From Microglena sp. YARC (Eukaryota; Chlorophyta; Chlorophyceae; Chlamydomonadales; Chlamydomonadaceae), in assembly GCA_022414725.1 (NCBI GenBank), contig CM039462.1, forward strand, positions 131,943,891 to 132,007,890: a stretch of DNA of 64,000 nt. The letters are read 5' to 3'. Numbering within the stretch: the first letter of the stretch is position 1; each line of letters begins with the position of its first letter. The notes beneath the pieces are model-generated. The model was not told the origin of the DNA. It saw only the letters and a program-made list of their open reading frames with translations, and did no database searches. Of the stretch, positions 1 through 64,000 are shown piece after piece. A program made the translations under genes and the position numbers.

Positions 1-1123
1 CCACAACCCACAACCCCGCATTATGAGCCTGTCACCTGAAGTGGCAAGGGTAGCACTGAAATTATCAGAATCATTGCCCCGAATATGTAAGTAAATAAAA
101 TAGTAAGTAAATAAAATAGTAAGTAAATAAAATAGCTTTGCAACATAGTTATAGAGCTCAGGCGCTGCATTTGCTGCGCCTAAGAATCGTTTTACAGCCC
201 TATGTTCGTTTTATAGCCCTATGTTGGCCCACGGCTACAAGGGACCTGCTCAGGACAGACAAAAAAAGGCTAAAAAGAAAGGCTAGAAAAGGCAGAAAAA
301 AATTCTACATCCCTTCCTCTCGCCAGGAAAAAGGCAAGAAAACTAAGGCAAGAAGAAAAAACTAAAAGGGACCTGCTCAGGACAGACTTGAGTATGGCAT
401 GTGAACTATTTTGGCATAGCAGGTTTTTAATGTTTATTTAGTAGAGCCCACAATTAAAAGGCTCTTTATTTATATTTAGTGTAGCCCAAGGTTTAAGGGC
501 TCTTTATTGAGATTTAGTATAGCCCATGGTTAAAAGGCTCTTTATTTACATTTGGTGTGGCCCACTGTTATAAGGCTCTTTATTTATATTTAGTGTAGCC
601 CACGGTTAAAGTGCTATTTATTAAGATTAAGTACAGCCCACTGTTAAAAGGCTGTTTATTTATATTTAGTCTAGGCCACGGTTAAAGGGCTCTTTATTTA
701 TATTTATTAAAGCCCGCGGTTTAAATGCTATTTATTTATATTTAGTACAGCCCACCGCTAAAAGGCTCTTTATTGAGATTTAGTATATAGGCCATGGTTA
801 ACAGGAACCTGCTCAGGATGTACAAATTACAGATTTGATTATGGCCTGTGTGGCAAGCAGGGTACTTCCAAGCGCGCGCTTTTGCGCGCTGGCGCGCTGC
901 CTTTTTGAGCCCCACTGCGCGTTTCGCGCAGTTTTGTGCAACCCCCTGTGGGCGCAGCAGGCAATTTGCGCATTTTGCACTACAAAGCGCAGTTTGTTTG
1001 TTTTTAAGTGCGCTAAAGCACTGGCCTATTTGTTCAATGGAAGCACACTGGTGTCAAGCTATAATATTCCACTTCACTCGATCATCATCTGATCACATCA
1101 CAATGGAGTATGGCGGCATGGTA
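1..1123. repeat. ATG7 intron/left flank with 58-bp tandem repeat
   Basis: About 425-795 holds seven or so degenerate units of roughly 58 bp, each with ggctctttattta and tagtrtagccca. Positions 60-130 hold short aagtaaataaaatagt repeats. Around 857-1010 is a GCGC-rich segment starting CAGGGTACTTCC that is related to the hAT-type MITE at 42758; its right end was not located. The ATG7-like gene should continue through here on the minus strand, but no exon was recognised. Confidence 0.6.
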
Positions 1124-1125
1124 TA

Positions 1126-1355
1126 CCATACTGACACACAAATTTCACGTTTTTTAAATTTGACGTTTTTCTTCGGCGTTGTCGCGAACTGGGCACCCCT
1201 CTAACCCAGGACTGGCGCATCTGCGGGACAGTTTCGCCCTATCTTGCGCACTGTATGACCCGGTTTCTATCCCGCGGAACACCAGTACGGCACCTTTGCG
1301 ACGCCACCAAAAGAACGTCAAATTTTAGACACGTCAAATTTCCGTGTCAGTATGG
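1126..1355. mobile_element. MITE with TA target duplication (Tc1/mariner-like)
   Basis: Perfect 12-bp terminal inverted repeats, CCATACTGACAC at the left and GTGTCAGTATGG at the right, are flanked by TA on both sides (1124-1125 and 1356-1357). Subterminal AAATTT and ACGTC blocks are also inverted. At 230 bp it is too short to code for a transposase. TA duplications are typical of Tc1/mariner elements. Confidence 0.75.
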
Positions 1356-1369
1356 TAGCTTGACAAAAG

Positions 1370-1800
1370 CGTGACTCCGTAAAGGGCTCCCCAGCGTTTC
1401 CCCCATGATTGACAAAAGCGCGGCAATTAATAGGGCCGTAGACGAGGGTTCAAATCCCGTCAGGAGCAGTGCAGTGGAACAGTATAGCTTGACAATGTGA
1501 ACGAGCATAGGCCCTTTGGTTGCAATGAATAAATAAATAGTACGCCGTATTACGAGGCGTGAGGTTGAGGGGGCCAGCCCGTTTGCTTTCACTGGGGCCA
1601 ACCACTCTGATTGCAATGAATAAATAAATAGTACGCCGTATTACGAGGCGTGAGGTTGAGGGGGCCAGCCCGTTTGCTTTCACTGGGGCCAACCACTCTG
1701 ATTGCAATGAATAAATAAATAGTACGCCGTATTACGAGGCGTGAGGTTGAGGGGGCCAGCCCGTTTGCTTTCACTGGGAGCAACTACACTGACAGCAAGG
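1370..1800 (-). mobile_element. SINE-like unit plus three tandem copies of a dispersed hairpin element
   Basis: A tRNA-like B box (ggttcaaatcc) lies at about 1448. After it, roughly 105-bp units repeat three times (1511-1785). Each holds aataaataaatagtacgcc, a stem pairing ACGCC with GGCGT, and a GC-rich block around gggggccagcccgtttgc. The same unit recurs singly across the window at about 12066, 16684, 33178, 40634, 41818, 44690, 50745, 58128 and 61300. Confidence 0.6.
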
Positions 1801-1806
1801 ACCTAC

Positions 1807-3674
1807 CTTGCGCTGAGCAGATGGTGTGAAGGCACCGCTATCGAACTGCAGTTGGCCTGGGAGCTCCGCATACCGGGTCGCAGTAAGCCAGCCTTCGGCA
1901 AACGGAAAGACACAGCGTTTCAAGAATTGAAACACGAATAAAAACAACTGGAGATCCTGAGCAATAGTCTGATTTGGGACTATAAACACTCGATACAACA
2001 GGAGCAAGCATGTGTGTTGTTACAGTCCAGGGGTAGACCTGGACTGTAAAAATGGGCTAATTGGACTCGCCCAACCATGACAGGAGGGCCTATAACAAAA
2101 ACAATGATGAACTGAACCCCACAATCATTTACCGTCGGGGGTACTGAGTTCCTGCAACAGTGATAAGTTCAAGAGCATACCTGTTATTGTAAGAGCATAC
2201 CTGTTTAGGGGGCGACGTGAGGCTCGGGGATTTGTTTCGAAGCTTGGTACATTAAACAAAGTGTGCTCATTTGTCTTTATGTAGTGTCTTATATTATTAT
2301 ATAGTGTCTTGTATTATTATGTCCTATATTATGTCTCATATTATGTGTCTTATATAATAATGCCTTATATTATTATATAGTGTCTCAGGGGGGGGGCAGA
2401 AAGACAGATTTTGGACCGCACCTTCGATATGGTGTCCAATTCAGATGGGAGTTGGAATTGTGGACGTTTCATACAAAAAGAGGGGGAAAATAAAGTTGGC
2501 TACAAGTTTTTTTACCCCCCCCCCCCCCTCCTAAAACCCAATTACCTCGCCCTACCCCCCCTAAAATGGGGGTCATTCGAAAGATCTTTTAAAGCCCATT
2601 TCAGTTATGCTCTTACATCTTTCATGGGGTTACCCAAACGTGATTTATCGCGAAGTTAAGATTTGGGCCGCTTTGGTTGAAAAAAACTTTGGACCCCTCT
2701 AACTTTTGTACAACTTTATTTTTGGCTCAATTTTTTTTTTTTTTTTTTTAGTTTGAGGATAGGCTCAATCCAAAGCAAAGGTGCGGTACGGAAGCTTTTT
2801 TCTTGCCCCCCCCTCGTAGTGTCTTACATTATTATGTACCGGTAGTGTCTTATATTATTATATAATAATCAGACATGAGTGTGTGAGCTTTGGTAAGGCA
2901 TGCTCTGGATCATGGCATGTGTTCACGGGCAGTCAAATTGATCCTATATCACACATAATATATCATACTATTTATATTAATTGCCAACTCATGGATCCTT
3001 GACTGTGGTGCAGAAGTGCATGGGTTCAAAATTATGATGAAGGGTGGTGCAGAAGTGTGTGGGTGGTTAACTGTACTGAAAAGTGGTGCAGAAGTACATG
3101 GGTGGTTAATTCCTGGGTTGATTGTACTCAAGAGTGGTGCAGACGTGTACAGATGGTTGATTGTAACGAAGAGTGTTGCAGAGTCACATGGGATGGCGAT
3201 TGGAATGAAAATAAGTGCATAATAATATGGAATTATGTAGTTGAGGGGTGCATGGATGCATGCTATCCTTTACACCCTGAAATGGATGTGTAGCACATTT
3301 CCCTCTTAAATGACTCTTTAACTTTCTCCTGCAGAAATCCCCATGCAGTTTGTGAATGAGAGGGCCCCGGTAAGCTACTTTCCCTAGGTGACTTTCGTAT
3401 ATGAAGGGCAATACACGACCACCAGGGTGAAACACTAAAACCCTACCTGAAATAGGTACAGGATCCTCTGACAGTTTGAACTCATCTAGCTTCTTGGACG
3501 CCAACTCAGACCAGAAAGACGCGTCTACACAACTCTGAAGTATGGAACATTTTTAGGACGCGTCATTATTGTAGAAGCGGTTCCAGCCTTCCAATGGATT
3601 CAAGATCGCGGGCATGGGCATGGGCCTGGGAGACAGCTCACCTGTAACTGCGCGAATTGGAGCAAGTTGGACAT
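1807..3674 (-). CDS. ATG7: ATG7-like autophagy E1 enzyme, N-terminal exons only (partial)
   Basis: ATG7 is the E1-like enzyme that activates ATG8 and ATG12 in the cytosol for autophagosome formation. Three exons are visible: 3674-3642 (11 codons, starts MSNLLQFAQLQ, donor gtgagc), 3534-3447 (88 nt, donor gtaggg) and 1892-1807 (86 nt, donor gtaggt). Phases are 0, 1 and 0 and join cleanly into 69 residues. The family signature LQFA-x-L-x-S-x-VD-x2-FW, then KLD and a late P-x-I-x-G, matches plant ATG7 residue for residue at the conserved points. The rest (adenylation domain, catalytic Cys) would lie left of position 1 and is not in the window. A triple SINE-like array begins about 20 nt into intron 3. 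No fourth exon could be identified between 1 and 1806. The family call is strong from the N-terminal motif; the third exon rests mainly on phase and splice sites. Confidence 0.78.
2015..2140. repeat. Dispersed repeat family (cagtccaggggtag)
   Basis: A short element beginning near ttacagtccaggggtag and ending near tgacaggagggc. Related copies lie at about 4196-4320, 7030-7130, 12005-12050, 24860-24910, 57550-57595 and 61000-61045, some inverted. They contain the palindromic pair agtcc/ggact. The repeat class is unknown. Confidence 0.5.
2141..3000. other. Intron 2 of the ATG7-like gene, distal part
   Basis: AT-rich tattattatatagtgtct repeats (about 2270-2390 and 2820-2870) flank a segment with poly-C (2516-2528) and poly-T tracts. 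The segment ends caaaggtgcggtac and starts gaccgcaccttcg, an imperfect inverted repeat (about 2413-2792) that may be another short mobile element. No coding exon was seen. Confidence 0.4.
3003..3225. repeat. Minisatellite of about 36-bp units in ATG7-like intron 2
   Basis: Six or so diverged copies of a unit like gtggtgcagaagtgcatggg followed by ttaattgtact. Short frames across it are by-products of the repeat. Confidence 0.6.
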
Positions 3675-6600
3675 TGGTAAATTTACAACCTCGGGGCGCG
3701 GAGATTGGAACTAAAGCAGAGCAACGAATTGTGGGGTGGAAATTATTTCGAACGGTAGGGTTTTGCGATCTGCTCGAGCGAAAGCCATGGCGTAGGCTCT
3801 TGCAAGTGCACTTCGAGGCATGCCACCAGTGGCACCAGTGAATTGGGGTCCATGAGTTACCATTGAAACAAAATGTAGGGATCCCATCCGGGCATCCGGT
3901 CAGGGGCCCCTGAACCCGATCCGAATGGGAGCTGGAGCTGGAGCTGGAGCTGGAGCTGGAGCTCGTGTCGTCTGCGAAGCAGCTTATTCACAGGGGCTTT
4001 AATAGAGGTGAGGGGTATGTATGTACGGTATGTTTTTGTTTTTTTAGTTATAAAAGGACTTTTACCCCGGAGGGTGGGTTTTCCACACAAACCAGCGACA
4101 CCGAGGATTCAGTTCAAACGACGTACTAAGGTAGGAGGGAGATACCGACCCTCGACCAAACGAATATTCACCACAACCCCTATTGACCAACTTTTTGTCA
4201 CAGTCCAGGGGTAGTCCAAATTGGTTATTTAACCCTTTAAAGGGCCTTGCCCGACCGTGACAGGAGGGTATTAAAACGAAGAGACACTGGTGAACTGACA
4301 AAAAAACGTTCCTCGGACGGGGGCCCTGATTTCGTGCTGTGAAAATGCAATTTTACTATTAGGGGTATCGACTGATGAGGGGGGAGGCAGGGCAGGGATT
4401 GTTTTTGAAGAGCAGATCTCAATCCTTTTTTATTTTTGCCTTCTCCCAGGACAGCATCCTGATTCCGATTTTAGATCGTCAGCTTGGCGCATAACGCCAC
4501 TACCTTCATGAGCTTACGAGCGGTCAGTGGGGGGTAGCCCCCAGAGTTTTCTATGGAGGGGCCGGGGGGCTTAGAAAACATGCATTTTGTACATGAAAAA
4601 AAATGGATGTCATTCGTTACACACGTTGCCATCATGCCTCTTAGCCATAAGTCTTGAACTTGAAGATGTCAAGCTTTTAGGTAGGTAAGCTAGTGACATA
4701 ATCACATACTCGCATAGTACTACAAATAGACCAGGCCACACACATTCAAGTGCTTCTCTAGCAGCCTGCTGCATGCATAGCACTGCTATGATAGAAGATT
4801 AGCAGCATATGTGCATTCTGGCCCCTGGCAGCACCATGCCAAGTCTCCAAGTGGCTTCCGCGAGTACCTGGTCTGAGCGCCCCGCGTTGTTCGAGTTGCA
4901 ATATGGGAGTGGCAAAATCGGATGGCGTGAAATTCCACACGATGTCGACTGGTGGCAGGTCGCGTAAGAAGAACAGGAGACTTCGGAATCGAAGCTGCGG
5001 AATGGAACACATTCTGTCGGGTTGTGTCTGGTCGGGTCGTCGGGTCGAATCGGGTTCTGTCGGGGGGGGGGGTAGCTAGGGCCAGATCTGGTTCCACGTT
5101 TTGGCATGTCTCTAGGTCGGTGTTCGGTCAACCGGGCCGTTTTTGTTTTTGTAGATCGTCAGTTGACAACGGAGTGGTGAGGTATCGCTAAAAACTTGCC
5201 CGGCCCGGTTGACCAAACACCTTAAAATATTGGCCTGAACATGGCTAAAAAAGCCGAAAAAACGAAAAACAAGTTACTCTTTTTACACTTTTTTCCCAGC
5301 CAAAATTTTATTCTTGAATTCAAACACATATTACCAAAATGTTTAATCCTGGCAAGAAATTTGAAAGGTCCGTATTTGGAATAGAGACTAGAAAAGGCAG
5401 ATGTGGTGTATTTGGGCCCAAAACAGCCCTTAATGTGCACGAATGTCATGTTTGAGGAGTCTCATTAAAGTTAGAAACACGACCCAAGTTGTAAATCACT
5501 AGTTTGCACCCTCCCAGCATATTTTACCCAGATGGATTTGGTGTAGTAGTTGAGAAGGTCACCCATTTGACCTACACAAGTACCAAGCCAGGCCATTCCC
5601 AGCCCTTACAGGCTGGCATACGGACCCGCAGCAGTCGGAACGAGGGGCAGAATCGTGTAGTTTCTGATCATTCAACTTCAGGCAATGTGATGGATGGAGC
5701 AATTCGATGGCGATTGATCGATTCCCTGGCTCGATCTGTGCTCTGTGCAGCTCGCGGCAGTCACTTGCGTACGATCGTGTACTCTCGGTGCTTTCGGGCA
5801 GCTTTCTCCACAGGCCATGGCAGGAGGTGAATCTACGATGTAAACTCCGGAAATTGCTTCGCGTTTGCTTTTGCCTTTCAAAGAGACATCGGAAAAGCAG
5901 GAACCCAAATTTGGCTCGGGGCCCCCGGAGCTACCCCCCCCCCGGGTTTTGTGTACCGATTTGGGTCTGAGAGCTGGGATCTCAAATCGAAGTTCGTATT
6001 CCGATAATTTTGGCAAAAACGGGGTCTCGTATTCCCTTCAGGCCGTATTCCGATCGGAATGTTTTCCAGACAAAAAAATCCCTGTACTTCCTGTCAAATT
6101 GACCAGCGCTTTTAGCGCGCATGCAAAAACAAGTGCGCGTTGCCAAAAAAGCGCTACTAAAAAGAAACGCGCTTTCTTCGCGCAACTGGATTTTCACCCC
6201 CCCCCCCCCCCCCCCCCCCCTGCCCCCCCCCCCCGCTTTTTGTGCGCTTGTTTTGGTCCTGTTGGGGCTTTTGGGAGTAGATTCGAAATCCGTTACAATT
6301 TCACAGGTTAGCGCTGAGCAGAGGCGAGGGGCGACGAGAGCAGGCGAGCAGAGGAGCATCAGAGGCGAGCATGATCTGACCCAGTGTCTCCTGTTTGCCG
6401 AAAGTCGCAAAATTTTAGAACGCGCACAAAGCGCACAGCAGTTTCTGCGGTTTCTGCGCTTTCTCTGAGTGAGTGAAAAGAGGAAAGCGCAGTGATATTA
6501 AAAAAAACTGCGCGCTGCGCGAACAGGGGTTGAAAAAAACTGCGCGAAACGCGCAGTGGAGCTCAAAAAGGACGCGCGCGCTTAGTAATACCCTGAACCT

Positions 6601-7600
6601 ACAACGATTTTCTTGGTTGTAAATGCCCAGTTCAAGTTAAAGAGGGGGGACGGGAGGAGACAAAGTTCATCTTTGTTGAAGGGAAGGTCAAGGGAGATGA
6701 AGTTCATCTCCCTTCAAGGGAAGGTTCTAAGCCTTCTGAGTCACCCTGCAAGCTACACAGCTACTCAGCACCTTAGCCGAGTCAGATACCGCAGATCCAG
6801 ATCAATATGACAGATTCCTGTCTGTCTTACCACAATTCTCTCTCAGAACTGGGAGGACATAACATTGGAAGACGGTGAGCAGCCTAGAGTTGGCTGAAAA
6901 CCATGGAACAAACCAATCCACACTGGCATTGATGGTGATCTATATTTGCTACCGCATTATCGGAAGTATGGAACCACAATGGTTCCTGTGTATTAACTTA
7001 CACCTACCACAGGAGAAGTATGTATGTCATGTTACAGTCCAGAGGTAGGCCAAATAGGCTGAAGGGACTGAAGGCCCAACCGTATATGACGCGCTTAAAA
7101 AGAAAAACACTGATTAACCGACACCTACCACAGGATAAGTGCGAACAATACAGTAAACGACGGAAGAAGCAGTTCTAGACAGTAAAAAGAAAAAATCGAC
7201 AGCCATCCAGTCAAATGCCGTTCGGCTAGGTCCCAAGACTTCCTACCTATATACAAGATACATAGATACACTCACCCATTCACCCCCCCCTCCACCCACC
7301 CCCCCACACACCACATACACAAAACCATACTCACACATTGATCCCTGAGGCCGTGCGTTGCTTGGCTAGGTTCCAAGACTTCCTACCTATATAAAGTAGG
7401 GGGTGCCCAAATTAGCTGAATCTGTTGTTGTGCCAATTCTATCTTAGGACGAAGAATTCGAATTCCGAACCCCACACTGCCTAGTTTCGAAAGTCAGTGC
7501 GCCAGGGCTGATGAGTATCCATAGGGAAATCTTGCTGGTGCTCCCCATCAAGTATATATATAGCTAGGAAGTAGGCTAGTAGAAGACACTAAACACAAGT
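3675..7600. other. Intergenic region upstream of the ATG7-like gene
   Basis: No gene is supported. It holds a GAGCTG hexamer run (3926-3963) and copies of the cagtccaggggtag repeat (4196 and 7030). A large GCGC-rich segment (about 6070-6605) ends taataccctg like the MITE at 42758-42952 and is interrupted by poly-C (6197-6235). Around 5620-6030 the sequence is open in short frames on both strands, but none has convincing splice sites or a familiar motif. Confidence 0.4.
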
Positions 7601-7614
7601 AATGAAAAAGCAAT

Positions 7615-7785
7615 GATAACGCCTGGTGGGGCGTGGTATTCAGGGAGCCCCGTCCTACGGCAGTTAAGAACGGGATGCTATTTTATCTGGACTAAGCTAC
7701 CATAGCGGTTGACAACGGCCGCGAACACTAAAGCGCACCCGTGGGGATTCGAACCCCGCACCTTCTATGTAGAGGTATATATATA
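7615..7785 (-). mobile_element. tRNA-derived SINE
   Basis: Read on the minus strand it has a Pol III B box (ggttcgaatcc, about 7748-7758), then a body with gttgtcaaccg and a 3' end cacgccccaccaggcgtta with a small ACGCC/GGCGT hairpin. The same body and 3' end occur at about 35610-35790, and in parts at 37370-37570 and 61810-61885. The A box is poorly preserved. Confidence 0.65.
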
Positions 7786-8153
7786 TATAGCTAGGAAGTA
7801 TGCTAGAGCAGAAGATCTCAAGATGGTTAGTACAAAGCAATAGGCTGTCATCCATTTCAGGAAATCAAGCGGAAAATACTGCAAGGTAAAGTACTGCAAC
7901 CCCTAATCCTCACTCCCACGGCAGCTGAAGTACTGCAATGTAGTACTTCCCACGGCGTTTGAAGTACTGCAGCGTTTGAAGTACTGCAGCGTTTGAAGTA
8001 CTGCAACCCCAAATCCTCGCTCCCACGGCAGTTAGCCTGCAACATACGAATACTATAGCCTACGTTTGAGGCGAAAGAATGACAGCATCGCACTTTTGCA
8101 GTCAAGAACTAGCATGGCCTAGGGACAGATAAAACCGACATCCATTCTGATGT

Positions 8154-8805
8154 ACCCCCCCCCCCCCCCCTGGACAGCGTACAACCCTGGTAACATGGTC
8201 CCAACCCTGGTGCCATGGCCCCCCTTGGACAGCATACAACCATGGTACCTTGGTCCCAACCCTGGTGCCATGGCCCCCCTTGGACAGCATACAACCCTGG
8301 TACCTTGGTCCCAACCCTGGTGCCATGGCCCCCCTTGGACAGCATACAACCCTGGTACCTTGGTCCCAACCCTGGTGCCATGGCCCCCCTTGGACAGCAT
8401 ACAACCCTGGTACCTTGGTCCCAACCCTGGTGCCATGGCCCCCCTTGGACAGCATACAACCCTGGTACCTTGATCCCACCCCTGGTGCCATGGCCCCCCT
8501 TGGACAGCATACAACCCTGGTACCTTGGTCCCACCCCTGGTGCTATGGCCCCCCTTGGACAGCATACAACCCTGGTACCTTGGTCCCACCCCTGGTGCCA
8601 TGGCCCCCCTTGGACAGCGTACAACCATGGTAACATGGTCCCAAACCTGGTGCCATGGCCCCCCTTGGACAGCATACAACCCTGGTACCTTGGTCCCAAC
8701 CCTGGTGCCATGGCCCCCCTTGGACAGCATACAACCCTGGTACCTTGGTCCCAACCCTGGTGCCATGGCCCCCCTTGGACAGCATACAACCATGGTCCCA
8801 TACAG
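8154..8805. repeat. 55-bp minisatellite (about 12 units)
   Basis: Head-to-tail units of 55 bp with the core ttggacagcatacaaccctg and ggtaccttggtcccaa; copies differ at few sites. Because 55 is not a multiple of three and the unit lacks stop codons in most frames, long open frames appear on both strands. They are judged artefacts. A poly-C run (8154-8170) borders the array. Confidence 0.9.
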
Positions 8806-9007
8806 GGTTGTTCAGGAGGACCCCCAGCTCTGCGTCCTGAGACGCAACCGATTCCATAGCCTGCATCCTGAGACATAATCGACCCGCAACCCACACACAG
8901 CCTGTGTCTTGCGACGCAACCAACCCACTGAAGCTGCCTCCGCGATGCATCGGACACTTAGACGTTACATCTGCGACCGAGGACGCAGCGTCCCCGGTCC
9001 CATACCT

Positions 9008-10352
9008 ATCTAATTGGTACCCCCCATGCCACCACCCAGCTCCTTACACGCACCACCAGTTGGCACAGCCACCTAGCTCCTAACATACACCACCACCAGT
9101 TGGATACCTATCTAATTGGTGCTCCCCGTGCGGCCACCCAGCTCCTAACATGCGCCACCAGTTGGCACAGCCACCTAGCTCCTAACATACACCACCACCA
9201 GTTGGATACCTATCTAATTGGTGCTCCCCATGCGGCCACCCAGCTCCTAACATACACCACCACCAGTTGGATACCTATCTAATTGGTGCTCCCCGTGCGG
9301 CCACCCAGCTCCTAACATGCGCCACCAGTTGGCACAGCCACCTAGCTCCTAACATACACCACCACCAGTTGGATACCTATCTATCTAATTGGTGCTCCCC
9401 GTGCGGCCACCCAGCTCCTAACACGCACCACCAGTTGGCACAGCCACCTAGCTCCTAACATACACCACCACCAGTTGGATACCTATCTAATTGGTGCTCC
9501 CCATGCGGCCACCCAGCTCCTAACATACACCACCACCAGTTGGATACCTATCTAATTGGTGCTCCCCGTGCGGCCACCCAGCTCCTAACATGCGCCACCA
9601 GTTGGCACAGCCACCTAGCTCCTTACATACACCACCTCCAGTTGGATACCTATCTATCTAATTGGTGCTCCCCGTGCGGCCACCCAGCTCCTAACACGCA
9701 CCACCAGTTGGCACAGCCACCTAGCTCCTAACATACACCACCACCAGTTGGATACCTATCTAATTGGTGCTCCCCGTGCGGCCACCCAGCTCCTAACATA
9801 CACCACCACCAGTTGGATACCTATCTAATTGGTGCTCCCCGTGCGGCCACCCAGCTCCTAACATGCGCCACCAGTTGGCACAGCCACCTAGCTCCTAACA
9901 TACACCACCACCAGTTGGATACCTATCTATCTAATTGGTGCTCCCCGTGCGGCCACCCAGCTCCTAACACGCACCACCAGTTGGCACAGCCACCTAGCTC
10001 CTAACATACACCACCACCAGTTGGATACCTATCTAATTGGTGCTCCCCATGCGGCCACCCAGCTCCTAACATACACCACCACCAGTTGGATACCTATCTA
10101 ATTGGTGCTCCCCGTGCGGCCACCCAGCTCCTAACATGCGCCACCAGTTGGCACAGCCACCTAGCTCCTAACATACACCACCACCAGTTGGATACCTATC
10201 TATCTAATTGGTGCTCCCCTTGCGGCCACCCAGCTCCTAACATGCACCACCAGTTGGCACAGCCACCTAGCTCCTAACATACACCACCACCAGTTGGATA
10301 CCTATCTAATTGGTGCTCCCCGTGCGGCCACCCAGCTCCTAACATGCGCCGC
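9008..10352. repeat. Higher-order minisatellite, 273-bp period
   Basis: Sub-units built from ggatacctatctaattgg, gctccccgtgcggccaccca, gctcctaacatgcgccacc and agttggcacagccaccta. They combine into a 273-bp repeat (equivalent points at 9267, 9540, 9813 and 10086), with near-identical copies. The right end (gcgccgccagattctac) merges into the last exon of the minus-strand gene at 10339 and provides its TAG stop. Confidence 0.9.
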
Positions 10353-13300
10353 CAGATTCTACTTTCCTGACGCTCGGCAACTTTTGAGGTAGCTGTGGTG
10401 ACGCTCCCAAGGCCACCACCTGCTCAGGGCTGCTTGCTGATCGACTACTACATGGTTTTTGGTTAATGGACGGCAGGTTAATAGACGGCAATCGCTTGGC
10501 AAGGGACAGGATAGCCTCAGACTCGTCCCTGTCTTCGATGCGCAAGTGTCCACCAGTGCGGTTGAAGGGAGGGAGGCCCAAGCTACTTGCTAAGTTTTCT
10601 CGCTGCGAGTGCCAAAGCCCCCCACTGCTTCCATGGCCATGCGTTGACTGAATAAAAGAGGAAACAAATTGCAGCAACTCTTTGTGATCCATATTCTGTG
10701 CCGCCTCAAGCACTTGGTCACTCTCACTCTTCTGGTTCACGGCTGACGAGTGGCCGCCAGCAGTCACGCAGTGTGCTTTCGAATTCGAAGTCAAATTCAA
10801 ATTTCCGCTGTGTGCATCTCCAGCCCTTGGCGATGAACTTTCTAGCTCGTTCCGTGCGTGTGCAGGAGGGGGATGACCATGCTGGGTCTTAGGCGTTTTG
10901 ATCTGTCTAGTGCCTGCAAAGAAAGCCACCTGCTGCTCTCCATCCATGCCCCCCCACTCCTCCCCAGTCATACGACCAGCCCCAGCACCGCCAGAGGCGG
11001 CTCGGCCTGTGGCGTAGGGCGAAGGCAGGTCCTTGCGCACATCTCTGTAGTAATTCTTCAGACGGGTTAGGGCAAATTTCTGCCGCTCTTCCTCTCTCCT
11101 GTTAGCAGCAAGGCCAAGGGTGTGTGTGTGTGTGGGTGGGGTGGGGTGGGGTGGGGAATAGGAGATGGGGTGCAGTATGTGTGTGTGTTTGAGTGGGGTG
11201 GGGGTCAGGGGTGGGGGGCCCAATACTCCCAAGTGCTTGATCATCTGATCATGGTCATGCTTCTTCACCAAAACACCTCCTCCTCGTCACCACCACCACA
11301 CCACACCACACCTTGACCAAAAAGGGTGGCTCTCAGAGATGAGATACTGAAGGTGGGTGGGGCAAGGGGCACATAGCCACGACAAGTTCTAAGACCGTGT
11401 CACAAGCGGCACAGAAAATCGCTTTAGCAGTCACCGGCAGGGAGTTTCGAAAGTAGTGGAGAAAGCAGCTACTCGTAGCTGAATAGAGCCACTAACATTG
11501 AACAACTTTTGCGAAGGATCTTGACCGTTGCGATGCTGATAACTCTAGTCATGCGCACTCCAACTATGAGCAACAATTGTGGATGCGGAGGTGGTTGGAA
11601 TCGTTCAAACGCCTGGACATCTGTCGGACAGACGGACAGCGGACAGCCAGACAGACGGCGGAGAGAGACCCGGGGGGAACTTGTGGCTTCAGCCCCTGGG
11701 GGGTCCAGAGGGGGCTAAAGCGAAAACAACAACAACAACAACTTAGTGATTATCATAAGTCCCCCTTGACTCGGCCAAGCCGAGGGCACATTTGGAGTCC
11801 AGTAGGGCACCAGGAAAAATGTAATCATCATAATCATCATCATCATAGTAAACATCACAGTATCCCTGCAACCACCAACCACTGCACCCCGCTTCGACCC
11901 ACCACCACATCATCACCACCGCACCTCTATCAAACAGGTGAGGGGGCTATGAGGACAATATAGTGAAGGTGAGTGGGTCAAGCTTACCCTGCCAACACTC
12001 CTAGGCTAAAAGGACTTGCTCAACTGTGACAGGAGGGGCTAACACGAAAGGGCACAGGTATTGGTAGCCCCGGTGGTTGGCCCCAGTGAAAGCAAACGGG
12101 CTGGCACCCTCAACCTCACACCTCGTAACAAGGCGTACTATTTGTATATTTATTGGTAGCCTCAGGGCAGCATACAAACAAATCCTCACCTTGCCAGTAC
12201 TCCCAAGTGCTTGGTCATCTTATCCTGGTCTTGCTTCTTCACCACCTGAGACCTCATAGTCAGTATTTGGTGCTGATACGGGCTGTCCGCAATACTGCTT
12301 GTTTCCAACCCGTCGAAGGAAGCGGGAGTTGAAGAAGGGGAGCAGAATTTTGCAGTGTTAAGTTCGAGCAGCTCGTCGATTGTATCTTTCAGAGAGCCCT
12401 TGCAGCATGCAGCATACTTCTTGTATGGCCTGAGCTGCTCAGTGCTCAGGGTCTCTTGGCGTAGCCGATTGACCATGTGGTCGGCAAGGAAGATGCCCAA
12501 TGCTGCCAGAGTCTCCATGGCACTTGGCTGGCTCATGGTTCCTGCACCACGCATAGTGGCATGCCCTACTTGCCTCTGCTTGACCATGACCTCCAGAGCG
12601 TCTGCCTTGTTCACCAGCACAGGCAAAACCTGGAGTTTCATTTTTGGGGCGTCAGACTAAAATCAGTAAATCCATTATTTTAAGGTTTACATATCATTTA
12701 AAGTTTTTAGCGGGCTTGAAGCTTTTGGTTCCTGCATCATGCATAGTGGCATGCCCTACTTGCCTCTGCTTGACCATGACCTCCAGAGCATCGGCCTTGT
12801 TCACCAGCACAGGCAAAGCCTGGAGTTTCATTTTTAGGGCGTCAGACTAAAATCAGTAAATCCATGATTTTAATATGTTAAGCAGGCACTTGGCTGGCTC
12901 ATGGTTCCTGCACCACGCATAGTTGCATGCCCTACTTGTCTCTGCTTGACCTTGACCTCGAGATCATTGGCCTTGTTCACCAGGACAGGCAGAACCTGTG
13001 ATGTCGATTTCCATATTTGTGTGCTTAACAGTGCCACATCCCACTGCCTGTCCTGGTGTCCAACTGGACCACCACTCCTTGGACCCCCTTGTCCCTCCTG
13101 CCCCCACCCAGTCACCCACCCACCCCCCACCCCACTCCCAACCACTCCCAACCACCCACACAAACACACTACCCCACTCCCAAATATTGGCCAAGGTGTC
13201 TCGCAGGAAGAAAAGTAAAAGCAAGGGCCTGGACAGGTGTCCTGGTGTCCCACTGCCGTGGTTTCTTACCCTTACCTTTGCCACTATTATTTTGGCACCT

Positions 13301-16300
13301 AACAGTCTCTGCTTCTTATGCTTCCTCTTCTAAGAGACCCTTACTCTCTATTATGCCGGACATGGCTGCTCGCGACCGGATGCGCACGAGAAAACAAAAT
13401 AGCTCGGTATCTAGCTGACACATTTGCACAAAATGCGATCTACTCAGAATTCGATTCTGAGAATTTTGGGATGTGCACGGCTGTCCCATACCATGTCCCA
13501 AATTTAGGGCATTTGGGGGATTAGGCACTTCTGGAGATTATTTTGTATGGGGCGTCCGGGGATTATGGAGATATCATGTAATGTTATTAGCGGGCATGAA
13601 AGATACATCAGTGGGACTTGCTCACTTTTTTGTGTTTTACGCATTGCAGGTTGATTGAATCGGCGCGACCCCAGCGGGACGCAAGCCTGATTTCAGGATT
13701 GTGGCGCAGCACGGTATAGGGAGGAGCGTGAAGCGCGGAGCCCTGAGGGGTTCAGAGGGTAGTGCATCGCACTGGATCGCACCTGGTCACTCAATTTGCG
13801 ACGCATCGCAAAACAAAAAGTGTGTGTAGTAGCAATGCAGGCTTTGCTAGACAAACAAATTGAATGAGTGAGGACTGAGAGAGATCGGTAATTCATGACA
13901 GCATTAACCCCCCCCACACACACACACACACCCACCCTGCCCTCCACCCACCCACCCACACAAGCACACACAACCTTCCCTCCAACCAACATATTGCGGC
14001 TTTTCCGAGGCCACCCACCCCTCCACCTACCCAATTGCCCGCCCGCCCGCTCGCCCTATATATGAGCTACCATTTTTGCTTACTTGAAGCTATATGACTC
14101 ACATTGAAGTTGAGCATCATCAGCATCAGCTCAGAGCGTCCAACTGTCAGACCCTCTTGCCTCACATACTCCCAAGCAACCCGTTTCTGGCGATCCTTCT
14201 CATCTAGGGTGGCATACCATGAAAATACTCTGAGCAGCTCATAGTCATGGCGGCGCATGACATCCTGTTATCAGCAGCAGTGTGAAGGTGTGCATTATAG
14301 TTAGTTATAGTTAGTTACAGTCAGTTTTCACCATTGTTAAGGGATAGCATGACATCCTGTTATCAGCAGCAGTGTGAATGTGTGCATTATAGTTAGTTAT
14401 AGTTCTTTATCACAATTGCCATGGCGGCGCATCACATCCTGTTATCAGCAGCAGTGTGAATGTGTGCATTATAGTTAGTTATAGTTCTTTATCACCATTG
14501 TCATGGCGGCGCATCACATCCTGTTATCAGCAGCAGTGTGAATGTGTGCATTATAGTTAGTTATAGTTCTTTATCACCAATGCCATGGCGGCGCATCACA
14601 TCCTGTTATCAGCAGCAGTGTGAATGTGGGCATTCGAGTTAGTTATGGTTCTTTATCACCATTGTCATGGCGGCACATCACATCCTGTTATCAGCAGCAG
14701 TGTGAAGGTGAGCATTAGAGTTTTTCTTTTCGGCTTCTCATAGCAGCTTCCTGGCAGCTCCATTGAGTCGGCCACTGGGCTGTACCAAACTATTTCAGCA
14801 GTTCTGGACAGCTGATTATGCCAGCTTCAAGGTGCTCGAGGCCGTGCCAGGTTCGGCTGAATAGCGAGTCAGGGGAGCAGCCTAGAAGCTGCTGCTTGTA
14901 GCTGGAAAGAAAAACACTGCATTAGAGGGGCTGTGTTAGTTAGGGATAGTGTTGTTAAGGGATAACATGACATCCTGTTATCAGCAGCAGTGTGAAGGTG
15001 TGCATTAGAGTCAGTTATAGTCAGTTATGACCAGCAGTGTGAAGGTGTGCATTAGAGCAGGGTTTACCTATTCGGCTTTTCATATCAGCTTCCTGGCAGC
15101 TCCTTTGAGTCGGCCACTGGGCTACACTGTACTGTGAACAATTATGGCTGTGAAGTCCACGGAAGTGCACTTCACAAACTAAAACTTAGGCCAACCTCTG
15201 AAGTTTGCACCCGCAAAGCATGCTGCCTGGTTTCCACGGGGGACATGGAATTGGGAGATAGTGGGCAGCCCAGAGATGGCTGAAAAACCATGTTTCAATC
15301 CAATCCAACCCAACCTCTATAGCTTTTAGCTAGACTCCTAATTTTCATGCTATACCAGGTTATAATCTTTATAACCCTTATAATTGGCCATTTTAGAGCT
15401 CGCTTTATGTACAAAGCTACTGCACTGTCTTTTTGTATACTTTGCCTTTTTATTGAAGTGCTCACTCACCAGCACCTCCGGGCTATTTTTTTCAAATCTG
15501 AAAGTGGGTTTTTACTAGCTTTATGGCTTTAGGCCTCCTCCAGGGACAGCGTTTTTGTGCTCTTATAGCTTATTATAGCTTTTATGGCCTTTACAGCTTT
15601 TCAGGGCCATTTAGGGCACTCAAAAAACGTTTTTATTTAAACATTTTTTTGAACGAATTTTGCCAAAACGGGGTCAAAACTAGCGATCGCTATATATAGC
15701 GTGAAAAACATTCCTGCAGCAGCTCTCTTGGGTAGACAGCATCAATGTTCTCCATCCGAACAGCTATTCTGCTGAGCATGAGAATCAGGGGATCACAAAT
15801 GGCTGTAGCTGTGAAGAAGAATGGAAGAGCATTACCCAGACTAAAACCTAGGCCACCCTTTGAAGGGATCACTCACCAGGACCTCCCTTGTGTAGATAGC
15901 ATCAATATTCTTCACCTCCACAGTTATTTTGTTGAGCATGGGGATCAGGATGACTTTGCAAATGGCCAGCAGTGCCTCCTCCCCCTTGGCCTCTTTATCC
16001 GCAGGAGTTTCTAGGGGTGCACCGATGGGTAGAGGCGGGGGAGGATACCTCCAGTTGGCAATGCTCTTCAGGAGGGACAGGAACTCTTCGTAGTCACGAT
16101 GTAGATCCCGTCGGTCCTTGGCTGCCTTTGCCTCGCCACAGAAGATCATATCAGCTTGAACTATTGTCAGCTGGTTATCCAGCAGGCCAGCATCCCTCAG
16201 CATGCGGATGAACCCAAATGCATCAATCTCCTTCAGGCCAGTCCTGACCATCACATTCTTATCACAGTAGAGCTCAAACACAATCTGCACCTGCTCCATG

Positions 16301-16842
16301 ATGGTCTCTGGGGATAGGTCCTCGAGCTGCTTCTCAGCAGCGGACAGCTTCTTTGCATTCGCCTTGGCTGCTCGAGACAAGCCATTGGCCCTGGCGCTAC
16401 AATCTATGGTACCAAACAAGACAGCCGAGGGTCCCCCTTCAGGCCGCACCATCAAGCACTCCGGGCTCTTACCCTGCACAAGAGAGACAAACAAAAGCGG
16501 CGATCATCTCTGGTTGTGTTGTGTTGTGTTGTATTGTGTTTGTGTAGTGTTGTGTTGGGCTGTATTGTGTTGGGCTGTGTTGTGTTGTGTTGTGTTATGT
16601 TGTGTTGTGTTGGGTTAGGTTGCGTCGTGTTGGGTTGGATTAGGCTGGGTTGTGTTGGGCTGGGTTGTGTTGTGTTGGGTTGAGTGGTGCAATAAATAAA
16701 TAAATAAATAGTACGCCTTATTACAAGGCGTGAGGTTCACTTTGCGAGAAGCGTGTGGACAGCAGAGTGACTTGGAACATGGCTTGAAAGATGATTCATT
16801 GCAGCCCGACTGCAGGGTCATTTTCTCGTGAAGTGTTTTGAA

Positions 16843-16878
<36 letters not shown>

Positions 16879-16921
16879 GTGATGGTGATGGTGATGGTGA
16901 TGGTGATGGTGATGGTGATGG

Positions 16922-16955
<34 letters not shown>

Positions 16956-18248
16956 GGTGGTGATAATGATGATAATGATGATGATGATGATGATTGACAG
17001 TTTTCCTGGTGCCCTACTGGACTCCAAATGCCCGCAGCCCGCGGCTTGACGGAGTCAAGGGGGACTTATGAACATCACGGAACGTGTATGTGCCAATCTG
17101 TCTAGTGAAGAAGAAAAGAAGATTCCCCAGTGAGTCAATGAAGATTGAGTCGTGATCCATGCACGCAAAGGGCACAATCAAATGCTATGTGCCACTACTT
17201 CATTTTTGAGCTGCTCGTGGCTGCTTCCCGCCAGCTCCAACAGCCAGCAAATCTTTCAGCTGCTTTAGAATGCCTGTCATGTCAGCTTCCAGGTGCGCTA
17301 GCTAGCTTCTGGTTTGGCCCAAGGATGGGGAAAGCGAGCTGCCTAGAAGCCGCTAAGCATTGCCCAAAAAAGAAACAGTGCAGTGGGCACGGGCCCATCG
17401 GCCTGCATGCCTCCATGCTACGCAGACAGCCTACATGACAGTGTTAGGTGCACGTTGCAATGCCTTATCTTTAGGGAACGGCAATATGATATCATATGAT
17501 ATCATGTCATCTTATGAGATCATATGATGCCGGCAGTCTGACAAGGCCAAAGTTACCATTTATATACAATTTCATATGATGCAATTTGTATGATATCACA
17601 TGATATCATACTCGCCTTTGGTCAAAATCATATGATATGCTAGTCCCTACTTATCTTGCCTGCAACTTGTTCATCTGAATGTATGTCCCCCTTTCCTCTG
17701 CTCACCGATCGCATACAAGGCTTTAGGGCATGTTACATCATGGGTGTGGATGCATTGCTGCTCGGCTCGTCACCACCACCATCAAAATGTCCTAAGCAGG
17801 CATGGCGATGAGTTCCACCAGGGGGAGTGCACTTTGCATGCTAAGGCTACTAGTGCTATCTTGGTCTGGGGATCCTTCAGCTGTCAGCCAGGGATCTTCA
17901 CCACAGGGAGGGATTGATAATGGCTGTACTGTATGTAATGGAGTCACCAACCCGAGCTTACCATTTTGCCGAGGCATGTCTCAACATGGGTAGTGTCGTC
18001 TAGTGTCTGCGTAGGAATTCCGGGAGCAGTGAAATTAGTGGCCGGCAGGGATACAAAAGTGGACTCTAATTCTGCGTCTAGATGAGCTTGAGCATTCTTA
18101 CAAGGTAGCTGATAAGGGCCTCGATCTTTGGCGAGGCTTTTGCGAGGAGTTCACCATCCGCCTCGATTAGCCTAATGACATGTGCAGGAATGACACTCAG
18201 CTGAGTGGCTAATTTCCTTGAATCTAGCTTATTCGTGTTATTCGCCAT
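10339..18248 (-). CDS. Unknown six-exon protein with EF-hand/p25-alpha-like segment (about 716 aa)
   Basis: Not recognised as a named family. Exons (descending): 18248-18102, 18006-17962, 16473-15877, 14264-14103, 12629-12190, 11098-10339. Each has an AG acceptor and a GT donor (gtaaga, gtaagc, gtgagt, gtgagt, gtgagg), and the phases join without a break. Residues about 124-203 (ELYCDKN ... GLLDNQL ... DYEEFLSLL) follow the helix-loop-helix spacing of TPPP/p25-alpha and EF-hand proteins. Exon 4 (LLRVFSWYATLDEKDRQKR ... LMLMMLNFN) looks like a second degenerate hand. The C-terminal exon is low-complexity with many Ser, Gln and His. The TAG stop lies inside a minisatellite. An in-frame ATG at 18335 would add 29 residues. 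A flagellar or cytoskeletal role is possible for such folds but is inference. Several exon edges are duplicated in its introns. Confidence 0.6.
11224..11271 (-). repeat. Stray copy of the 3' end of exon 5 of the unknown 10.3-18.2 kb gene
   Basis: Translates as VKKHDHDQMIKHLGVLG, against VKKQDQDKMTKHLGVLA at the true exon end (12190-12240). The copy lacks the gtgagg donor, so it is a decayed duplicate inside intron 5. Confidence 0.75.
11700..11990. repeat. Dispersed repeat with ATC/ATG microsatellite core
   Basis: Contains cccccttgactcggccaag, gggcacatttggagtccag and tagggcaccagg, then catcatcat tracts. Related inverted or partial copies lie at about 16810-17070 (long ATG run) and 23250-23475. 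It appears to be one element family carrying its own trinucleotide seed. Confidence 0.5.
12520..13030 (-). repeat. Triplicated 5' edge of exon 5 (unknown 10.3-18.2 kb gene)
   Basis: Three copies of acceptor plus the first 90-110 nt of exon 5 (VLPVLVNKA ... VKQRQVGHATM) lie at about 12522-12660, 12725-12855 and 12890-13025. Only the copy nearest the rest of the exon reads on into it. The other two lack the downstream coding sequence and end in intron-like DNA. All three keep an AG before the GTTTTGCC/GTTCTGCC start or a close variant. Confidence 0.8.
13636..13835. mobile_element. MITE, rGCGACGCGTCGC family (family B)
   Basis: GC-rich palindromic element with gcgacgcatcgcaaa near one end and gcgcgaccccag near the other. 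Related copies lie at about 26995-27200, 36790-36964 (with perfect 8-bp target duplication), 41965-42135, 44230-44400, 48575-48680, 56695-56875 and 60350-60545. Confidence 0.6.
14250..15065. repeat. Tandem copies of the 5' edge of exon 4 (unknown 10.3-18.2 kb gene)
   Basis: Units of about 80-110 bp carry the exon 4 acceptor region (minus strand: cactgctgctgataacag, then gatgtgatgcgccgcca). Five lie at 14255-14712, and further partial ones at 14950-15060 after a MITE. Each copy preserves a usable-looking AG acceptor. Confidence 0.8.
14720..14918. mobile_element. MITE, cagcttctaggcagctcc family (family A)
   Basis: About 200-bp foldback element with cttcctggcagctcc at one end and gcagcctagaagctgctg at the other. 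It interrupts the exon 4-edge array. It is one of the commonest elements in the window; see the copies with target duplications at 26550, 42459, 57115 and 60038. Confidence 0.65.
15712..15818 (-). repeat. Diverged duplicate of the 3' end of exon 3 (unknown 10.3-18.2 kb gene)
   Basis: Encodes AICDPLILMLSRIAVRMEN then IDAVYPRELL, against AICKVILIPMLNKITVEVK then NIDAIYTREVL at the true exon end (15877). It has an acceptor-like ttcttcttcacag but no GT donor (gaatgt), so it is probably not spliced. Confidence 0.75.
16505..17030. repeat. GTTGT-type low-complexity run and ATG microsatellite
   Basis: 16510-16680 is a degenerate tgtgttgtgttg stretch. 16842-16995 is an (ATG)n/(GTG)n microsatellite whose open frames are meaningless. 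Between them (16684-16735) is a copy of the hairpin element with gtacgccttattacaaggcg. Confidence 0.8.
17188..17382. mobile_element. MITE, family A
   Basis: Starts near cactacttcatttttgagc and ends cccaaaaaagaaacagtg. The flanks share only five of eight bases as a target duplication, so this is an older copy. Confidence 0.6.
17472..17649. mobile_element. hAT-type MITE with ATGATATCAT core (family C)
   Basis: Begins TAGGGAACGGCA and ends GCTAGTCCCTA. The flanking 8 bp are identical: CTTATCTT at 17464-17471 and 17650-17657. The interior is made of atgatatcatatgatatcat palindromes. Eight-base duplications and a TAGGG end fit hAT elements. Family members lie at about 24354-24604, 41638-41789 and 42172-42360. 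Confidence 0.8.
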
Positions 18249-18335
18249 GCTCTGACAACGCTGAAAAGGAATTGGCAGTGGCGAGAAAAACAAGTCCCCC
18301 GCAACTATGTCCTCGCGAAAGGCAACATGGAACAA

Positions 18336-19315
18336 ATCGAAAGCATTGAAAGTATCGACGGAAAGTTGCTCAGCTAAATAGGAAAGTTGACTAGGTCTCT
18401 AGGGACTTCGAGCGCGAAAGGTAGCCGAGATGGATGTCGAGACGTACAGTACCAGCAACTACTTCTACTAGTGCTAGTGATGTACGCGTGCCGATTTAGG
18501 GGGGCGTGGTCAGATTACCGGTGGTGGTCAACTGAGGAAACTGGAGGTGTGTGAGATGATCAGCCATGATAAATTGAGGAGAAACGCGTGTGAGTGATAC
18601 GATCATAGCTTTTTTTCAGCTGCGCTTACCAGCTTCTAGGCAGCTCTTTGAGCTAGCCACAGGGATAAGTATCCAATTTCAGCGGTAAGTAGCACAACAG
18701 GTCATACCCCCTCAGCAGGTACCCCTTCAGCATCCCCACCATCATTACCAGTCGACCCTTCCCCATGAGACAACCCCTCAGTCAATGTATCAGGCAAGTC
18801 CTTTAGTCCTCATCACCAGGCTGTGTATTGCAGTGCTCAAGCACGAATATTGGCGGTAGATCGGGAATTGGCTCGGGCCATATGTTGCCCTACACGCCAA
18901 CTATGCATGCATTTGACGGTAAGGGGTTACATAATAATAGGAGATATATTAGCAGGATAGGAATATGCTCTTTTCCTCGAATCCTCAAATTTAGAGATTT
19001 CTAACTTTCTGATTCCCCTTTTTCAAGGTTTCCTTAGTCTCTATTACTTCTTACATTGTAAGAAAACATAAGCTAATAGAAGCTACCTTGTAAACCTTTA
19101 GCTGTTAATCATAGCTTATCAAACCCGTTATATATTAGTAGGTTCGAGGTAAAGTCAAATGATCAGCCAACAATATAGACGCAAACTTACATTGCATTAC
19201 ATGTTAAAGTCTACTAAACTGTAAATTGGGAAGAAACGGGGGGAGAATCACTCAGCATGCGCTGTAACACCCCACAGTGCAATTCTGTACGCTCTTTTCC
19301 CTGTCCCCGCTTCAT

Positions 19316-19354
<39 letters not shown>

Positions 19355-20095
19355 TTAGATCTGATAGAGATGCGCAGGACGTTATGATAGATCATGAAGT
19401 TAAAATCAATATCCATATGTAGTAGGGCTCCCAATGGAAGTAGCTATCAAAACTTTCAGCACAGAGGTACCATGTGGTTTAAATGTGACTACCGGTAGTT
19501 ACACAAATTGCTGGCAACCCATAATATAATTGTCTAACCTCCACCACACACACATGTCCGTCATTGACATAATTGACCAGATTCAATCAAAGCGCTGATC
19601 AGTAGCCCTAGCAACTTCAAGCGGCATCATAATTAGTCATATCCTTGGGCTACGTACCAGCTGTATCCTTGCAGCTGCTCTGCTTCCAATCCAGGCGTCA
19701 GGTGGACATAAGGGGACATGATCTCCTAGTTGGAAATTAGTTTTCTGTCGGACCATGTGTCCATGGCCACGTGTTTGCCACCCAACTTCACATCATATCA
19801 GTTGCGACTTGCAACCTTAGGGACTTCGGCTGAGAGGCCAGGCTACTTGGGCCAGGCATATACACATCCAGTTTTTAAAAGGAAAGGAAAAAGCGCCTTA
19901 GCGTAGCACCACAGTGCTCCCAGCAGCCCTCAGGGTGCTACTACCTGCTTTTTTGCCCCCCCCCCCCCCCCCCCCCCCTCCCACCACCACCACACACAAA
20001 TCAACCGCAAAAGAATTAGCACCAAAGTATGTAACATTTAATGTAAAATATATAATCTAAGCGCTAATTAATATGCAGCAAGGTACGAAATTCAC
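18336..20095. other. Intergenic region between the unknown gene and the eIF(iso)4G gene
   Basis: No gene found. It contains a partial family A MITE (18605-18690) and poly-C tracts at 19317-19352 and about 19958-19979. A 27-bp match (about 19190-19216, acattacatgttaaagtc-like) equals the extreme 3' end of the LINE at 33240. Confidence 0.5.
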
Positions 20096-20222
20096 TACTT
20101 GCAGCACCTATAAGAAAACCCTGTCCACATCTATATCATCGGCTGTAAGGAAGGCTAAGGCTAACCTGTTGACACCAGCGAAAGAGAGAAACGGCATGCC
20201 CCATGCCGCCCACCATGCCAGT
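20096..20222 (-). repeat. Decayed duplicate of the last exon of the eIF(iso)4G gene
   Basis: Just downstream of the TAA, the stretch around catcggctgtaaggaaggct and cctgttgacaccagcg matches the true last exon (gtcagcagtgaggaaggct, gccttgacaccagcagtcg), with indels that break the frame. It is a tandem copy of the coding 3' end. Confidence 0.65.
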
Positions 20223-20237
20223 CTTCTAGCTCGGAAG

Positions 20238-23200
20238 TTAGAGAGGGACTGCATCTGACAGGCTTAGGTCCTTGAGCCAAGCCTCTACACTGGCCATATC
20301 CCCATCTAGTTCGTCAGCAGTGAGGAAGGCTGACGCCTTGACACCAGCAGTCGAGAGGACCTCGAGCGCCTTGCTGTCTCCCATACCAGCCTGCATGCAC
20401 TTGAACGCTTCTTCAGAGAGATCGCGCTTAGGCTCGGCTCCAAAGTCACCAGACAGAAGCTCGGGAAGAGCTGAGGCAGGGAGAATATTCTGCTGGATGG
20501 CGGAACCAATGAAATGGCCGAGAATGGAGGGGGCCTTGGGGACGTCAAGACTGTGAGCAAGGTGAGAATGGGTGAAAGGGTTGCTCACAGGAAGTGGGGT
20601 TCAGCCTTGGGCAAGGTTGTGAGGGGTTGGGTGGGGGCGGGGGTCTGGGAGCTGAGTGATGGTTAACACGAGGGAAAACATTTTGTGTTGAGAAACTGGA
20701 CTTCAGGGTGTCTAGGATGAGAAACCCACCAAGTTGGTTGAGGTGTGTTGCACGATGCTGTCTGTTGTATGGTAACTACCATAGCATAGTAAGTGAGGGT
20801 GGCAGCAGAGACGTGCGACACCTGGCAGTTAATAAATGTGAAATCTGCGATGCAACCGACAGCCTAGCAACTATTGCGCATTTAATCAGATGGTTCCAGA
20901 TCTTACAAGTCTACACAACAGCGATCATTATGTGGACTGGCATACAACATATTACTCATTGCCAATTTCACTGGGTCAGTATCTAATATTGAAGATGTCC
21001 AGTGATTTATATACTCTTTCTTAGGTCATTAATATCAGCAATCAAACCCTGCCCTGGATATGTTGACTGTCAGAGCAAAGGGTTATTCAAGGGTTCTTTA
21101 AATTCTACGTTTGAGATGTTTCCGGAGAAACAAACTAAAGAAAACCTGTGTTTGAGATAAGAATAGCAAGGGATTGAATCAGACCCTCACTCCAGGTGAT
21201 GTATAACCAGGTGATGTATAACCATAATGATGTATAACCATAACCATAATCCCTCCAGGTGATGTATAACCAGGTGATGTATAACCATAATGATGTATAA
21301 CCATAACCATAATCCCTCCAGGTGATGTATAACCAGGTGATGTATAACCAGGTGATGTATAACCATAATGATGTATAACCAGGTGATATATAACCGTAAC
21401 CATAATCCCTCCAGGTGATGTATAACCAGGTGATGTATAAAACGGCCCTCCCAGCCTCACCCATACAGGACAAACTGCATGGGGAACACAGTGTGGTCTT
21501 GGTACTTCGATGAATTAGAGGGCAGTCTGAAATTATTTGAAGGTACAGCTACACAGCTGGTCCCTTATTTGAGATTTGAATATGAAGTCACCAAACTGTT
21601 AATGGTTTGGGTGAGCAGTCAGCTAAGGTTCATAGCCTTTCTACTGCAAACACTTGTGTCTTCGCCTTAACAAGTCGCCTTAAAAAGGTTATTTCTGTTT
21701 AATTTCTTGTTAACATCTCAAGGGCTCACCTCAAGTCCTCAAGCATATCCGTGTAGACCGAGAGTGCAGTAAGGATGTCTTCTAATTTGACCAAGCTGTT
21801 GGTGTATAGGTGCAACAGGAGTTCCTCCAATGCATCCACCTCCTGCAAGATGCAGCGCACGTGAGAAAGAGTAGTTAGAAGTTAGAAAATCGAATAGGCC
21901 CTGCAAAGACGACTCACACATCCCCAAGCCCACCAAAGCCCACACGCAAGACACCTACAACAAGAGGCAGAGCGCATGAGAAAAGGCACCAGTTAGAAAA
22001 GTGTATATGCCCTGCAAGACGACTAAAAAATCCCCAAGCCCATTAAAGCCCACACACATCACACCTCCTACGACATGCAGCATGCATGATGGGCGCCAAT
22101 TAGAGAAGCTAACATGCCCTAAAAAGACGACTCACACATCCCCAAGCCCAGCAAACTGACACGCAACACACCTCTTAGAAGAAGAAGCGCGAATGAGCAA
22201 AGGCATCAGTTTGATAAGTGAACAAGCCCTGCAAAGACGACTCAAACATCCCCAAGCCCACCTAACCCCACAAGCAAGACACCTCCTACGGCATGCAGCG
22301 CGCATTAGAGAAGGCACCAATTAGAAAAGTGAATATGCCCTGCGAAGACGACTCCCCCCCCCCCCCCCCCCAAGTCCACCAAACCCCACACGCAGCAGAC
22401 CTCTTACGACATGCAGCGCGCATGATAGAGGGCGCCGATTAGAGAAGCTAACATGCCCTGCAAAGTCGACTCAAACATCCCCAAGCCCACCAAACCCACA
22501 CGCAACACACCTCTTACAAGGTGCAGCGCGCATGAGAACAGGCACTAGTTAGAGAAGCGAACATGTCATGCAAAGACGACTCACACATCCCCAAGACCAC
22601 TTAAGCCCACACCCAACACACATCCTATGGCATGAGGGACGCATCCAGGAAGGTACCAGTTAGACAAGCGAGCATGTCCTGCTTATATGACCCCCCCCCA
22701 CACACACAAACCCACACCCACACACGTGCCACGAGATTTAGATGGATGATCACGAGATCTAAAAGGCACCAAAAACTATCCCGACCTTCGTGCGTTGCAG
22801 TTTTGGAAGTGTTGCTTATTTCTGGGGATATCTTTGCTTTGAAAAAGATAGCACGAGAAATATGCCACACATCCCAAACCCCATCGCACGCCTCCATCCA
22901 TCCATCCCCATGAGCTCATATACAACCTTCCTCTCTTAAGTGTACATGCCCTTGTACCTGGACTACAATATATATTGCTTCCTCCCCAGTAGAATCACCA
23001 AGCTTTCGCACCTTCTGCTTCATCGAGTTAAGCATAGTGTCCAAGCCAATTTCAACCAGCTTTGACATAAATTCAGGCGACTCCAGTTCTTTGACGCACG
23101 TACTGGCCTCTGCCTTATCCAAGGTGGAGCAAAATTCCGAGAACAAGCTTTCTGTCTTTCTTTTCAAGTCCTCCTCCGAACCTGGCTTGCCAGGGGCCCT

Positions 23201-26200
23201 AAAAAAGTCACATGTGAAGGGTGGAAGGAGATTAGAATAAGCATACTACATGAAGCCCCGGGCACATTTGGATCCCAGCAGGGCCCCAGAAACAAGTCCT
23301 ATTAGTGAGAGTGTTGGCAACGTAACAACAGGTGGCAACGGAAATGGAGCTGGCCGAAGCCAGTTAGTTATGAGACAGTTGGCTGACGTGCCAAGCTTCG
23401 TCTCGGTCGTCAGTCGGACAAACGGACAAGGGGGTGAATCTGGGGGCTCTAAAATTGTCATCATCATGATCATACAACATGTTGTCGGGCATCCATCCTC
23501 CTCCTCCCACCATTGCCTCCCTGTCCTTCTTCCTCCTCATCTACCCAGCTTAGCATTTTCTGCACCCTATCTCTCCCCCCACATTTATAACTGCTGCTAA
23601 CAGTCTCACTGTAACTCACTGTAGGAACAGTGAGTTTAACTTTCTAGTGCTTCATCCTTGGTCCTCTTTCGAGCTCTTGCTATTTTAGGGGGGACAAGGT
23701 CAAGAAGCCCTTCCTGGTAGTCTGGAAATATCCTATTTATTCAAGGTTGGACAACTCCATTCAGCTTAAGTCAGAAACTCGCTGGACTGTAACATACATA
23801 CACACCACCATCACTTACCCAGCACTGGGTGCACTGGATGATGCAGCAGGGGCAGCAGCAGTGCTAGCAATAGGGCTGGCGTTAGCACGAGCGATGGGCT
23901 GGTAATCACCAAGCAGGGCTGAGCTGCCAGTGAAATGCTTTTGGGAGGAGTTTGTCGAGGGCTTGTAAGACCAGATCTCGGCATCACCGTCACCCGCAGC
24001 GGAGCGCAGGGGTGGTAGGAGTGCAAAGTCTTCCACAGCTCCGATCCGCTGCTGAGCTGGCAGAGTCGGCAAGCTGGCTGATGTGGGGAAACAACGGGAG
24101 AGGGAGTGCTTGTCAGTCATTTCTGGTGTGAGTTTTGGGGGCATGAAAACGGGGTATGCACTTTGCTAGTGATGCATACGCGGGATTGTAGAACTTACGT
24201 CATCGAAGTTCAACTAGGGTTCACGCCACGGTCACATGAGTTTATAAAACCTAGGTCATGAAAATGCAACCAAGAACATGAAACCAACATATACCCAGTC
24301 ACGGAATTGAAAACAATCAGAACCCTGGGAACTTGTGAAGACATGCATACGAGTTGGGATATCATATGATGTTGACCAAAGGCATTTATGACATCATATC
24401 ATATGCTGTTGGCCAAAGGTGAGTATGATATCATATCACTTGATGTTCACCAAAGGCGTTTATGATATGATATGATATGATGTTGGCCAAAGGCGAGTAT
24501 GACACCATATCATATTACAAACTGCATCATATGATATTGTACATAAATGGTAACTTTAGCCTAGTCAGACTGCCAGCATCATATGATATCATACTGCCGT
24601 TCCCCATGTATGCGTAAATAAGCTTCAGCAGGTACTTGCCAACATGGTACAAACGATGGTAAAGGTCTCAAACAAATGTATGTAGGCAGCAAACAAACAA
24701 CTTCATGTATGCTGTTGTAAATGCCCAACATGCATCGGGGCTTCAAGGCTCAGTTGAAGAAATTCAACCATGTGGAGTATCGTCACAGAAATCAGTAGCG
24801 CGGATAAACCATTCTCATCATTGCCTTCAGAAGTTCAGGGCACAGTCATGTTTGTGCATATGTTGCAGGCCAGAGTAGCCAGATTGGCTAAGGGGACTTG
24901 CTCAACCAATACGTATGTCAGTAATACTATCAGGACAAAGCTGGACCAGGCAGGCATGCTTGGAGCCAGGAGTCAGTAGGAGTTCAGTGAACGAATAGCA
25001 TTAGATACTTGTTTGAAATTCACTGGCTTGATATGTACTTCTTTGGCATGTACTGGCTGAACATAGAATTCTTTAACATTTACTGGCTTCATTCATACAT
25101 ATTTAACATATACTTGTTTGACGTATACTGGCTTTATGTATAACTGTTTGACATATACTTGTATGATATGCACTTGTTTGACATATACTTGTTTGAAGTA
25201 TACTGGCTATATATTCTTGTTTGACATATGCTTGTTTGACATATGCTTGTTTGACATATACTGGCTTAATATATACTTGTTCGACATATACTTCTTTGAT
25301 ATGCACTTGTTTGACATATACTTCTTTGATATGCACTTGTTTGACATATACTGGCTCAATATATACTTGTTTGACATATACTTCTTTGATATGCACTTGT
25401 TTGACATATACTGGCTCAATATATACGTGTTTGACAGATACTGGCTTGATACATACTTCTTGACATATTCTTTCGGATTACATTGTTCAAGTTCTTGTAA
25501 AACATTTAGTCAAGCCCCAGACTCACCAGCTATATTTGAGGACACCATACCCAACTCAGCCTCAGCCTGCGCTCGCACATCTTCCAACTTCTTAGCAGTG
25601 AAAACTTCGCGCCGTGCAACCCAATTGGACTTTCGCAGATCCTACAGAGAAGGAGGTTAAGAAAAAGGTTGAGAAGACAGGAGAGCACTGATTCAACATA
25701 ATGATGGGATTGTATTTGTAGCTTGGTGACCATAAAACTAAGCTTAGCCAATTATAAGGGTGCTGATTGTTGAGCCGTGTGAACTTGTTGGTTGAGTGCA
25801 CTAGTCCCCCCCCCTCTCCCCCCCCCCCTCAAGACAACCAATTGTAGCAACTAAGCATGGGTTGGCTCACTCAACTCACGCCCCTGGGGCTGTTTTGTAC
25901 AGGGCGCGTGCATGTGGCAAGTCTTATTGTTATTGTTGCTGCTCTTGTAATTGGCGGTGTTGATAACGGTGTTGCTGCTGTTGTTGCTGCTGTTGTTTCT
26001 ACCAAAGCTGTTTCTGTTGCTTGTGTTCTTGTTGAGCTGTGGAGAAACACGAACGCCTGTAAATTGGGTCGTCTGGTTAGTAGACGTGCCTCTTTACTCG
26101 CCACATGCCCAGTTTGCTGACGCCACCCGCACAAAGCGACCCTACACTCTGCTTGAAGTTCGAGTGCACTGCAGGCACGCTCAACCCTAGCCCCATAATT

Positions 26201-29200
26201 GTGCAAGCGAGCAAGCTTGCACACTTGATCCTATTTGCATAAGCAGATGAATTGCTTTGGGGCTCACCATGAGGTCCTTGATAAGGAAGCGCACACGGGG
26301 TGGGAGGGCCTTGTCAGTCTCAAACTTAGCAAGAGTTCTGAAGAAATCTTCCAACCTGAAATACAGAGTAGGGTGATCCCAAAATTTAGAGCTTGTTGGA
26401 AGTTGATGTACAGATGTACAGATAAATGGGACCTCCTGCAGAGAATGTACACAAAACACCGCATGCTTCAACATGTCCCCCTACATTGAGCCTGCGTCAC
26501 TAAGGAATGCACAGGGGGTCTAAATCAGAATGCTCGCATTGGTGCATGCTACGGTTTATCTTTTTGGCTAACAGCACCATTTTCTAAGCAGCTCTTTGAG
26601 ACTGCCACTGGGCCAAACCCAAAGATTCCTGGAGCACTGGCAAGCTGACAATATCAGCTTTCAGGTGCCTTGGTTGCTTTTAGGGTTCTTTTGTTGCTTC
26701 TATTTTCTGGTGGATAAAGAGAGAGCCCAGGGAGCTGCCCATAAGCTGCTGCTTGTACCAGAAAAGAAAAACTATGGTGCGTGCGTGATTATCATGTGCC
26801 TAATCACCAATGATGGGTCGTACAGGGCACATTGAAAAAAACTTCACTGGGGCCTGACACTGTCCCGACTCGAGTTGTAGATTCACCGCCTTGTTAGACA
26901 AGCTTCCTCTAGGGATCCAGAGAACAATGCAATCTACTACAGGCAGCAAATGCCAACACATCTTCTGAAACAAAAAACAAATACTGTTCCGAGTAATTGG
27001 TTTGGACATCGTGCACTTTTTTTCTTCGTGCGACGCAACACAAATTGAGAAATTCAGTGCAACGCGCTGCCCACCAAACCACACTTGTGTGCGACGCGTC
27101 GCCCAAGTCGCTGCGTGGATCAGACACATGGGTCTGGTTAAACTAGTCAGAAATGCCCTCCCGGATCCCCCGGGCTCTGCGCTCCCGTACACAAAAACAG
27201 TGACAACATGCTGTCTTCCATACCGACTACACCAACCCAAAAGTAGTAATGTTCTCACTAACACCCTGCCATCAACATGAGTTCACAAATAAGACTTGCA
27301 AGCACCGAGTAAATAACATGGGTTACGCACTTGGCCTTGGTGTTGGCATTCTCGCTCTTTGCCAATTTTGATCCAGCAGTTCCAATCATCTCACAGGCGG
27401 CCTGAAATGTCATCATGCAGCAGAAAATTTGTGTCAGTTCTTGTAAGTGTGTGTGTGTGTGTGTGTCTGTACATGTGTGCTCGTGTGTGCCTATGCGTGC
27501 TTGTGTGTCTATCTGTGTGTGCTAGTGTGTGTGTGTGTCTGAGTGCTTGCGTGTGTGCATGTCTGCTGGTATACATCATGGAGGAAGCCTCACGCTGACA
27601 GAAAAATGAGAAAAAGCTGTGTGTTAACATGCATGTGACAGGCACTGACATATGCATTGATGCAGATTCACAAGGCAACAAAAACCAGGCTAATCAAGTA
27701 GGGGCAAGTCATATCCACGACAGTCTGATCATCCAAATCCAGATATGTCCGAGTCAATTTGTACCATCATCCACTGGGTGAGGTGAGGTGGGGGGAGGGG
27801 GGAGGCGAGGTAGGGGGGGGAAGGGAGGTGAGATAAGTTGGGGTGGAGGTGAGGGGTGTGTGGTGGGGCAGGGGTGGGGGGGGATGTGTGTGTGCATGTG
27901 TGTGTATTTGTGGGCGCATGTGACGGCAATCGCTCATGACCTCACCCATGAAGGAAAAAAGCAACACCCTCTCGTCCCTCGCATTCACTTTAATAATCAG
28001 ATAAACTGTTTCTGTTTAAATCTGCAATATGATTTAGCTGCTTGTAAATTATGCTTATATTTCCCACATCTGCACACCTCAATGTTGTCTTCAGTAGGAA
28101 GAGTCTTGCCCTTCTCCTTCTCAAGCAAGGACTCAACACACGTGCCCATGATCCAGTCCTTCACCATATCCATCTTGTAGAGCTCTGAAATGAGGCGCAT
28201 GTTACCAAGAGTCCTCTTTTTAACTGCGCGCTCGGCCTTGCTACGCACATCCTCCTCGCTGATCGTTAGCAGCACCTCCCGGGCCTGCTCAGTGCCCTCA
28301 AACTCATCCTGGCATGTGTTCAGCAAGATCTGGTGGAAAGCCATGGGCTTAGGAGACTCTGAATCCATGGAAGGGAAGGTGGGCAGCTCCTTTGACAGCT
28401 CGAAGCATAGTTCAGCGTACATGGTGCAAAACGTGGGCTGCTCCACAGCGTTTTCAAATACCAGCGTAATAGTCTGCTGCAACAAGCTTGCTGTGGTAAT
28501 GACTTCTAAGAGCTGCTGAAGCAGGCGTTCGAACTTCTCAGGGGTCAGCTTGTTCAGAATACCCTTGATTTGGCGAATTGACTGCGAGGCACGGGTCCCA
28601 GAGAAGGATAGTTGGCATGGCAGCACAGCAAGATACTAACAACGTGCAAGGTGCAAACCAGGCATGGAGGTAACAGATTTTAAACAGTTTTTAAATTATG
28701 CACGTGCACGACACTGCATCACTCCGTAAAGCATGCAACAGCAGGCACATAAATTCCACTTGCTATCATGCTTATGCTTATCGAAGTCCCTGCAACCTGA
28801 GTGCGAATTGATCAAGGGTATATACAGACAAGATCTCTGCATATATTAGGAAAAAGTATAGCACGCCAATAAACAAAAAATGTTTTCTATCCCTCAGCTT
28901 GGCAAACTATTTGGATGTCCAATGGGGAAATTCATCAGGCAATATCTTCCCCAATCCTTCCCCCATCACATTAATACCAGCAGACCACACTACCAGAATG
29001 GCTTGATGAACCCACGCCTAACGTTCATCGTGACACATATCGCCTAATTATCCACGGGCTTCAACGAAGAAACAAAATTGTATCTCACCTTCTCAGCGGC
29101 AGAAACTTGTGCTCCTGGCCTGTAAGCCTGACGTCCCATATCAGCAGCACTGACAATCTGGGAGGAGGGTGGATGTCAGATCAGTTGGATGTGGGGTAAA

Positions 29201-30281
29201 AACTAACTGCAATGCATGAGCACAAATCAAGGGGCATTTCCCAAAAAATCTTACCTCGCCCTGACCAGTGGGGGCAGGAGTGACGGCAGCAGGGGCAGAA
29301 GCTCTGGCAGCTCTGGCAGCTCTGGCAGGAGCAGCAGCTGCCTGAGGCTGCGCGGAATCCTTTGGTGCCGCAGCAGCCTTTCCGTTCGAGTTAGCAGCAG
29401 CTGGTGCTGGCGCAGCAGCAGTGCTTGCGACAATTGCAGGGGCATCCTTGGAACGCCAGTCGCGATCATCAAGCTCTTCAGCGGCAACTTTCTGCATAGA
29501 ACATTTTGAAGATCCTACGACTCAGATCTAGGTGATGGTCTCGTCAGACATCAGAACGACTTCAACATTCCCTAATATTAACTTCCAGTGTCTAGTAGTT
29601 ACAGTGCAGATTGAATATAGCAGCAGTGGTGGCAGCAGCAGCAGCAGCAGTAGCTTCAGTGGCAGAGGGAAAAGGGTAAAAGAAAGCCTTTTCGGCCCCC
29701 ATGTGTAGACAATATTTCTATCCGACGTCTTACTTGCAAAGCAGATGAAGAGAGCAAATACAAAAGAAAGAAACCACACAATAGATAGATGAAGCGCAAG
29801 GAAGGGTACATGGACACACCAGTAGTGCAGCCCGCTGCTGATCCTTCTCGGACTGCTCCTGGATGACGAACTCAACGTTCAAATGCTGCAACTCGATGGG
29901 GCATTTGTTGTACATCTGCGTAGCATGATATAGGAGGGGGGGTTAGTCGATCACCTCGGCATTAACACAGCAGCTAGCCGCCTGGAAAACTTACCTCCAT
30001 GAACTCCAGGAGGAAGGTCTTCGAATACTTAATTCGCTCCGCGTCATTCTTGGCGATGGCCTCCCCGGATGCGACACCAACCACAGCAGCCTGCAGTACC
30101 CAAGAGGCAGGTCAGATCGCCAATTCCAAGGGATACAAAATTTGCCTACAAATGTGCCTACTTGTTTGCTCTTAATTCCGAAGCCGGATCCCTTTCCAAA
30201 CTGGGAGAAAGGATTGGCCCCACCAGAACCACCAGGGCGCAAAGTGATAGGCCTTAAAGAGATTGTCTCGTCTTCAGCCAT
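20238..30281 (-). CDS. eIF(iso)4G/eIF4G translation initiation scaffold (about 773 aa, 13 exons)
   Basis: Cytosolic scaffold that bridges cap-bound eIF4E, eIF4A and eIF3 in translation initiation. Exons (descending): 30281-30162, 30090-29995, 29915-29820, 29491-29255, 29157-29089, 28581-28078, 27401-27331, 26355-26268, 25641-25527, 24077-23819, 23198-22958, 21842-21730, 20550-20238; all phases agree. Residues 62-68 are YSKTFLL, a canonical YxxxxL-hydrophobic eIF4E-binding motif. An Ala/Pro-rich linker (exon 4) precedes the MIF4G domain (from about residue 207, SIRQIKGILNKLTPEKF, through exons 6-8), followed by the DLRKSNWVARRE segment typical of plant eIFiso4G. An MA3 domain begins near residue 565 (EFCSTLDKAEASTCVKEL) and continues into exon 13 (LDVPKAPSILGHFIG). 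Length and order fit plant eIFiso4G (about 730-790 aa); no W2 domain is seen. The exon 13 acceptor could instead lie about 30 nt upstream. Confidence 0.9.
21184..21445. repeat. Minisatellite ccaggtgatgtataac in the last intron of the eIF(iso)4G gene
   Basis: 15-bp units (ggtgatgtataacca) organised into larger repeats that include ataaccataatccctcc. It lies between exons 12 and 13. Confidence 0.85.
21842..22645. repeat. Array next to the exon 12 acceptor of the eIF(iso)4G gene (about 115-120-bp units)
   Basis: Seven or so units with cctcctacgacatgcagcgcg, ttagaaaagtgaacatgccc and gcaaagacgactcacacatc follow exon 12 directly. Each begins with a diverged copy of the exon 12 acceptor zone (acctcctgcaagatgcagcg). 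It continues into exon 11-12 intron sequence without other genes. Confidence 0.8.
24354..24604. mobile_element. hAT-type MITE, family C
   Basis: Palindromic atgatatcat-rich element ending ctgccgttcccc. The possible 8-bp duplication (catgcata/catgtatg) is imperfect. It lies in intergenic-looking intron DNA between exons 9 and 10 of the eIF(iso)4G gene. Confidence 0.6.
25020..25465. repeat. 21-bp minisatellite (tttgacatatacttg)
   Basis: About twenty units of roughly 21 bp alternate tttgacatatacttgttt and gatatgcactt/ggctcaatata. It lies just 3' of the exon 9 donor of the eIF(iso)4G gene. The unit length is a multiple of three, so open frames persist on both strands. Confidence 0.85.
26550..26776. 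mobile_element. MITE, family A, with near-perfect 8-bp target duplication
   Basis: Flanked by gtgcatgc and gtgcgtgc (seven of eight match). The inner arms include ctaagcagctctttgag and ccataagctgctgcttgta. Confidence 0.7.
27440..27905. repeat. GT-rich and G-rich low-complexity tracts
   Basis: 27443-27560 is a degenerate (TG)n tract. 27780-27895 is GGGGAGG/GGTGGGG-rich with G-quadruplex potential on the plus strand. Both lie in the intron between exons 6 and 7 of the eIF(iso)4G gene. Confidence 0.8.
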
Positions 30282-30600
30282 TTTTTAGAAATGATAGAAA
30301 TTGGAGAACGAGCCCCGCGTGGGCGACAAGGGATCTTGAAAGCATCCGGGTCATTATCTTGTACCGGGACGGTACAGTGCATGCTGGGCGCTTGCGCTTG
30401 AGCGGGGCGGGGCGGGGCGGGAGCCTGGAGCCTGGAGCGGGTCGGTTGGGGCGGGTTGGGGGTCGGTTGCGTCTCCCAGAGCGGCGTCTCCTTCTTCTGC
30501 AGGAGGTTGATGAGCTCCCCCCGCCTCAACCCACCCAACCCACCCAAAGCATAAGAAAGGAACTAAAGTACCGGTAAACGAAATGATAAATAAATCAGAC
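30282..30600 (-). promoter_or_regulatory. Upstream region of the eIF(iso)4G gene with GC boxes
   Basis: Within 150 bp upstream of the ATG lies a run of GGGGC units (about 30402-30422, plus strand), then gagcctggagcctggagcgg. Such GC runs are common near transcription starts. No TATA box is evident. Promoter function is inferred from position only. Confidence 0.35.
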
Positions 30601-30984
30601 AAGTAAATAGCAAATTAATCATACATGTCTTGCAGCATGTTGACTGTACTAAATCACTACAGGTAGCGGTAGGGGGTAAACATCTGAGGGGTTAACATAT
30701 TAGGGGACTAAAGAGTCATCTTCAGCAGTCCTGTAGGTGTGATGGGGGGATGGGGGGATCTGCGCCTTTCCTGCTAGCCTGCCCCAGTCTGGCTGGGGGG
30801 CTGGGGCTGCTTCTGTAAGGCGTAGATTGGCCGCTTTTGGCGCCATGCTTTCTCCAGCCCATGACTTGGCAAGGCAGGCTTTGAGGAGAGTAGTGTAGTG
30901 TTGCTTGCTGTGCCTGCAGCCAGAGAGCAGCCTGAATGACGATGGACCATGTAATAAAAACAAAACAACCTCAGAAAACCAATA

Positions 30985-32060
30985 TATCTAATATTATCAT
31001 GGAAGAGCTGGGTAGAACCCCGTTGTGTTTTGCTTGGCTTAAACAAGCTTTGCGCTTCTGGAACAAGACCATACATAAAGAACCTGAGGATCTCATTAGA
31101 ATGGCTCTTGAGGAATCTTTTGACTCCAACACTGGCTGGGTTCATGACTTGCGTTGTGCTCTCCACAAGCTAGGATCCAGTAAAAACATCAACATTTTGG
31201 AGGCTGTCGATGTCGAAGGTATTATGTCTGAAGTTTTTGAGTCATGGAGGTTTAAGTACCCAAGTGACACCAATGCAGTTAGAGACATCCCTGATGAGAG
31301 AAGGGTTGGCTTTAAACGCCTCCGATACCAAAAATGGTTCGCAGCCAACAGCAATGATGAGAATGGCTTGATTCCCTTTACATCCGCCTTACATAAGCAG
31401 GATCAGATTCGTTCTATAGCACAGTTTAGAATGGGTTCCCATTGGCTGAACACAGAAAGAATGAGGGTGGTGGATAGAGCACACATCCCTCGCTCAATGA
31501 GACACTGTCAAATGTGTGGGTTCCAAAAACCTGAGGATGAAATGCATATGTTTGAGTGCCCTTTTTATAATGATATTCGCCTCCGCTACCAGAAGCTGTT
31601 TACAGATATTTATAGGCATGTCCATGAGGATACCAACTTAACCGTATGGAATGTGGAATTCTGCGATTCCACATTCAGAACCTTAATGAATGGAAATGGC
31701 ACTAAGTCTTTTTGGAGCAACCTAGCCGAGTATCTTTCTACTTGTAGAAGAGCAAGACAGGAAGCCCTGGACTGCTTAGTGGCACCGTAATTTATCATCC
31801 CTTTTTTTCTTCTTCTTGTGACTTCTCATTTGTTAGCTTCTTACCTCCGCCACTGTAAGTGGTTGAGATCTGGGTCCGGCTCTAAGGGGTTTAATACCTA
31901 CGCCACCAAAACGGTGGTTGGGAGTTTGGTTTGTTTGTCCTCGACACACCCCTGATGTAATGGGGTTTTTTGCTTTGTGGGTGCTTTTTCTTTTTGTTTA
32001 AAGCACAGAGTCTCATACACCCTCGCGGTGTCAAGTAGACTTTAACATGTAATGTTATGT
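30985..32060 (+). mobile_element. 5'-truncated LINE (copy 1), C-terminal ORF and 3' UTR
   Basis: The frame to 31790 encodes the last 265 or so residues of a non-LTR retrotransposon ORF2, after the reverse transcriptase core, ending with a zinc-knuckle-like C-x2-C-x9-H-x4-C (CQMCGFQK ... HMFEC). The 3' UTR (31791-32045) has hairpins (caccaaaacggtgg; acaccctcgcggtgt) and ends taacatgtaatgttatgtta, with a short tandem ATGTT tail leading into (TA)n. Homology to copy 2 begins at about 30985 (atctaatattatcatgg). It differs from copy 2 at only about five residues, so both are young. Confidence 0.85.
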
Positions 32061-32070
32061 TATGTTATGT

Positions 32071-32129
<59 letters not shown>

Positions 32130-32530
32130 TTGTATATATATAGGCGTAAAAAAGCTCAATACGAAATGTCTAAAAACTTCCAGATCTACTTAGCAGACGA
32201 GGGGCCTGTATGGTTCAACAGTGTTGGTGTGGTGTGGTGAGGTGGGGTTGGGTCGGGGCTGGGGGCTAGGTGTTTGGTGCTTGGTGTTGATGTTGGTGTC
32301 GGGGTTAGGGTTGGGGCTGGGCTGGGCTGGGCTGGGGATGGGGTTGGGGGTTGGAGTGGGGGGGGCGGGGTGGTGGGTAATACTTATTGCAAGAGATCCA
32401 AAGTGGTGCCATAGAATACCCTTTCCAAGGCCTACTCATGGGAGGTATCAGAATGTCATTTGGAGGTCTGAGTAAAAAGGTCGCAAAAAACAAAGGACGG
32501 CTGCCCCCCCCCCCCCCCCCCCCCCCCCCC
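32047..32530. repeat. (TA)n, GGTTGGGG-rich tract and poly-C
   Basis: 32070-32126 is (TA)n. 32221-32372 is a degenerate ggttggggctggg tract. 32505-32530 is an uninterrupted C run. None is coding. Confidence 0.85.
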
Positions 32531-33170
32531 TTTCTCTTAAAATGAGGTGCTCAGAAAAAATCTGAAAATGATCAATAAATCGCAAATAATTATTTCATAA
32601 TCATTCTATACTCGGAATAAATTGATCGGCTTTTATCAACTTTTCTGGCTGAAGCTGTGTAACTAAGTTTAAATTTCAATTTTGTAACTAAGTTTAAATT
32701 ACAATTACAATTACAATTTCAATGTAACTAAGTTTAAGTTCAAGTTTTCAACTTTTCGTAGACCCTAAACCTCCTGATGCATATACTTTATATAGAGGGC
32801 AGCTGCTGACAGCCAAGAGTTGATGAGCTGGTCCCCAACGAATGCACGGGTGGTAAGCATGCAACGAGCTTCATCCATGATGGCAAATTGGCAATATGAG
32901 AATCTCTTTATAAACATAGAATATAATAATCTCTGTATATACATCCCTTCCCAGAGGGGCAATTCTACGTAGCCTATTTGCCTTTGCCATCTAGACAGTG
33001 AAAACACACACAAGGATATTTCCAGCACATTCTAAAATCTGACAATCTGAATCTGCATTACAAGTAGAAGCCAAGGTACAAGGAATTTACTAGTGCTAAA
33101 TGTAGTCGACACGCCGGAAGCTATGCTTGTGGATTTCTATACACAACACAAGCTGCTTGTGAACAATGAT
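32531..33170. other. Spacer between the two LINE copies
   Basis: AT-rich, with short taactaagtttaaattaca repeats (32660-32735). No gene, tRNA or recognisable element was seen. Confidence 0.4.
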
Positions 33171-33177
33171 AAGGTGG

Positions 33178-33236
33178 GACATGGGCCCAGTGAAAGCAAA
33201 CGGGCTGGCCCCCTCAACCTCACGCCTCGTAACATT
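33178..33236. mobile_element. Hairpin-element fragment interrupted by LINE copy 2
   Basis: gcccagtgaaagcaaacggg through cacgcctcgtaa matches one half of the dispersed hairpin element. The LINE tail (acattacattacattacat) starts exactly where the hairpin loop would be. Confidence 0.6.
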
Positions 33237-34925
33237 ACATTACATTACATTACATGTTAAAGTCTACTTGACACCGCGAGGGTGTATGAGACTCTGTGCT
33301 TTAAACAAAAAGAAAAAGCACCCACAAAGCAAAAAACCCCATTACATCAGGGGTGTGTCGAGGACAAACAAACCAAACTCCCAACCACCGTTTTGGTGGC
33401 GTAGGTATTAAACCCCTTAGAGCAGGACCCAGATCTCAACCACTTACAGTGGCGGAGGTAAGAAGCTAACAAATGAGAAGTCTCAAGAAGAAAAAAAAGG
33501 GATGATAAATTACGGTGCCACTAAGCAGTCCAGGGCTTCCTGTCTTGCTCTTCTACAAGTAGAAAGATAGTCGGCTAGGTTGCTCCAAAAAGACTTAGTG
33601 CCATTTCCATTCATAAAGGTTCTGAATGTGGAATCGCAGAATTCCACATTCCATACGGTTAAGTCGGTATCCTCATGGACATGCCTATAAATATCTGTAA
33701 ACAGCTTCTGGTAGCGGAGGCGAATATCATTATAAAAAGGGCACTCAAACATATGCATTTCATCCTCAGTTTTTTGGAACCCACACATTTGACAGTGTCT
33801 CATTGAGCGAGGGATGTGTGCTCTATCCACCACCCTCATTCTTTCTGTGTTCAGCCAATGGGAACCCATTCTAAACTGTGCTATAGAACGAATCTGATCC
33901 TGCTTATGTAAGGCGGATGTAAAAGGAATCAAGCCATTCTCATCATTGCTGTTGGCTGCGAACCATTTTTGGTATCGGAGGCGTTTAAAGCCAACCCTTC
34001 TCTCATCAGGGATGTCTCTAACTGCATTGGTGTCACTTGGGTACTTAAACCTCCATGACTCAAAAACTTCAGACATAATACCTTCGACATCGACAGCCTC
34101 CAAAATGTTGATGTTTTTACTGGATCCTAGCTTGTGGAGAGCACAACGCAAGTCATGAACCCAGCCAGTGTTGGAGTCAAAAGATTCCTCAAGAGCCATT
34201 CTAATGAGATCCTCAGGTTCTTTATGTATGGTCTTGTTCCAGAAGCGCAAAGCTTGTTTAAGCCAAGCAAAACACAACGGGGTTTTACCCAGCTCTTCCA
34301 TGATAATATTAGATGTAGTAGATTGGCAAACACCCAACATTTGTTTAAGTATACCTCTATGCCATTTCTCACAAGCATGGTCATTTGAGATAAGTGTGTT
34401 GTTCAGAATAGAAGGAGCCCACACCTCACAGCCAAAATTCAGGATAGGTTGTACAAGAGAATCAAACAGGTGGGTGAGAATATCAATATTGTATATCTCC
34501 ATAGTATGGCATCGCCTACGAAGCATGTGGTGTGCCTTTTGGGCCTTAGTGAGCATCCTAGAAAAAGCAGCTTTTGCACGATTGCTTGAGTCACCATCCA
34601 CAAAGAGGGATCCCAAGTAGATAAAAGATAACTTTGTAGAAAGTTGTGCTCCATCATAGACAAATTTGTAATCACGATCCATGCGGGCCTCATCACAGAA
34701 TTGTTTGTTGAAAACGACAATCTCAGTTTTCTTTATATTCACAGCCATCTTAGTAGCCTCGCAGAAATCTCTCAGGCAGTCAAGCATCGCTTGCATATCT
34801 GCCGGGGATTCTGCCATTATAGCTAGGTCATCAGCATAAAGTAACAGTTGCAGAATCTTTCCCCTAAGCTCAGCCCCTACATTTGGGAGCTTGGATTGGA
34901 GGAACGATTCAAAGTAACGATTCAA
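33237..34925 (-). mobile_element. 5'-truncated LINE (copy 2) with reverse transcriptase YADD domain
   Basis: The open frame 35000-33510 encodes a reverse transcriptase C-terminal half: LLLYADDLAIMAES (catalytic YADD), then VNIKKTEIVVF and FIYLGSLFVDGDSS, thumb-like segments and a terminal CQMCGFQKTEDEMHMFEC zinc knuckle. The N-terminal RT motifs and the endonuclease are missing. The first 25 or so residues (upstream of about 34925) look like non-LINE flank. The 3' UTR and hairpins match copy 1, and the tail is (TAATG)n. It belongs with chlorophyte LINEs; the clade is not assigned. Confidence 0.85.
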
Positions 34926-35500
34926 AGTAACAAGACATGCTACCCCGTACGCACCTTCAGTATTGGCAAATGTCATTTCCTTCCTAAAAGTGGGTCTCAA
35001 ACAAGCATGGAAAAGCTAACTTGGCAAAGGGGTCTTTGGCTTTGACTGTCTCAAGCTCAGACTTGAAATCCAGTTGGCAAAGGGTCTTGTGTCATTGTTA
35101 CATTTCCTTGTTACATGTTCACCAAGTAGTCTGTCCAAGCTTGCTGTAAAACCATGTAACAATTCAAATCAGGATAATTAAACTTGCTAGGGCTTAGTAG
35201 CCAGACCGGTACATGGCTCCAGCCATCCAAATTGCCGGCTGGAGCCATGTAACCAAGTTCAAGGTCAAGTACATTTACAAAGTAGTCTGCCCTAGCTTGC
35301 TGAAAATAAAACTATGCAGCAATTCAAATCAGGAACATTTAACTTGCTAGGGATTGGTAGACAGAGTACCATGGTAACCGGAACTTGGCAAAGGCCAACC
35401 ACCTGGAGTGGTCTCAAGCTGGATCCCTAATCCGGTTTGGCAAAGGGTCGTTTGCCAAACCGTTTGCCAATACTGAAGGCGCATACGTTATTTATTTATT
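34926..35500. other. LINE 5' flank with inverted ttggcaaa motifs
   Basis: A 26-bp stretch at 34946-34972 recurs inverted at 35461-35487 (22 of 26 match; ccttcagtattggcaaa). Several ttggcaaagggtc motifs lie between. This may be the remains of a 5' inversion of the LINE or an older element. Confidence 0.4.
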
Positions 35501-35594
35501 TATTAGCTGGGGTGACAAGCCCTGAGATACAAAATACCAGCCGCTTTAACACAAAGGTAGCGGGTAACATAAGAAGTCTCATAAGCCCGTTTCG

Positions 35595-35795
35595 GTGATA
35601 TGATCGGTCTAGTGGTACACAAAATCGCTTTAACGACAAAGGGTCGGGGGTTTGATTCCCCCTACGGTTACCCTTACTGTTGCAGGTCGTTGTCAACCGC
35701 GGTGGTAGCTTGTCCAGTGGAGGTGGTAGACCGTTCTCTGTCCGCGTACGACGGGTTCCCCTAACACCACGCCCCACCAGGTGTTATCATTACTG
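35595..35795 (+). mobile_element. tRNA-derived SINE
   Basis: A box-like cggtctagtggta and B box gggtttgattccccc sit in a tRNA-like order. A body with gttgtcaaccgcggtgg follows, then the 3' end cacgccccaccaggtgttatc. It is homologous to the minus-strand copy at 7615-7785. Confidence 0.75.
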
Positions 35796-36159
35796 TAAGA
35801 AGTCCCATTCACCCATTGGTATTATCTGTACAATATTATGACACCTGCATCATTTCACCTCTGCAACGGAATACTAACACACACACAAAAACAAATTTCA
35901 TTAAGACACACACAAATTATAAGAACACAACATAATAATGTACTAAAATACATAAATAATACTAACGCACTTACAAATACTACCAACAATTACTACTAAC
36001 ACACCAACAAATCAATTAAGCATCCTACCAAGAATAGATGCAAGGTATCAACGAGGGACTTCAGCATTTTAGCCCCTTCAAGGAAGGTCTGTACAAATTC
36101 ACGGCTTGCTTCCTTCCTGTTTATAGCTATCTGCCTACCCCCAATTGAACTACCTACAG

Positions 36160-36280
36160 TCAAACTGCCTGCCTGTCGTACTGTCATGTCATGCACGGCA
36201 TGAGTCATGCTAATATGCATGCATGCATACCTACAGTCGTACTACCTGCCTGTCGCACTGTCATGTCATGCACGGCAAGG
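36160..36280. repeat. Duplicated 50-bp segment
   Basis: tacctgcctgtcgcactgtc plus atgtcatgcacggca occurs at about 36165-36205 and 36235-36275, separated by gcatgcatgcatacc. Confidence 0.6.
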
Positions 36281-36373
36281 CCGCTGCATGTTGATCATAA
36301 CGAAAATGCAACTCATACTGAAAATGCAACTCATAATGAGCGTGCCAATAAATGATACCAGGTGCATGCACAC

Positions 36374-36720
36374 TGTTTTTTTATTCTTTCTAGCAGCTAC
36401 TAGGCAGCTCCCTTACACTGTCCTTGAGCCAAACCTATAGCTAGCTAGCTAGTCTTCAAGCTGTGAGTTGACTGAGCTAACCCATGATGTGCTGCTACGA
36501 TTGATTGCCTCCGAAGGGGGGGGGGGGGGGGGGGGGGGACTGGTGCACTGAACCAACAGGTTCACACGGCTCAGAAAGGCATTCAAGTGAAGCAGAGAGC
36601 TTTGGATTTGCCCCAGGGGCTGGCTAATGGAGCTAGTTGGAAGCTTCCATGCACAGCAAAAAAATAAGCAGTGCATATCAGGTGCATAGTCAGACAAGCA
36701 CTGATGCTTGCATTGCATAT

Positions 36721-36759
<39 letters not shown>

Positions 36760-36770
36760 ACCTCCACCCC
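36374..36770. repeat. Family A MITE remnant with G and C homopolymers
   Basis: An interrupted family A copy (ttctagcagctactaggcag ... aagcttccatgcacagc) surrounds a G run (36517-36538). It is followed by a long C run (36722-36759). Confidence 0.5.
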
Positions 36771-36789
36771 TAGTCACAGTCATCCACCA

Positions 36790-36964
36790 CACTGTGTATT
36801 TTTACGTGCGACGCGTCGCAAACTGAGGGACTTGGCGCGACCCTAGTGCAACGCGCTGCCCCCCGAACCTCGCGGAGCCCGGAGCTAATTTCTGAATAAT
36901 TTAGCTGGACCAATGCGACTCCATGCAGCGACGGAATGGCGACGTGCCACACAAAATAAAAGTA
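36790..36964. mobile_element. MITE, family B, with perfect 8-bp target duplication
   Basis: Starts cactgtgtatttttacgtgc and ends acacaaaataaaagta. It is flanked by identical ATCCACCA at 36782-36789 and 36965-36972. The inner core is gcgacgcgtcgca. Confidence 0.8.
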
Positions 36965-37364
36965 ATCCACCACCATGTCTTTCAAGTCATCAGTTCAGTG
37001 TTCAAGTTAATGCGGGTCACCGCATTAACCTGATGACAACTGCATCAAAAACAGCTAAACGAATAACATTCGCCGTAATTATAGATGGCACACAAGAAGA
37101 TTACAATGGGCACTTATCCTGGCAGTGGAAACACCATCGCCCCCGAGGGAACAGACTCCAAACCCACTGTCTTCTGGCAGTGGGACTCGAACTTCTCCCG
37201 ATTGGCGTAACCTGTACCAACGGAGTCTGGACCATACCGCCCTCCAGACTGGGCAATCTCCAGATTTTTTGAAGAGGGATTAGCACACACCACAAACAGC
37301 ATGTTCAGACTGTGCTACACTACTACCTGCAACATTTGTGTTCACCAGCATCTAATCCCCGATC

Positions 37365-37570
37365 CGGACTCGGAGTGGCTCAATGGTAGAGTGTCCGACC
37401 TTGATCGAAGGAGATGCCGGGTTCTAACCCCGTCGGGAGCGTGTCGGTTTTCACGGTGGCCGTCAACCGTATGAAAAGTGACTGGTTCTAGCCTCGTTGC
37501 CAACTCGAGGAAGGTGAGCTTACAAACCGGTGTCAATAACACCACGTCCTTAGTAGGGTCAACTGTCCCC
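37365..37570 (+). mobile_element. tRNA-derived SINE
   Basis: A box tggctcaatggtagagt and B box gggttctaaccccg lie about 40 bp apart in a tRNA-like fold. They are followed by gtggccgtcaaccg and a 3' region with caccacgtccttag. It looks like a tRNA gene at the 5' end but has no matching acceptor stem. Confidence 0.75.
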
Positions 37571-37990
37571 GGCAGTGTGACTTACTTGGATGTTTAATTT
37601 TTCAATTTTCACCAGCATCTTGAAAGTCTGATGGCATTCCGTGCTCAAGAGTGTGGTGTAGAAGTGTTTATGCTATCCATGTCTCCACCTGCAGACGGTG
37701 AGCAGCCTGAAGGCTGATCGACCATGTCATCGATCCAATTCAATCTTGAAATTTCAATCAAGAATGGCCTCACTCGGAGCTTGAATGGCATAACTCGGAG
37801 CAAGAATGGTGTCACTTAGAGCAACAATGGCATCACTTGATGCGAAGAATGGCATCACTCGGAGCAAGAATGGCATCACTCGGAGCACAGCTCAGATAGG
37901 CAGGGCACTACCTTATTGGCACATGCCGACACAGATTCACTTATTATGCTCCCTGGTCTCCGTAGGTACTCGGCTGCATGGGACCACTCG

Positions 37991-38305
37991 CACTGTTTCA
38001 TTTTTGGGCTACTCGTGGCAGCTTCCCGCCAGCTCCATTAGCCAGCCACTGGAGCAAGCCCAAAGCTTTCAGCTGCATTTGAATGCCTGTCGTATCAGCT
38101 TTCAGAAGCACTAGCTAGCTTCAGGTTGGGCCCAAGGGTGGGTGAAGGGAGCTGCCTAGAAGCTGCTACACGTGGCCCAAAACAGAAACAGTGACTGCTC
38201 GTCATGCTAGCTTCCAGACACACTGGCTAGCTTCAGATTTGCTCGAGGGCGGGGAAAAGGAGCTGTCTAGAAGGTGACACACGTAGCAAAAAAAAAACAG
38301 TGCAC
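37991..38305. mobile_element. MITE, family A (one full copy and a partial copy)
   Basis: The full copy runs 37991-38193 from cactgtttcatttttgggc to cagaaacagtg. Its flanks accactcg and actgctcg match at six of eight positions. A truncated second copy follows at about 38203-38303. Confidence 0.7.
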
Positions 38306-38589
38306 CGAGACTGAACACCAAGGGCCGTCTAGCTACTACTATGCTATCATAGCAGTGCTATGCATGTTTGTCATTGGCCTATCTAGATGATGCCACATTT
38401 TCTGACTGATTATTTAGGTGATTTCAGCTGATCTATCACTGGACAGGTTTGCAATGCCACCTAATTGGCCTCGTCCGTTTTAGCCCCAGCACTTCAAATC
38501 ACCATTATCAACAAGGGCGCAGGTGTGAACATCACCAGCACTGATGGCGGTGGCGGTGCATCTGGTGCCCAGGTCAACAGCAGGCAGGA

Positions 38590-39135
38590 CATAGCCGATA
38601 TGGCTAGGTTATAGTACAGGCATGTTGTAGTAAAAGACTTGTGGACTGTTCTGTACAAGCAGGTTGTAGTACAAGACTTGTGGACTGTTCTGTACAGGCA
38701 GGTTATAGTACAGGCAGGTTGTAGTACAAGACTTGTGGACTGTTCTGTACAGGCAGGTTGCAGTACAGGCAGGTTGTAGTACAAGACTTGTGGACTGTTC
38801 TGTACAGGCATGTTGTAGTACAAGACTTGTGGACTTTTCTGTACAGGCAGGTTGTAGTACAGGCAGGTTGTAGTACAAGACCTGTGGACTGTTCTTTACA
38901 GGCAGGTTGTAGTACAGGCAGGTTTTAGTACAAGACTTGTGGACTGTTGTGTACAGGCAGGTTGTAGTACAAGACTTGTGGACTGTTCTGTACAGGCATG
39001 TTGTAGTACAGGACTTGTGGACTGTTCTGTACAGGCAGGTTGTAGTACAGGCAGGTTGTAGTACAATACCTGTGGACCGTTCTGTACAGGCAGGTTGTAG
39101 TACAAGACTTGTTGACTGTTCTGTACAATTAGAGG
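38590..39135. repeat. Minisatellite ggcaggttgtagtacaagac
   Basis: Units of about 39 bp (plus some 16-bp partial ones) with gacttgtggactgttctgta. The multiple-of-three length keeps frames open on both strands; no gene is inferred. Confidence 0.9.
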
Positions 39136-39630
39136 CTTGACGAAGTTGTTACACAAGTGTGTAACATTTGTCATCCTAGTTCAAAATGCATGTTTCCTGA
39201 AGGCCCCCCCCCCCCCCACACACACACACCACCACACCAATCGCCCCCGGACCCCCTAAAAAAAGGGGCGCTTGGCGCTAAATATAGCTACCAAGAAGCT
39301 GTCCCTGGGGGAGGCTTAAACCCAGGAAGCTACCAGGTAACCCACGATCTAAACTGAACAAAAACCTCTGCCACTAGCTAGTTCCTTTCATTAAAACAGC
39401 AGTATTTGAATTTGCAAATAAGAGTTTGCACACTTGCAAATGCAGCTTATACATCACAGCCTGGACTTTATTGAAAGAAAGAACTGAGCTGTATAGGGTT
39501 TCAGTAGATTTGCTGCAGCCAGGCTATGCTACGCTGCAGCAAATTCATATAGCATTCACCAAGCTTAGCACTCAAAAAAGCAATACAATAGAAGCTACCA
39601 AGATGAGTTCCGGTCATAAGAATTGATCAA
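39136..39630. other. Spacer downstream of the Ser/Pro-rich gene
   Basis: A poly-C/CA tract (39202-39230), then unremarkable sequence. No gene or clear element was seen. Confidence 0.3.
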
Positions 39631-39639
39631 TACCCCTAG

Positions 39640-39825
39640 CGGGCACAGCTAAGTTCATATATCTCCCTTGCTTCACTCCGTGCCATTCTCACAATCGTGA
39701 TCCTCATCACTCTACTCTTCACTATCATCCTCATCGCTCTCCGTGGGATCCTTTCGGGTGGTGACCCTCCTTCTGAGTTTGCCACGACGTGGTCCTTCCC
39801 CACTCTCATCCGAGCAAGAGTCACT
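39640..39825 (-). repeat. Acidic-tail coding repeat beyond the stop
   Basis: After the TAG at 39826 the same frame continues with SDESGEGPRRGKLRR, which mirrors SDESEEEPRRSKPRR upstream. It meets a second in-frame TAG (about 39720) and ends at a TGA. It is a tandem copy of the exon's 3' end, now outside the ORF. Confidence 0.6.
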
Positions 39826-42800
39826 CTAGTCTTCATCTTCATCCTCATCACTCTCTTCTTCACTCTCATCCTCATCACTCTCTTCTTCACTCTCATCCTC
39901 ATCACTCCCTTCTTCATTATCATCTTCATCACTATCAGTTTCATCCTTTTTGGCAGAGCTTCTGGCTTTGGTGGAGCGTCTGGGTTTGCTACGACGTGGT
40001 TCTTCCTCGCTCTCATCGGAGCTGGACTCACCCTGGTAGGCAGACCTCTCCCACAGTGCATGGGCTGCCGCTCCCGGCATCCGCCTTGGGCAGGGTACAG
40101 TTGGTAGTGGGGGAACTTCTACTCCAGGCTTAGCCCTTGGGTTGGACTTGGGACCTGTTTGAAAGAGAGCAATGCTCCTCAGCAACTCAGCAACCACCTG
40201 CGGGGTATCCTCCTGCATGCTGAGCCTCAGTAAGGCCTGACCTGCACTCCCCTCCTGCTCCCGTGCCTCCCGCGTCCTGTGCCTCCCCTCCTGCTTCCCA
40301 GCCTCGTGCGTCCCTCCTTCTATTGTGCCAGAGGCCGAAGTTGATGAACCTAAGACTGGTGCACCTAGAGTTGTTTCCCCCAGACCTGGCACGTCTGCTG
40401 CACCCAGGACTCCGAACTCGGTAAAATCCTCAATATCGTAGAGCCGAGCAACAGCTGCTGCCTCCACCACATCATCACGCCAGCCAGTGCAATCCCAAGG
40501 CGTGCATGTTGCCGCATCTGTTTGCTGGATAAGCTTGATGATGTCTTTCTTTAGCCTACATGACGCCATAGAGGTGAAGCAAAGTTTGGGGTAAATCATA
40601 AAAATAAAAAAAACGAACGAAAAAACAAACAAGTGAATAAATAGTACGCCTCTTTATTAGGCGTGAGGTTGGGGGGCCAAGCCCGTATACTTGCACTGGC
40701 GCCGACCAACAAAATAGTTTGTGATTGCAATCAGTGCTCGTGAGTGTGTGAAAGTAGTGCTTGTACTGCCCATCTTTACTCCACCCACTGATGGTGAGCA
40801 GCCTGAAGGCTTGTTCAAAAGTCTTTGGATTTTTCAAACAAATAAATCAGGACAGCAACATTCTTAAACCACACAGGTACTATGCAGGATGAGTGCTTGT
40901 GTGATGATTTGTTTTATGCATGTCCCATCATATTGTGTGAAGCCTTGACAAGGAAGATGTAAAGCAGTTGGTATTATTTTTCCATTGGGCTAGTCAAGTA
41001 ACATGGGTGCTTGGGTCATGCCACAAGTCCCTTATAGTAAACAATGCACCCCCTCCCCAAATTACCTATTGCATGCATGGATCTATCCAGAGTTCCAGGC
41101 TACTTCACATGGTGTGGTCCTCTGATGTTGGTGTGTGCTGTGGGCACACATGCTCACTTGGATGCCTTTAGTCTCTATTTCCCTAGTATCCTACATGAGC
41201 ACTTGGCACCTTGCATGGAACCCCATCCCCAAGAGACAGTTCAGATTTGAATTGGTGTATCCTGTGCATGCAACACGAGTCTGGTATACAAACCATGCGT
41301 GAAGCACTTGAATCCCACCAGGCTACGACATGCTCACGGGGGCTTGAAAGCGGCGAAATACAAAAACGGCCGATACAGCGTGGTATAGATCAAAAATAAA
41401 AGCTCTTCTACAGGACCTGGCTCGGGTATTGGAGAAAGATGAAGTGTAGCGCAGTAAGTTGGCGGCGTGAATTCCCCAAATAGCCCAGTGTGGAAGGCGA
41501 CAAGTACGGAAAAGCTTGTTAGCCCAATTAATTTTTGTCAGCATCGGGACTTTTGAACAAGCTTACTGATAGGCCTTGTTACTAATCCAGCATCTAACGC
41601 CCCCCCCCCCCCTTGTACTCAAACATCATGACATATTTAGGGAACAGCACAAATATATCATGTCATCATATGATATCATATGATGCCGGCAGTCAGGCTA
41701 GGCTGAAGTGACCATTTACATGCAATATCATATGATGCAATTTGTATGATATCATACTCGACTTTGGTTATATGATATCCTGGTCCCTAGCTATAGAGCA
41801 CAAGGGACTCCTTATTGGTGGTTGGACCTAGCGCAAGTGAACAGGTTCGCCCCCTCACGCCTTGCCATAAGGAGTAGCGTTTATCTATTCATTGCAAAAA
41901 CTGAGCCTATTTGGCATTCTCACATTAGCTGCCTGCATCTGTTTGAGCAGTTGCAGTCGTAATCGTTTTTATCACGGCGACGGGTCCCCATTCTGTCACT
42001 GCATGGCGACAGAATGGGTCTGGCGTAGCTAGTCAGAAATGGGCTCCTTCAAGATCCGCAGGGTTCGGGAGGCAGCGCGTCGCACTGGGGTCGCACCAAG
42101 TAGCTCAATATGCGCCGCGCCGCGCACACAAAAAACTAGTAACCGAGGCACAAAGGAATACATGATATGTGTAGGGACCGCCATATCATATGATATCATA
42201 CAAATTGTAGACCAAAGGCGAGTATGATATCATATGATATCATACAAATTGTATCATATGATATGTATATAAATGGTAACTTTAGCCTAGTCAGACTGCC
42301 TGCATCATATGATATCATACCATGGGACGGTATCATATGATATCATATTGCTGATCCCTAAATATGTGTACTTAGGGCATCAAATTCTCTCGAGCAACAC
42401 AAACATAGTGGACCCTCTAAACTGGAGCCGGGGCTTAATTGTGTGGATGGGTTGGTTGCATGGCTTTTCTTTTCAACTCGCATACGAGCAGCAGCTTCTA
42501 GGCAGCTCCCCTGACTAGCTGTTCAGCCAAACCTGACACAAACTAGTGGACCTTGGTGCTGACACAATAAGCTGTCCAGAACTGCTGTAATATTGGGATT
42601 TAGCAAAGTGGCTGGCTCAGGGAGCTGCCTAGAAGCTGTTACAAAAAGCCGGAAAAAACCCTGGTTGGTTGGTGTGGTTAGCATAACTGTGAGGCTTACA
42701 TTTTTTTGCTCAAAGCGGGCATCACTGGCTCACTGGCTATTTTGAAGATGTGGGGTGCAGGGTACTACTAAGCGCGGGCGGCAGCGCGGTGCCGCGCTGC

Positions 42801-43396
42801 CTTTTTGAGCCCCTCTGCGCGTTTCGCGCAGTATTTTCAACCTCATGTGGGCGCAGCGCGCAGTTTTTGCGCTTTTTGCACTAAAAAGCGCTGACCAATT
42901 TGACGTTTGTGCACTTTAAGCGCTGACCAATTTGGCAAGAAGTAGTACCCTGGTGGGGTGAGTGGGTGAGTTTTTAGCTTTGGTTTGCAGAACGGGGGGG
43001 CTTACATTGTTTAGCTTGGAGCGATCATCATGAGCTTAATCCATTTTGAGAATATGGGATGTGCGGATGGGTTGTCAGGTTCTGTTTGCAGCACCGTGAG
43101 GTTTACTTTGTTTTGCGTGCAGCGATCGTCACGGGCTTAAGCCATTTTGAAGATGTGGTATGTGTGGATGGTTTGCCAGGAGTGGTTTGTAGCACTGTGA
43201 GGTTTACATTGTTTTGCTTGAAGCGATAATCACGGGCTCAAGCCGTTTTCAAGATGTGGGATGAGTGGGTGGTTTGTTAGCTTTGGTTTGCAGAACGGTG
43301 AGGCTCACCTTGTTTTGCTTGTGGCGATCATCACGAGCTCGATCCATTTGGAAGATGTGGGATGAGTGGGTGGGTTGTTAGCTTTGGTTTGCAGAA

Positions 43397-43439
<43 letters not shown>

Positions 43440-46400
43440 TGGTTTTTGTTGGAGCGATCATCACGAGCTCAAACCATTTTGAAGATGTGGGATGAGTGAG
43501 TTGGCTGGTGGGTGTGGTTTGCAGCACGATGTGGCTGCATTTGTATTGCTTGGAGCGATCATCATGAGCTCAATCTATTTTGAAGATGTGGGATGTGTGG
43601 ATGGGTTGTCATGTGTGTTTTGCATACCGGTGGGGCTTACATTGATTTGCTTGCAGCAATCATCACTGGCTCAAGCCATTTTTAAGATGTGGGACGTGTG
43701 GGTGGGTTGTTAGGTTTGGGTTGCATATCGGCGAGGCTTACTTAGTTTTGCTTGCAGCGATTATCACGAGCTCAATCCATTTTGAAGATGTGGGATGGGT
43801 TGTCAGGTTCGGTTTGCATAACGGTGAGGTTTACATTGTTTTGCTTCTGGCGATCATCACGGGCTCAAGCCATTTTGAAGATGTGTGGGTGGGTTGTCAG
43901 GTGTGGTTTGCAGCACGGTGGGGCTTACATAGTTTTGCTTGCAGCGATCATCACGGGCTCAAGCCATTTTGAAGATGTGGGATGAGTGGGTGGGTTGACA
44001 GGTGAGGTTTGCAGCACGCTGGGGCTTACATTGTTTTGCTTGAAGCGATCATCACGGGCTCAAGCCATTTTGAAGAAGCATCCAAGAGCTCCTTGTTGCC
44101 ATCATAGAAGGGCCGTTGCGTGGCCCTCAGCCTAGCTGCGGCTCCGCCATCAGATCGGCCGACTCCCCATGCTGCACAACAGAACGTAGGAAAGCGCGGA
44201 ATTAGGAGGTTGCTTGGTAAGATTTCTGTAGGCCAGGTTGACTAGCTACTTGGGCTACTCGAGCCCGGGTTCAGAATTGTTGCAAAGTCATAGCATGGCG
44301 GAGCGCGGAGCCCGGGGGGTCGGGGTCAGCGCCAAACCCATGCATCGCCATGCAACGACGGAATGGTGACACAGTGGCGACGTTTCGTCGGAAAAACAAC
44401 TTACTGCAGAGCCGTCAGATTGTGAGATCGACCTACCCCCCACGCTGTACAACGGAACGTAGGAAATAAAGTAATCAGGAAGTCGGTTAGACTCCTAAAT
44501 CTTTCGAGACTTACTCATAATCAAGTCACCATCAATATACATTCCGTGGATGGCAAAAGGAAAGGTATATCTTCGGCTCAGGCGTTAACTGCGAAGCCGC
44601 CAGATTGCGAGATCGCCCTACTTCCCACTTTACAACAGAGCAAAACATTCAAGCAAGTAAGATTGAATTATATTGCTTGGCATTGGTGGTTGGCCCCAGT
44701 ACAAGCATACGGGCTGGCCCCTTCAACCTCACGCTTAGTTATAAGGCATACTCTTCTTTTATTTTGCGCACAAAACATTCAACAAAGGTGAAAACGGCAG
44801 TACATATGAGACCAGGTTGGCAAGATGAAAACCTGTGCAAGCACAAAAATAGCAATACCATGAACTTGCTTATCTGAACCGCACCCCCAAGGACTGGGCA
44901 ATGGGGTATGTATGTGTGTGTGTCTATGTATGTATGTGTGTATGTATGTATGTATGTATGTATGTATGTATGTATGTATGTATGTACGTATGTATGTATG
45001 TATGCACGTGTACGTATTTGTATGCACTTACTAGACTGTCGTTGTTGCCACTGCTTCATTTTTGAGCTATGCGCAGCAGCTTCTAGACAGCTCCCTTTCC
45101 CTGTCCCTGGGCCAAACCAGAAGCTTGCTAGTGTGCCTGGAAGCTGACATGACATGCATTCTAATGCAAATGAAAGCTATGAGATTGACGCATTGGCTAG
45201 CCAATGGAGCTGGCTGCAAGCTGCCATGAGTAGCCCCCAGAATAAAGAGTGGTCGGATCGTTGCACCCTGGAGCACTTAGCCAATGTATGCTTATACCGA
45301 AGAATCAGTTAGAAACAATGATTATATTTTATACTCAGCTATACTCAGTTATAATCAATAAGAATCAGTTGGAATCTATTACAATCAGTTATACTCAGTC
45401 ATAATCAATTGGAATCAGTTGGAATCTATTGCAATCAGTTATACTCAGTTATAATCAATTGGAATCAGTTATAATCAATTGGAATCAATTATAATCAGTT
45501 ACACTCAGACATAATCACTTATAATCAGTTGTAATCAGTTACAACTAACTATATTCAGTTATAATCAGTTATAATATATCACAATCAGTCATAATTAGGG
45601 TTGGGCCGACATGTAAACGTATAATATACGTTTATACGTATAAATACGCCGTATAGTTTGTCTCGAATCGACCTTATATACGTCGTATAAAAAACGAATA
45701 GTCTGTACATCGAGAAGTACAGCACACGTCCCGGCACTTAACTTTCTTGGTTTTCATTCTATTTTTGATTTAGATAGCTCATTGGAAAGCTTTTGACCTC
45801 CACTATCACAATATGCAATAAATCCACCATTCACATGCACCAGTTTATAAACATTGGGCCTAAAGGTTGATCTGGATAGCCAGGATGGCACACATATCAG
45901 AGCACCACCTAGCCTAACATTCCACAAGCGGTGCTCCTACGTGGGCTGGAAGGATTGATGGTGCAAGCCTAGCGCAATGTGAACATGGACAATATTGCAA
46001 TACCGTTGGGTACTTATATTATTATACACTTGTACAGTTATATAATAAACCAACTGGCATTTAATGGCTCCCTTAGATTGGCATTGCGCTTCTTGGTCAA
46101 CGCGCTTTCTGGTCGTGATTTCTTGTCTGAAATTCGGACAACCTAAACTTGCCAGGTTATTTTTCTGAGAGTTGATATGTGATGCCAATGAAATTAGGTT
46201 CGCGGCAATTACTTAAAACCCGTGTAAAAATATTTTCTCAATTAGTGCCTAATTTGTATAAACTTTTTATACGTTTATATGCATACGTTTATCCGTTTAT
46301 CCGGCTTAAAAAAATAAAAATATACGTTTGCTTCCCAACCCTGGTTATAATCAATTAGAATCAGTTGCACTCACTTATAATAACTTATAATCAGTTACAA

Positions 46401-49400
46401 ATAACTATATTCAGTTATAATCAGTTATAATAGATTACAATCAGTTATAATCAGTCTGCATCAGTCTCATTTCTTTTTTCACAAACCTCACCTGGGGCAT
46501 TGACAGGTGTATGGCACATCCAAGGAGCCCGGCTCCTGGTGGCAGTTGGTGGTGTGGACCGGGGCGGTGTCGGATTCGTACCGAGCTGACGCGAACTAGC
46601 GAACCCTGCTGGATCTGACTTCCTTGGTTGCCCGCCAGGACGGCCGCTAGCTGATGTTCTAGGGACAGGCGGGACGAGAGGGCTGTGGCTAGAAACACTA
46701 TTAGGCTTGGCTGGAGGTTCGGGTGGATGGGGAGAAGAGGGTGTGGATCTCATGAAGGTGCCCTCCTCAGTGACCTCTGCTGCTTGAACCACGACCCTGC
46801 CTTGGATACGTTGAAGCTCTAGCTCTAGCTCTGCAGGCGACTGGGGCCATCCTCCCGTGCCGTATTCTGGCAGCAGGGAGAGCGCAGTGCCGGGGATATC
46901 CTGGGAGTGACGGGGAGATACCGAGCTGTAGTCTGACGGGGAGGGCCCTTTTGCTGCACCACCACCACCATTACCACCTTTGAAGTGTGCTTGCAACAAG
47001 GCTTTCATCACTCTGCTAGGGGATGGTGAATACTCACTAGTTGAGACACTTCGAGGTGATTTGGGCTGATTGGTTAGATGGTCTCTGGGTGCCGGTTTAG
47101 CAGGCTGAGGGAAGAAGAAGGAGGAGTCTGGTTGGTCAAGGTGGTTGTTGGGGCTGGAGGCAACTCGAGGCAAGTCAGGGAGATGGACGCTGGAGTCATG
47201 CTCCCTGCTGCTCTGGCTTCCTCTTCCTGATATCTCTCCCTGCATCTTCCACCTCCAAGCATCTTCCCTCTCCCTCCCTCTCCCTGCCTGCTGCTCTGTC
47301 TCCCTCTCCCTGCTCCCTCTCCCAACATCTTCTGACTGTCTATGGACCCTGAGGGACAGCACCATCCCATCTCCGTGCTGTGATGGTGCAGATTCTAGAC
47401 ATGCTTGTTGTGATGGTGCAGATGCTAAGCACGCTTGCCCAGCAGTAGGGTCCGCGCTACGAGCCAAGCAGTAGCTCTCATGTGAGGACTCCTGGTCAGG
47501 GTTACAAGCAACGGCAAAGCTAGGCTCGCGGAAGAAATTTGGAGAAACATCTCGGGCAGACCTGAAGGTGGGTGGGTGGGTGGGGGAGTTAGCTTCCACT
47601 TAGCTTAGCCTCCATGTAAGTCAAGGTGGGTTTCGGCTTTAGGGTTCGATTCGAAGGTTTAGGGTTTAGGGGGGGTAGGGTTCAGGGTCTAGGTGGGTTT
47701 AGGGTTCAATTAAGTGGAGGCTGACTTAAGTGGAGGATAACTTCCCCAAACCGACCTGAAAGGATGTGGGCCGACGTGATGCCCGCCGGGATCTGCCCTT
47801 GGCCATGTCTGCTCGCTACAATCTGACTGGTGACTCGCAGACTTTGTCACGAGTGCTCTTGCCTTCTGCCTGGGGGAAGGAGCCGTGGTGTTGGGACGCT
47901 GCCCGTGGCTTCTATCTACATACGGGCTTGAGTGGCTGCTTGCTTGTGAGTTCCTCAGCATATCGGACGTAGCTGCCTGTGCTGCCACTGATGCTGCAAC
48001 CATATTCTTGTCGCCTTTCGACAGCCGCTTGCAGATCGAAACGAGCGCTGAAGTGGGGGGAGGGGGAAGCTAGTCAGCACTTAGCTGGTTAGCATTTAGC
48101 TGATCAGCACTTAGCTGGTCAGCATTTGGGTTTAGGTGGTTCAGGTTTACGAGGTTTCTTCTGAGGTGGTTCAGGTTTCGGGTTTAGCATTTAGGTTTTA
48201 GGTGGTTTTAGGGTTTAGGATTAGGATTTAGGTGGTTCAGGAAAATTAGTGCTGACCAGCTAAGTGCTGACTAGCTTTCTCTTACCTGAAGTGGGGCGGA
48301 TACGTGGCCCTATTGTGGTCGGAGAGGTTGGGGATAGAAGGTCCGGTGATGCTCCGCCCTCACGAGAAGTCAGGCTCCCCTGCAGGAAGGATAGGGGGAA
48401 GCTGGTCAGCACTTGGGTTTAGGTGGCTTAGGTTTAGGTGGTTAGGACAAGAAGACCATCTAAGTGCTGACCAGCTTCGCCCTACCAGCGTGTAGGCATC
48501 CACATCGTCCTCCGCATGCACAAATGGGACCCCTAAAAGAAAAGGAAACTGCCCCCCACCTAAAAATCCCTGACCCCCCTAAATATAGGCAGCGCATCGC
48601 ACCGGGCTCCGCGCTACATGACAGTGCTTCGCGACCATCTTGGAATCAGGCTTGCGTCGCATATTTTGCTACCTAACGTGACCTACCGATCTACTTGAAA
48701 AAGAACTGCCCCCCTACCTGTGGATAGGCATCATAAGGCGTCTACTGGATGTGTTGGTGGTGGTGTGAGTTTGTGTTGGTGGGGGATGGGTGTGTGTGAG
48801 TGTGGGGGGTGTGGGGGGGTGGGGGAGGGGTCCTTCCCTAACATCAGCTGCCTGCAAGAAAGAACCACACCCACCCACCCACCTACAGAAACTTGAAAAA
48901 AGCGTCCCCCTACCTGTGGATAGGCATCCACGTCGTCTACCTCATGCACAAATGCATGCAGGGCTCCCAAGCCTGCAGCTTCCTTCTTCCTCGTTGGGCC
49001 GCACAGATTGTCCTGCTTCGCCACTGAGCCCTGGGACTTCCTGCAGGTACTCAGTTATAATCAGTTATAATCAGTTATAATCAGTCTGCTTCGCCACTGA
49101 GCCCTGGGACTTCCTGCAGGTACTCAGTTATAATCAGTTATAATCAGTTATAATCAGTCTGCTTCGCCACTGAGCCCTGGGACTTCCTGCAGGTACTCAG
49201 TTATAATCAGTTATAATCAGTCTGCTTCGCCACTGAGCCCTGGGACTTCCTGCAGGTACTCAGTTATAATCAGTCTGCTTCGCCACTGAGCCCTGGGGCT
49301 TCCTGCAGGTACGATAATTGATCATAGATGAGTAGGGAACGGCAACTAACATTAGTGGTTGAAAAACTAATATTAACTAATATAATTAAAGTGTCACAAT

Positions 49401-50436
49401 AATATTAGTTTTTCAAATAAATTCAAAATTCTGGAGAGATGGCTCGTCCGACTAATATTATATAATTTTATTTATTCACTTATATTATTTAACATAGCCG
49501 ACCCCTATAGATGAGCGGGTTGGTATTGGGGTTTCCACACCACCCCCACCTCACCCACCCCCCACCTTGCCTCCGTCACCCCCCATCCTAACCCACCCAT
49601 CCTCCCACCCTACCCAACCCCCCACACCACCCTACCCAACCCCACCACACACCCCACCCAACCCCCCAACCCCACCACACATCCTACACACACCCACCCT
49701 TCTCACCCCCAACCCACCCCACCCAAGCGCCCACCTCACCCTCCCCTCCCCCCACCCTACACACACACACACACACACCAACATGGAATCGGTCCCAGCT
49801 CCCAGCTCGTAGTTGAGTCTCTGGCTTGCACGACACCTTTTAAACCCCCCACCCCCACCTCACCCTGTCCAAACCCCCCACCCTACCCTACCCCCCAACA
49901 ACAAACATGAAATCGGTCCAAGCTCCCAGCTCGTAGTTAAGACTCTGGGTTGCACGACACCTTTTAAACCCCCCAACCCCACCCCCCACCCTACCCAACC
50001 CCCTATCCTACCCCACCCCCACCTATCAAACATGAAATCGTTCCAAGGTCCCAGCTCATAGTTGAGACTCTGGCTTGCGCGACACCTTGTAAACCCCCCA
50101 CACCATCCCCAAACCACCCTATCCACCCCCCCCCCCCTACCCTACCCCCCACCTACCAAACATGAAATCGTTCTGAGCTCCCAGCTCGCAGTTGGGACTA
50201 TGGCTTGCGCGACACCTTTTAAACCCACCATCCCCACCCACCCACCCTATTCACCCCCCCGCCTTACCCCCCACCTACCAAACATGAAATCGTTCCCAGC
50301 TCGTAGTTGGGACTCGGGCTTGCGCGACACCTTTAACCCCCCCCCACCCACCCACTACCCTACCCACCAACTACCAAAAATGATACCATCCTGAGCTCCC
50401 AGCTCGTAGTTGGGACTCTAGCTTGCGCGATACCTT

Positions 50437-50501
<65 letters not shown>

Positions 50502-51556
50502 ACCTACCAAACATGAAATCGTTCCCAGCTCCCAGCTCGTAGTTGGGACTCGGGCTTGCGCATGCCCTCTACCCTTGAGCTCACTGCCCTCCTGGTATCA
50601 CTGGAAGGAGCGTATGGGCTGTTGACAGCTGGCCTGCCTGCTGCTGCTGCTGATAGCTGACCACCCTTCCTCTGCAGGAACGCTTGAGGGCTGGGTGATC
50701 TCAAGCTTCCATAGATGCTTGCAGAAGCTGCGGCAGGGAGAAAGAGATAAATAAGTGAGGGAATGAATAAATAATACGCATTATGGAGAGGCATGAGGTT
50801 GGAGGGGCCAGTCCGTCTGCTTGCACTGGGGGCAAACACCATAGTAAGGGAACGTAGGAGCAACAACATTTCTTTGTGAAAAGTTTTTCTCCCCAGGAGG
50901 TGAGACCACGAAAGTTAACCCAGCGATCTAGGGGATTCAGAGAGATCAGCGTGGCCACGAGCACAACCCTAGTGTCCTCACCTGAACCTGTCACAGGTGC
51001 AGACTTCCACGTGGCAGCGTTCTGGCCCTGGAACATCTTGGCACTGCTTGCACTCCTGCCCACACTGTGTTCATAGGGGTTGGTAGATCTAGTGCTCCGC
51101 TGACTGTATACAGGCCTGCCTCCCTGTGCACCACTGTGGGTGTGGTGAGAAGTAACATGGGTTAGAAACAGACCATCGGAGGGCACATATAAGCCATGTG
51201 GCCACACCCAATCTCCAGCCTAACTGACGTGATTCAGCCCCTCCTCCTGTTTACTCCACAGCTACAGGAGTTATGGATCCCTGTGGACGTGGTGCTCCAA
51301 ACCCACCGGCCCTTGGAGTGCGTAAGCAGGCGGAAAGAGAGGCAGATATATTGAAGACGCCAGGAGGAACTGCAACACCTGGACTGTGCATTCGACCCTG
51401 TCCTCGTGATGCATCAATCAGGTTGCCGTACCTGAGAGGAGTGAATCCCCGGAGAGGACTCGAATCGACTTTCTGCCTCGCAGTATCCTCGACACCTTTT
51501 AAGTACTTATATGCAATAGCCTGTGAGACATAATCCTGGTTAGAAGAGCTCGGCAT
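39826..51556 (-). CDS. Unknown Ser/Pro-rich protein with acidic tail (seven to nine exons, up to about 1042 aa)
   Basis: No family recognised. Well-linked exons (descending): 51556-51255, 51133-50982, 50727-50508, 49040-48914, 48379-48286, 48047-47756, 47561-46492. Donors include gtgagg, gtaggt and gtaaga; one (gtcggt after exon 6) is weak. Phases match throughout. Exon 7 is long and rich in Ser, Pro, Arg and Gln. If its gtgagg donor is not used, the frame stops at 46451 (765 aa) inside an ataatcagtt array. If it is used, exon 44171-44030 (WGVGRSDGGAAARLRATQ) and exon 40555-39826 (LKKDIIKLIQQTDAATC ... Asp/Glu/Ser tail) both continue in phase. The last exon could instead be a separate gene starting at the ATG at 40569. 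Predicted to be largely disordered; a regulatory or scaffold role is only a guess. Exon edges are repeatedly duplicated around exons 3, 4, 8 and 9. Confidence 0.5.
41638..42360. mobile_element. Two hAT-type family C MITEs flanking a family B MITE and a hairpin element
   Basis: One family C copy is about 41638-41789. The other is 42172-42360, with near-identical 8-bp flanks (gatatgtg/aatatgtg). Between them lie a hairpin element (41818-41890) and a family B MITE (about 41965-42135). The cluster lies in the putative last intron of the Ser/Pro-rich gene. Confidence 0.65.
42459..42663. mobile_element. MITE, family A, with perfect 8-bp target duplication
   Basis: Flanked by identical GTTGGTTG at 42451-42458 and 42664-42671. 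The arms are cagcagcttctaggcagctc and ggagctgcctagaagctgtt. The length is 205 bp. Confidence 0.85.
42758..42952. mobile_element. hAT-type MITE, GCGC-rich family (family F), intact ends
   Basis: Perfect 12-bp terminal inverted repeats (CAGGGTACTACT / AGTAGTACCCTG) with identical 8-bp target duplications GTGGGGTG at 42750-42757 and 42953-42960. The interior is rich in gcgc and contains ctgcgcgtttcgcgcagt. Related diverged copies start at about 857 and end at about 6596. Confidence 0.9.
42965..44080. repeat. Array grown from the 3' edge of exon 8 (Ser/Pro-rich gene)
   Basis: Ten or so units of about 100-120 bp. On the minus strand each holds cttcaaaatggcttgagccc, then gatgatcgc, caagcaaaacaat and GTAAGCC, the exon 8 end plus its donor. 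A long G run (43399-43437) interrupts it. The array begins at the exon 8 donor (44030). Confidence 0.8.
44150..44650. repeat. Three copies of the 5' edge of exon 8
   Basis: Minus-strand acceptor zone plus about 35 nt (ttctgttgtgcag, then tggggagtcggccgatct) occur at 44140-44190, 44405-44460 and 44590-44645. Only the first is followed by the open exon. A family B MITE lies between copies one and two. Confidence 0.75.
44905..45250. repeat. (TATG)n microsatellite and family A MITE
   Basis: 44908-45005 is (TATG)n. About 45048-45245 is a family A MITE (cagcttctagacagctccc ... caagctgccatgagtagc). Confidence 0.75.
45310..46460. repeat. ataatcagtt decamer array, split by a 748-bp element
   Basis: Diverged 10-bp units (ataatcagtt, gaatcagtt) fill 45310-45595 and 46344-46460. 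A cleaner set sits at 49050-49280 in the same gene. The array overlaps the alternative stop codon of the Ser/Pro-rich gene. Confidence 0.85.
45596..46343. mobile_element. Non-autonomous hAT-type element, 748 bp
   Basis: Ends TAGGGTTGGG and CCCAACCCTG, flanked by GTCATAAT (45588-45595) and GTTATAAT (46344-46351), seven of eight identical. Subterminal acgtataatatacg and tacgtttatatgcatacg palindromes lie at both ends. The interior (45715-46230) has no long ORF. Confidence 0.8.
47625..48480. repeat. TTTAGGG-like degenerate repeats in introns of the Ser/Pro-rich gene
   Basis: 47640-47715, 48120-48240 and 48412-48445 are rich in ggtttaggg, tttaggtggttcagg and agcacttagctggtcagc. They resemble decayed plant-type telomere repeats (TTTAGGG) but are interspersed. 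Confidence 0.6.
48485..48531 (-). pseudogene. 47-nt duplicate of the end of exon 4 (decoy exon)
   Basis: Has a good acceptor (tttccttttcttttag) and a donor (gtaggg) around FVHAEDDVDAYTL, a copy of the true exon 4 end FVHEVDDVDAYPQ. Inclusion (47 nt) would shift the frame to a stop in exon 5, so it is either silent or a poison exon. Confidence 0.6.
49005..49312. repeat. Five copies of the 5' edge of exon 4 with ataatcagtt spacers
   Basis: ctgcttcgccactgagccct plus gggacttcctgcaggtact recurs five times. The first copy is the real exon start (49040); the others carry the same tcctgcag (minus ctgcagga) acceptor. Confidence 0.85.
49333..49507. mobile_element. hAT-type MITE, 175 bp, perfect target duplication
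   Basis: Starts TAGGGAACGGC and ends GCCGACCCCTA. It is flanked by identical TAGATGAG at 49325-49332 and 49508-49515. The interior is AT-rich with aaaactaatattaactaat. It shares termini with family C but not the interior. Confidence 0.85.
49545..50490. repeat. Tandem copies of the 3' edge of exon 3 in CCCACC-rich DNA, ending in poly-C
   Basis: On the minus strand, units of about 110-130 bp repeat aaaggtgtcgcgcaagcc, agagtcccaactacgagct, gggagct and atttcatgtttggtagg. Six lie between 49790 and 50400 and the real exon end is at 50508. The spacers are ccccacccaccc. A C run spans 50441-50487. Confidence 0.85.
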
Positions 51557-54408
51557 GGTATGCTCAAGTCAGCGTTCAAGCTGCATGTGCCCCTTGAAGC
51601 CACGAACAAGGCGGACTCGACATGCTGAGGCGAAATGCAGCTAATAGGAAGGCTGAGGGGATAAAGCGAAAAGAGAAGTTTCGTGGTTTCCTGCATTCAA
51701 CAGAGCCGCTGGCTCGTCAGTACCATCAAATGATACCCGGCTCTGCTGACAGGGAATGCCAGCATAGTGGGTACATGTAAGGAAAGACAGAATTATGAGT
51801 TGCACTGCCAGGGCCTCAGAGGGTAGGGAAGACAGTTGCACCCAGCTGCTTCGGTCGTGCTTCGGGGCGAAGGCGGGGTCGGGCGTCCTGGAGGGCCTGG
51901 ACGGGCTTGGAGGGACGGGCGGGGACGGGCCTGGAAGGCTGGAACTGATCAGGGAACTGATCCCGCTTGCGACGCGCGCGTGGCGAGATTCAGTCGAACA
52001 GGCAGCGGTTAACGGTTACGACCAAGTGTCCCGTGCGCGCGTGCGTAGTACGCTGGGCCACGGTAAATTAATCGTGGTGCAGGAAGAAGTCACGGAGTAG
52101 CTGATCTGATGACGATGGCAGTCGTGACTCGTAAGTTCTGGGTACTCCAGGGTCATCCCGTTGTCCGTTTGTTTGTGCGACTGACAAAAGCTGACACGTG
52201 ATCAGGGTAGTGCAGGACGCAGCGTCCTGCGTCGCATGGGGAGGGTCCGGTGCGTCCCGGACGCAGGTTCAAAATGTTGGTTGCGTCGCAGACGCAGGTT
52301 CAGGATGTTGGTTGCATCTCACCCATCAGTTGATTGGCCCACCACCACATTATTGCCGTGGGCTACGGGCTCTGCTGACAATATGACGCAGCCTGAATGG
52401 TTCACTGCGCCCCAGAACGATCGATTTGGGTGCGTCCGGGGACGCAACCTACCGAATTAGGGTGCGTCCCAGGACGCAACCCCTGGGGTCCGTTTGAAGT
52501 ACCCTGCATGTGATCCTACTGTCTTTTTAACTAGCTGGCTTCGGTCCGCTCAATTCCGTTGCCACCTGTCGCTACAAGAACACTCTCCGCCAATTTCCGC
52601 CGCGTAGGACTTGTTTTTAAGATTTGGAATTGTTTCCGAAGACGAATGTGGAGGGCATGCTTCTTTCGTCAATTTGCTCAGAGTTGTAGTGGTGCATGGT
52701 TGCCCCATGGCATTTGGTACACAGGTGGTTCTCTTGGCCGATGGAGTTGATGAGGTCCTTGAAGAGATTCAAGTCAATGACGAGCGGGCCTTGAAACCAA
52801 ACTGGGAAGTACTTTGTATCTATCATTTTGACCACTATGGATAATATTATTTTTTCACACGAACAGAAGGGTGATTTTTTTGTTTGTGTGATGGAATCTG
52901 CAGACGTCAAGGCTTCAACAAGAAGGCTATGAGAGGTAGGCTGCAATGCATCAAGATTGCAGCTCAGGGGACTGCTGTCGAGCTCCAGGAAGATATGGAA
53001 GTCATTCCCTTTATGGAACCTCTGGCAGCTAGGATATGTTTGGGCGTTTCTTGGATGATAGGGTCTGCTGAGGATTTCCAGCTCTCGGACACGAAGTCGA
53101 GGATCATGGCATCTGAGACATCAGGCCAGTGTTCTTTCTGGAGAACAACTATGAGGTCAATTCGAGCATAGTCAAGCGGAGTTACTTGAGTTGCTTGCCA
53201 TTGAGCTAATTGAATCGCCTTTTCCGAAGTTTGTAGAAGATTGAGGGAAGGGCCATCTCAAATCATGGAACACGGGCGTGACTGCACTTGTGTTGGCAAT
53301 GGGGATCCGCCGAGCCCCGCTGTCACTAGGGTTGTTTTGTATGTGGCGTGCGAATGTGCGATGGGCGGTGTTTGTAACCTTGTTGCTGCACTCGTGGCTT
53401 TTCTTGCCGATTGTGTGTCTCGTATATCGCGCTTTGGGTACACACTACACAGTTGCGCGTTAACTCATAAAATGGGGTTGTGCACCCTCCGGCTGTGACT
53501 AGGCAGTCTCCTTCGGGATGACTTGACTGCCGAATCCAAACGTCAAGTGGTTAGGGGCGCAGTTTGGCTTAAATCTACCTGGAAGATTAGGTGACGTGAC
53601 TGAAAATACAACTTGTCTGAAATTTGCTTCGGAGAATAGGTGACTGCCTTTGCTGGTTTATTGAGCTGCCTGACATTTGCAAACTTCAGTTGGTGCGGTC
53701 TAAATGCAATTTGTAGGGCGAACCCTAAGGTTCCCCAGCGCATCCGTTTGGCGCCTCCGTTCGCTCGTCCGATTGGTGACTCCGGCAGTACGCCTGATGT
53801 ACCGAAGTCGCTGCCCATGGAGGGGCGGTAATGGGATGAGGGGTTAACTACAATAGTGTGAGCATAAGCAAATTAAAATAGCATGAGCATAAGTCATTTT
53901 AAGAAAAGGATTTATTGGATTACCCATTTGTCCGTCTGTGCGGCCGACCGACCGACCACAGCACTGTTGACCCGGGTGGACCTCTGGGCCTCTGGGGTGG
54001 ACCGGGGTGGACCGACCAGCGACCATCCGCATCCGTCTCCGTGTCCGAGACGAAGCCTGACACGTCAGCCAACGGTCTCGTAACTAACTCGCTTCCGTTG
54101 CCACCAGAGACTCTCTGGTTGCCACCTGTCGCTCTCGCTCCGTCGCGATCGCTCTCCGCCAATTTTTAGCGTCGCAGGCGACGCTGCATAGAACTTGTCA
54201 TCTCATCACGACCCAGAATCGTATCCATCCGCCGCGGCTGTCCACGAAAATATCTGAAGCAGTTGTACTACACAACTGATTAATATCTCTCTGCGCTATT
54301 TTCTCAGCCCCATACCTTCTGCACAAACTCTATTTCGCGCACCTTGCCGTAAGCCACGACACTGCGCATTTCCCTCTTTTCTTTCCACACCATCGACCCT
54401 ACCCTGCC
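51557..54408. other. Divergent intergenic region between the Ser/Pro-rich and thioredoxin-like genes
   Basis: Bidirectional promoter space plus repeats. 52200-52500 holds ggacgcagcgtcctgcgtcg and several ggtgcgtcccgggacgc arms. Segments with ctgacacgtcagccaacgg and gttgccacctgtcgctc recur at about 52155-52600 and 53990-54190, and partly at 23290-23440 and 11610-11690. Between them (about 53225-52620, minus) is a 90-residue open frame (DLIVVLQKEHWPDVSDAMI) without start, stop context or known motif, probably a captured or decayed fragment. Confidence 0.45.
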
Positions 54409-57400
54409 ATGCAAGCCACTAGGATGAGGGTCACTGGAGCAAAGCCCGCAGTTTTGCGTACGCGTCCATCTGCGGCATCTATGCCCGCAAGCATCGCAAC
54501 TTCTCGTAGGGCTTTGGCGCCATCGCCGTTCATTAGCCTCGTAGTCAGGCCTGTTACCTCCACCAAGGCAGAATCTTCGTCCGCTCCTGCAGCCACTTCA
54601 GTTTCAGCTGCAGGAGACGCGCCTCATCATTCAAGAACTGAGTTCGAGTTCGGTCATGTCTTCAGGTACGGTATGTGCTTGTGGCCCCAATGCATGCATG
54701 GCCAGATGAGGCCACCTACATACCTCCAGGAGCATAGGGTGAATGGGTGGGTGGGTAGACCAGCCAAGGCAGGCCAAGCATTGCCAAGCCAAGCCAGGCC
54801 AGGCCAGTTATAAGTTGAGGGTTTACCTTCAGCCCCCTCCCCCTACCACATGCATGCACTACCTCACACAACTAACATGTGTGAGTGGTGAACAGCTAGC
54901 AGCTGCTGCTCGTTGCTGGAAAAAAGAAAACACTGGTCATTTGAGACTGGGTGCTTAAGATCTTGGTGTAGCACTGCAATACCGTTTGCATGAAATATAA
55001 GTCACTGCTTTTCTTTCCGGCAACCAGCAGCAGCTTCTAGGCAGCTCCCTGAGACTTCCACTGGGCCAAACCCAAATATGACTAATGCACTGGAAAGCTG
55101 GCGATATCAACTTCCAAGTGCACTACGTTGTTTAAGGCTCGGATGAAGAGAGAGCCCTGAGAGCTGCCTAGAAGCTGCTACTTGTAGCTGACAAGAAAAG
55201 CTATGATACTAGCTTATACTATAATTGTACCAGAAGGCGTGATACTGAGTAAAGCACCATGCGCGCAGCACCATACCATCGCAGTTCAAATTATTGCAAT
55301 TTTGATAGCAACAGCATAGTGTGAGAAGCATAGCATAGCATAGCATAGCATAGCATAGCATAGCATAGCATAGCATAGCATAGCATAGCATAGCATGAGA
55401 AACAGTGGGTCAGGTTCATACAACGATAGGCGACGAGGGTTCAATAAGACTACTGAAGAGGTTTGAAAATGAAATGATTTCTGTGTAAGGGTGCTTACCC
55501 TTTGTCCACAGTAAGCTAGGCCACGCCAAACTAGGACATGGGCTAGAGGACAGGGTGTACTTACACCACCTGGTGACACATAAAGGTTAGCTGGGGTGCA
55601 TGCTGTTGACACTGACATGCACTGCCAGCCTCAACCTATAGTACTTCCTGTCAGTCAACTTCTTGGACCCGAAAATACTGCTCGTACTGCCAGCCTCAAT
55701 CTGGGATACTACCTGTCAGTCAACTTTTTAAACGCGGGTTTGATGAGCGACCCGCTTCGCAAGCAATTATGCGAGCTCTTTCTGAATTTGACTGACAGCA
55801 GCACTTGAGTGAGGTACAACTTTGACTTGTCGTTGCCTTCACAACTCAGGATTTTGCTGAGGCTGACATGCAGTGCCAGCTTCAATCTGGCGTGTCCAGA
55901 AACCAGGGATTTTTTGTTCAAATCTGAATGTGGTTTTAATTTAGCTGATTGGTTTCAGGCCTCCTCCAGGGACAGCATTGTATAGCTTCTTATAGATTTA
56001 ATGGGCCATTTAATGCCAAAACTTGTAATTTCATTTTTTAGCGGCAATTGGGAACAAAACAGCGTCAAAATTAGCAATCACTATGTATGGCGCAGGAAAA
56101 TCCCTGCCAGAAACGTGGGGTATTGGGCAGGCTTTTGTTTAAAGAGCTACTTAAAGCGCAAGTGCAACATTATGCACCTTGGTATTTTGAAGGTGCTACG
56201 TTAGAGACTTTTGGAGTAGTATTTTCTGTGTCAAAGAAGCTGCTAGTAGCACCCTGACAGCTACAAGGAGCACCATGGTGCCACGTGCAGACTCTGATTC
56301 CATTCCTTGAAACAGACCTGGTATTGGGGTGTAGTGCATATCTTTTCTTTTCGGGAATGACCATCAGCTTTTGGGCAGTTCCCCTCGCTGTCTATGCAGC
56401 CTACAAAACCTAAACCCTAAAGCTACCTAGTGCACCTTGGACTAGGTTCTGTTCAGGATTGCAGAAATGTTTGGGGGTAGCACAGTGGCTGGCTGAGGGA
56501 GCTGCCTGGAAGCTGCTAAGAAAAGCAAAAAATGAAAGCCCTGGTGTAGTTCCTAGGCTAGGAAAGGGTGCTTGGGAAAGCAATACTGGGGAAGGATAAC
56601 TGGAACAAGGGGGAAACAGAGTCTGGGGAAGGATAACTGGAACAAGGGGGAAACAGAGTCATGTGATGAGAGAGTGTTTTTTATTTCAGATTTCAGTTGG
56701 CCAGATTGAGTAGCTACTTGGGCTACTCGATCCTGTTATCAGGATTGTTGCGTAGCAATCGCATGGCAGAGCGTTAAGCGTTGAGCCCAGGGGGGTTGGG
56801 GGGGTTCGTGTGTCACCATGCAGCGATGGAATGGCGACACAGTGACGACGCGGTGACGAAATAAATAAAACACTGGTGAGAGATTCCTATTGAGAGAGCC
56901 AACATCATGCTAAAAGGGGCATGGAGGGCAGAAACGATCTTAACACAAGCGGGTTTGGACAGAATCAGGGGTGGCCACAGCAGGTTAACAGGTACAATGC
57001 GTAGCAAATGAAAAACAAGGCAGATAAATGCATGAGCGTCTCGCTGTGTGAATTGCACACCTGCGTCTGCGATGGACAAACAAGGAAGTTGGTGCAAACA
57101 AAAAACATGCAGGACATGGCTTTTCTTTTTGGCAACGAGCAGCAGCTTCTAGGCAGCTCCACTGGTGTACTATCCAGCCAAACCTAAAGCAACTTAGTGC
57201 ATCTGGAAGCTGACAGAATCAGCTTTCCAATACTGTCAAAATATTGTGGCTTCACCCAGGGGATGGCTCAGGGAGCTGCCTAGAAGATGCTGCTCATAGG
57301 CGGAAGAGAAGAAGTTATGCAGGAGGCTCATCTGCATGAGTGACCAGAAGGGTTGGGGTGGGTTTGTGTTTGGTGGTGGTGTGGGTTGGTGTTTGGTGGT

Positions 57401-60400
57401 GGTGTGGGTTGGTGGTGTGGTGTGTGTGTGGGGGGGTGTTTGGTGGTGGGTGGGAAGCTGGGAAGAAGCTGAGGGGGCAGGCTGTGATTGGAACCTAGGG
57501 TTGTGATAATCATGGGTTGGGCCTGACAGCACTGCTCTTTGTTTCGATTCATGTGCAAGTCCCCTTAGCCTGATTGGCTACCCCTAGACAGTATCATACA
57601 TTTGCATAGGCAGAACAATACACGGTGAGCAGTGCAACGTGAGCCTAACAAAGATGAGTAATTCCTGAGGTGCTCCCGTTGATTAGAACTGTCCCAGTCG
57701 TCTGGTGCCCATGACTGTGACGTACATTTGAATGGGCAGGACAATACTCGGTGAGCAGTGCAACGTGAGCTCAACAAAGATGAGTGGCTCCTGAGGTGAA
57801 AAACAATGGCAGCTGGCTTGGCACCAGAGAACACGGCGAACAATGCAACGTGAGCCCAACAAAGATGAGTGGTTCATGAGGTGAAAACAGGGACAGTTGG
57901 CTTTGCACCAGAGAACACGGTGAGCAGTACAACGTTAGCCCAACGAAGATTAGTGGCTCCTGGGGTGAAAAACAAGGGCAGTTGGCTTGGCTCCAGAGAA
58001 CATGTTGAGCTGTTCAACGTGAGCCCAGCAAAGATGAGTGGCTGCTGGGTTGCTACTGTTGAATAAGACCTTTCCTGGCTTCCCCTGGACCATAGCATAC
58101 TCACTTACGTCTATACTTACATTTCGTGGTTGGCCCCAGTGCAAGCAAACGGGTTGGCCCCATCAACCTAACGCCTCTTTATAAGGCGTATTATTTATTT
58201 ATATGCTTAAGTATTTATTTATCTGTACTTACATACGCAATCATGCAGGTTCCGATCCGAGGAGGAGATTGACGCGTTAGTGTTTCTTTCTTTATCTATC
58301 TGAACTTGCATACACAATCATGCAGGGTCCGATCCGAGGAGGAGATTGACGCATTTGTGTCATCACACAAGGACATCACTGTTGTCCTTGAGTCGAAATC
58401 TAAAACGTGCAAGTAAGTGGCCAGGTCTGGATCAGTATATCTTATATTTTTGGTATACTTATGTCCGTATATCTAACCTGGTATATTTGGTATAAGTATG
58501 TCCGTACGGTATATCTCATCTGGTTTAGTTTGTATAAGAATGTCTGTGCAGTATATCTCATCTGGTATATTTGGTTCAAGTATGTCCTTGCGGTATATCT
58601 CATCTGGTATATTTGGTATAAGTATGTCCGTGCGGTATATCTATTCTGGTATATTTGGTATACGTTTTTCCGTGCGGTATATCTCATCTGGTATATTTGG
58701 TACAAGTATGTCTGTTTGGCATATCTCATCTGGTATATTTTGTATAAGAATGTCTGTGCGGTATATCTAATCTGGTATATTTGGTATAAGAATGTCTGTG
58801 CGGTATATCTCATCTGGTATATTTGGTATAAGAATGTCTGTGCGGTATATCTCATTTGGTATATTTGTTATACGTATTTCCGTGCAGTATATCTCATCTG
58901 GTATATTTGGTGTGGAGAATCAGGGGGTTATCTCATAGATGCTGACATGCACTCAGAATGTTTGGATGCATGTATGCATGTCTGTATTGCAGTTTTGCTT
59001 CCTTGAATCTGTTTCGTATGTCTTATGAGATGGTAATGCAAATGCATGTGTATCATACCAGATGGTTACACAAATGCATGTGTATCATACCAGATGGTTA
59101 CACAAATGCATGTGTATCATACCAGATGGTTACACAAATGCATGTGTATCATACCAGATGGTTACACAAATGCGTGTGTATCATACCAGATGGTTACACA
59201 AATGCATGTGTATTCTACCAGGGCAGAGTGTTTCTTGTTGCAGAAAGGGGTTTTTCTAAGGGAGATAAGGGATTTGGTGTCTTTTAAGGTTGGGCTCCTG
59301 GTAGCGATTTGGGTAGGTGGCCCAAAGCAGGGACCCTGCCCAGGGGGTTGGGGGGTGGGGCGGGGGAGTCTCAGGGTAGCGGAAGGCCAAACAGGGTACC
59401 ATGCAGCAATCACTACTGTAAGCAGAAAACAAAACGCTCTGTTCCAGGGGTGGGCCTTAATTTTGACTCAGGGAAACAGGTGTCACATGGCTCCCAGGTT
59501 ATATTGTACCTTCGACTCTGTCACATGGAATATCTAGTATCCACTGTTTCTTTTTTGAGCTACCCATGGCAGCTTCATGCCATTTCACTTTGCCAGCCAC
59601 TGGGTCAATCCCAAATCTTTCAACTGCGCTGGAATGCCCGTCATGCCAGCTTTCAGACACATTATCTAGATTCAGCTTTGGCCCACGGATGGGGAAATGG
59701 AGCTGCCTAGAAGCTGCTTCGCGTAGCAGCAAAAGAAAATCAACAGTGCTCTTATCTAAAATCTGTCTTCACCCACCTCCACAGGCCCTGCCAGGCGTTT
59801 CTCCACGACTACACTCTGATGGCTGACAGGTTTCAGGACACAGCATTCCTGGTGAGCCTGGCTCTGCCCAGGGCTTTACAAATATAAATTGTAAATATAA
59901 ATTAATAAATTAAATGTAAATTAAAATACACAAATTTTGAAAACATGCGATATGGTAGTGGAGAGATAAGCACATTGCATATTTGTGGCTGTGTGGGGTG
60001 AAGTTGACTGTCACAGGGGGCTAAACTGGTGTGGATGCACCGTTTCTTTTTTTGGCTACGTGTAGCAGCTTCTAGGCAGCATCTTTCCCTCATCCTTGGG
60101 CCAAAGCCGAAGCTAGAAAGTGCATCTGAAAGCTGACATGACGGGTATTCCAGTGCATTTGAAAGATTTAGGCTTGACCCAGTGGCTGGCAAAGGGAGGT
60201 GGCTGGAAGCTGACATGCCAGTGTGTGGATGGGTGGGTTGAGGTGTATGTGCCTGGAGGTGATGGGCTTCTAGAAAGGGGGAGATACCTAGCAAACAGAC
60301 ATAATTCAGCACTGCGTGAATGGAAGTGTTTGATTGTGCAGGTTTGTGGCACTTTTTCTTTTCCCTATGAAGCCTCGCCGTTCTGTTGCTGCTTGGCGAC

Positions 60401-62355
60401 GCGTGGGTCTGGCTAAACTAGTCGGAAACGCCCCCCCGAGCTCACAGAGCTCTGCGCTTTGTGCTTTGCGGGGTTATGGGGGGCAGCGCGTCACACTGGG
60501 GTCGCACCAACTCGCTCATTTTGCGACACAAAACAAAACAGTGTTTTTTAGTCCTTAGTTCCCTAAAACCAGAATGGACTAAGGTTGTTTGTACGTGTAT
60601 TTGTATGGGTAAGAGTCCAATTGTATCCAGATAGTCATTTTGGCTAAACAGACTTGAACAACCTAAAGTATTTGATATGGATTCCATGTATGGGTCATCT
60701 TTATAGTACTTGACCTCAGGTCCTCTGTTGTGTCCTCACAACTATTTGGAGTCCATGCCATAGAGTGCTTGTTGGTTAATTGGTTAGTTGGTTGGTTGGT
60801 GGCCACTGTTTGGAGTCCATGCCATAGAGTGCTTGTTGGTTGATTGGTTAGTTGGTTGGTTTGTGGCCACTGTTTGGAGTCCAGGTCATAGTGTACTTGT
60901 TGGTTGTTTGGTTGGTGGCCACTGTTTAGAGCCCATGCCATAGAGTGCGTGTTATAGCCCCTCCTAGTTGTCTGTATTTTTCTTGCTTGTTTGAGGTTGC
61001 GCAAGTCCTTAAGCCTGTTCGGCTCCCCCCTGGACTGCAACATACAAGCGCATGTTTGCCGCCCTCAATATAGCAGAGACACCACTGTTACACTGGTTAC
61101 ACTGGTTACACCGGATGAGGACCCGATTACACCTAAGGGTTCGGTGCCGACCGAGGTCTTTCTCACATGCCCTGCGCTAGCTGCGCATGAACCCGCAACT
61201 TGGGCCCGTCAAGTTGATAAGGGTGGTCAGGTTGTTTACAATACTTGATGCACTGTTCCCCAACAAATCGTTGAGGGTTATACTCATTGGTGGTATTAGT
61301 TGGCCCCAGTGCAAGCAAACGGGTAGGCCCCCTCAACCTCATGCCTCGTAACAAGGCGTATTATTTATGTATTATTTACTAATTGGTGGTATGTTTACCT
61401 GACCTGACCCTTTCTCCTAAATGCCGCAGGAGGTGTATGGTGATGACAGTCCTGCGCTTCGAAAGCTGATGGCAAGATGGAATATTAAGGTGAGCGCCAT
61501 AGTTTTTATGTTCAGCTACGAGCAGCAGCTTCTAGGCAGCTCCTTGGGTTCTCTCTTCATCCAAACTGTAGGCAAGCTAGGCACCTAGAAGCTGATATTT
61601 ACAGCTTTTCAGTGCTCCTGGAATCTTTGGGTTTAGCCCAGTAGGAGTCTCAGGGAGCTGCCTAGAAGCTGGTGCTGGTAGCCGAAAAGAAAAACAGTGG
61701 TGATTACAGTAACAGAGTCACACCATGAGATACTGGTGCCAGGAGGAATAAGTCAAAATAATGTTAACGTTAAGTTTTTTTTTCCAAGGTGTTTGGTAGT
61801 TTCCAATTCAAACTATGGTGACTTTCCCCAGCTGCGGCGTACGGGAGGGTCCCCTTAACACCACGCCCCTCCAGGCGTTATCTTTTTTTTCTTTTTTTTT
61901 CCAATTCAAACGGTTTGAATGGGCACCTACAGGTTGGGAATCAACTTCATGATGGTTTGATACGTGTTGTATACGACGCATTTTATGACATGTTATGATT
62001 TGATTTGGTATGACCGTATGGGTGAATTTGGTAGGATTTTGAATAATTTGAAATGATCTGATCTGGGATTATGTGGTTTGACATGATGTGATGTGATATG
62101 ACATGCAAGCGCTGAAAAGTAAGAAGAAAGATTCACAGCACCAATCCCATACTGAGCCCTACATTTCTGTCCCCTCCTTTTCAGACCACTCCCAACTTCC
62201 GTATCTACCGCGAGGGCGAGTGTGCCAAAATCATCGTCGGAGTAAAGAAAACGCAACTGACGGAGGAGATCTTATCTGGCCTGAAACCAGAAGAGCGAGG
62301 CAGGGACTGGACAGAACCCGAGTTTACCATTGACTCTGACTCTGATGAGGACTGA
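54409..62355 (+). CDS. Plastid-targeted thioredoxin-like protein with CKPC site (213 aa)
   Basis: A thioredoxin-fold protein, probably a plastid thiol-disulfide or redox-sensing factor of the TrxL/CDSP32-like kind. Exons: 54409-54665, 58326-58412, 59785-59851, 61430-61489, 62185-62355; phases 2, 2, 0, 0 join correctly. Residues 1 to about 60 are rich in Ala, Ser, Arg and Thr with few acidic residues, as in chloroplast transit peptides. The redox motif is C114-K-P-C117 instead of the usual CGPC, and the intron splits the Lys codon. Residues 158-162 (TTPNF) supply the cis-proline. The strand after the active site (FLEVYGDDSPALRKL) resembles CDSP32-type domains. The C-terminus is acidic (TIDSDSDED) and its coding DNA is amplified downstream. 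Subfamily and localisation are inference; the Trx fold is well supported. Confidence 0.82.
55003..55400. repeat. Family A MITE and TAGCA pentamer run
   Basis: About 55003-55205 is a family A MITE. 55323-55396 is a (TAGCA)n run of about 15 copies, in intron 1 of the thioredoxin-like gene. Confidence 0.75.
56337..56543. mobile_element. MITE, family A
   Basis: Flanks gtgtagtg and gtgtagtt match at seven of eight positions. The arms are ggcagttcccctcgctgtc and gggagctgcctggaagctgc. Confidence 0.75.
57115..57316. mobile_element. MITE, family A, with perfect 8-bp target duplication
   Basis: Identical ATGCAGGA at 57107-57114 and 57317-57324. The element starts catggcttttctttttggc and ends ggaagagaagaagtt. 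It lies in intron 1 of the thioredoxin-like gene. Confidence 0.85.
57590..58070. repeat. Minisatellite of about 85-90-bp units
   Basis: Five to six units with gtgagcagtgcaacgtgagc, ccaacaaagatgagtggct and ccagagaacacgg. Confidence 0.85.
58238..58350 (+). repeat. Duplicate 5' edge of exon 2 of the thioredoxin-like gene
   Basis: acttacatacgcaatcatgc then ggttccgatccgaggagg (58230-58272) precedes the true acttgcatacacaatcatgc then ggtccgatccgaggagg (58303-58345). Both have a catgcag acceptor. The upstream copy would stop after 17 or so codons. Confidence 0.85.
58430..58915. repeat. 42-bp minisatellite (gtatatctcatctggtatat)
   Basis: Eleven or so units of 42 bp in intron 2 of the thioredoxin-like gene. 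The multiple-of-three unit gives a 199-codon frame of VYLIWYIWYKYVCA repeats that is not considered a gene. Confidence 0.9.
59035..59222. repeat. 32-bp minisatellite (gatggttacacaaatgcatg)
   Basis: Six nearly identical 32-bp units, with tgtatcatacca completing each. Confidence 0.9.
59542..59748. mobile_element. MITE, family A
   Basis: cactgtttcttttttgagct to aaaatcaacagtg. Flanks ctagtatc and ctcttatc match at six of eight. It lies 36 bp upstream of exon 3 of the thioredoxin-like gene. Confidence 0.75.
60038..60223. mobile_element. MITE, family A, with perfect 8-bp target duplication
   Basis: Identical TGTGGATG at 60030-60037 and 60224-60231. It starts caccgtttctttttttggc and ends ctgacatgccagtg. 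Confidence 0.85.
60350..60545. mobile_element. MITE, family B
   Basis: ggcgacgcgtgggtctggc through tcattttgcgacacaaaac. It resembles 41965-42135 closely in the inner gggtcgcaccaactcgc part. Confidence 0.65.
60735..60955. repeat. 62-bp minisatellite (ggccactgtttggagtccat)
   Basis: Four units, each with gccatagagtgcttgttggt and variable gttggttagttgg. Confidence 0.85.
61498..61699. mobile_element. MITE, family A, abutting the exon 4 donor
   Basis: The element starts 8 bp after the end of exon 4 (61489). The possible left target copy (gtgagcgc) is the donor itself; the right copy is gtgattac (five of eight). The arms are cagcagcttctaggcagctc and gggagctgcctagaagctgg. Confidence 0.65.
61805..61890 (+). 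mobile_element. Truncated tRNA-type SINE (3' part)
   Basis: ccccttaacaccacgcccct and ccaggcgttatc match the 3' end of the SINE at 35595. The tRNA-like head is missing. Confidence 0.6.
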
Positions 62356-63770
62356 TGAGGACTCTGATGGACTGATGAGGACTGGTGAGGACTGATGAGG
62401 ACTGACCCTGACTCTGATGAGGACTGGTGAGGACTGACGAGGACTATGACTCTGATGAGGACTGTCGAGGACTCTGATGAGGACTGACTCTGACTCTGAT
62501 GAGGACTGATGAGGACTGGTGAGGACTGATGAGGACTGACCCTGACTCTGATGTGGACTGATGAGGACTGGTGAGGACTGACGAGGACTATGACTCTGAT
62601 GAGGACTGTCGAGGACTCTGATGAGGACTGACTCTGACTCTGATGAGGACTGATGAGGACTGGTGAGGATTGATGAGGACTGACCCTGACTCTGATGAGG
62701 ACTGATGAGGACTGGTGAGGACTGACGAGGACTATGACTCTGATGAGGACTGTCGAGGACTCTGATGAGGACTGACTCTGACTCTGATGAGGACTGATGA
62801 GGACAGATGAGGACTGATGAGGACAGACGAGGACTGATGAGGACTCTGATGAGGACTGATGAGGACTGGTGAGGACTGACGAGGACTATGACTCTGATGA
62901 GGACTGTCGAGGACTCTGATGAGGACTGACTCTGACTCTGATGAGGACTGATGAGGACTGATGAGACTCTGATGGACTGATGAGGACTCTGATGAGGACT
63001 GATGAGATTGTTTTGTGCCAGGATCCATCAGCAGAATATCTAGGAGTGGGTAGAACCCGAGTTTACCCTTGACTCTGACTCTGATGAGGACTGATGAGAT
63101 TGTATTGTGCCAGGATCCATCAGCAGGATATCCAGGAGTGGGTAGAACCCGATTTTACCATTGACTCTGACTCTGATGAGGACTGATTAGGACTGATGAT
63201 ATTGTTTTGTGCCAGGATCCATCAGCAGGATATCCAGGAGTGGACAGAACTTGAGTGCACCCTGACTCAGAATCCATTAGGACGAGGACAGGGACTGCCT
63301 AGACACCTTGCATCGACAGTACTACTGGTCATCGTGACGCGATGCAGCGGCACGCCATGCAGGAGTAGATAGAACCTGCGTGTGCATCCTTGACTCATAA
63401 AGGAGGACGAGGGCTATGTGGCATTGTGGCACGATGCAACAGAAGGGAATTCAGGAGTGGGCAGAACCTGAGTTTGCCTTGGACTCCGACTCCAATGAGG
63501 ACAAGGACTAAGACGCATCGTGACGCATGGCATTGGCGGGCCATTCAGCAGTGGGCAGAACCTGGGCACACCCTTGAGGACTCCGACCAGGACAAGGATG
63601 AGGTCTACATGACATTGTGACAAGTTGCATCAGCAGTCCATTCAGGAGTGGACAGAACCTTGGCCCTCCGACTCCAATGAGGACAAGGACTAAGTAGCAT
63701 CATGACGCATGGCATTGGCAGGCCATTCAGCAGTGGACTAAACCTGGGCACATCCCTGAGGACTCCTAGG
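62340..63770. repeat. Arrays derived from the last exon of the thioredoxin-like gene
   Basis: 62340-63010 is a (gatgaggact)n-type minisatellite seeded by the codons for the SDSDED tail. From 63010 to 63770, seven or eight larger, increasingly diverged units carry caggagtgggtagaacccg, gagtttaccattgactctg and gatgaggac. These equal the coding end (WTEPEFTIDSDSDED) plus the 3' flank gtgccaggatccatcagcag. Confidence 0.9.
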
Positions 63771-63945
63771 CAGCTTCTAGGCATCTCCTCTGGCTGGCTA
63801 AACAGACAAACCTAAAGCAACCTAGTGCACCTTGAAGCTGACGTAATCAGCTTTCCAGCGCTGCTGAAATGTTGAGGCTTAGCCCATTGGCTGGCTCAGG
63901 GAGCTGCGAAGAAGCTGCTGCTAGTAGCCGAAAAGAAAAACAGTG
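63765..63945. mobile_element. MITE, family A
   Basis: ctaggcagcttctaggcatc through tagccgaaaagaaaaacagtg, at the right edge of the window. The target duplication was not resolved. Confidence 0.65.
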
Positions 63946-64000
63946 AAGTCTATCTTGGTTCTTTGATTGGATTGTTACATGATTTTTCAGCCAACTCTGG

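Follow-up and report, generated by a model that had tools for sequence, protein, structure and literature searches.

In the window (the whole 64,000-nucleotide stretch of DNA analysed here), the ends of exons recur as partial copies in the neighbouring introns and 3' flanks of four genes, which raises the question of whether splice junctions themselves are the target of duplication or lie in the path of a process that is blind to them. The host is a green alga (chlorophyte) as judged by the relatives of its eIF4G, with a genome of 568 Mb.

Genes in the window

Two genes could be fixed exactly, as the public EukProt models gene15223 (P0084) and gene15224 (P0085) match the window exons letter for letter with GT/AG borders:

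10339..18248, minus strand: gene A, p25-alpha-like; the 716-aa protein P0084 is reproduced exactly with GT/AG borders
18248-18102, 18006-17962, 16473-15877, 14264-14103, 12629-12190, 11098-10339, minus strand: exons of gene A, ending in stop TAG
20238..30281, minus strand: gene B, eIF4G; 13 exons, stop TAA at 20240-20238; the 755-aa protein P0085 is reproduced exactly

The p25-alpha Pfam score of gene A (22.5 bits) falls marginally under the cut-off of 22.6, and its p25 exon found no PDB match. Gene B carries MIF4G and MA3 domains (Pfam) and matches eIF4G in the PDB, where the match is clear for the MIF4G exon only; the last eIF4G exon gave weak matches (best E 0.069). These domain matches came from single open frames, while Pfam searches with two whole 4999-residue frames (X at stops) gave no match. 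Genes C (minus strand) and D (plus strand) consist of hand-called exons. The pieces of gene C found no relative in the protein search and no Pfam match. For gene D, a thioredoxin-like label was dropped, the joined pieces having no thioredoxin match and only one to DUF3876 (E 0.05).

Twelve exon edges with copies on their outer side

An earlier note on this DNA had claimed at least a dozen copied exon boundaries, affecting 5' and 3' edges as well as stop codons. We indeed find 12 edges with direct copies on their outer side, acceptors, donors and stops among them, of which 7 lie on the exact gene models and 5 on hand-called exons:

15717..15813, minus strand: the 3' end of exon A3 (15877-15974) copied into the intron downstream; 78% over 95 bp, z 24
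14240..15033, minus strand: copies of the A4 acceptor edge (14264), upstream of A4; 82-bp units and further copies (TRF)
12721..12998, minus strand: A5 acceptor edge (12629) copied twice, at 12721-12831 and 12885-12995, upstream of A5; self-blastn and tblastn with P0084
11220..11270, minus strand: the 3' end of exon A5 (12194-12244; edge 12190) copied to a place close to the distal end of the intron; 90% over 51 bp, z 20
9002..10355, minus strand: 273-bp array whose first unit includes the stop of gene A (exon A6, 10339); TRF 4.9 copies, 97% match; in the shuffle test
21880..22682, minus strand: diverged 110-bp array at the B12 acceptor (21842); TRF 7.2 copies; 85% over 53 bp, z 10
20119..20224, minus strand: diverged 3'-flank copy of the terminal coding part of gene B (20294-20392; exon B13); 71% over 99 bp, z 15.7
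42953..44076, minus strand: about ten copies of a gene C donor edge (hand-called exon end 44030); 101-bp TRF units; best copy 96% over 67 bp
49013..49312, minus strand: array of a gene C acceptor and exon start (hand-called exon 49040-48914); TRF units of 73/63/53 bp; 100% over 42 bp
48473..48526, minus strand: copy of the gene C donor edge at 48914; 81% over 54 bp, z 13.8
58215..58283, plus strand: copy of a gene D acceptor edge (hand-called exon start 58326); 90% over 69 bp, z 35
62331..63766, plus strand: array repeating the end of the gene D coding sequence with its stop (TGA 62353-62355); TRF and self-blastn; 92% over 60 bp

For 10 of the 12 edges, 300 shuffles each were run, and every edge scored above all its shuffles (z 10 to 35); the A4 and A5 acceptors stand outside this test and are based on self-blastn, tblastn, TRF and aligned copies. 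At A4, six spanning copies of 91-98% identity all retain the AG (6/6), as does the one copy aligned at A5, and in both cases the public protein models place the innermost copy as the exon edge. Not all window copies cross the border: the alignment of the A3 copy stops at the edge, that of the A5 3' copy 4 bp before it and that of the B13 copy 54 bp before the stop, while the 110-bp array adjoins the B12 acceptor and reaches slightly into the exon. In genes A and B, only 3/38 edges lie within a copied stretch that extends 12 bp or more to both sides. In gene C, the array at 49013-49312 has 10-bp repeats between its units. TRF gives 134 rows for the window, some of which overlap, and many of its arrays lie clear of exons.

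Edge copies in other genes and the background of local duplication

Among CCT and kinesin exons of the same genome, copies of coding edges were found at 19/44 acceptor and 19/45 donor edges (38/89, ca. 43%), and at least one copy spanned the border at 34/70 edges, with 93 spanning copies in total. The suspicion that this is an undescribed genome habit thus holds as far as its genome-wide reach is concerned (38/89 sampled edges), though not for its kind, which already has a name in the amphioxus "mirages" treated in the sections of PMC3087553 used here. The sample comprised 30 CCT loci minus L006 and L011 (intronless) and L018 (stops); L023, L032 and L034 (stops in the match) were left out of the decay, unit-placement, 89-edge and decoy counts, and one CCT exon with a stop (C3:22890400) was removed before the 89-edge count. 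Kinesin exons were the first 20 stop-free rows of the match table, with L068-L070 as the next such rows, picked by rank before the DNA was viewed from a table that already hinted at some neighbouring copies. The splice-matrix/distance cut was passed by 34/54 CCT and 30/40 kinesin edges for the rate test and by 89/120 edges for the edge-copy count; points that share a locus are not independent, nor are copies that share an exon.

Local direct duplicates make up 22.6% of window bases compared to 2.2% for inverted ones and 0 in one block-shuffled control. They cover 37-65% of bases in CCT genes and a mean of 58% (11% inverted) in eight arbitrary 10-kb stretches, which were taken at hand-picked round coordinates and are not random draws. 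The array of gene C matches with 1001 bases only its own genomic place in a search that skips very common words. A recurrent local duplication process, as the earlier note had proposed, is supported.

Exon edges compared with their surroundings

The same note had seen this process as centred on splice junctions and had named an enrichment test, which we ran on the sample and which revealed no enrichment. For CCT and kinesin genes pooled, duplication was found at 27/64 edges vs 778/2021 flanking points (p 0.61), a comparison of visible rates that does not prove equal birth rates, as copies with a conserved partner remain visible longer. In CCT genes, 11/34 edges compare to 379/1161 flank points, with 25% to 38% at every distance, while exon cores reach 13/136 points and 0/13 at a depth of at least 240 bp; for kinesins, the values are 16/30 edges, 399/860 flank points and 9/89 in exon cores. 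Genes A and B even tend towards depletion, with 3/38 edges vs 59/266 intron points (p 0.03).

Two results lean towards a junction-centred claim. At the strictest score (40), exon ends are ahead of flanks (12/54 vs 99/756), and the exonic share of edge-crossing units clusters near half a unit.

This share has a mean of 0.49 and a standard deviation of 0.15 across 29 multi-copy arrays. Its spread is too narrow under 6/6 null models (P 0.0000 to 0.047), while a KS test of the values falls below 0.05 under only 2/6 (0.003 and 0.008), and detection limits together with selection account for the clustering only in part. Acceptor units contain 74 bp of exon on average and donor units 88 bp, at a median spacing of 165 bp. 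Units at exon edges mostly measure ca. 60-300 bp and often form arrays; their median of 172 bp compares to 116 bp in the five plain arbitrary stretches (the other three being satellite-like or masked) and 102 bp in the window. Arrays through whole CCT genes have a median unit of 188 bp, the same as at the edges (p 0.42), in a set that includes the edge arrays. At acceptors, 19/19 units retain 60 bp of intron or more (spacing minus exonic part), while donor units go down to 4 bp. The exact head-to-tail arrangement that plain slippage would give was found in 0/15 two-copy, high-identity pairs.

Side, decay and decoy splice sites

All exon copies are found beyond the edge that they copy, on its outer side (47/47 and 77/77; two sets, the second being kinesin), with spanning acceptor copies upstream (49/49) and donor copies downstream (44/44). 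Mismatches at codon positions 1/2/3 number 109/84/192 in one set and 143/124/328 in the kinesin set, so that position 3 pooled carries 2.26 times the mean of positions 1 and 2. An excess near 2:1 would result from an exon that changes chiefly at synonymous sites and a copy that changes throughout, i.e., one that decays without constraint. Gaps are not a multiple of 3 in 60/64 cases, and a copy spacing modulo 3 (0/1/2) of 31/29/45 means that no frame is preserved.

The splice dinucleotide is nonetheless kept in 80/93 copies (AG 43/49, GT 37/44; ca. 0.78 expected). Splice-matrix scores of copy and real site have a median difference of 0.00, with 55/92 scored copies equalling or exceeding the real site, and 32/34 edges with a spanning copy have at least one with its AG or GT intact.

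Comparison with known systems

The closest relatives in kind are the amphioxus mirages, which the sections of PMC3087553 and PMC3902484 used here describe as minisatellites whose unit spans an exon/intron border, at 5' and 3' borders alike, with the authentic exon at the inner end, AG/GT retained in many units and globin units of ca. 150-160 bp; a link with intron gain is suggested there, and splicing and length instability were studied. In the alga, too, units span the border (34/70 edges with 93 copies, and window edges as well) at both borders with all copies on the intron side (49/49 and 44/44), the exon is innermost, and AG (43/49) and GT (37/44) are often kept. However, mirages are reported from cephalochordates and not from a chlorophyte, and relative to the accounts used here the alga differs in that ca. 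43% of sampled edges (38/89) are affected, stop codons are included, the frequency is no higher than in flanks, and the structures are known from the sequence of one assembly. These structures appear to work like a mirage, though we claim no shared origin. What is new is the lineage, the scale and the numbers, while the type of structure is already known (PMC3087553, in the sections used).

Closer to the alga, Chlamydomonas and Volvox have introns rich in tandem repeats that are denser near intron-exon junctions (PMC3887541). Tandem repeats make up ca. 4% of the C. reinhardtii genome according to the same source, a figure that rests on a different definition than the 22-58% given here, and coding edges within the repeat unit are a feature of our alga that we did not find described for Chlamydomonas or Volvox in the sections used. 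Human genes in segmental duplications also have internal tandem repeats at exon-intron boundaries, and minisatellite variation at such borders can alter splicing, but the part of PMC2812944 used here concerns units averaging 30 bp in recent primate paralogs and no general habit. The Rogers model of intron gain via tandem duplication of AGGT sites, as cited in PMC3087553, shares the origin of spare splice sites from local duplication, whereas here the copies sit in existing introns.

Introner elements are one dispersed family of near-identical inserts. The gene C array matches its own place only (one array), and copies elsewhere resemble their own exon, so we rejected this class. Mutually exclusive exon duplication copies a whole exon in frame, kept by selection. 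It was likewise rejected, the copies being partial, with 60/64 gaps off-frame and changes that fit no constraint.

Explanations

We consider it likely that these structures arise because short stretches are directly duplicated nearby at a very high rate, in a process blind to exon edges, with outer copies tolerated and left to decay. Such duplications would fall on genes and spacers irrespective of exon edges, and those deep within exons would be removed. A duplication that crosses an edge would leave a complete exon at the inner end, while the spare copy comes to lie in the intron or 3' flank; such a duplication would therefore be tolerated provided that splicing takes place at the exon-proximal site. 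Protein selection would hold the exon copy while the outer one decays, usually with a sequence-intact decoy splice site that splicing probably ignores. The copying event itself may be slippage, unequal exchange or templated local insertion, and a contribution to intron growth, the link drawn in the earlier note, is plausible. A rather unlikely alternative is that duplication is mechanically centred on splice junctions. Nucleosome positioning, R-loops or DNA breaks at exon edges might, for instance, be the cause, and ca. 75-90 bp of exon would be copied along with a similar length of intron. The exonic share near one half with a spread narrower than six nulls, the exonic parts of 74/88 bp at a spacing of 165 bp, the lead of exon ends at score 40 and the 150-160 bp units of amphioxus globin mirages (PMC3087553, in the sections used) would all fit. 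However, edges have no excess over flanking points, with fewer in genes A and B, and arrays through whole CCT genes share the unit length, albeit in a set that includes edge arrays. Exonic parts below ca. 30 bp would be hard to detect given the score cut, and large exonic parts at acceptors would displace the branch point and pyrimidine tract, in line with the intron of at least 60 bp kept by 19/19 units. If duplication were tied to junctions after all, a roughly nucleosome-sized unit on the exon edge would be repeatedly copied outward, introns would grow chiefly at their ends, and almost all genes would accumulate series of competing splice sites, to be resolved by exon-definition splicing alone.

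Selection for the copies as alternative (mutually exclusive) exons or splice enhancers could draw on the mostly intact splice dinucleotides (80/93) and on the A3 copy, which has one frame without stop. We regard it as very unlikely in light of the partial nature of the copies, the broken frames, a position-3 excess that fits a constrained exon and a free copy, the lack of preference for a spacing of 0 modulo 3, and the arrays that L031 and L033, two CCT paralogs, carry at opposite edges of the same exon. An artefact of assembly or gene models is extremely improbable: the copies are known from one assembly, and some small contigs may be foreign, but copies diverge to various degrees (ca. 70-98%), which also upholds the initial view that a collapsed or duplicated assembly is unlikely. 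Furthermore, public proteins agree letter for letter with the models of genes A and B, the CCT and kinesin families are conserved, and few inverted copies surround the sampled genes.

Significance

For a correct protein, the cell would have to choose the final acceptor and the initial donor within each series of similar sites. Copied exon ends may lead gene prediction astray in genomes of this kind, and the genome offers a ready natural experiment on exon vs intron definition, the weight of splice-site sequence alone, and intron growth.

Copies of exon edges in the window

Exon edges are genuinely copied, and generally so in the genes sampled from the Microglena sp. YARC genome; the structure belongs to a known kind, and the lineage is new. 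Two proteins of a public proteome match the window exactly (C1:131943891-132007890 in an assembly of 568 Mb and 2390 contigs): P0084 reproduces gene A (p25-alpha-like, 10339-18248, minus strand) with 6 exons and P0085 gene B (eIF4G, 20238-30281, minus strand) with 13, every intron border being GT/AG. Both carry neighbouring gene numbers in that proteome; a search with gene A returned P0084 as its single match, and chlorophytes, e.g., Chlamydomonas, Volvox, or Haematococcus, predominate among the named relatives of P0085, which places the host among the green algae. These models are a fair base for an edge test because they were not built from repeats. An earlier note had reported a dozen or more copied exon boundaries, which we recovered as seven edges on the exact models of genes A and B and five on exons called by hand in genes C and D. 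Each of the ten window edges tested surpassed all 300 shuffles, with z from 10 to 35.

Other features of the window are as follows:

33513-35015, minus strand: reverse-transcriptase open frame (RVT_1 match, 33.6 bits); retroelement between genes B and C
45329-45575, 46344-46455, 49013-49312: arrays of a 10-bp unit (TCAGTTATAA-like), one unit common to three places
19317, 32504, 43398, 50441: perfect C or G runs of 27-47 nt, one within the gene C array

The 10-bp-unit arrays lie up to 3.7 kb apart, and one is interleaved with an exon-edge array. Elsewhere, a small contig holds an eIF4G-like match (51%) that contains a stop (G000:C1395:22370-22645); it may be a paralog, a pseudogene, or foreign DNA.

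Exon edges against the duplication background

At score 30, copies in genes A and B crossed 3/38 edges versus 59/266 intron points, 82/503 intergenic points, and 1/60 exon-interior points; with 60-bp windows at score 24, they were found at 3/35 exon ends versus 40/174 intron windows. Exon-edge copies in these genes do not exceed the local duplication background.

For a genome sample, a Pfam search for the Cpn60/TCP1 family (CCT) gave 64 matches at 30 loci, 27 of them usable, and 20 kinesin exons were chosen by rank from the match list. At the CCT loci, copies of 5' exon ends lay upstream and those of 3' ends downstream, as many as seven per end, with the exception of one locus (L023) whose match extends across an intron. 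At score 24, local direct copies occurred in 15/54 exon-end and 199/756 flank windows, inverted copies in 0/54 and 6/756, and copies in an unrelated locus in 2/54 and 14/756. Copies spanned 11/34 CCT edges and 25%-38% of flank points, with no edgeward rise beyond that range, and inside exons 9/73, 3/33, 1/17, 0/8, and 0/5 points at increasing depth. For kinesin, the counts were 16/30 edges, 32-57% of flank points (under-counted beyond 500 bp, as the loci reach no further than 1 kb), 9/57 in the exon core, and 0/32 deeper. The same exon of two CCT paralogs (L031 and L033) has arrays at opposite edges, and these arrays therefore arose or were replaced after gene duplication.

With 13 further CCT exons and three further kinesin exons added, copies of the exon part were present at 19/44 acceptor and 19/45 donor edges (median spacing 165 bp), which bears out the suggestion of a genome-wide habit in these sampled genes. 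TRF on one CCT gene returned arrays whose units read as containing exon edges. Local direct duplicates make up 22.6% of the window and 37-65% of four CCT genes. In eight 10-kb stretches at arbitrary positions they account for 32-97%, with a mean of 58%, against an average of 11% for inverted copies. Two of these stretches are mostly repeats (L045, 97%, and L043, 82% in local direct duplicates), and L043 has 46% inverted copies as well.

Fate of the copies

All copies lie on the expected side of the exon (47/47 in the first set, 77/77 in the kinesin set), and most (43/47 and 72/77) come to 15 bp or less from its end. Mismatches at codon positions 1/2/3 number 109/84/192 and 143/124/328, respectively, and 60/64 gaps across both sets break the reading frame, though copies of one exon share that exon's changes and these counts are thus not independent. 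The roughly twofold excess at position 3 is close to what a freely changing copy and an exon tolerating mainly synonymous changes would produce. Splice dinucleotides are kept in 43/49 (AG) and 37/44 (GT) copies, a little more often than the identity of the flanks would predict (0.78); an earlier, smaller count gave 34/41. The median change in splice-matrix score from real site to copy is 0.00, with a matrix derived from no more than 17 introns in genes A and B. Decoy splice sites are therefore not visibly purged.

Origin of the copies

The best reading of the process is local duplication that is unselective in itself and then filtered by selection, rather than duplication directed at splice sites. 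The earlier note had proposed duplication centred on splice junctions, and the enrichment that this implies was not borne out: pooled CCT and kinesin edges were spanned in 27/64 cases versus 778/2021 flank points (p 0.61), and edges of genes A and B fell short of their introns. Some observations lean the other way. At score 40, CCT copies favor exon ends (12/54 versus 99/756 flank windows), and the exonic share of the unit gathers near one half (mean 0.49, sd 0.15, 29 arrays), a narrower spread than in six of six nulls (KS test below 0.05 in 2/6). Part of this narrowness is accounted for by the difficulty of detecting short exonic parts and by the separation of branch point from AG that an acceptor unit with little intron would cause; at least 60 bp of intron is kept in 19/19 acceptor units, and donor units keep as little as 4 bp. 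Since the spread remains narrower than the nulls, the junction-centred process stays alive, at low probability. Two-copy local duplicates of at least 93% identity that passed filters were spaced by 18-318 bp in 15/15 cases, never exactly head to tail (e.g., L041 8839-9014 and L053 1271-1736 among the sampled loci, and 13 others), a pattern that speaks against simple slippage, or else for part of the unit having eroded quickly.

Nor is the habit undescribed, as had been supposed: its kind is known from amphioxus (PMC3087553), and the lineage is new. Further lancelet mirages, minisatellites whose unit spans an exon/intron border, appear in the PGBD5 paper (PMC3902484), and tandem repeats near intron ends in two green algae are reported in another (PMC3887541). 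We found no report of coding exon edges within such arrays in algae in the literature searched, whose partial coverage makes this weak evidence of absence. The value of the finding lies in how unusually dense intact decoy splice sites are beside conserved exons.
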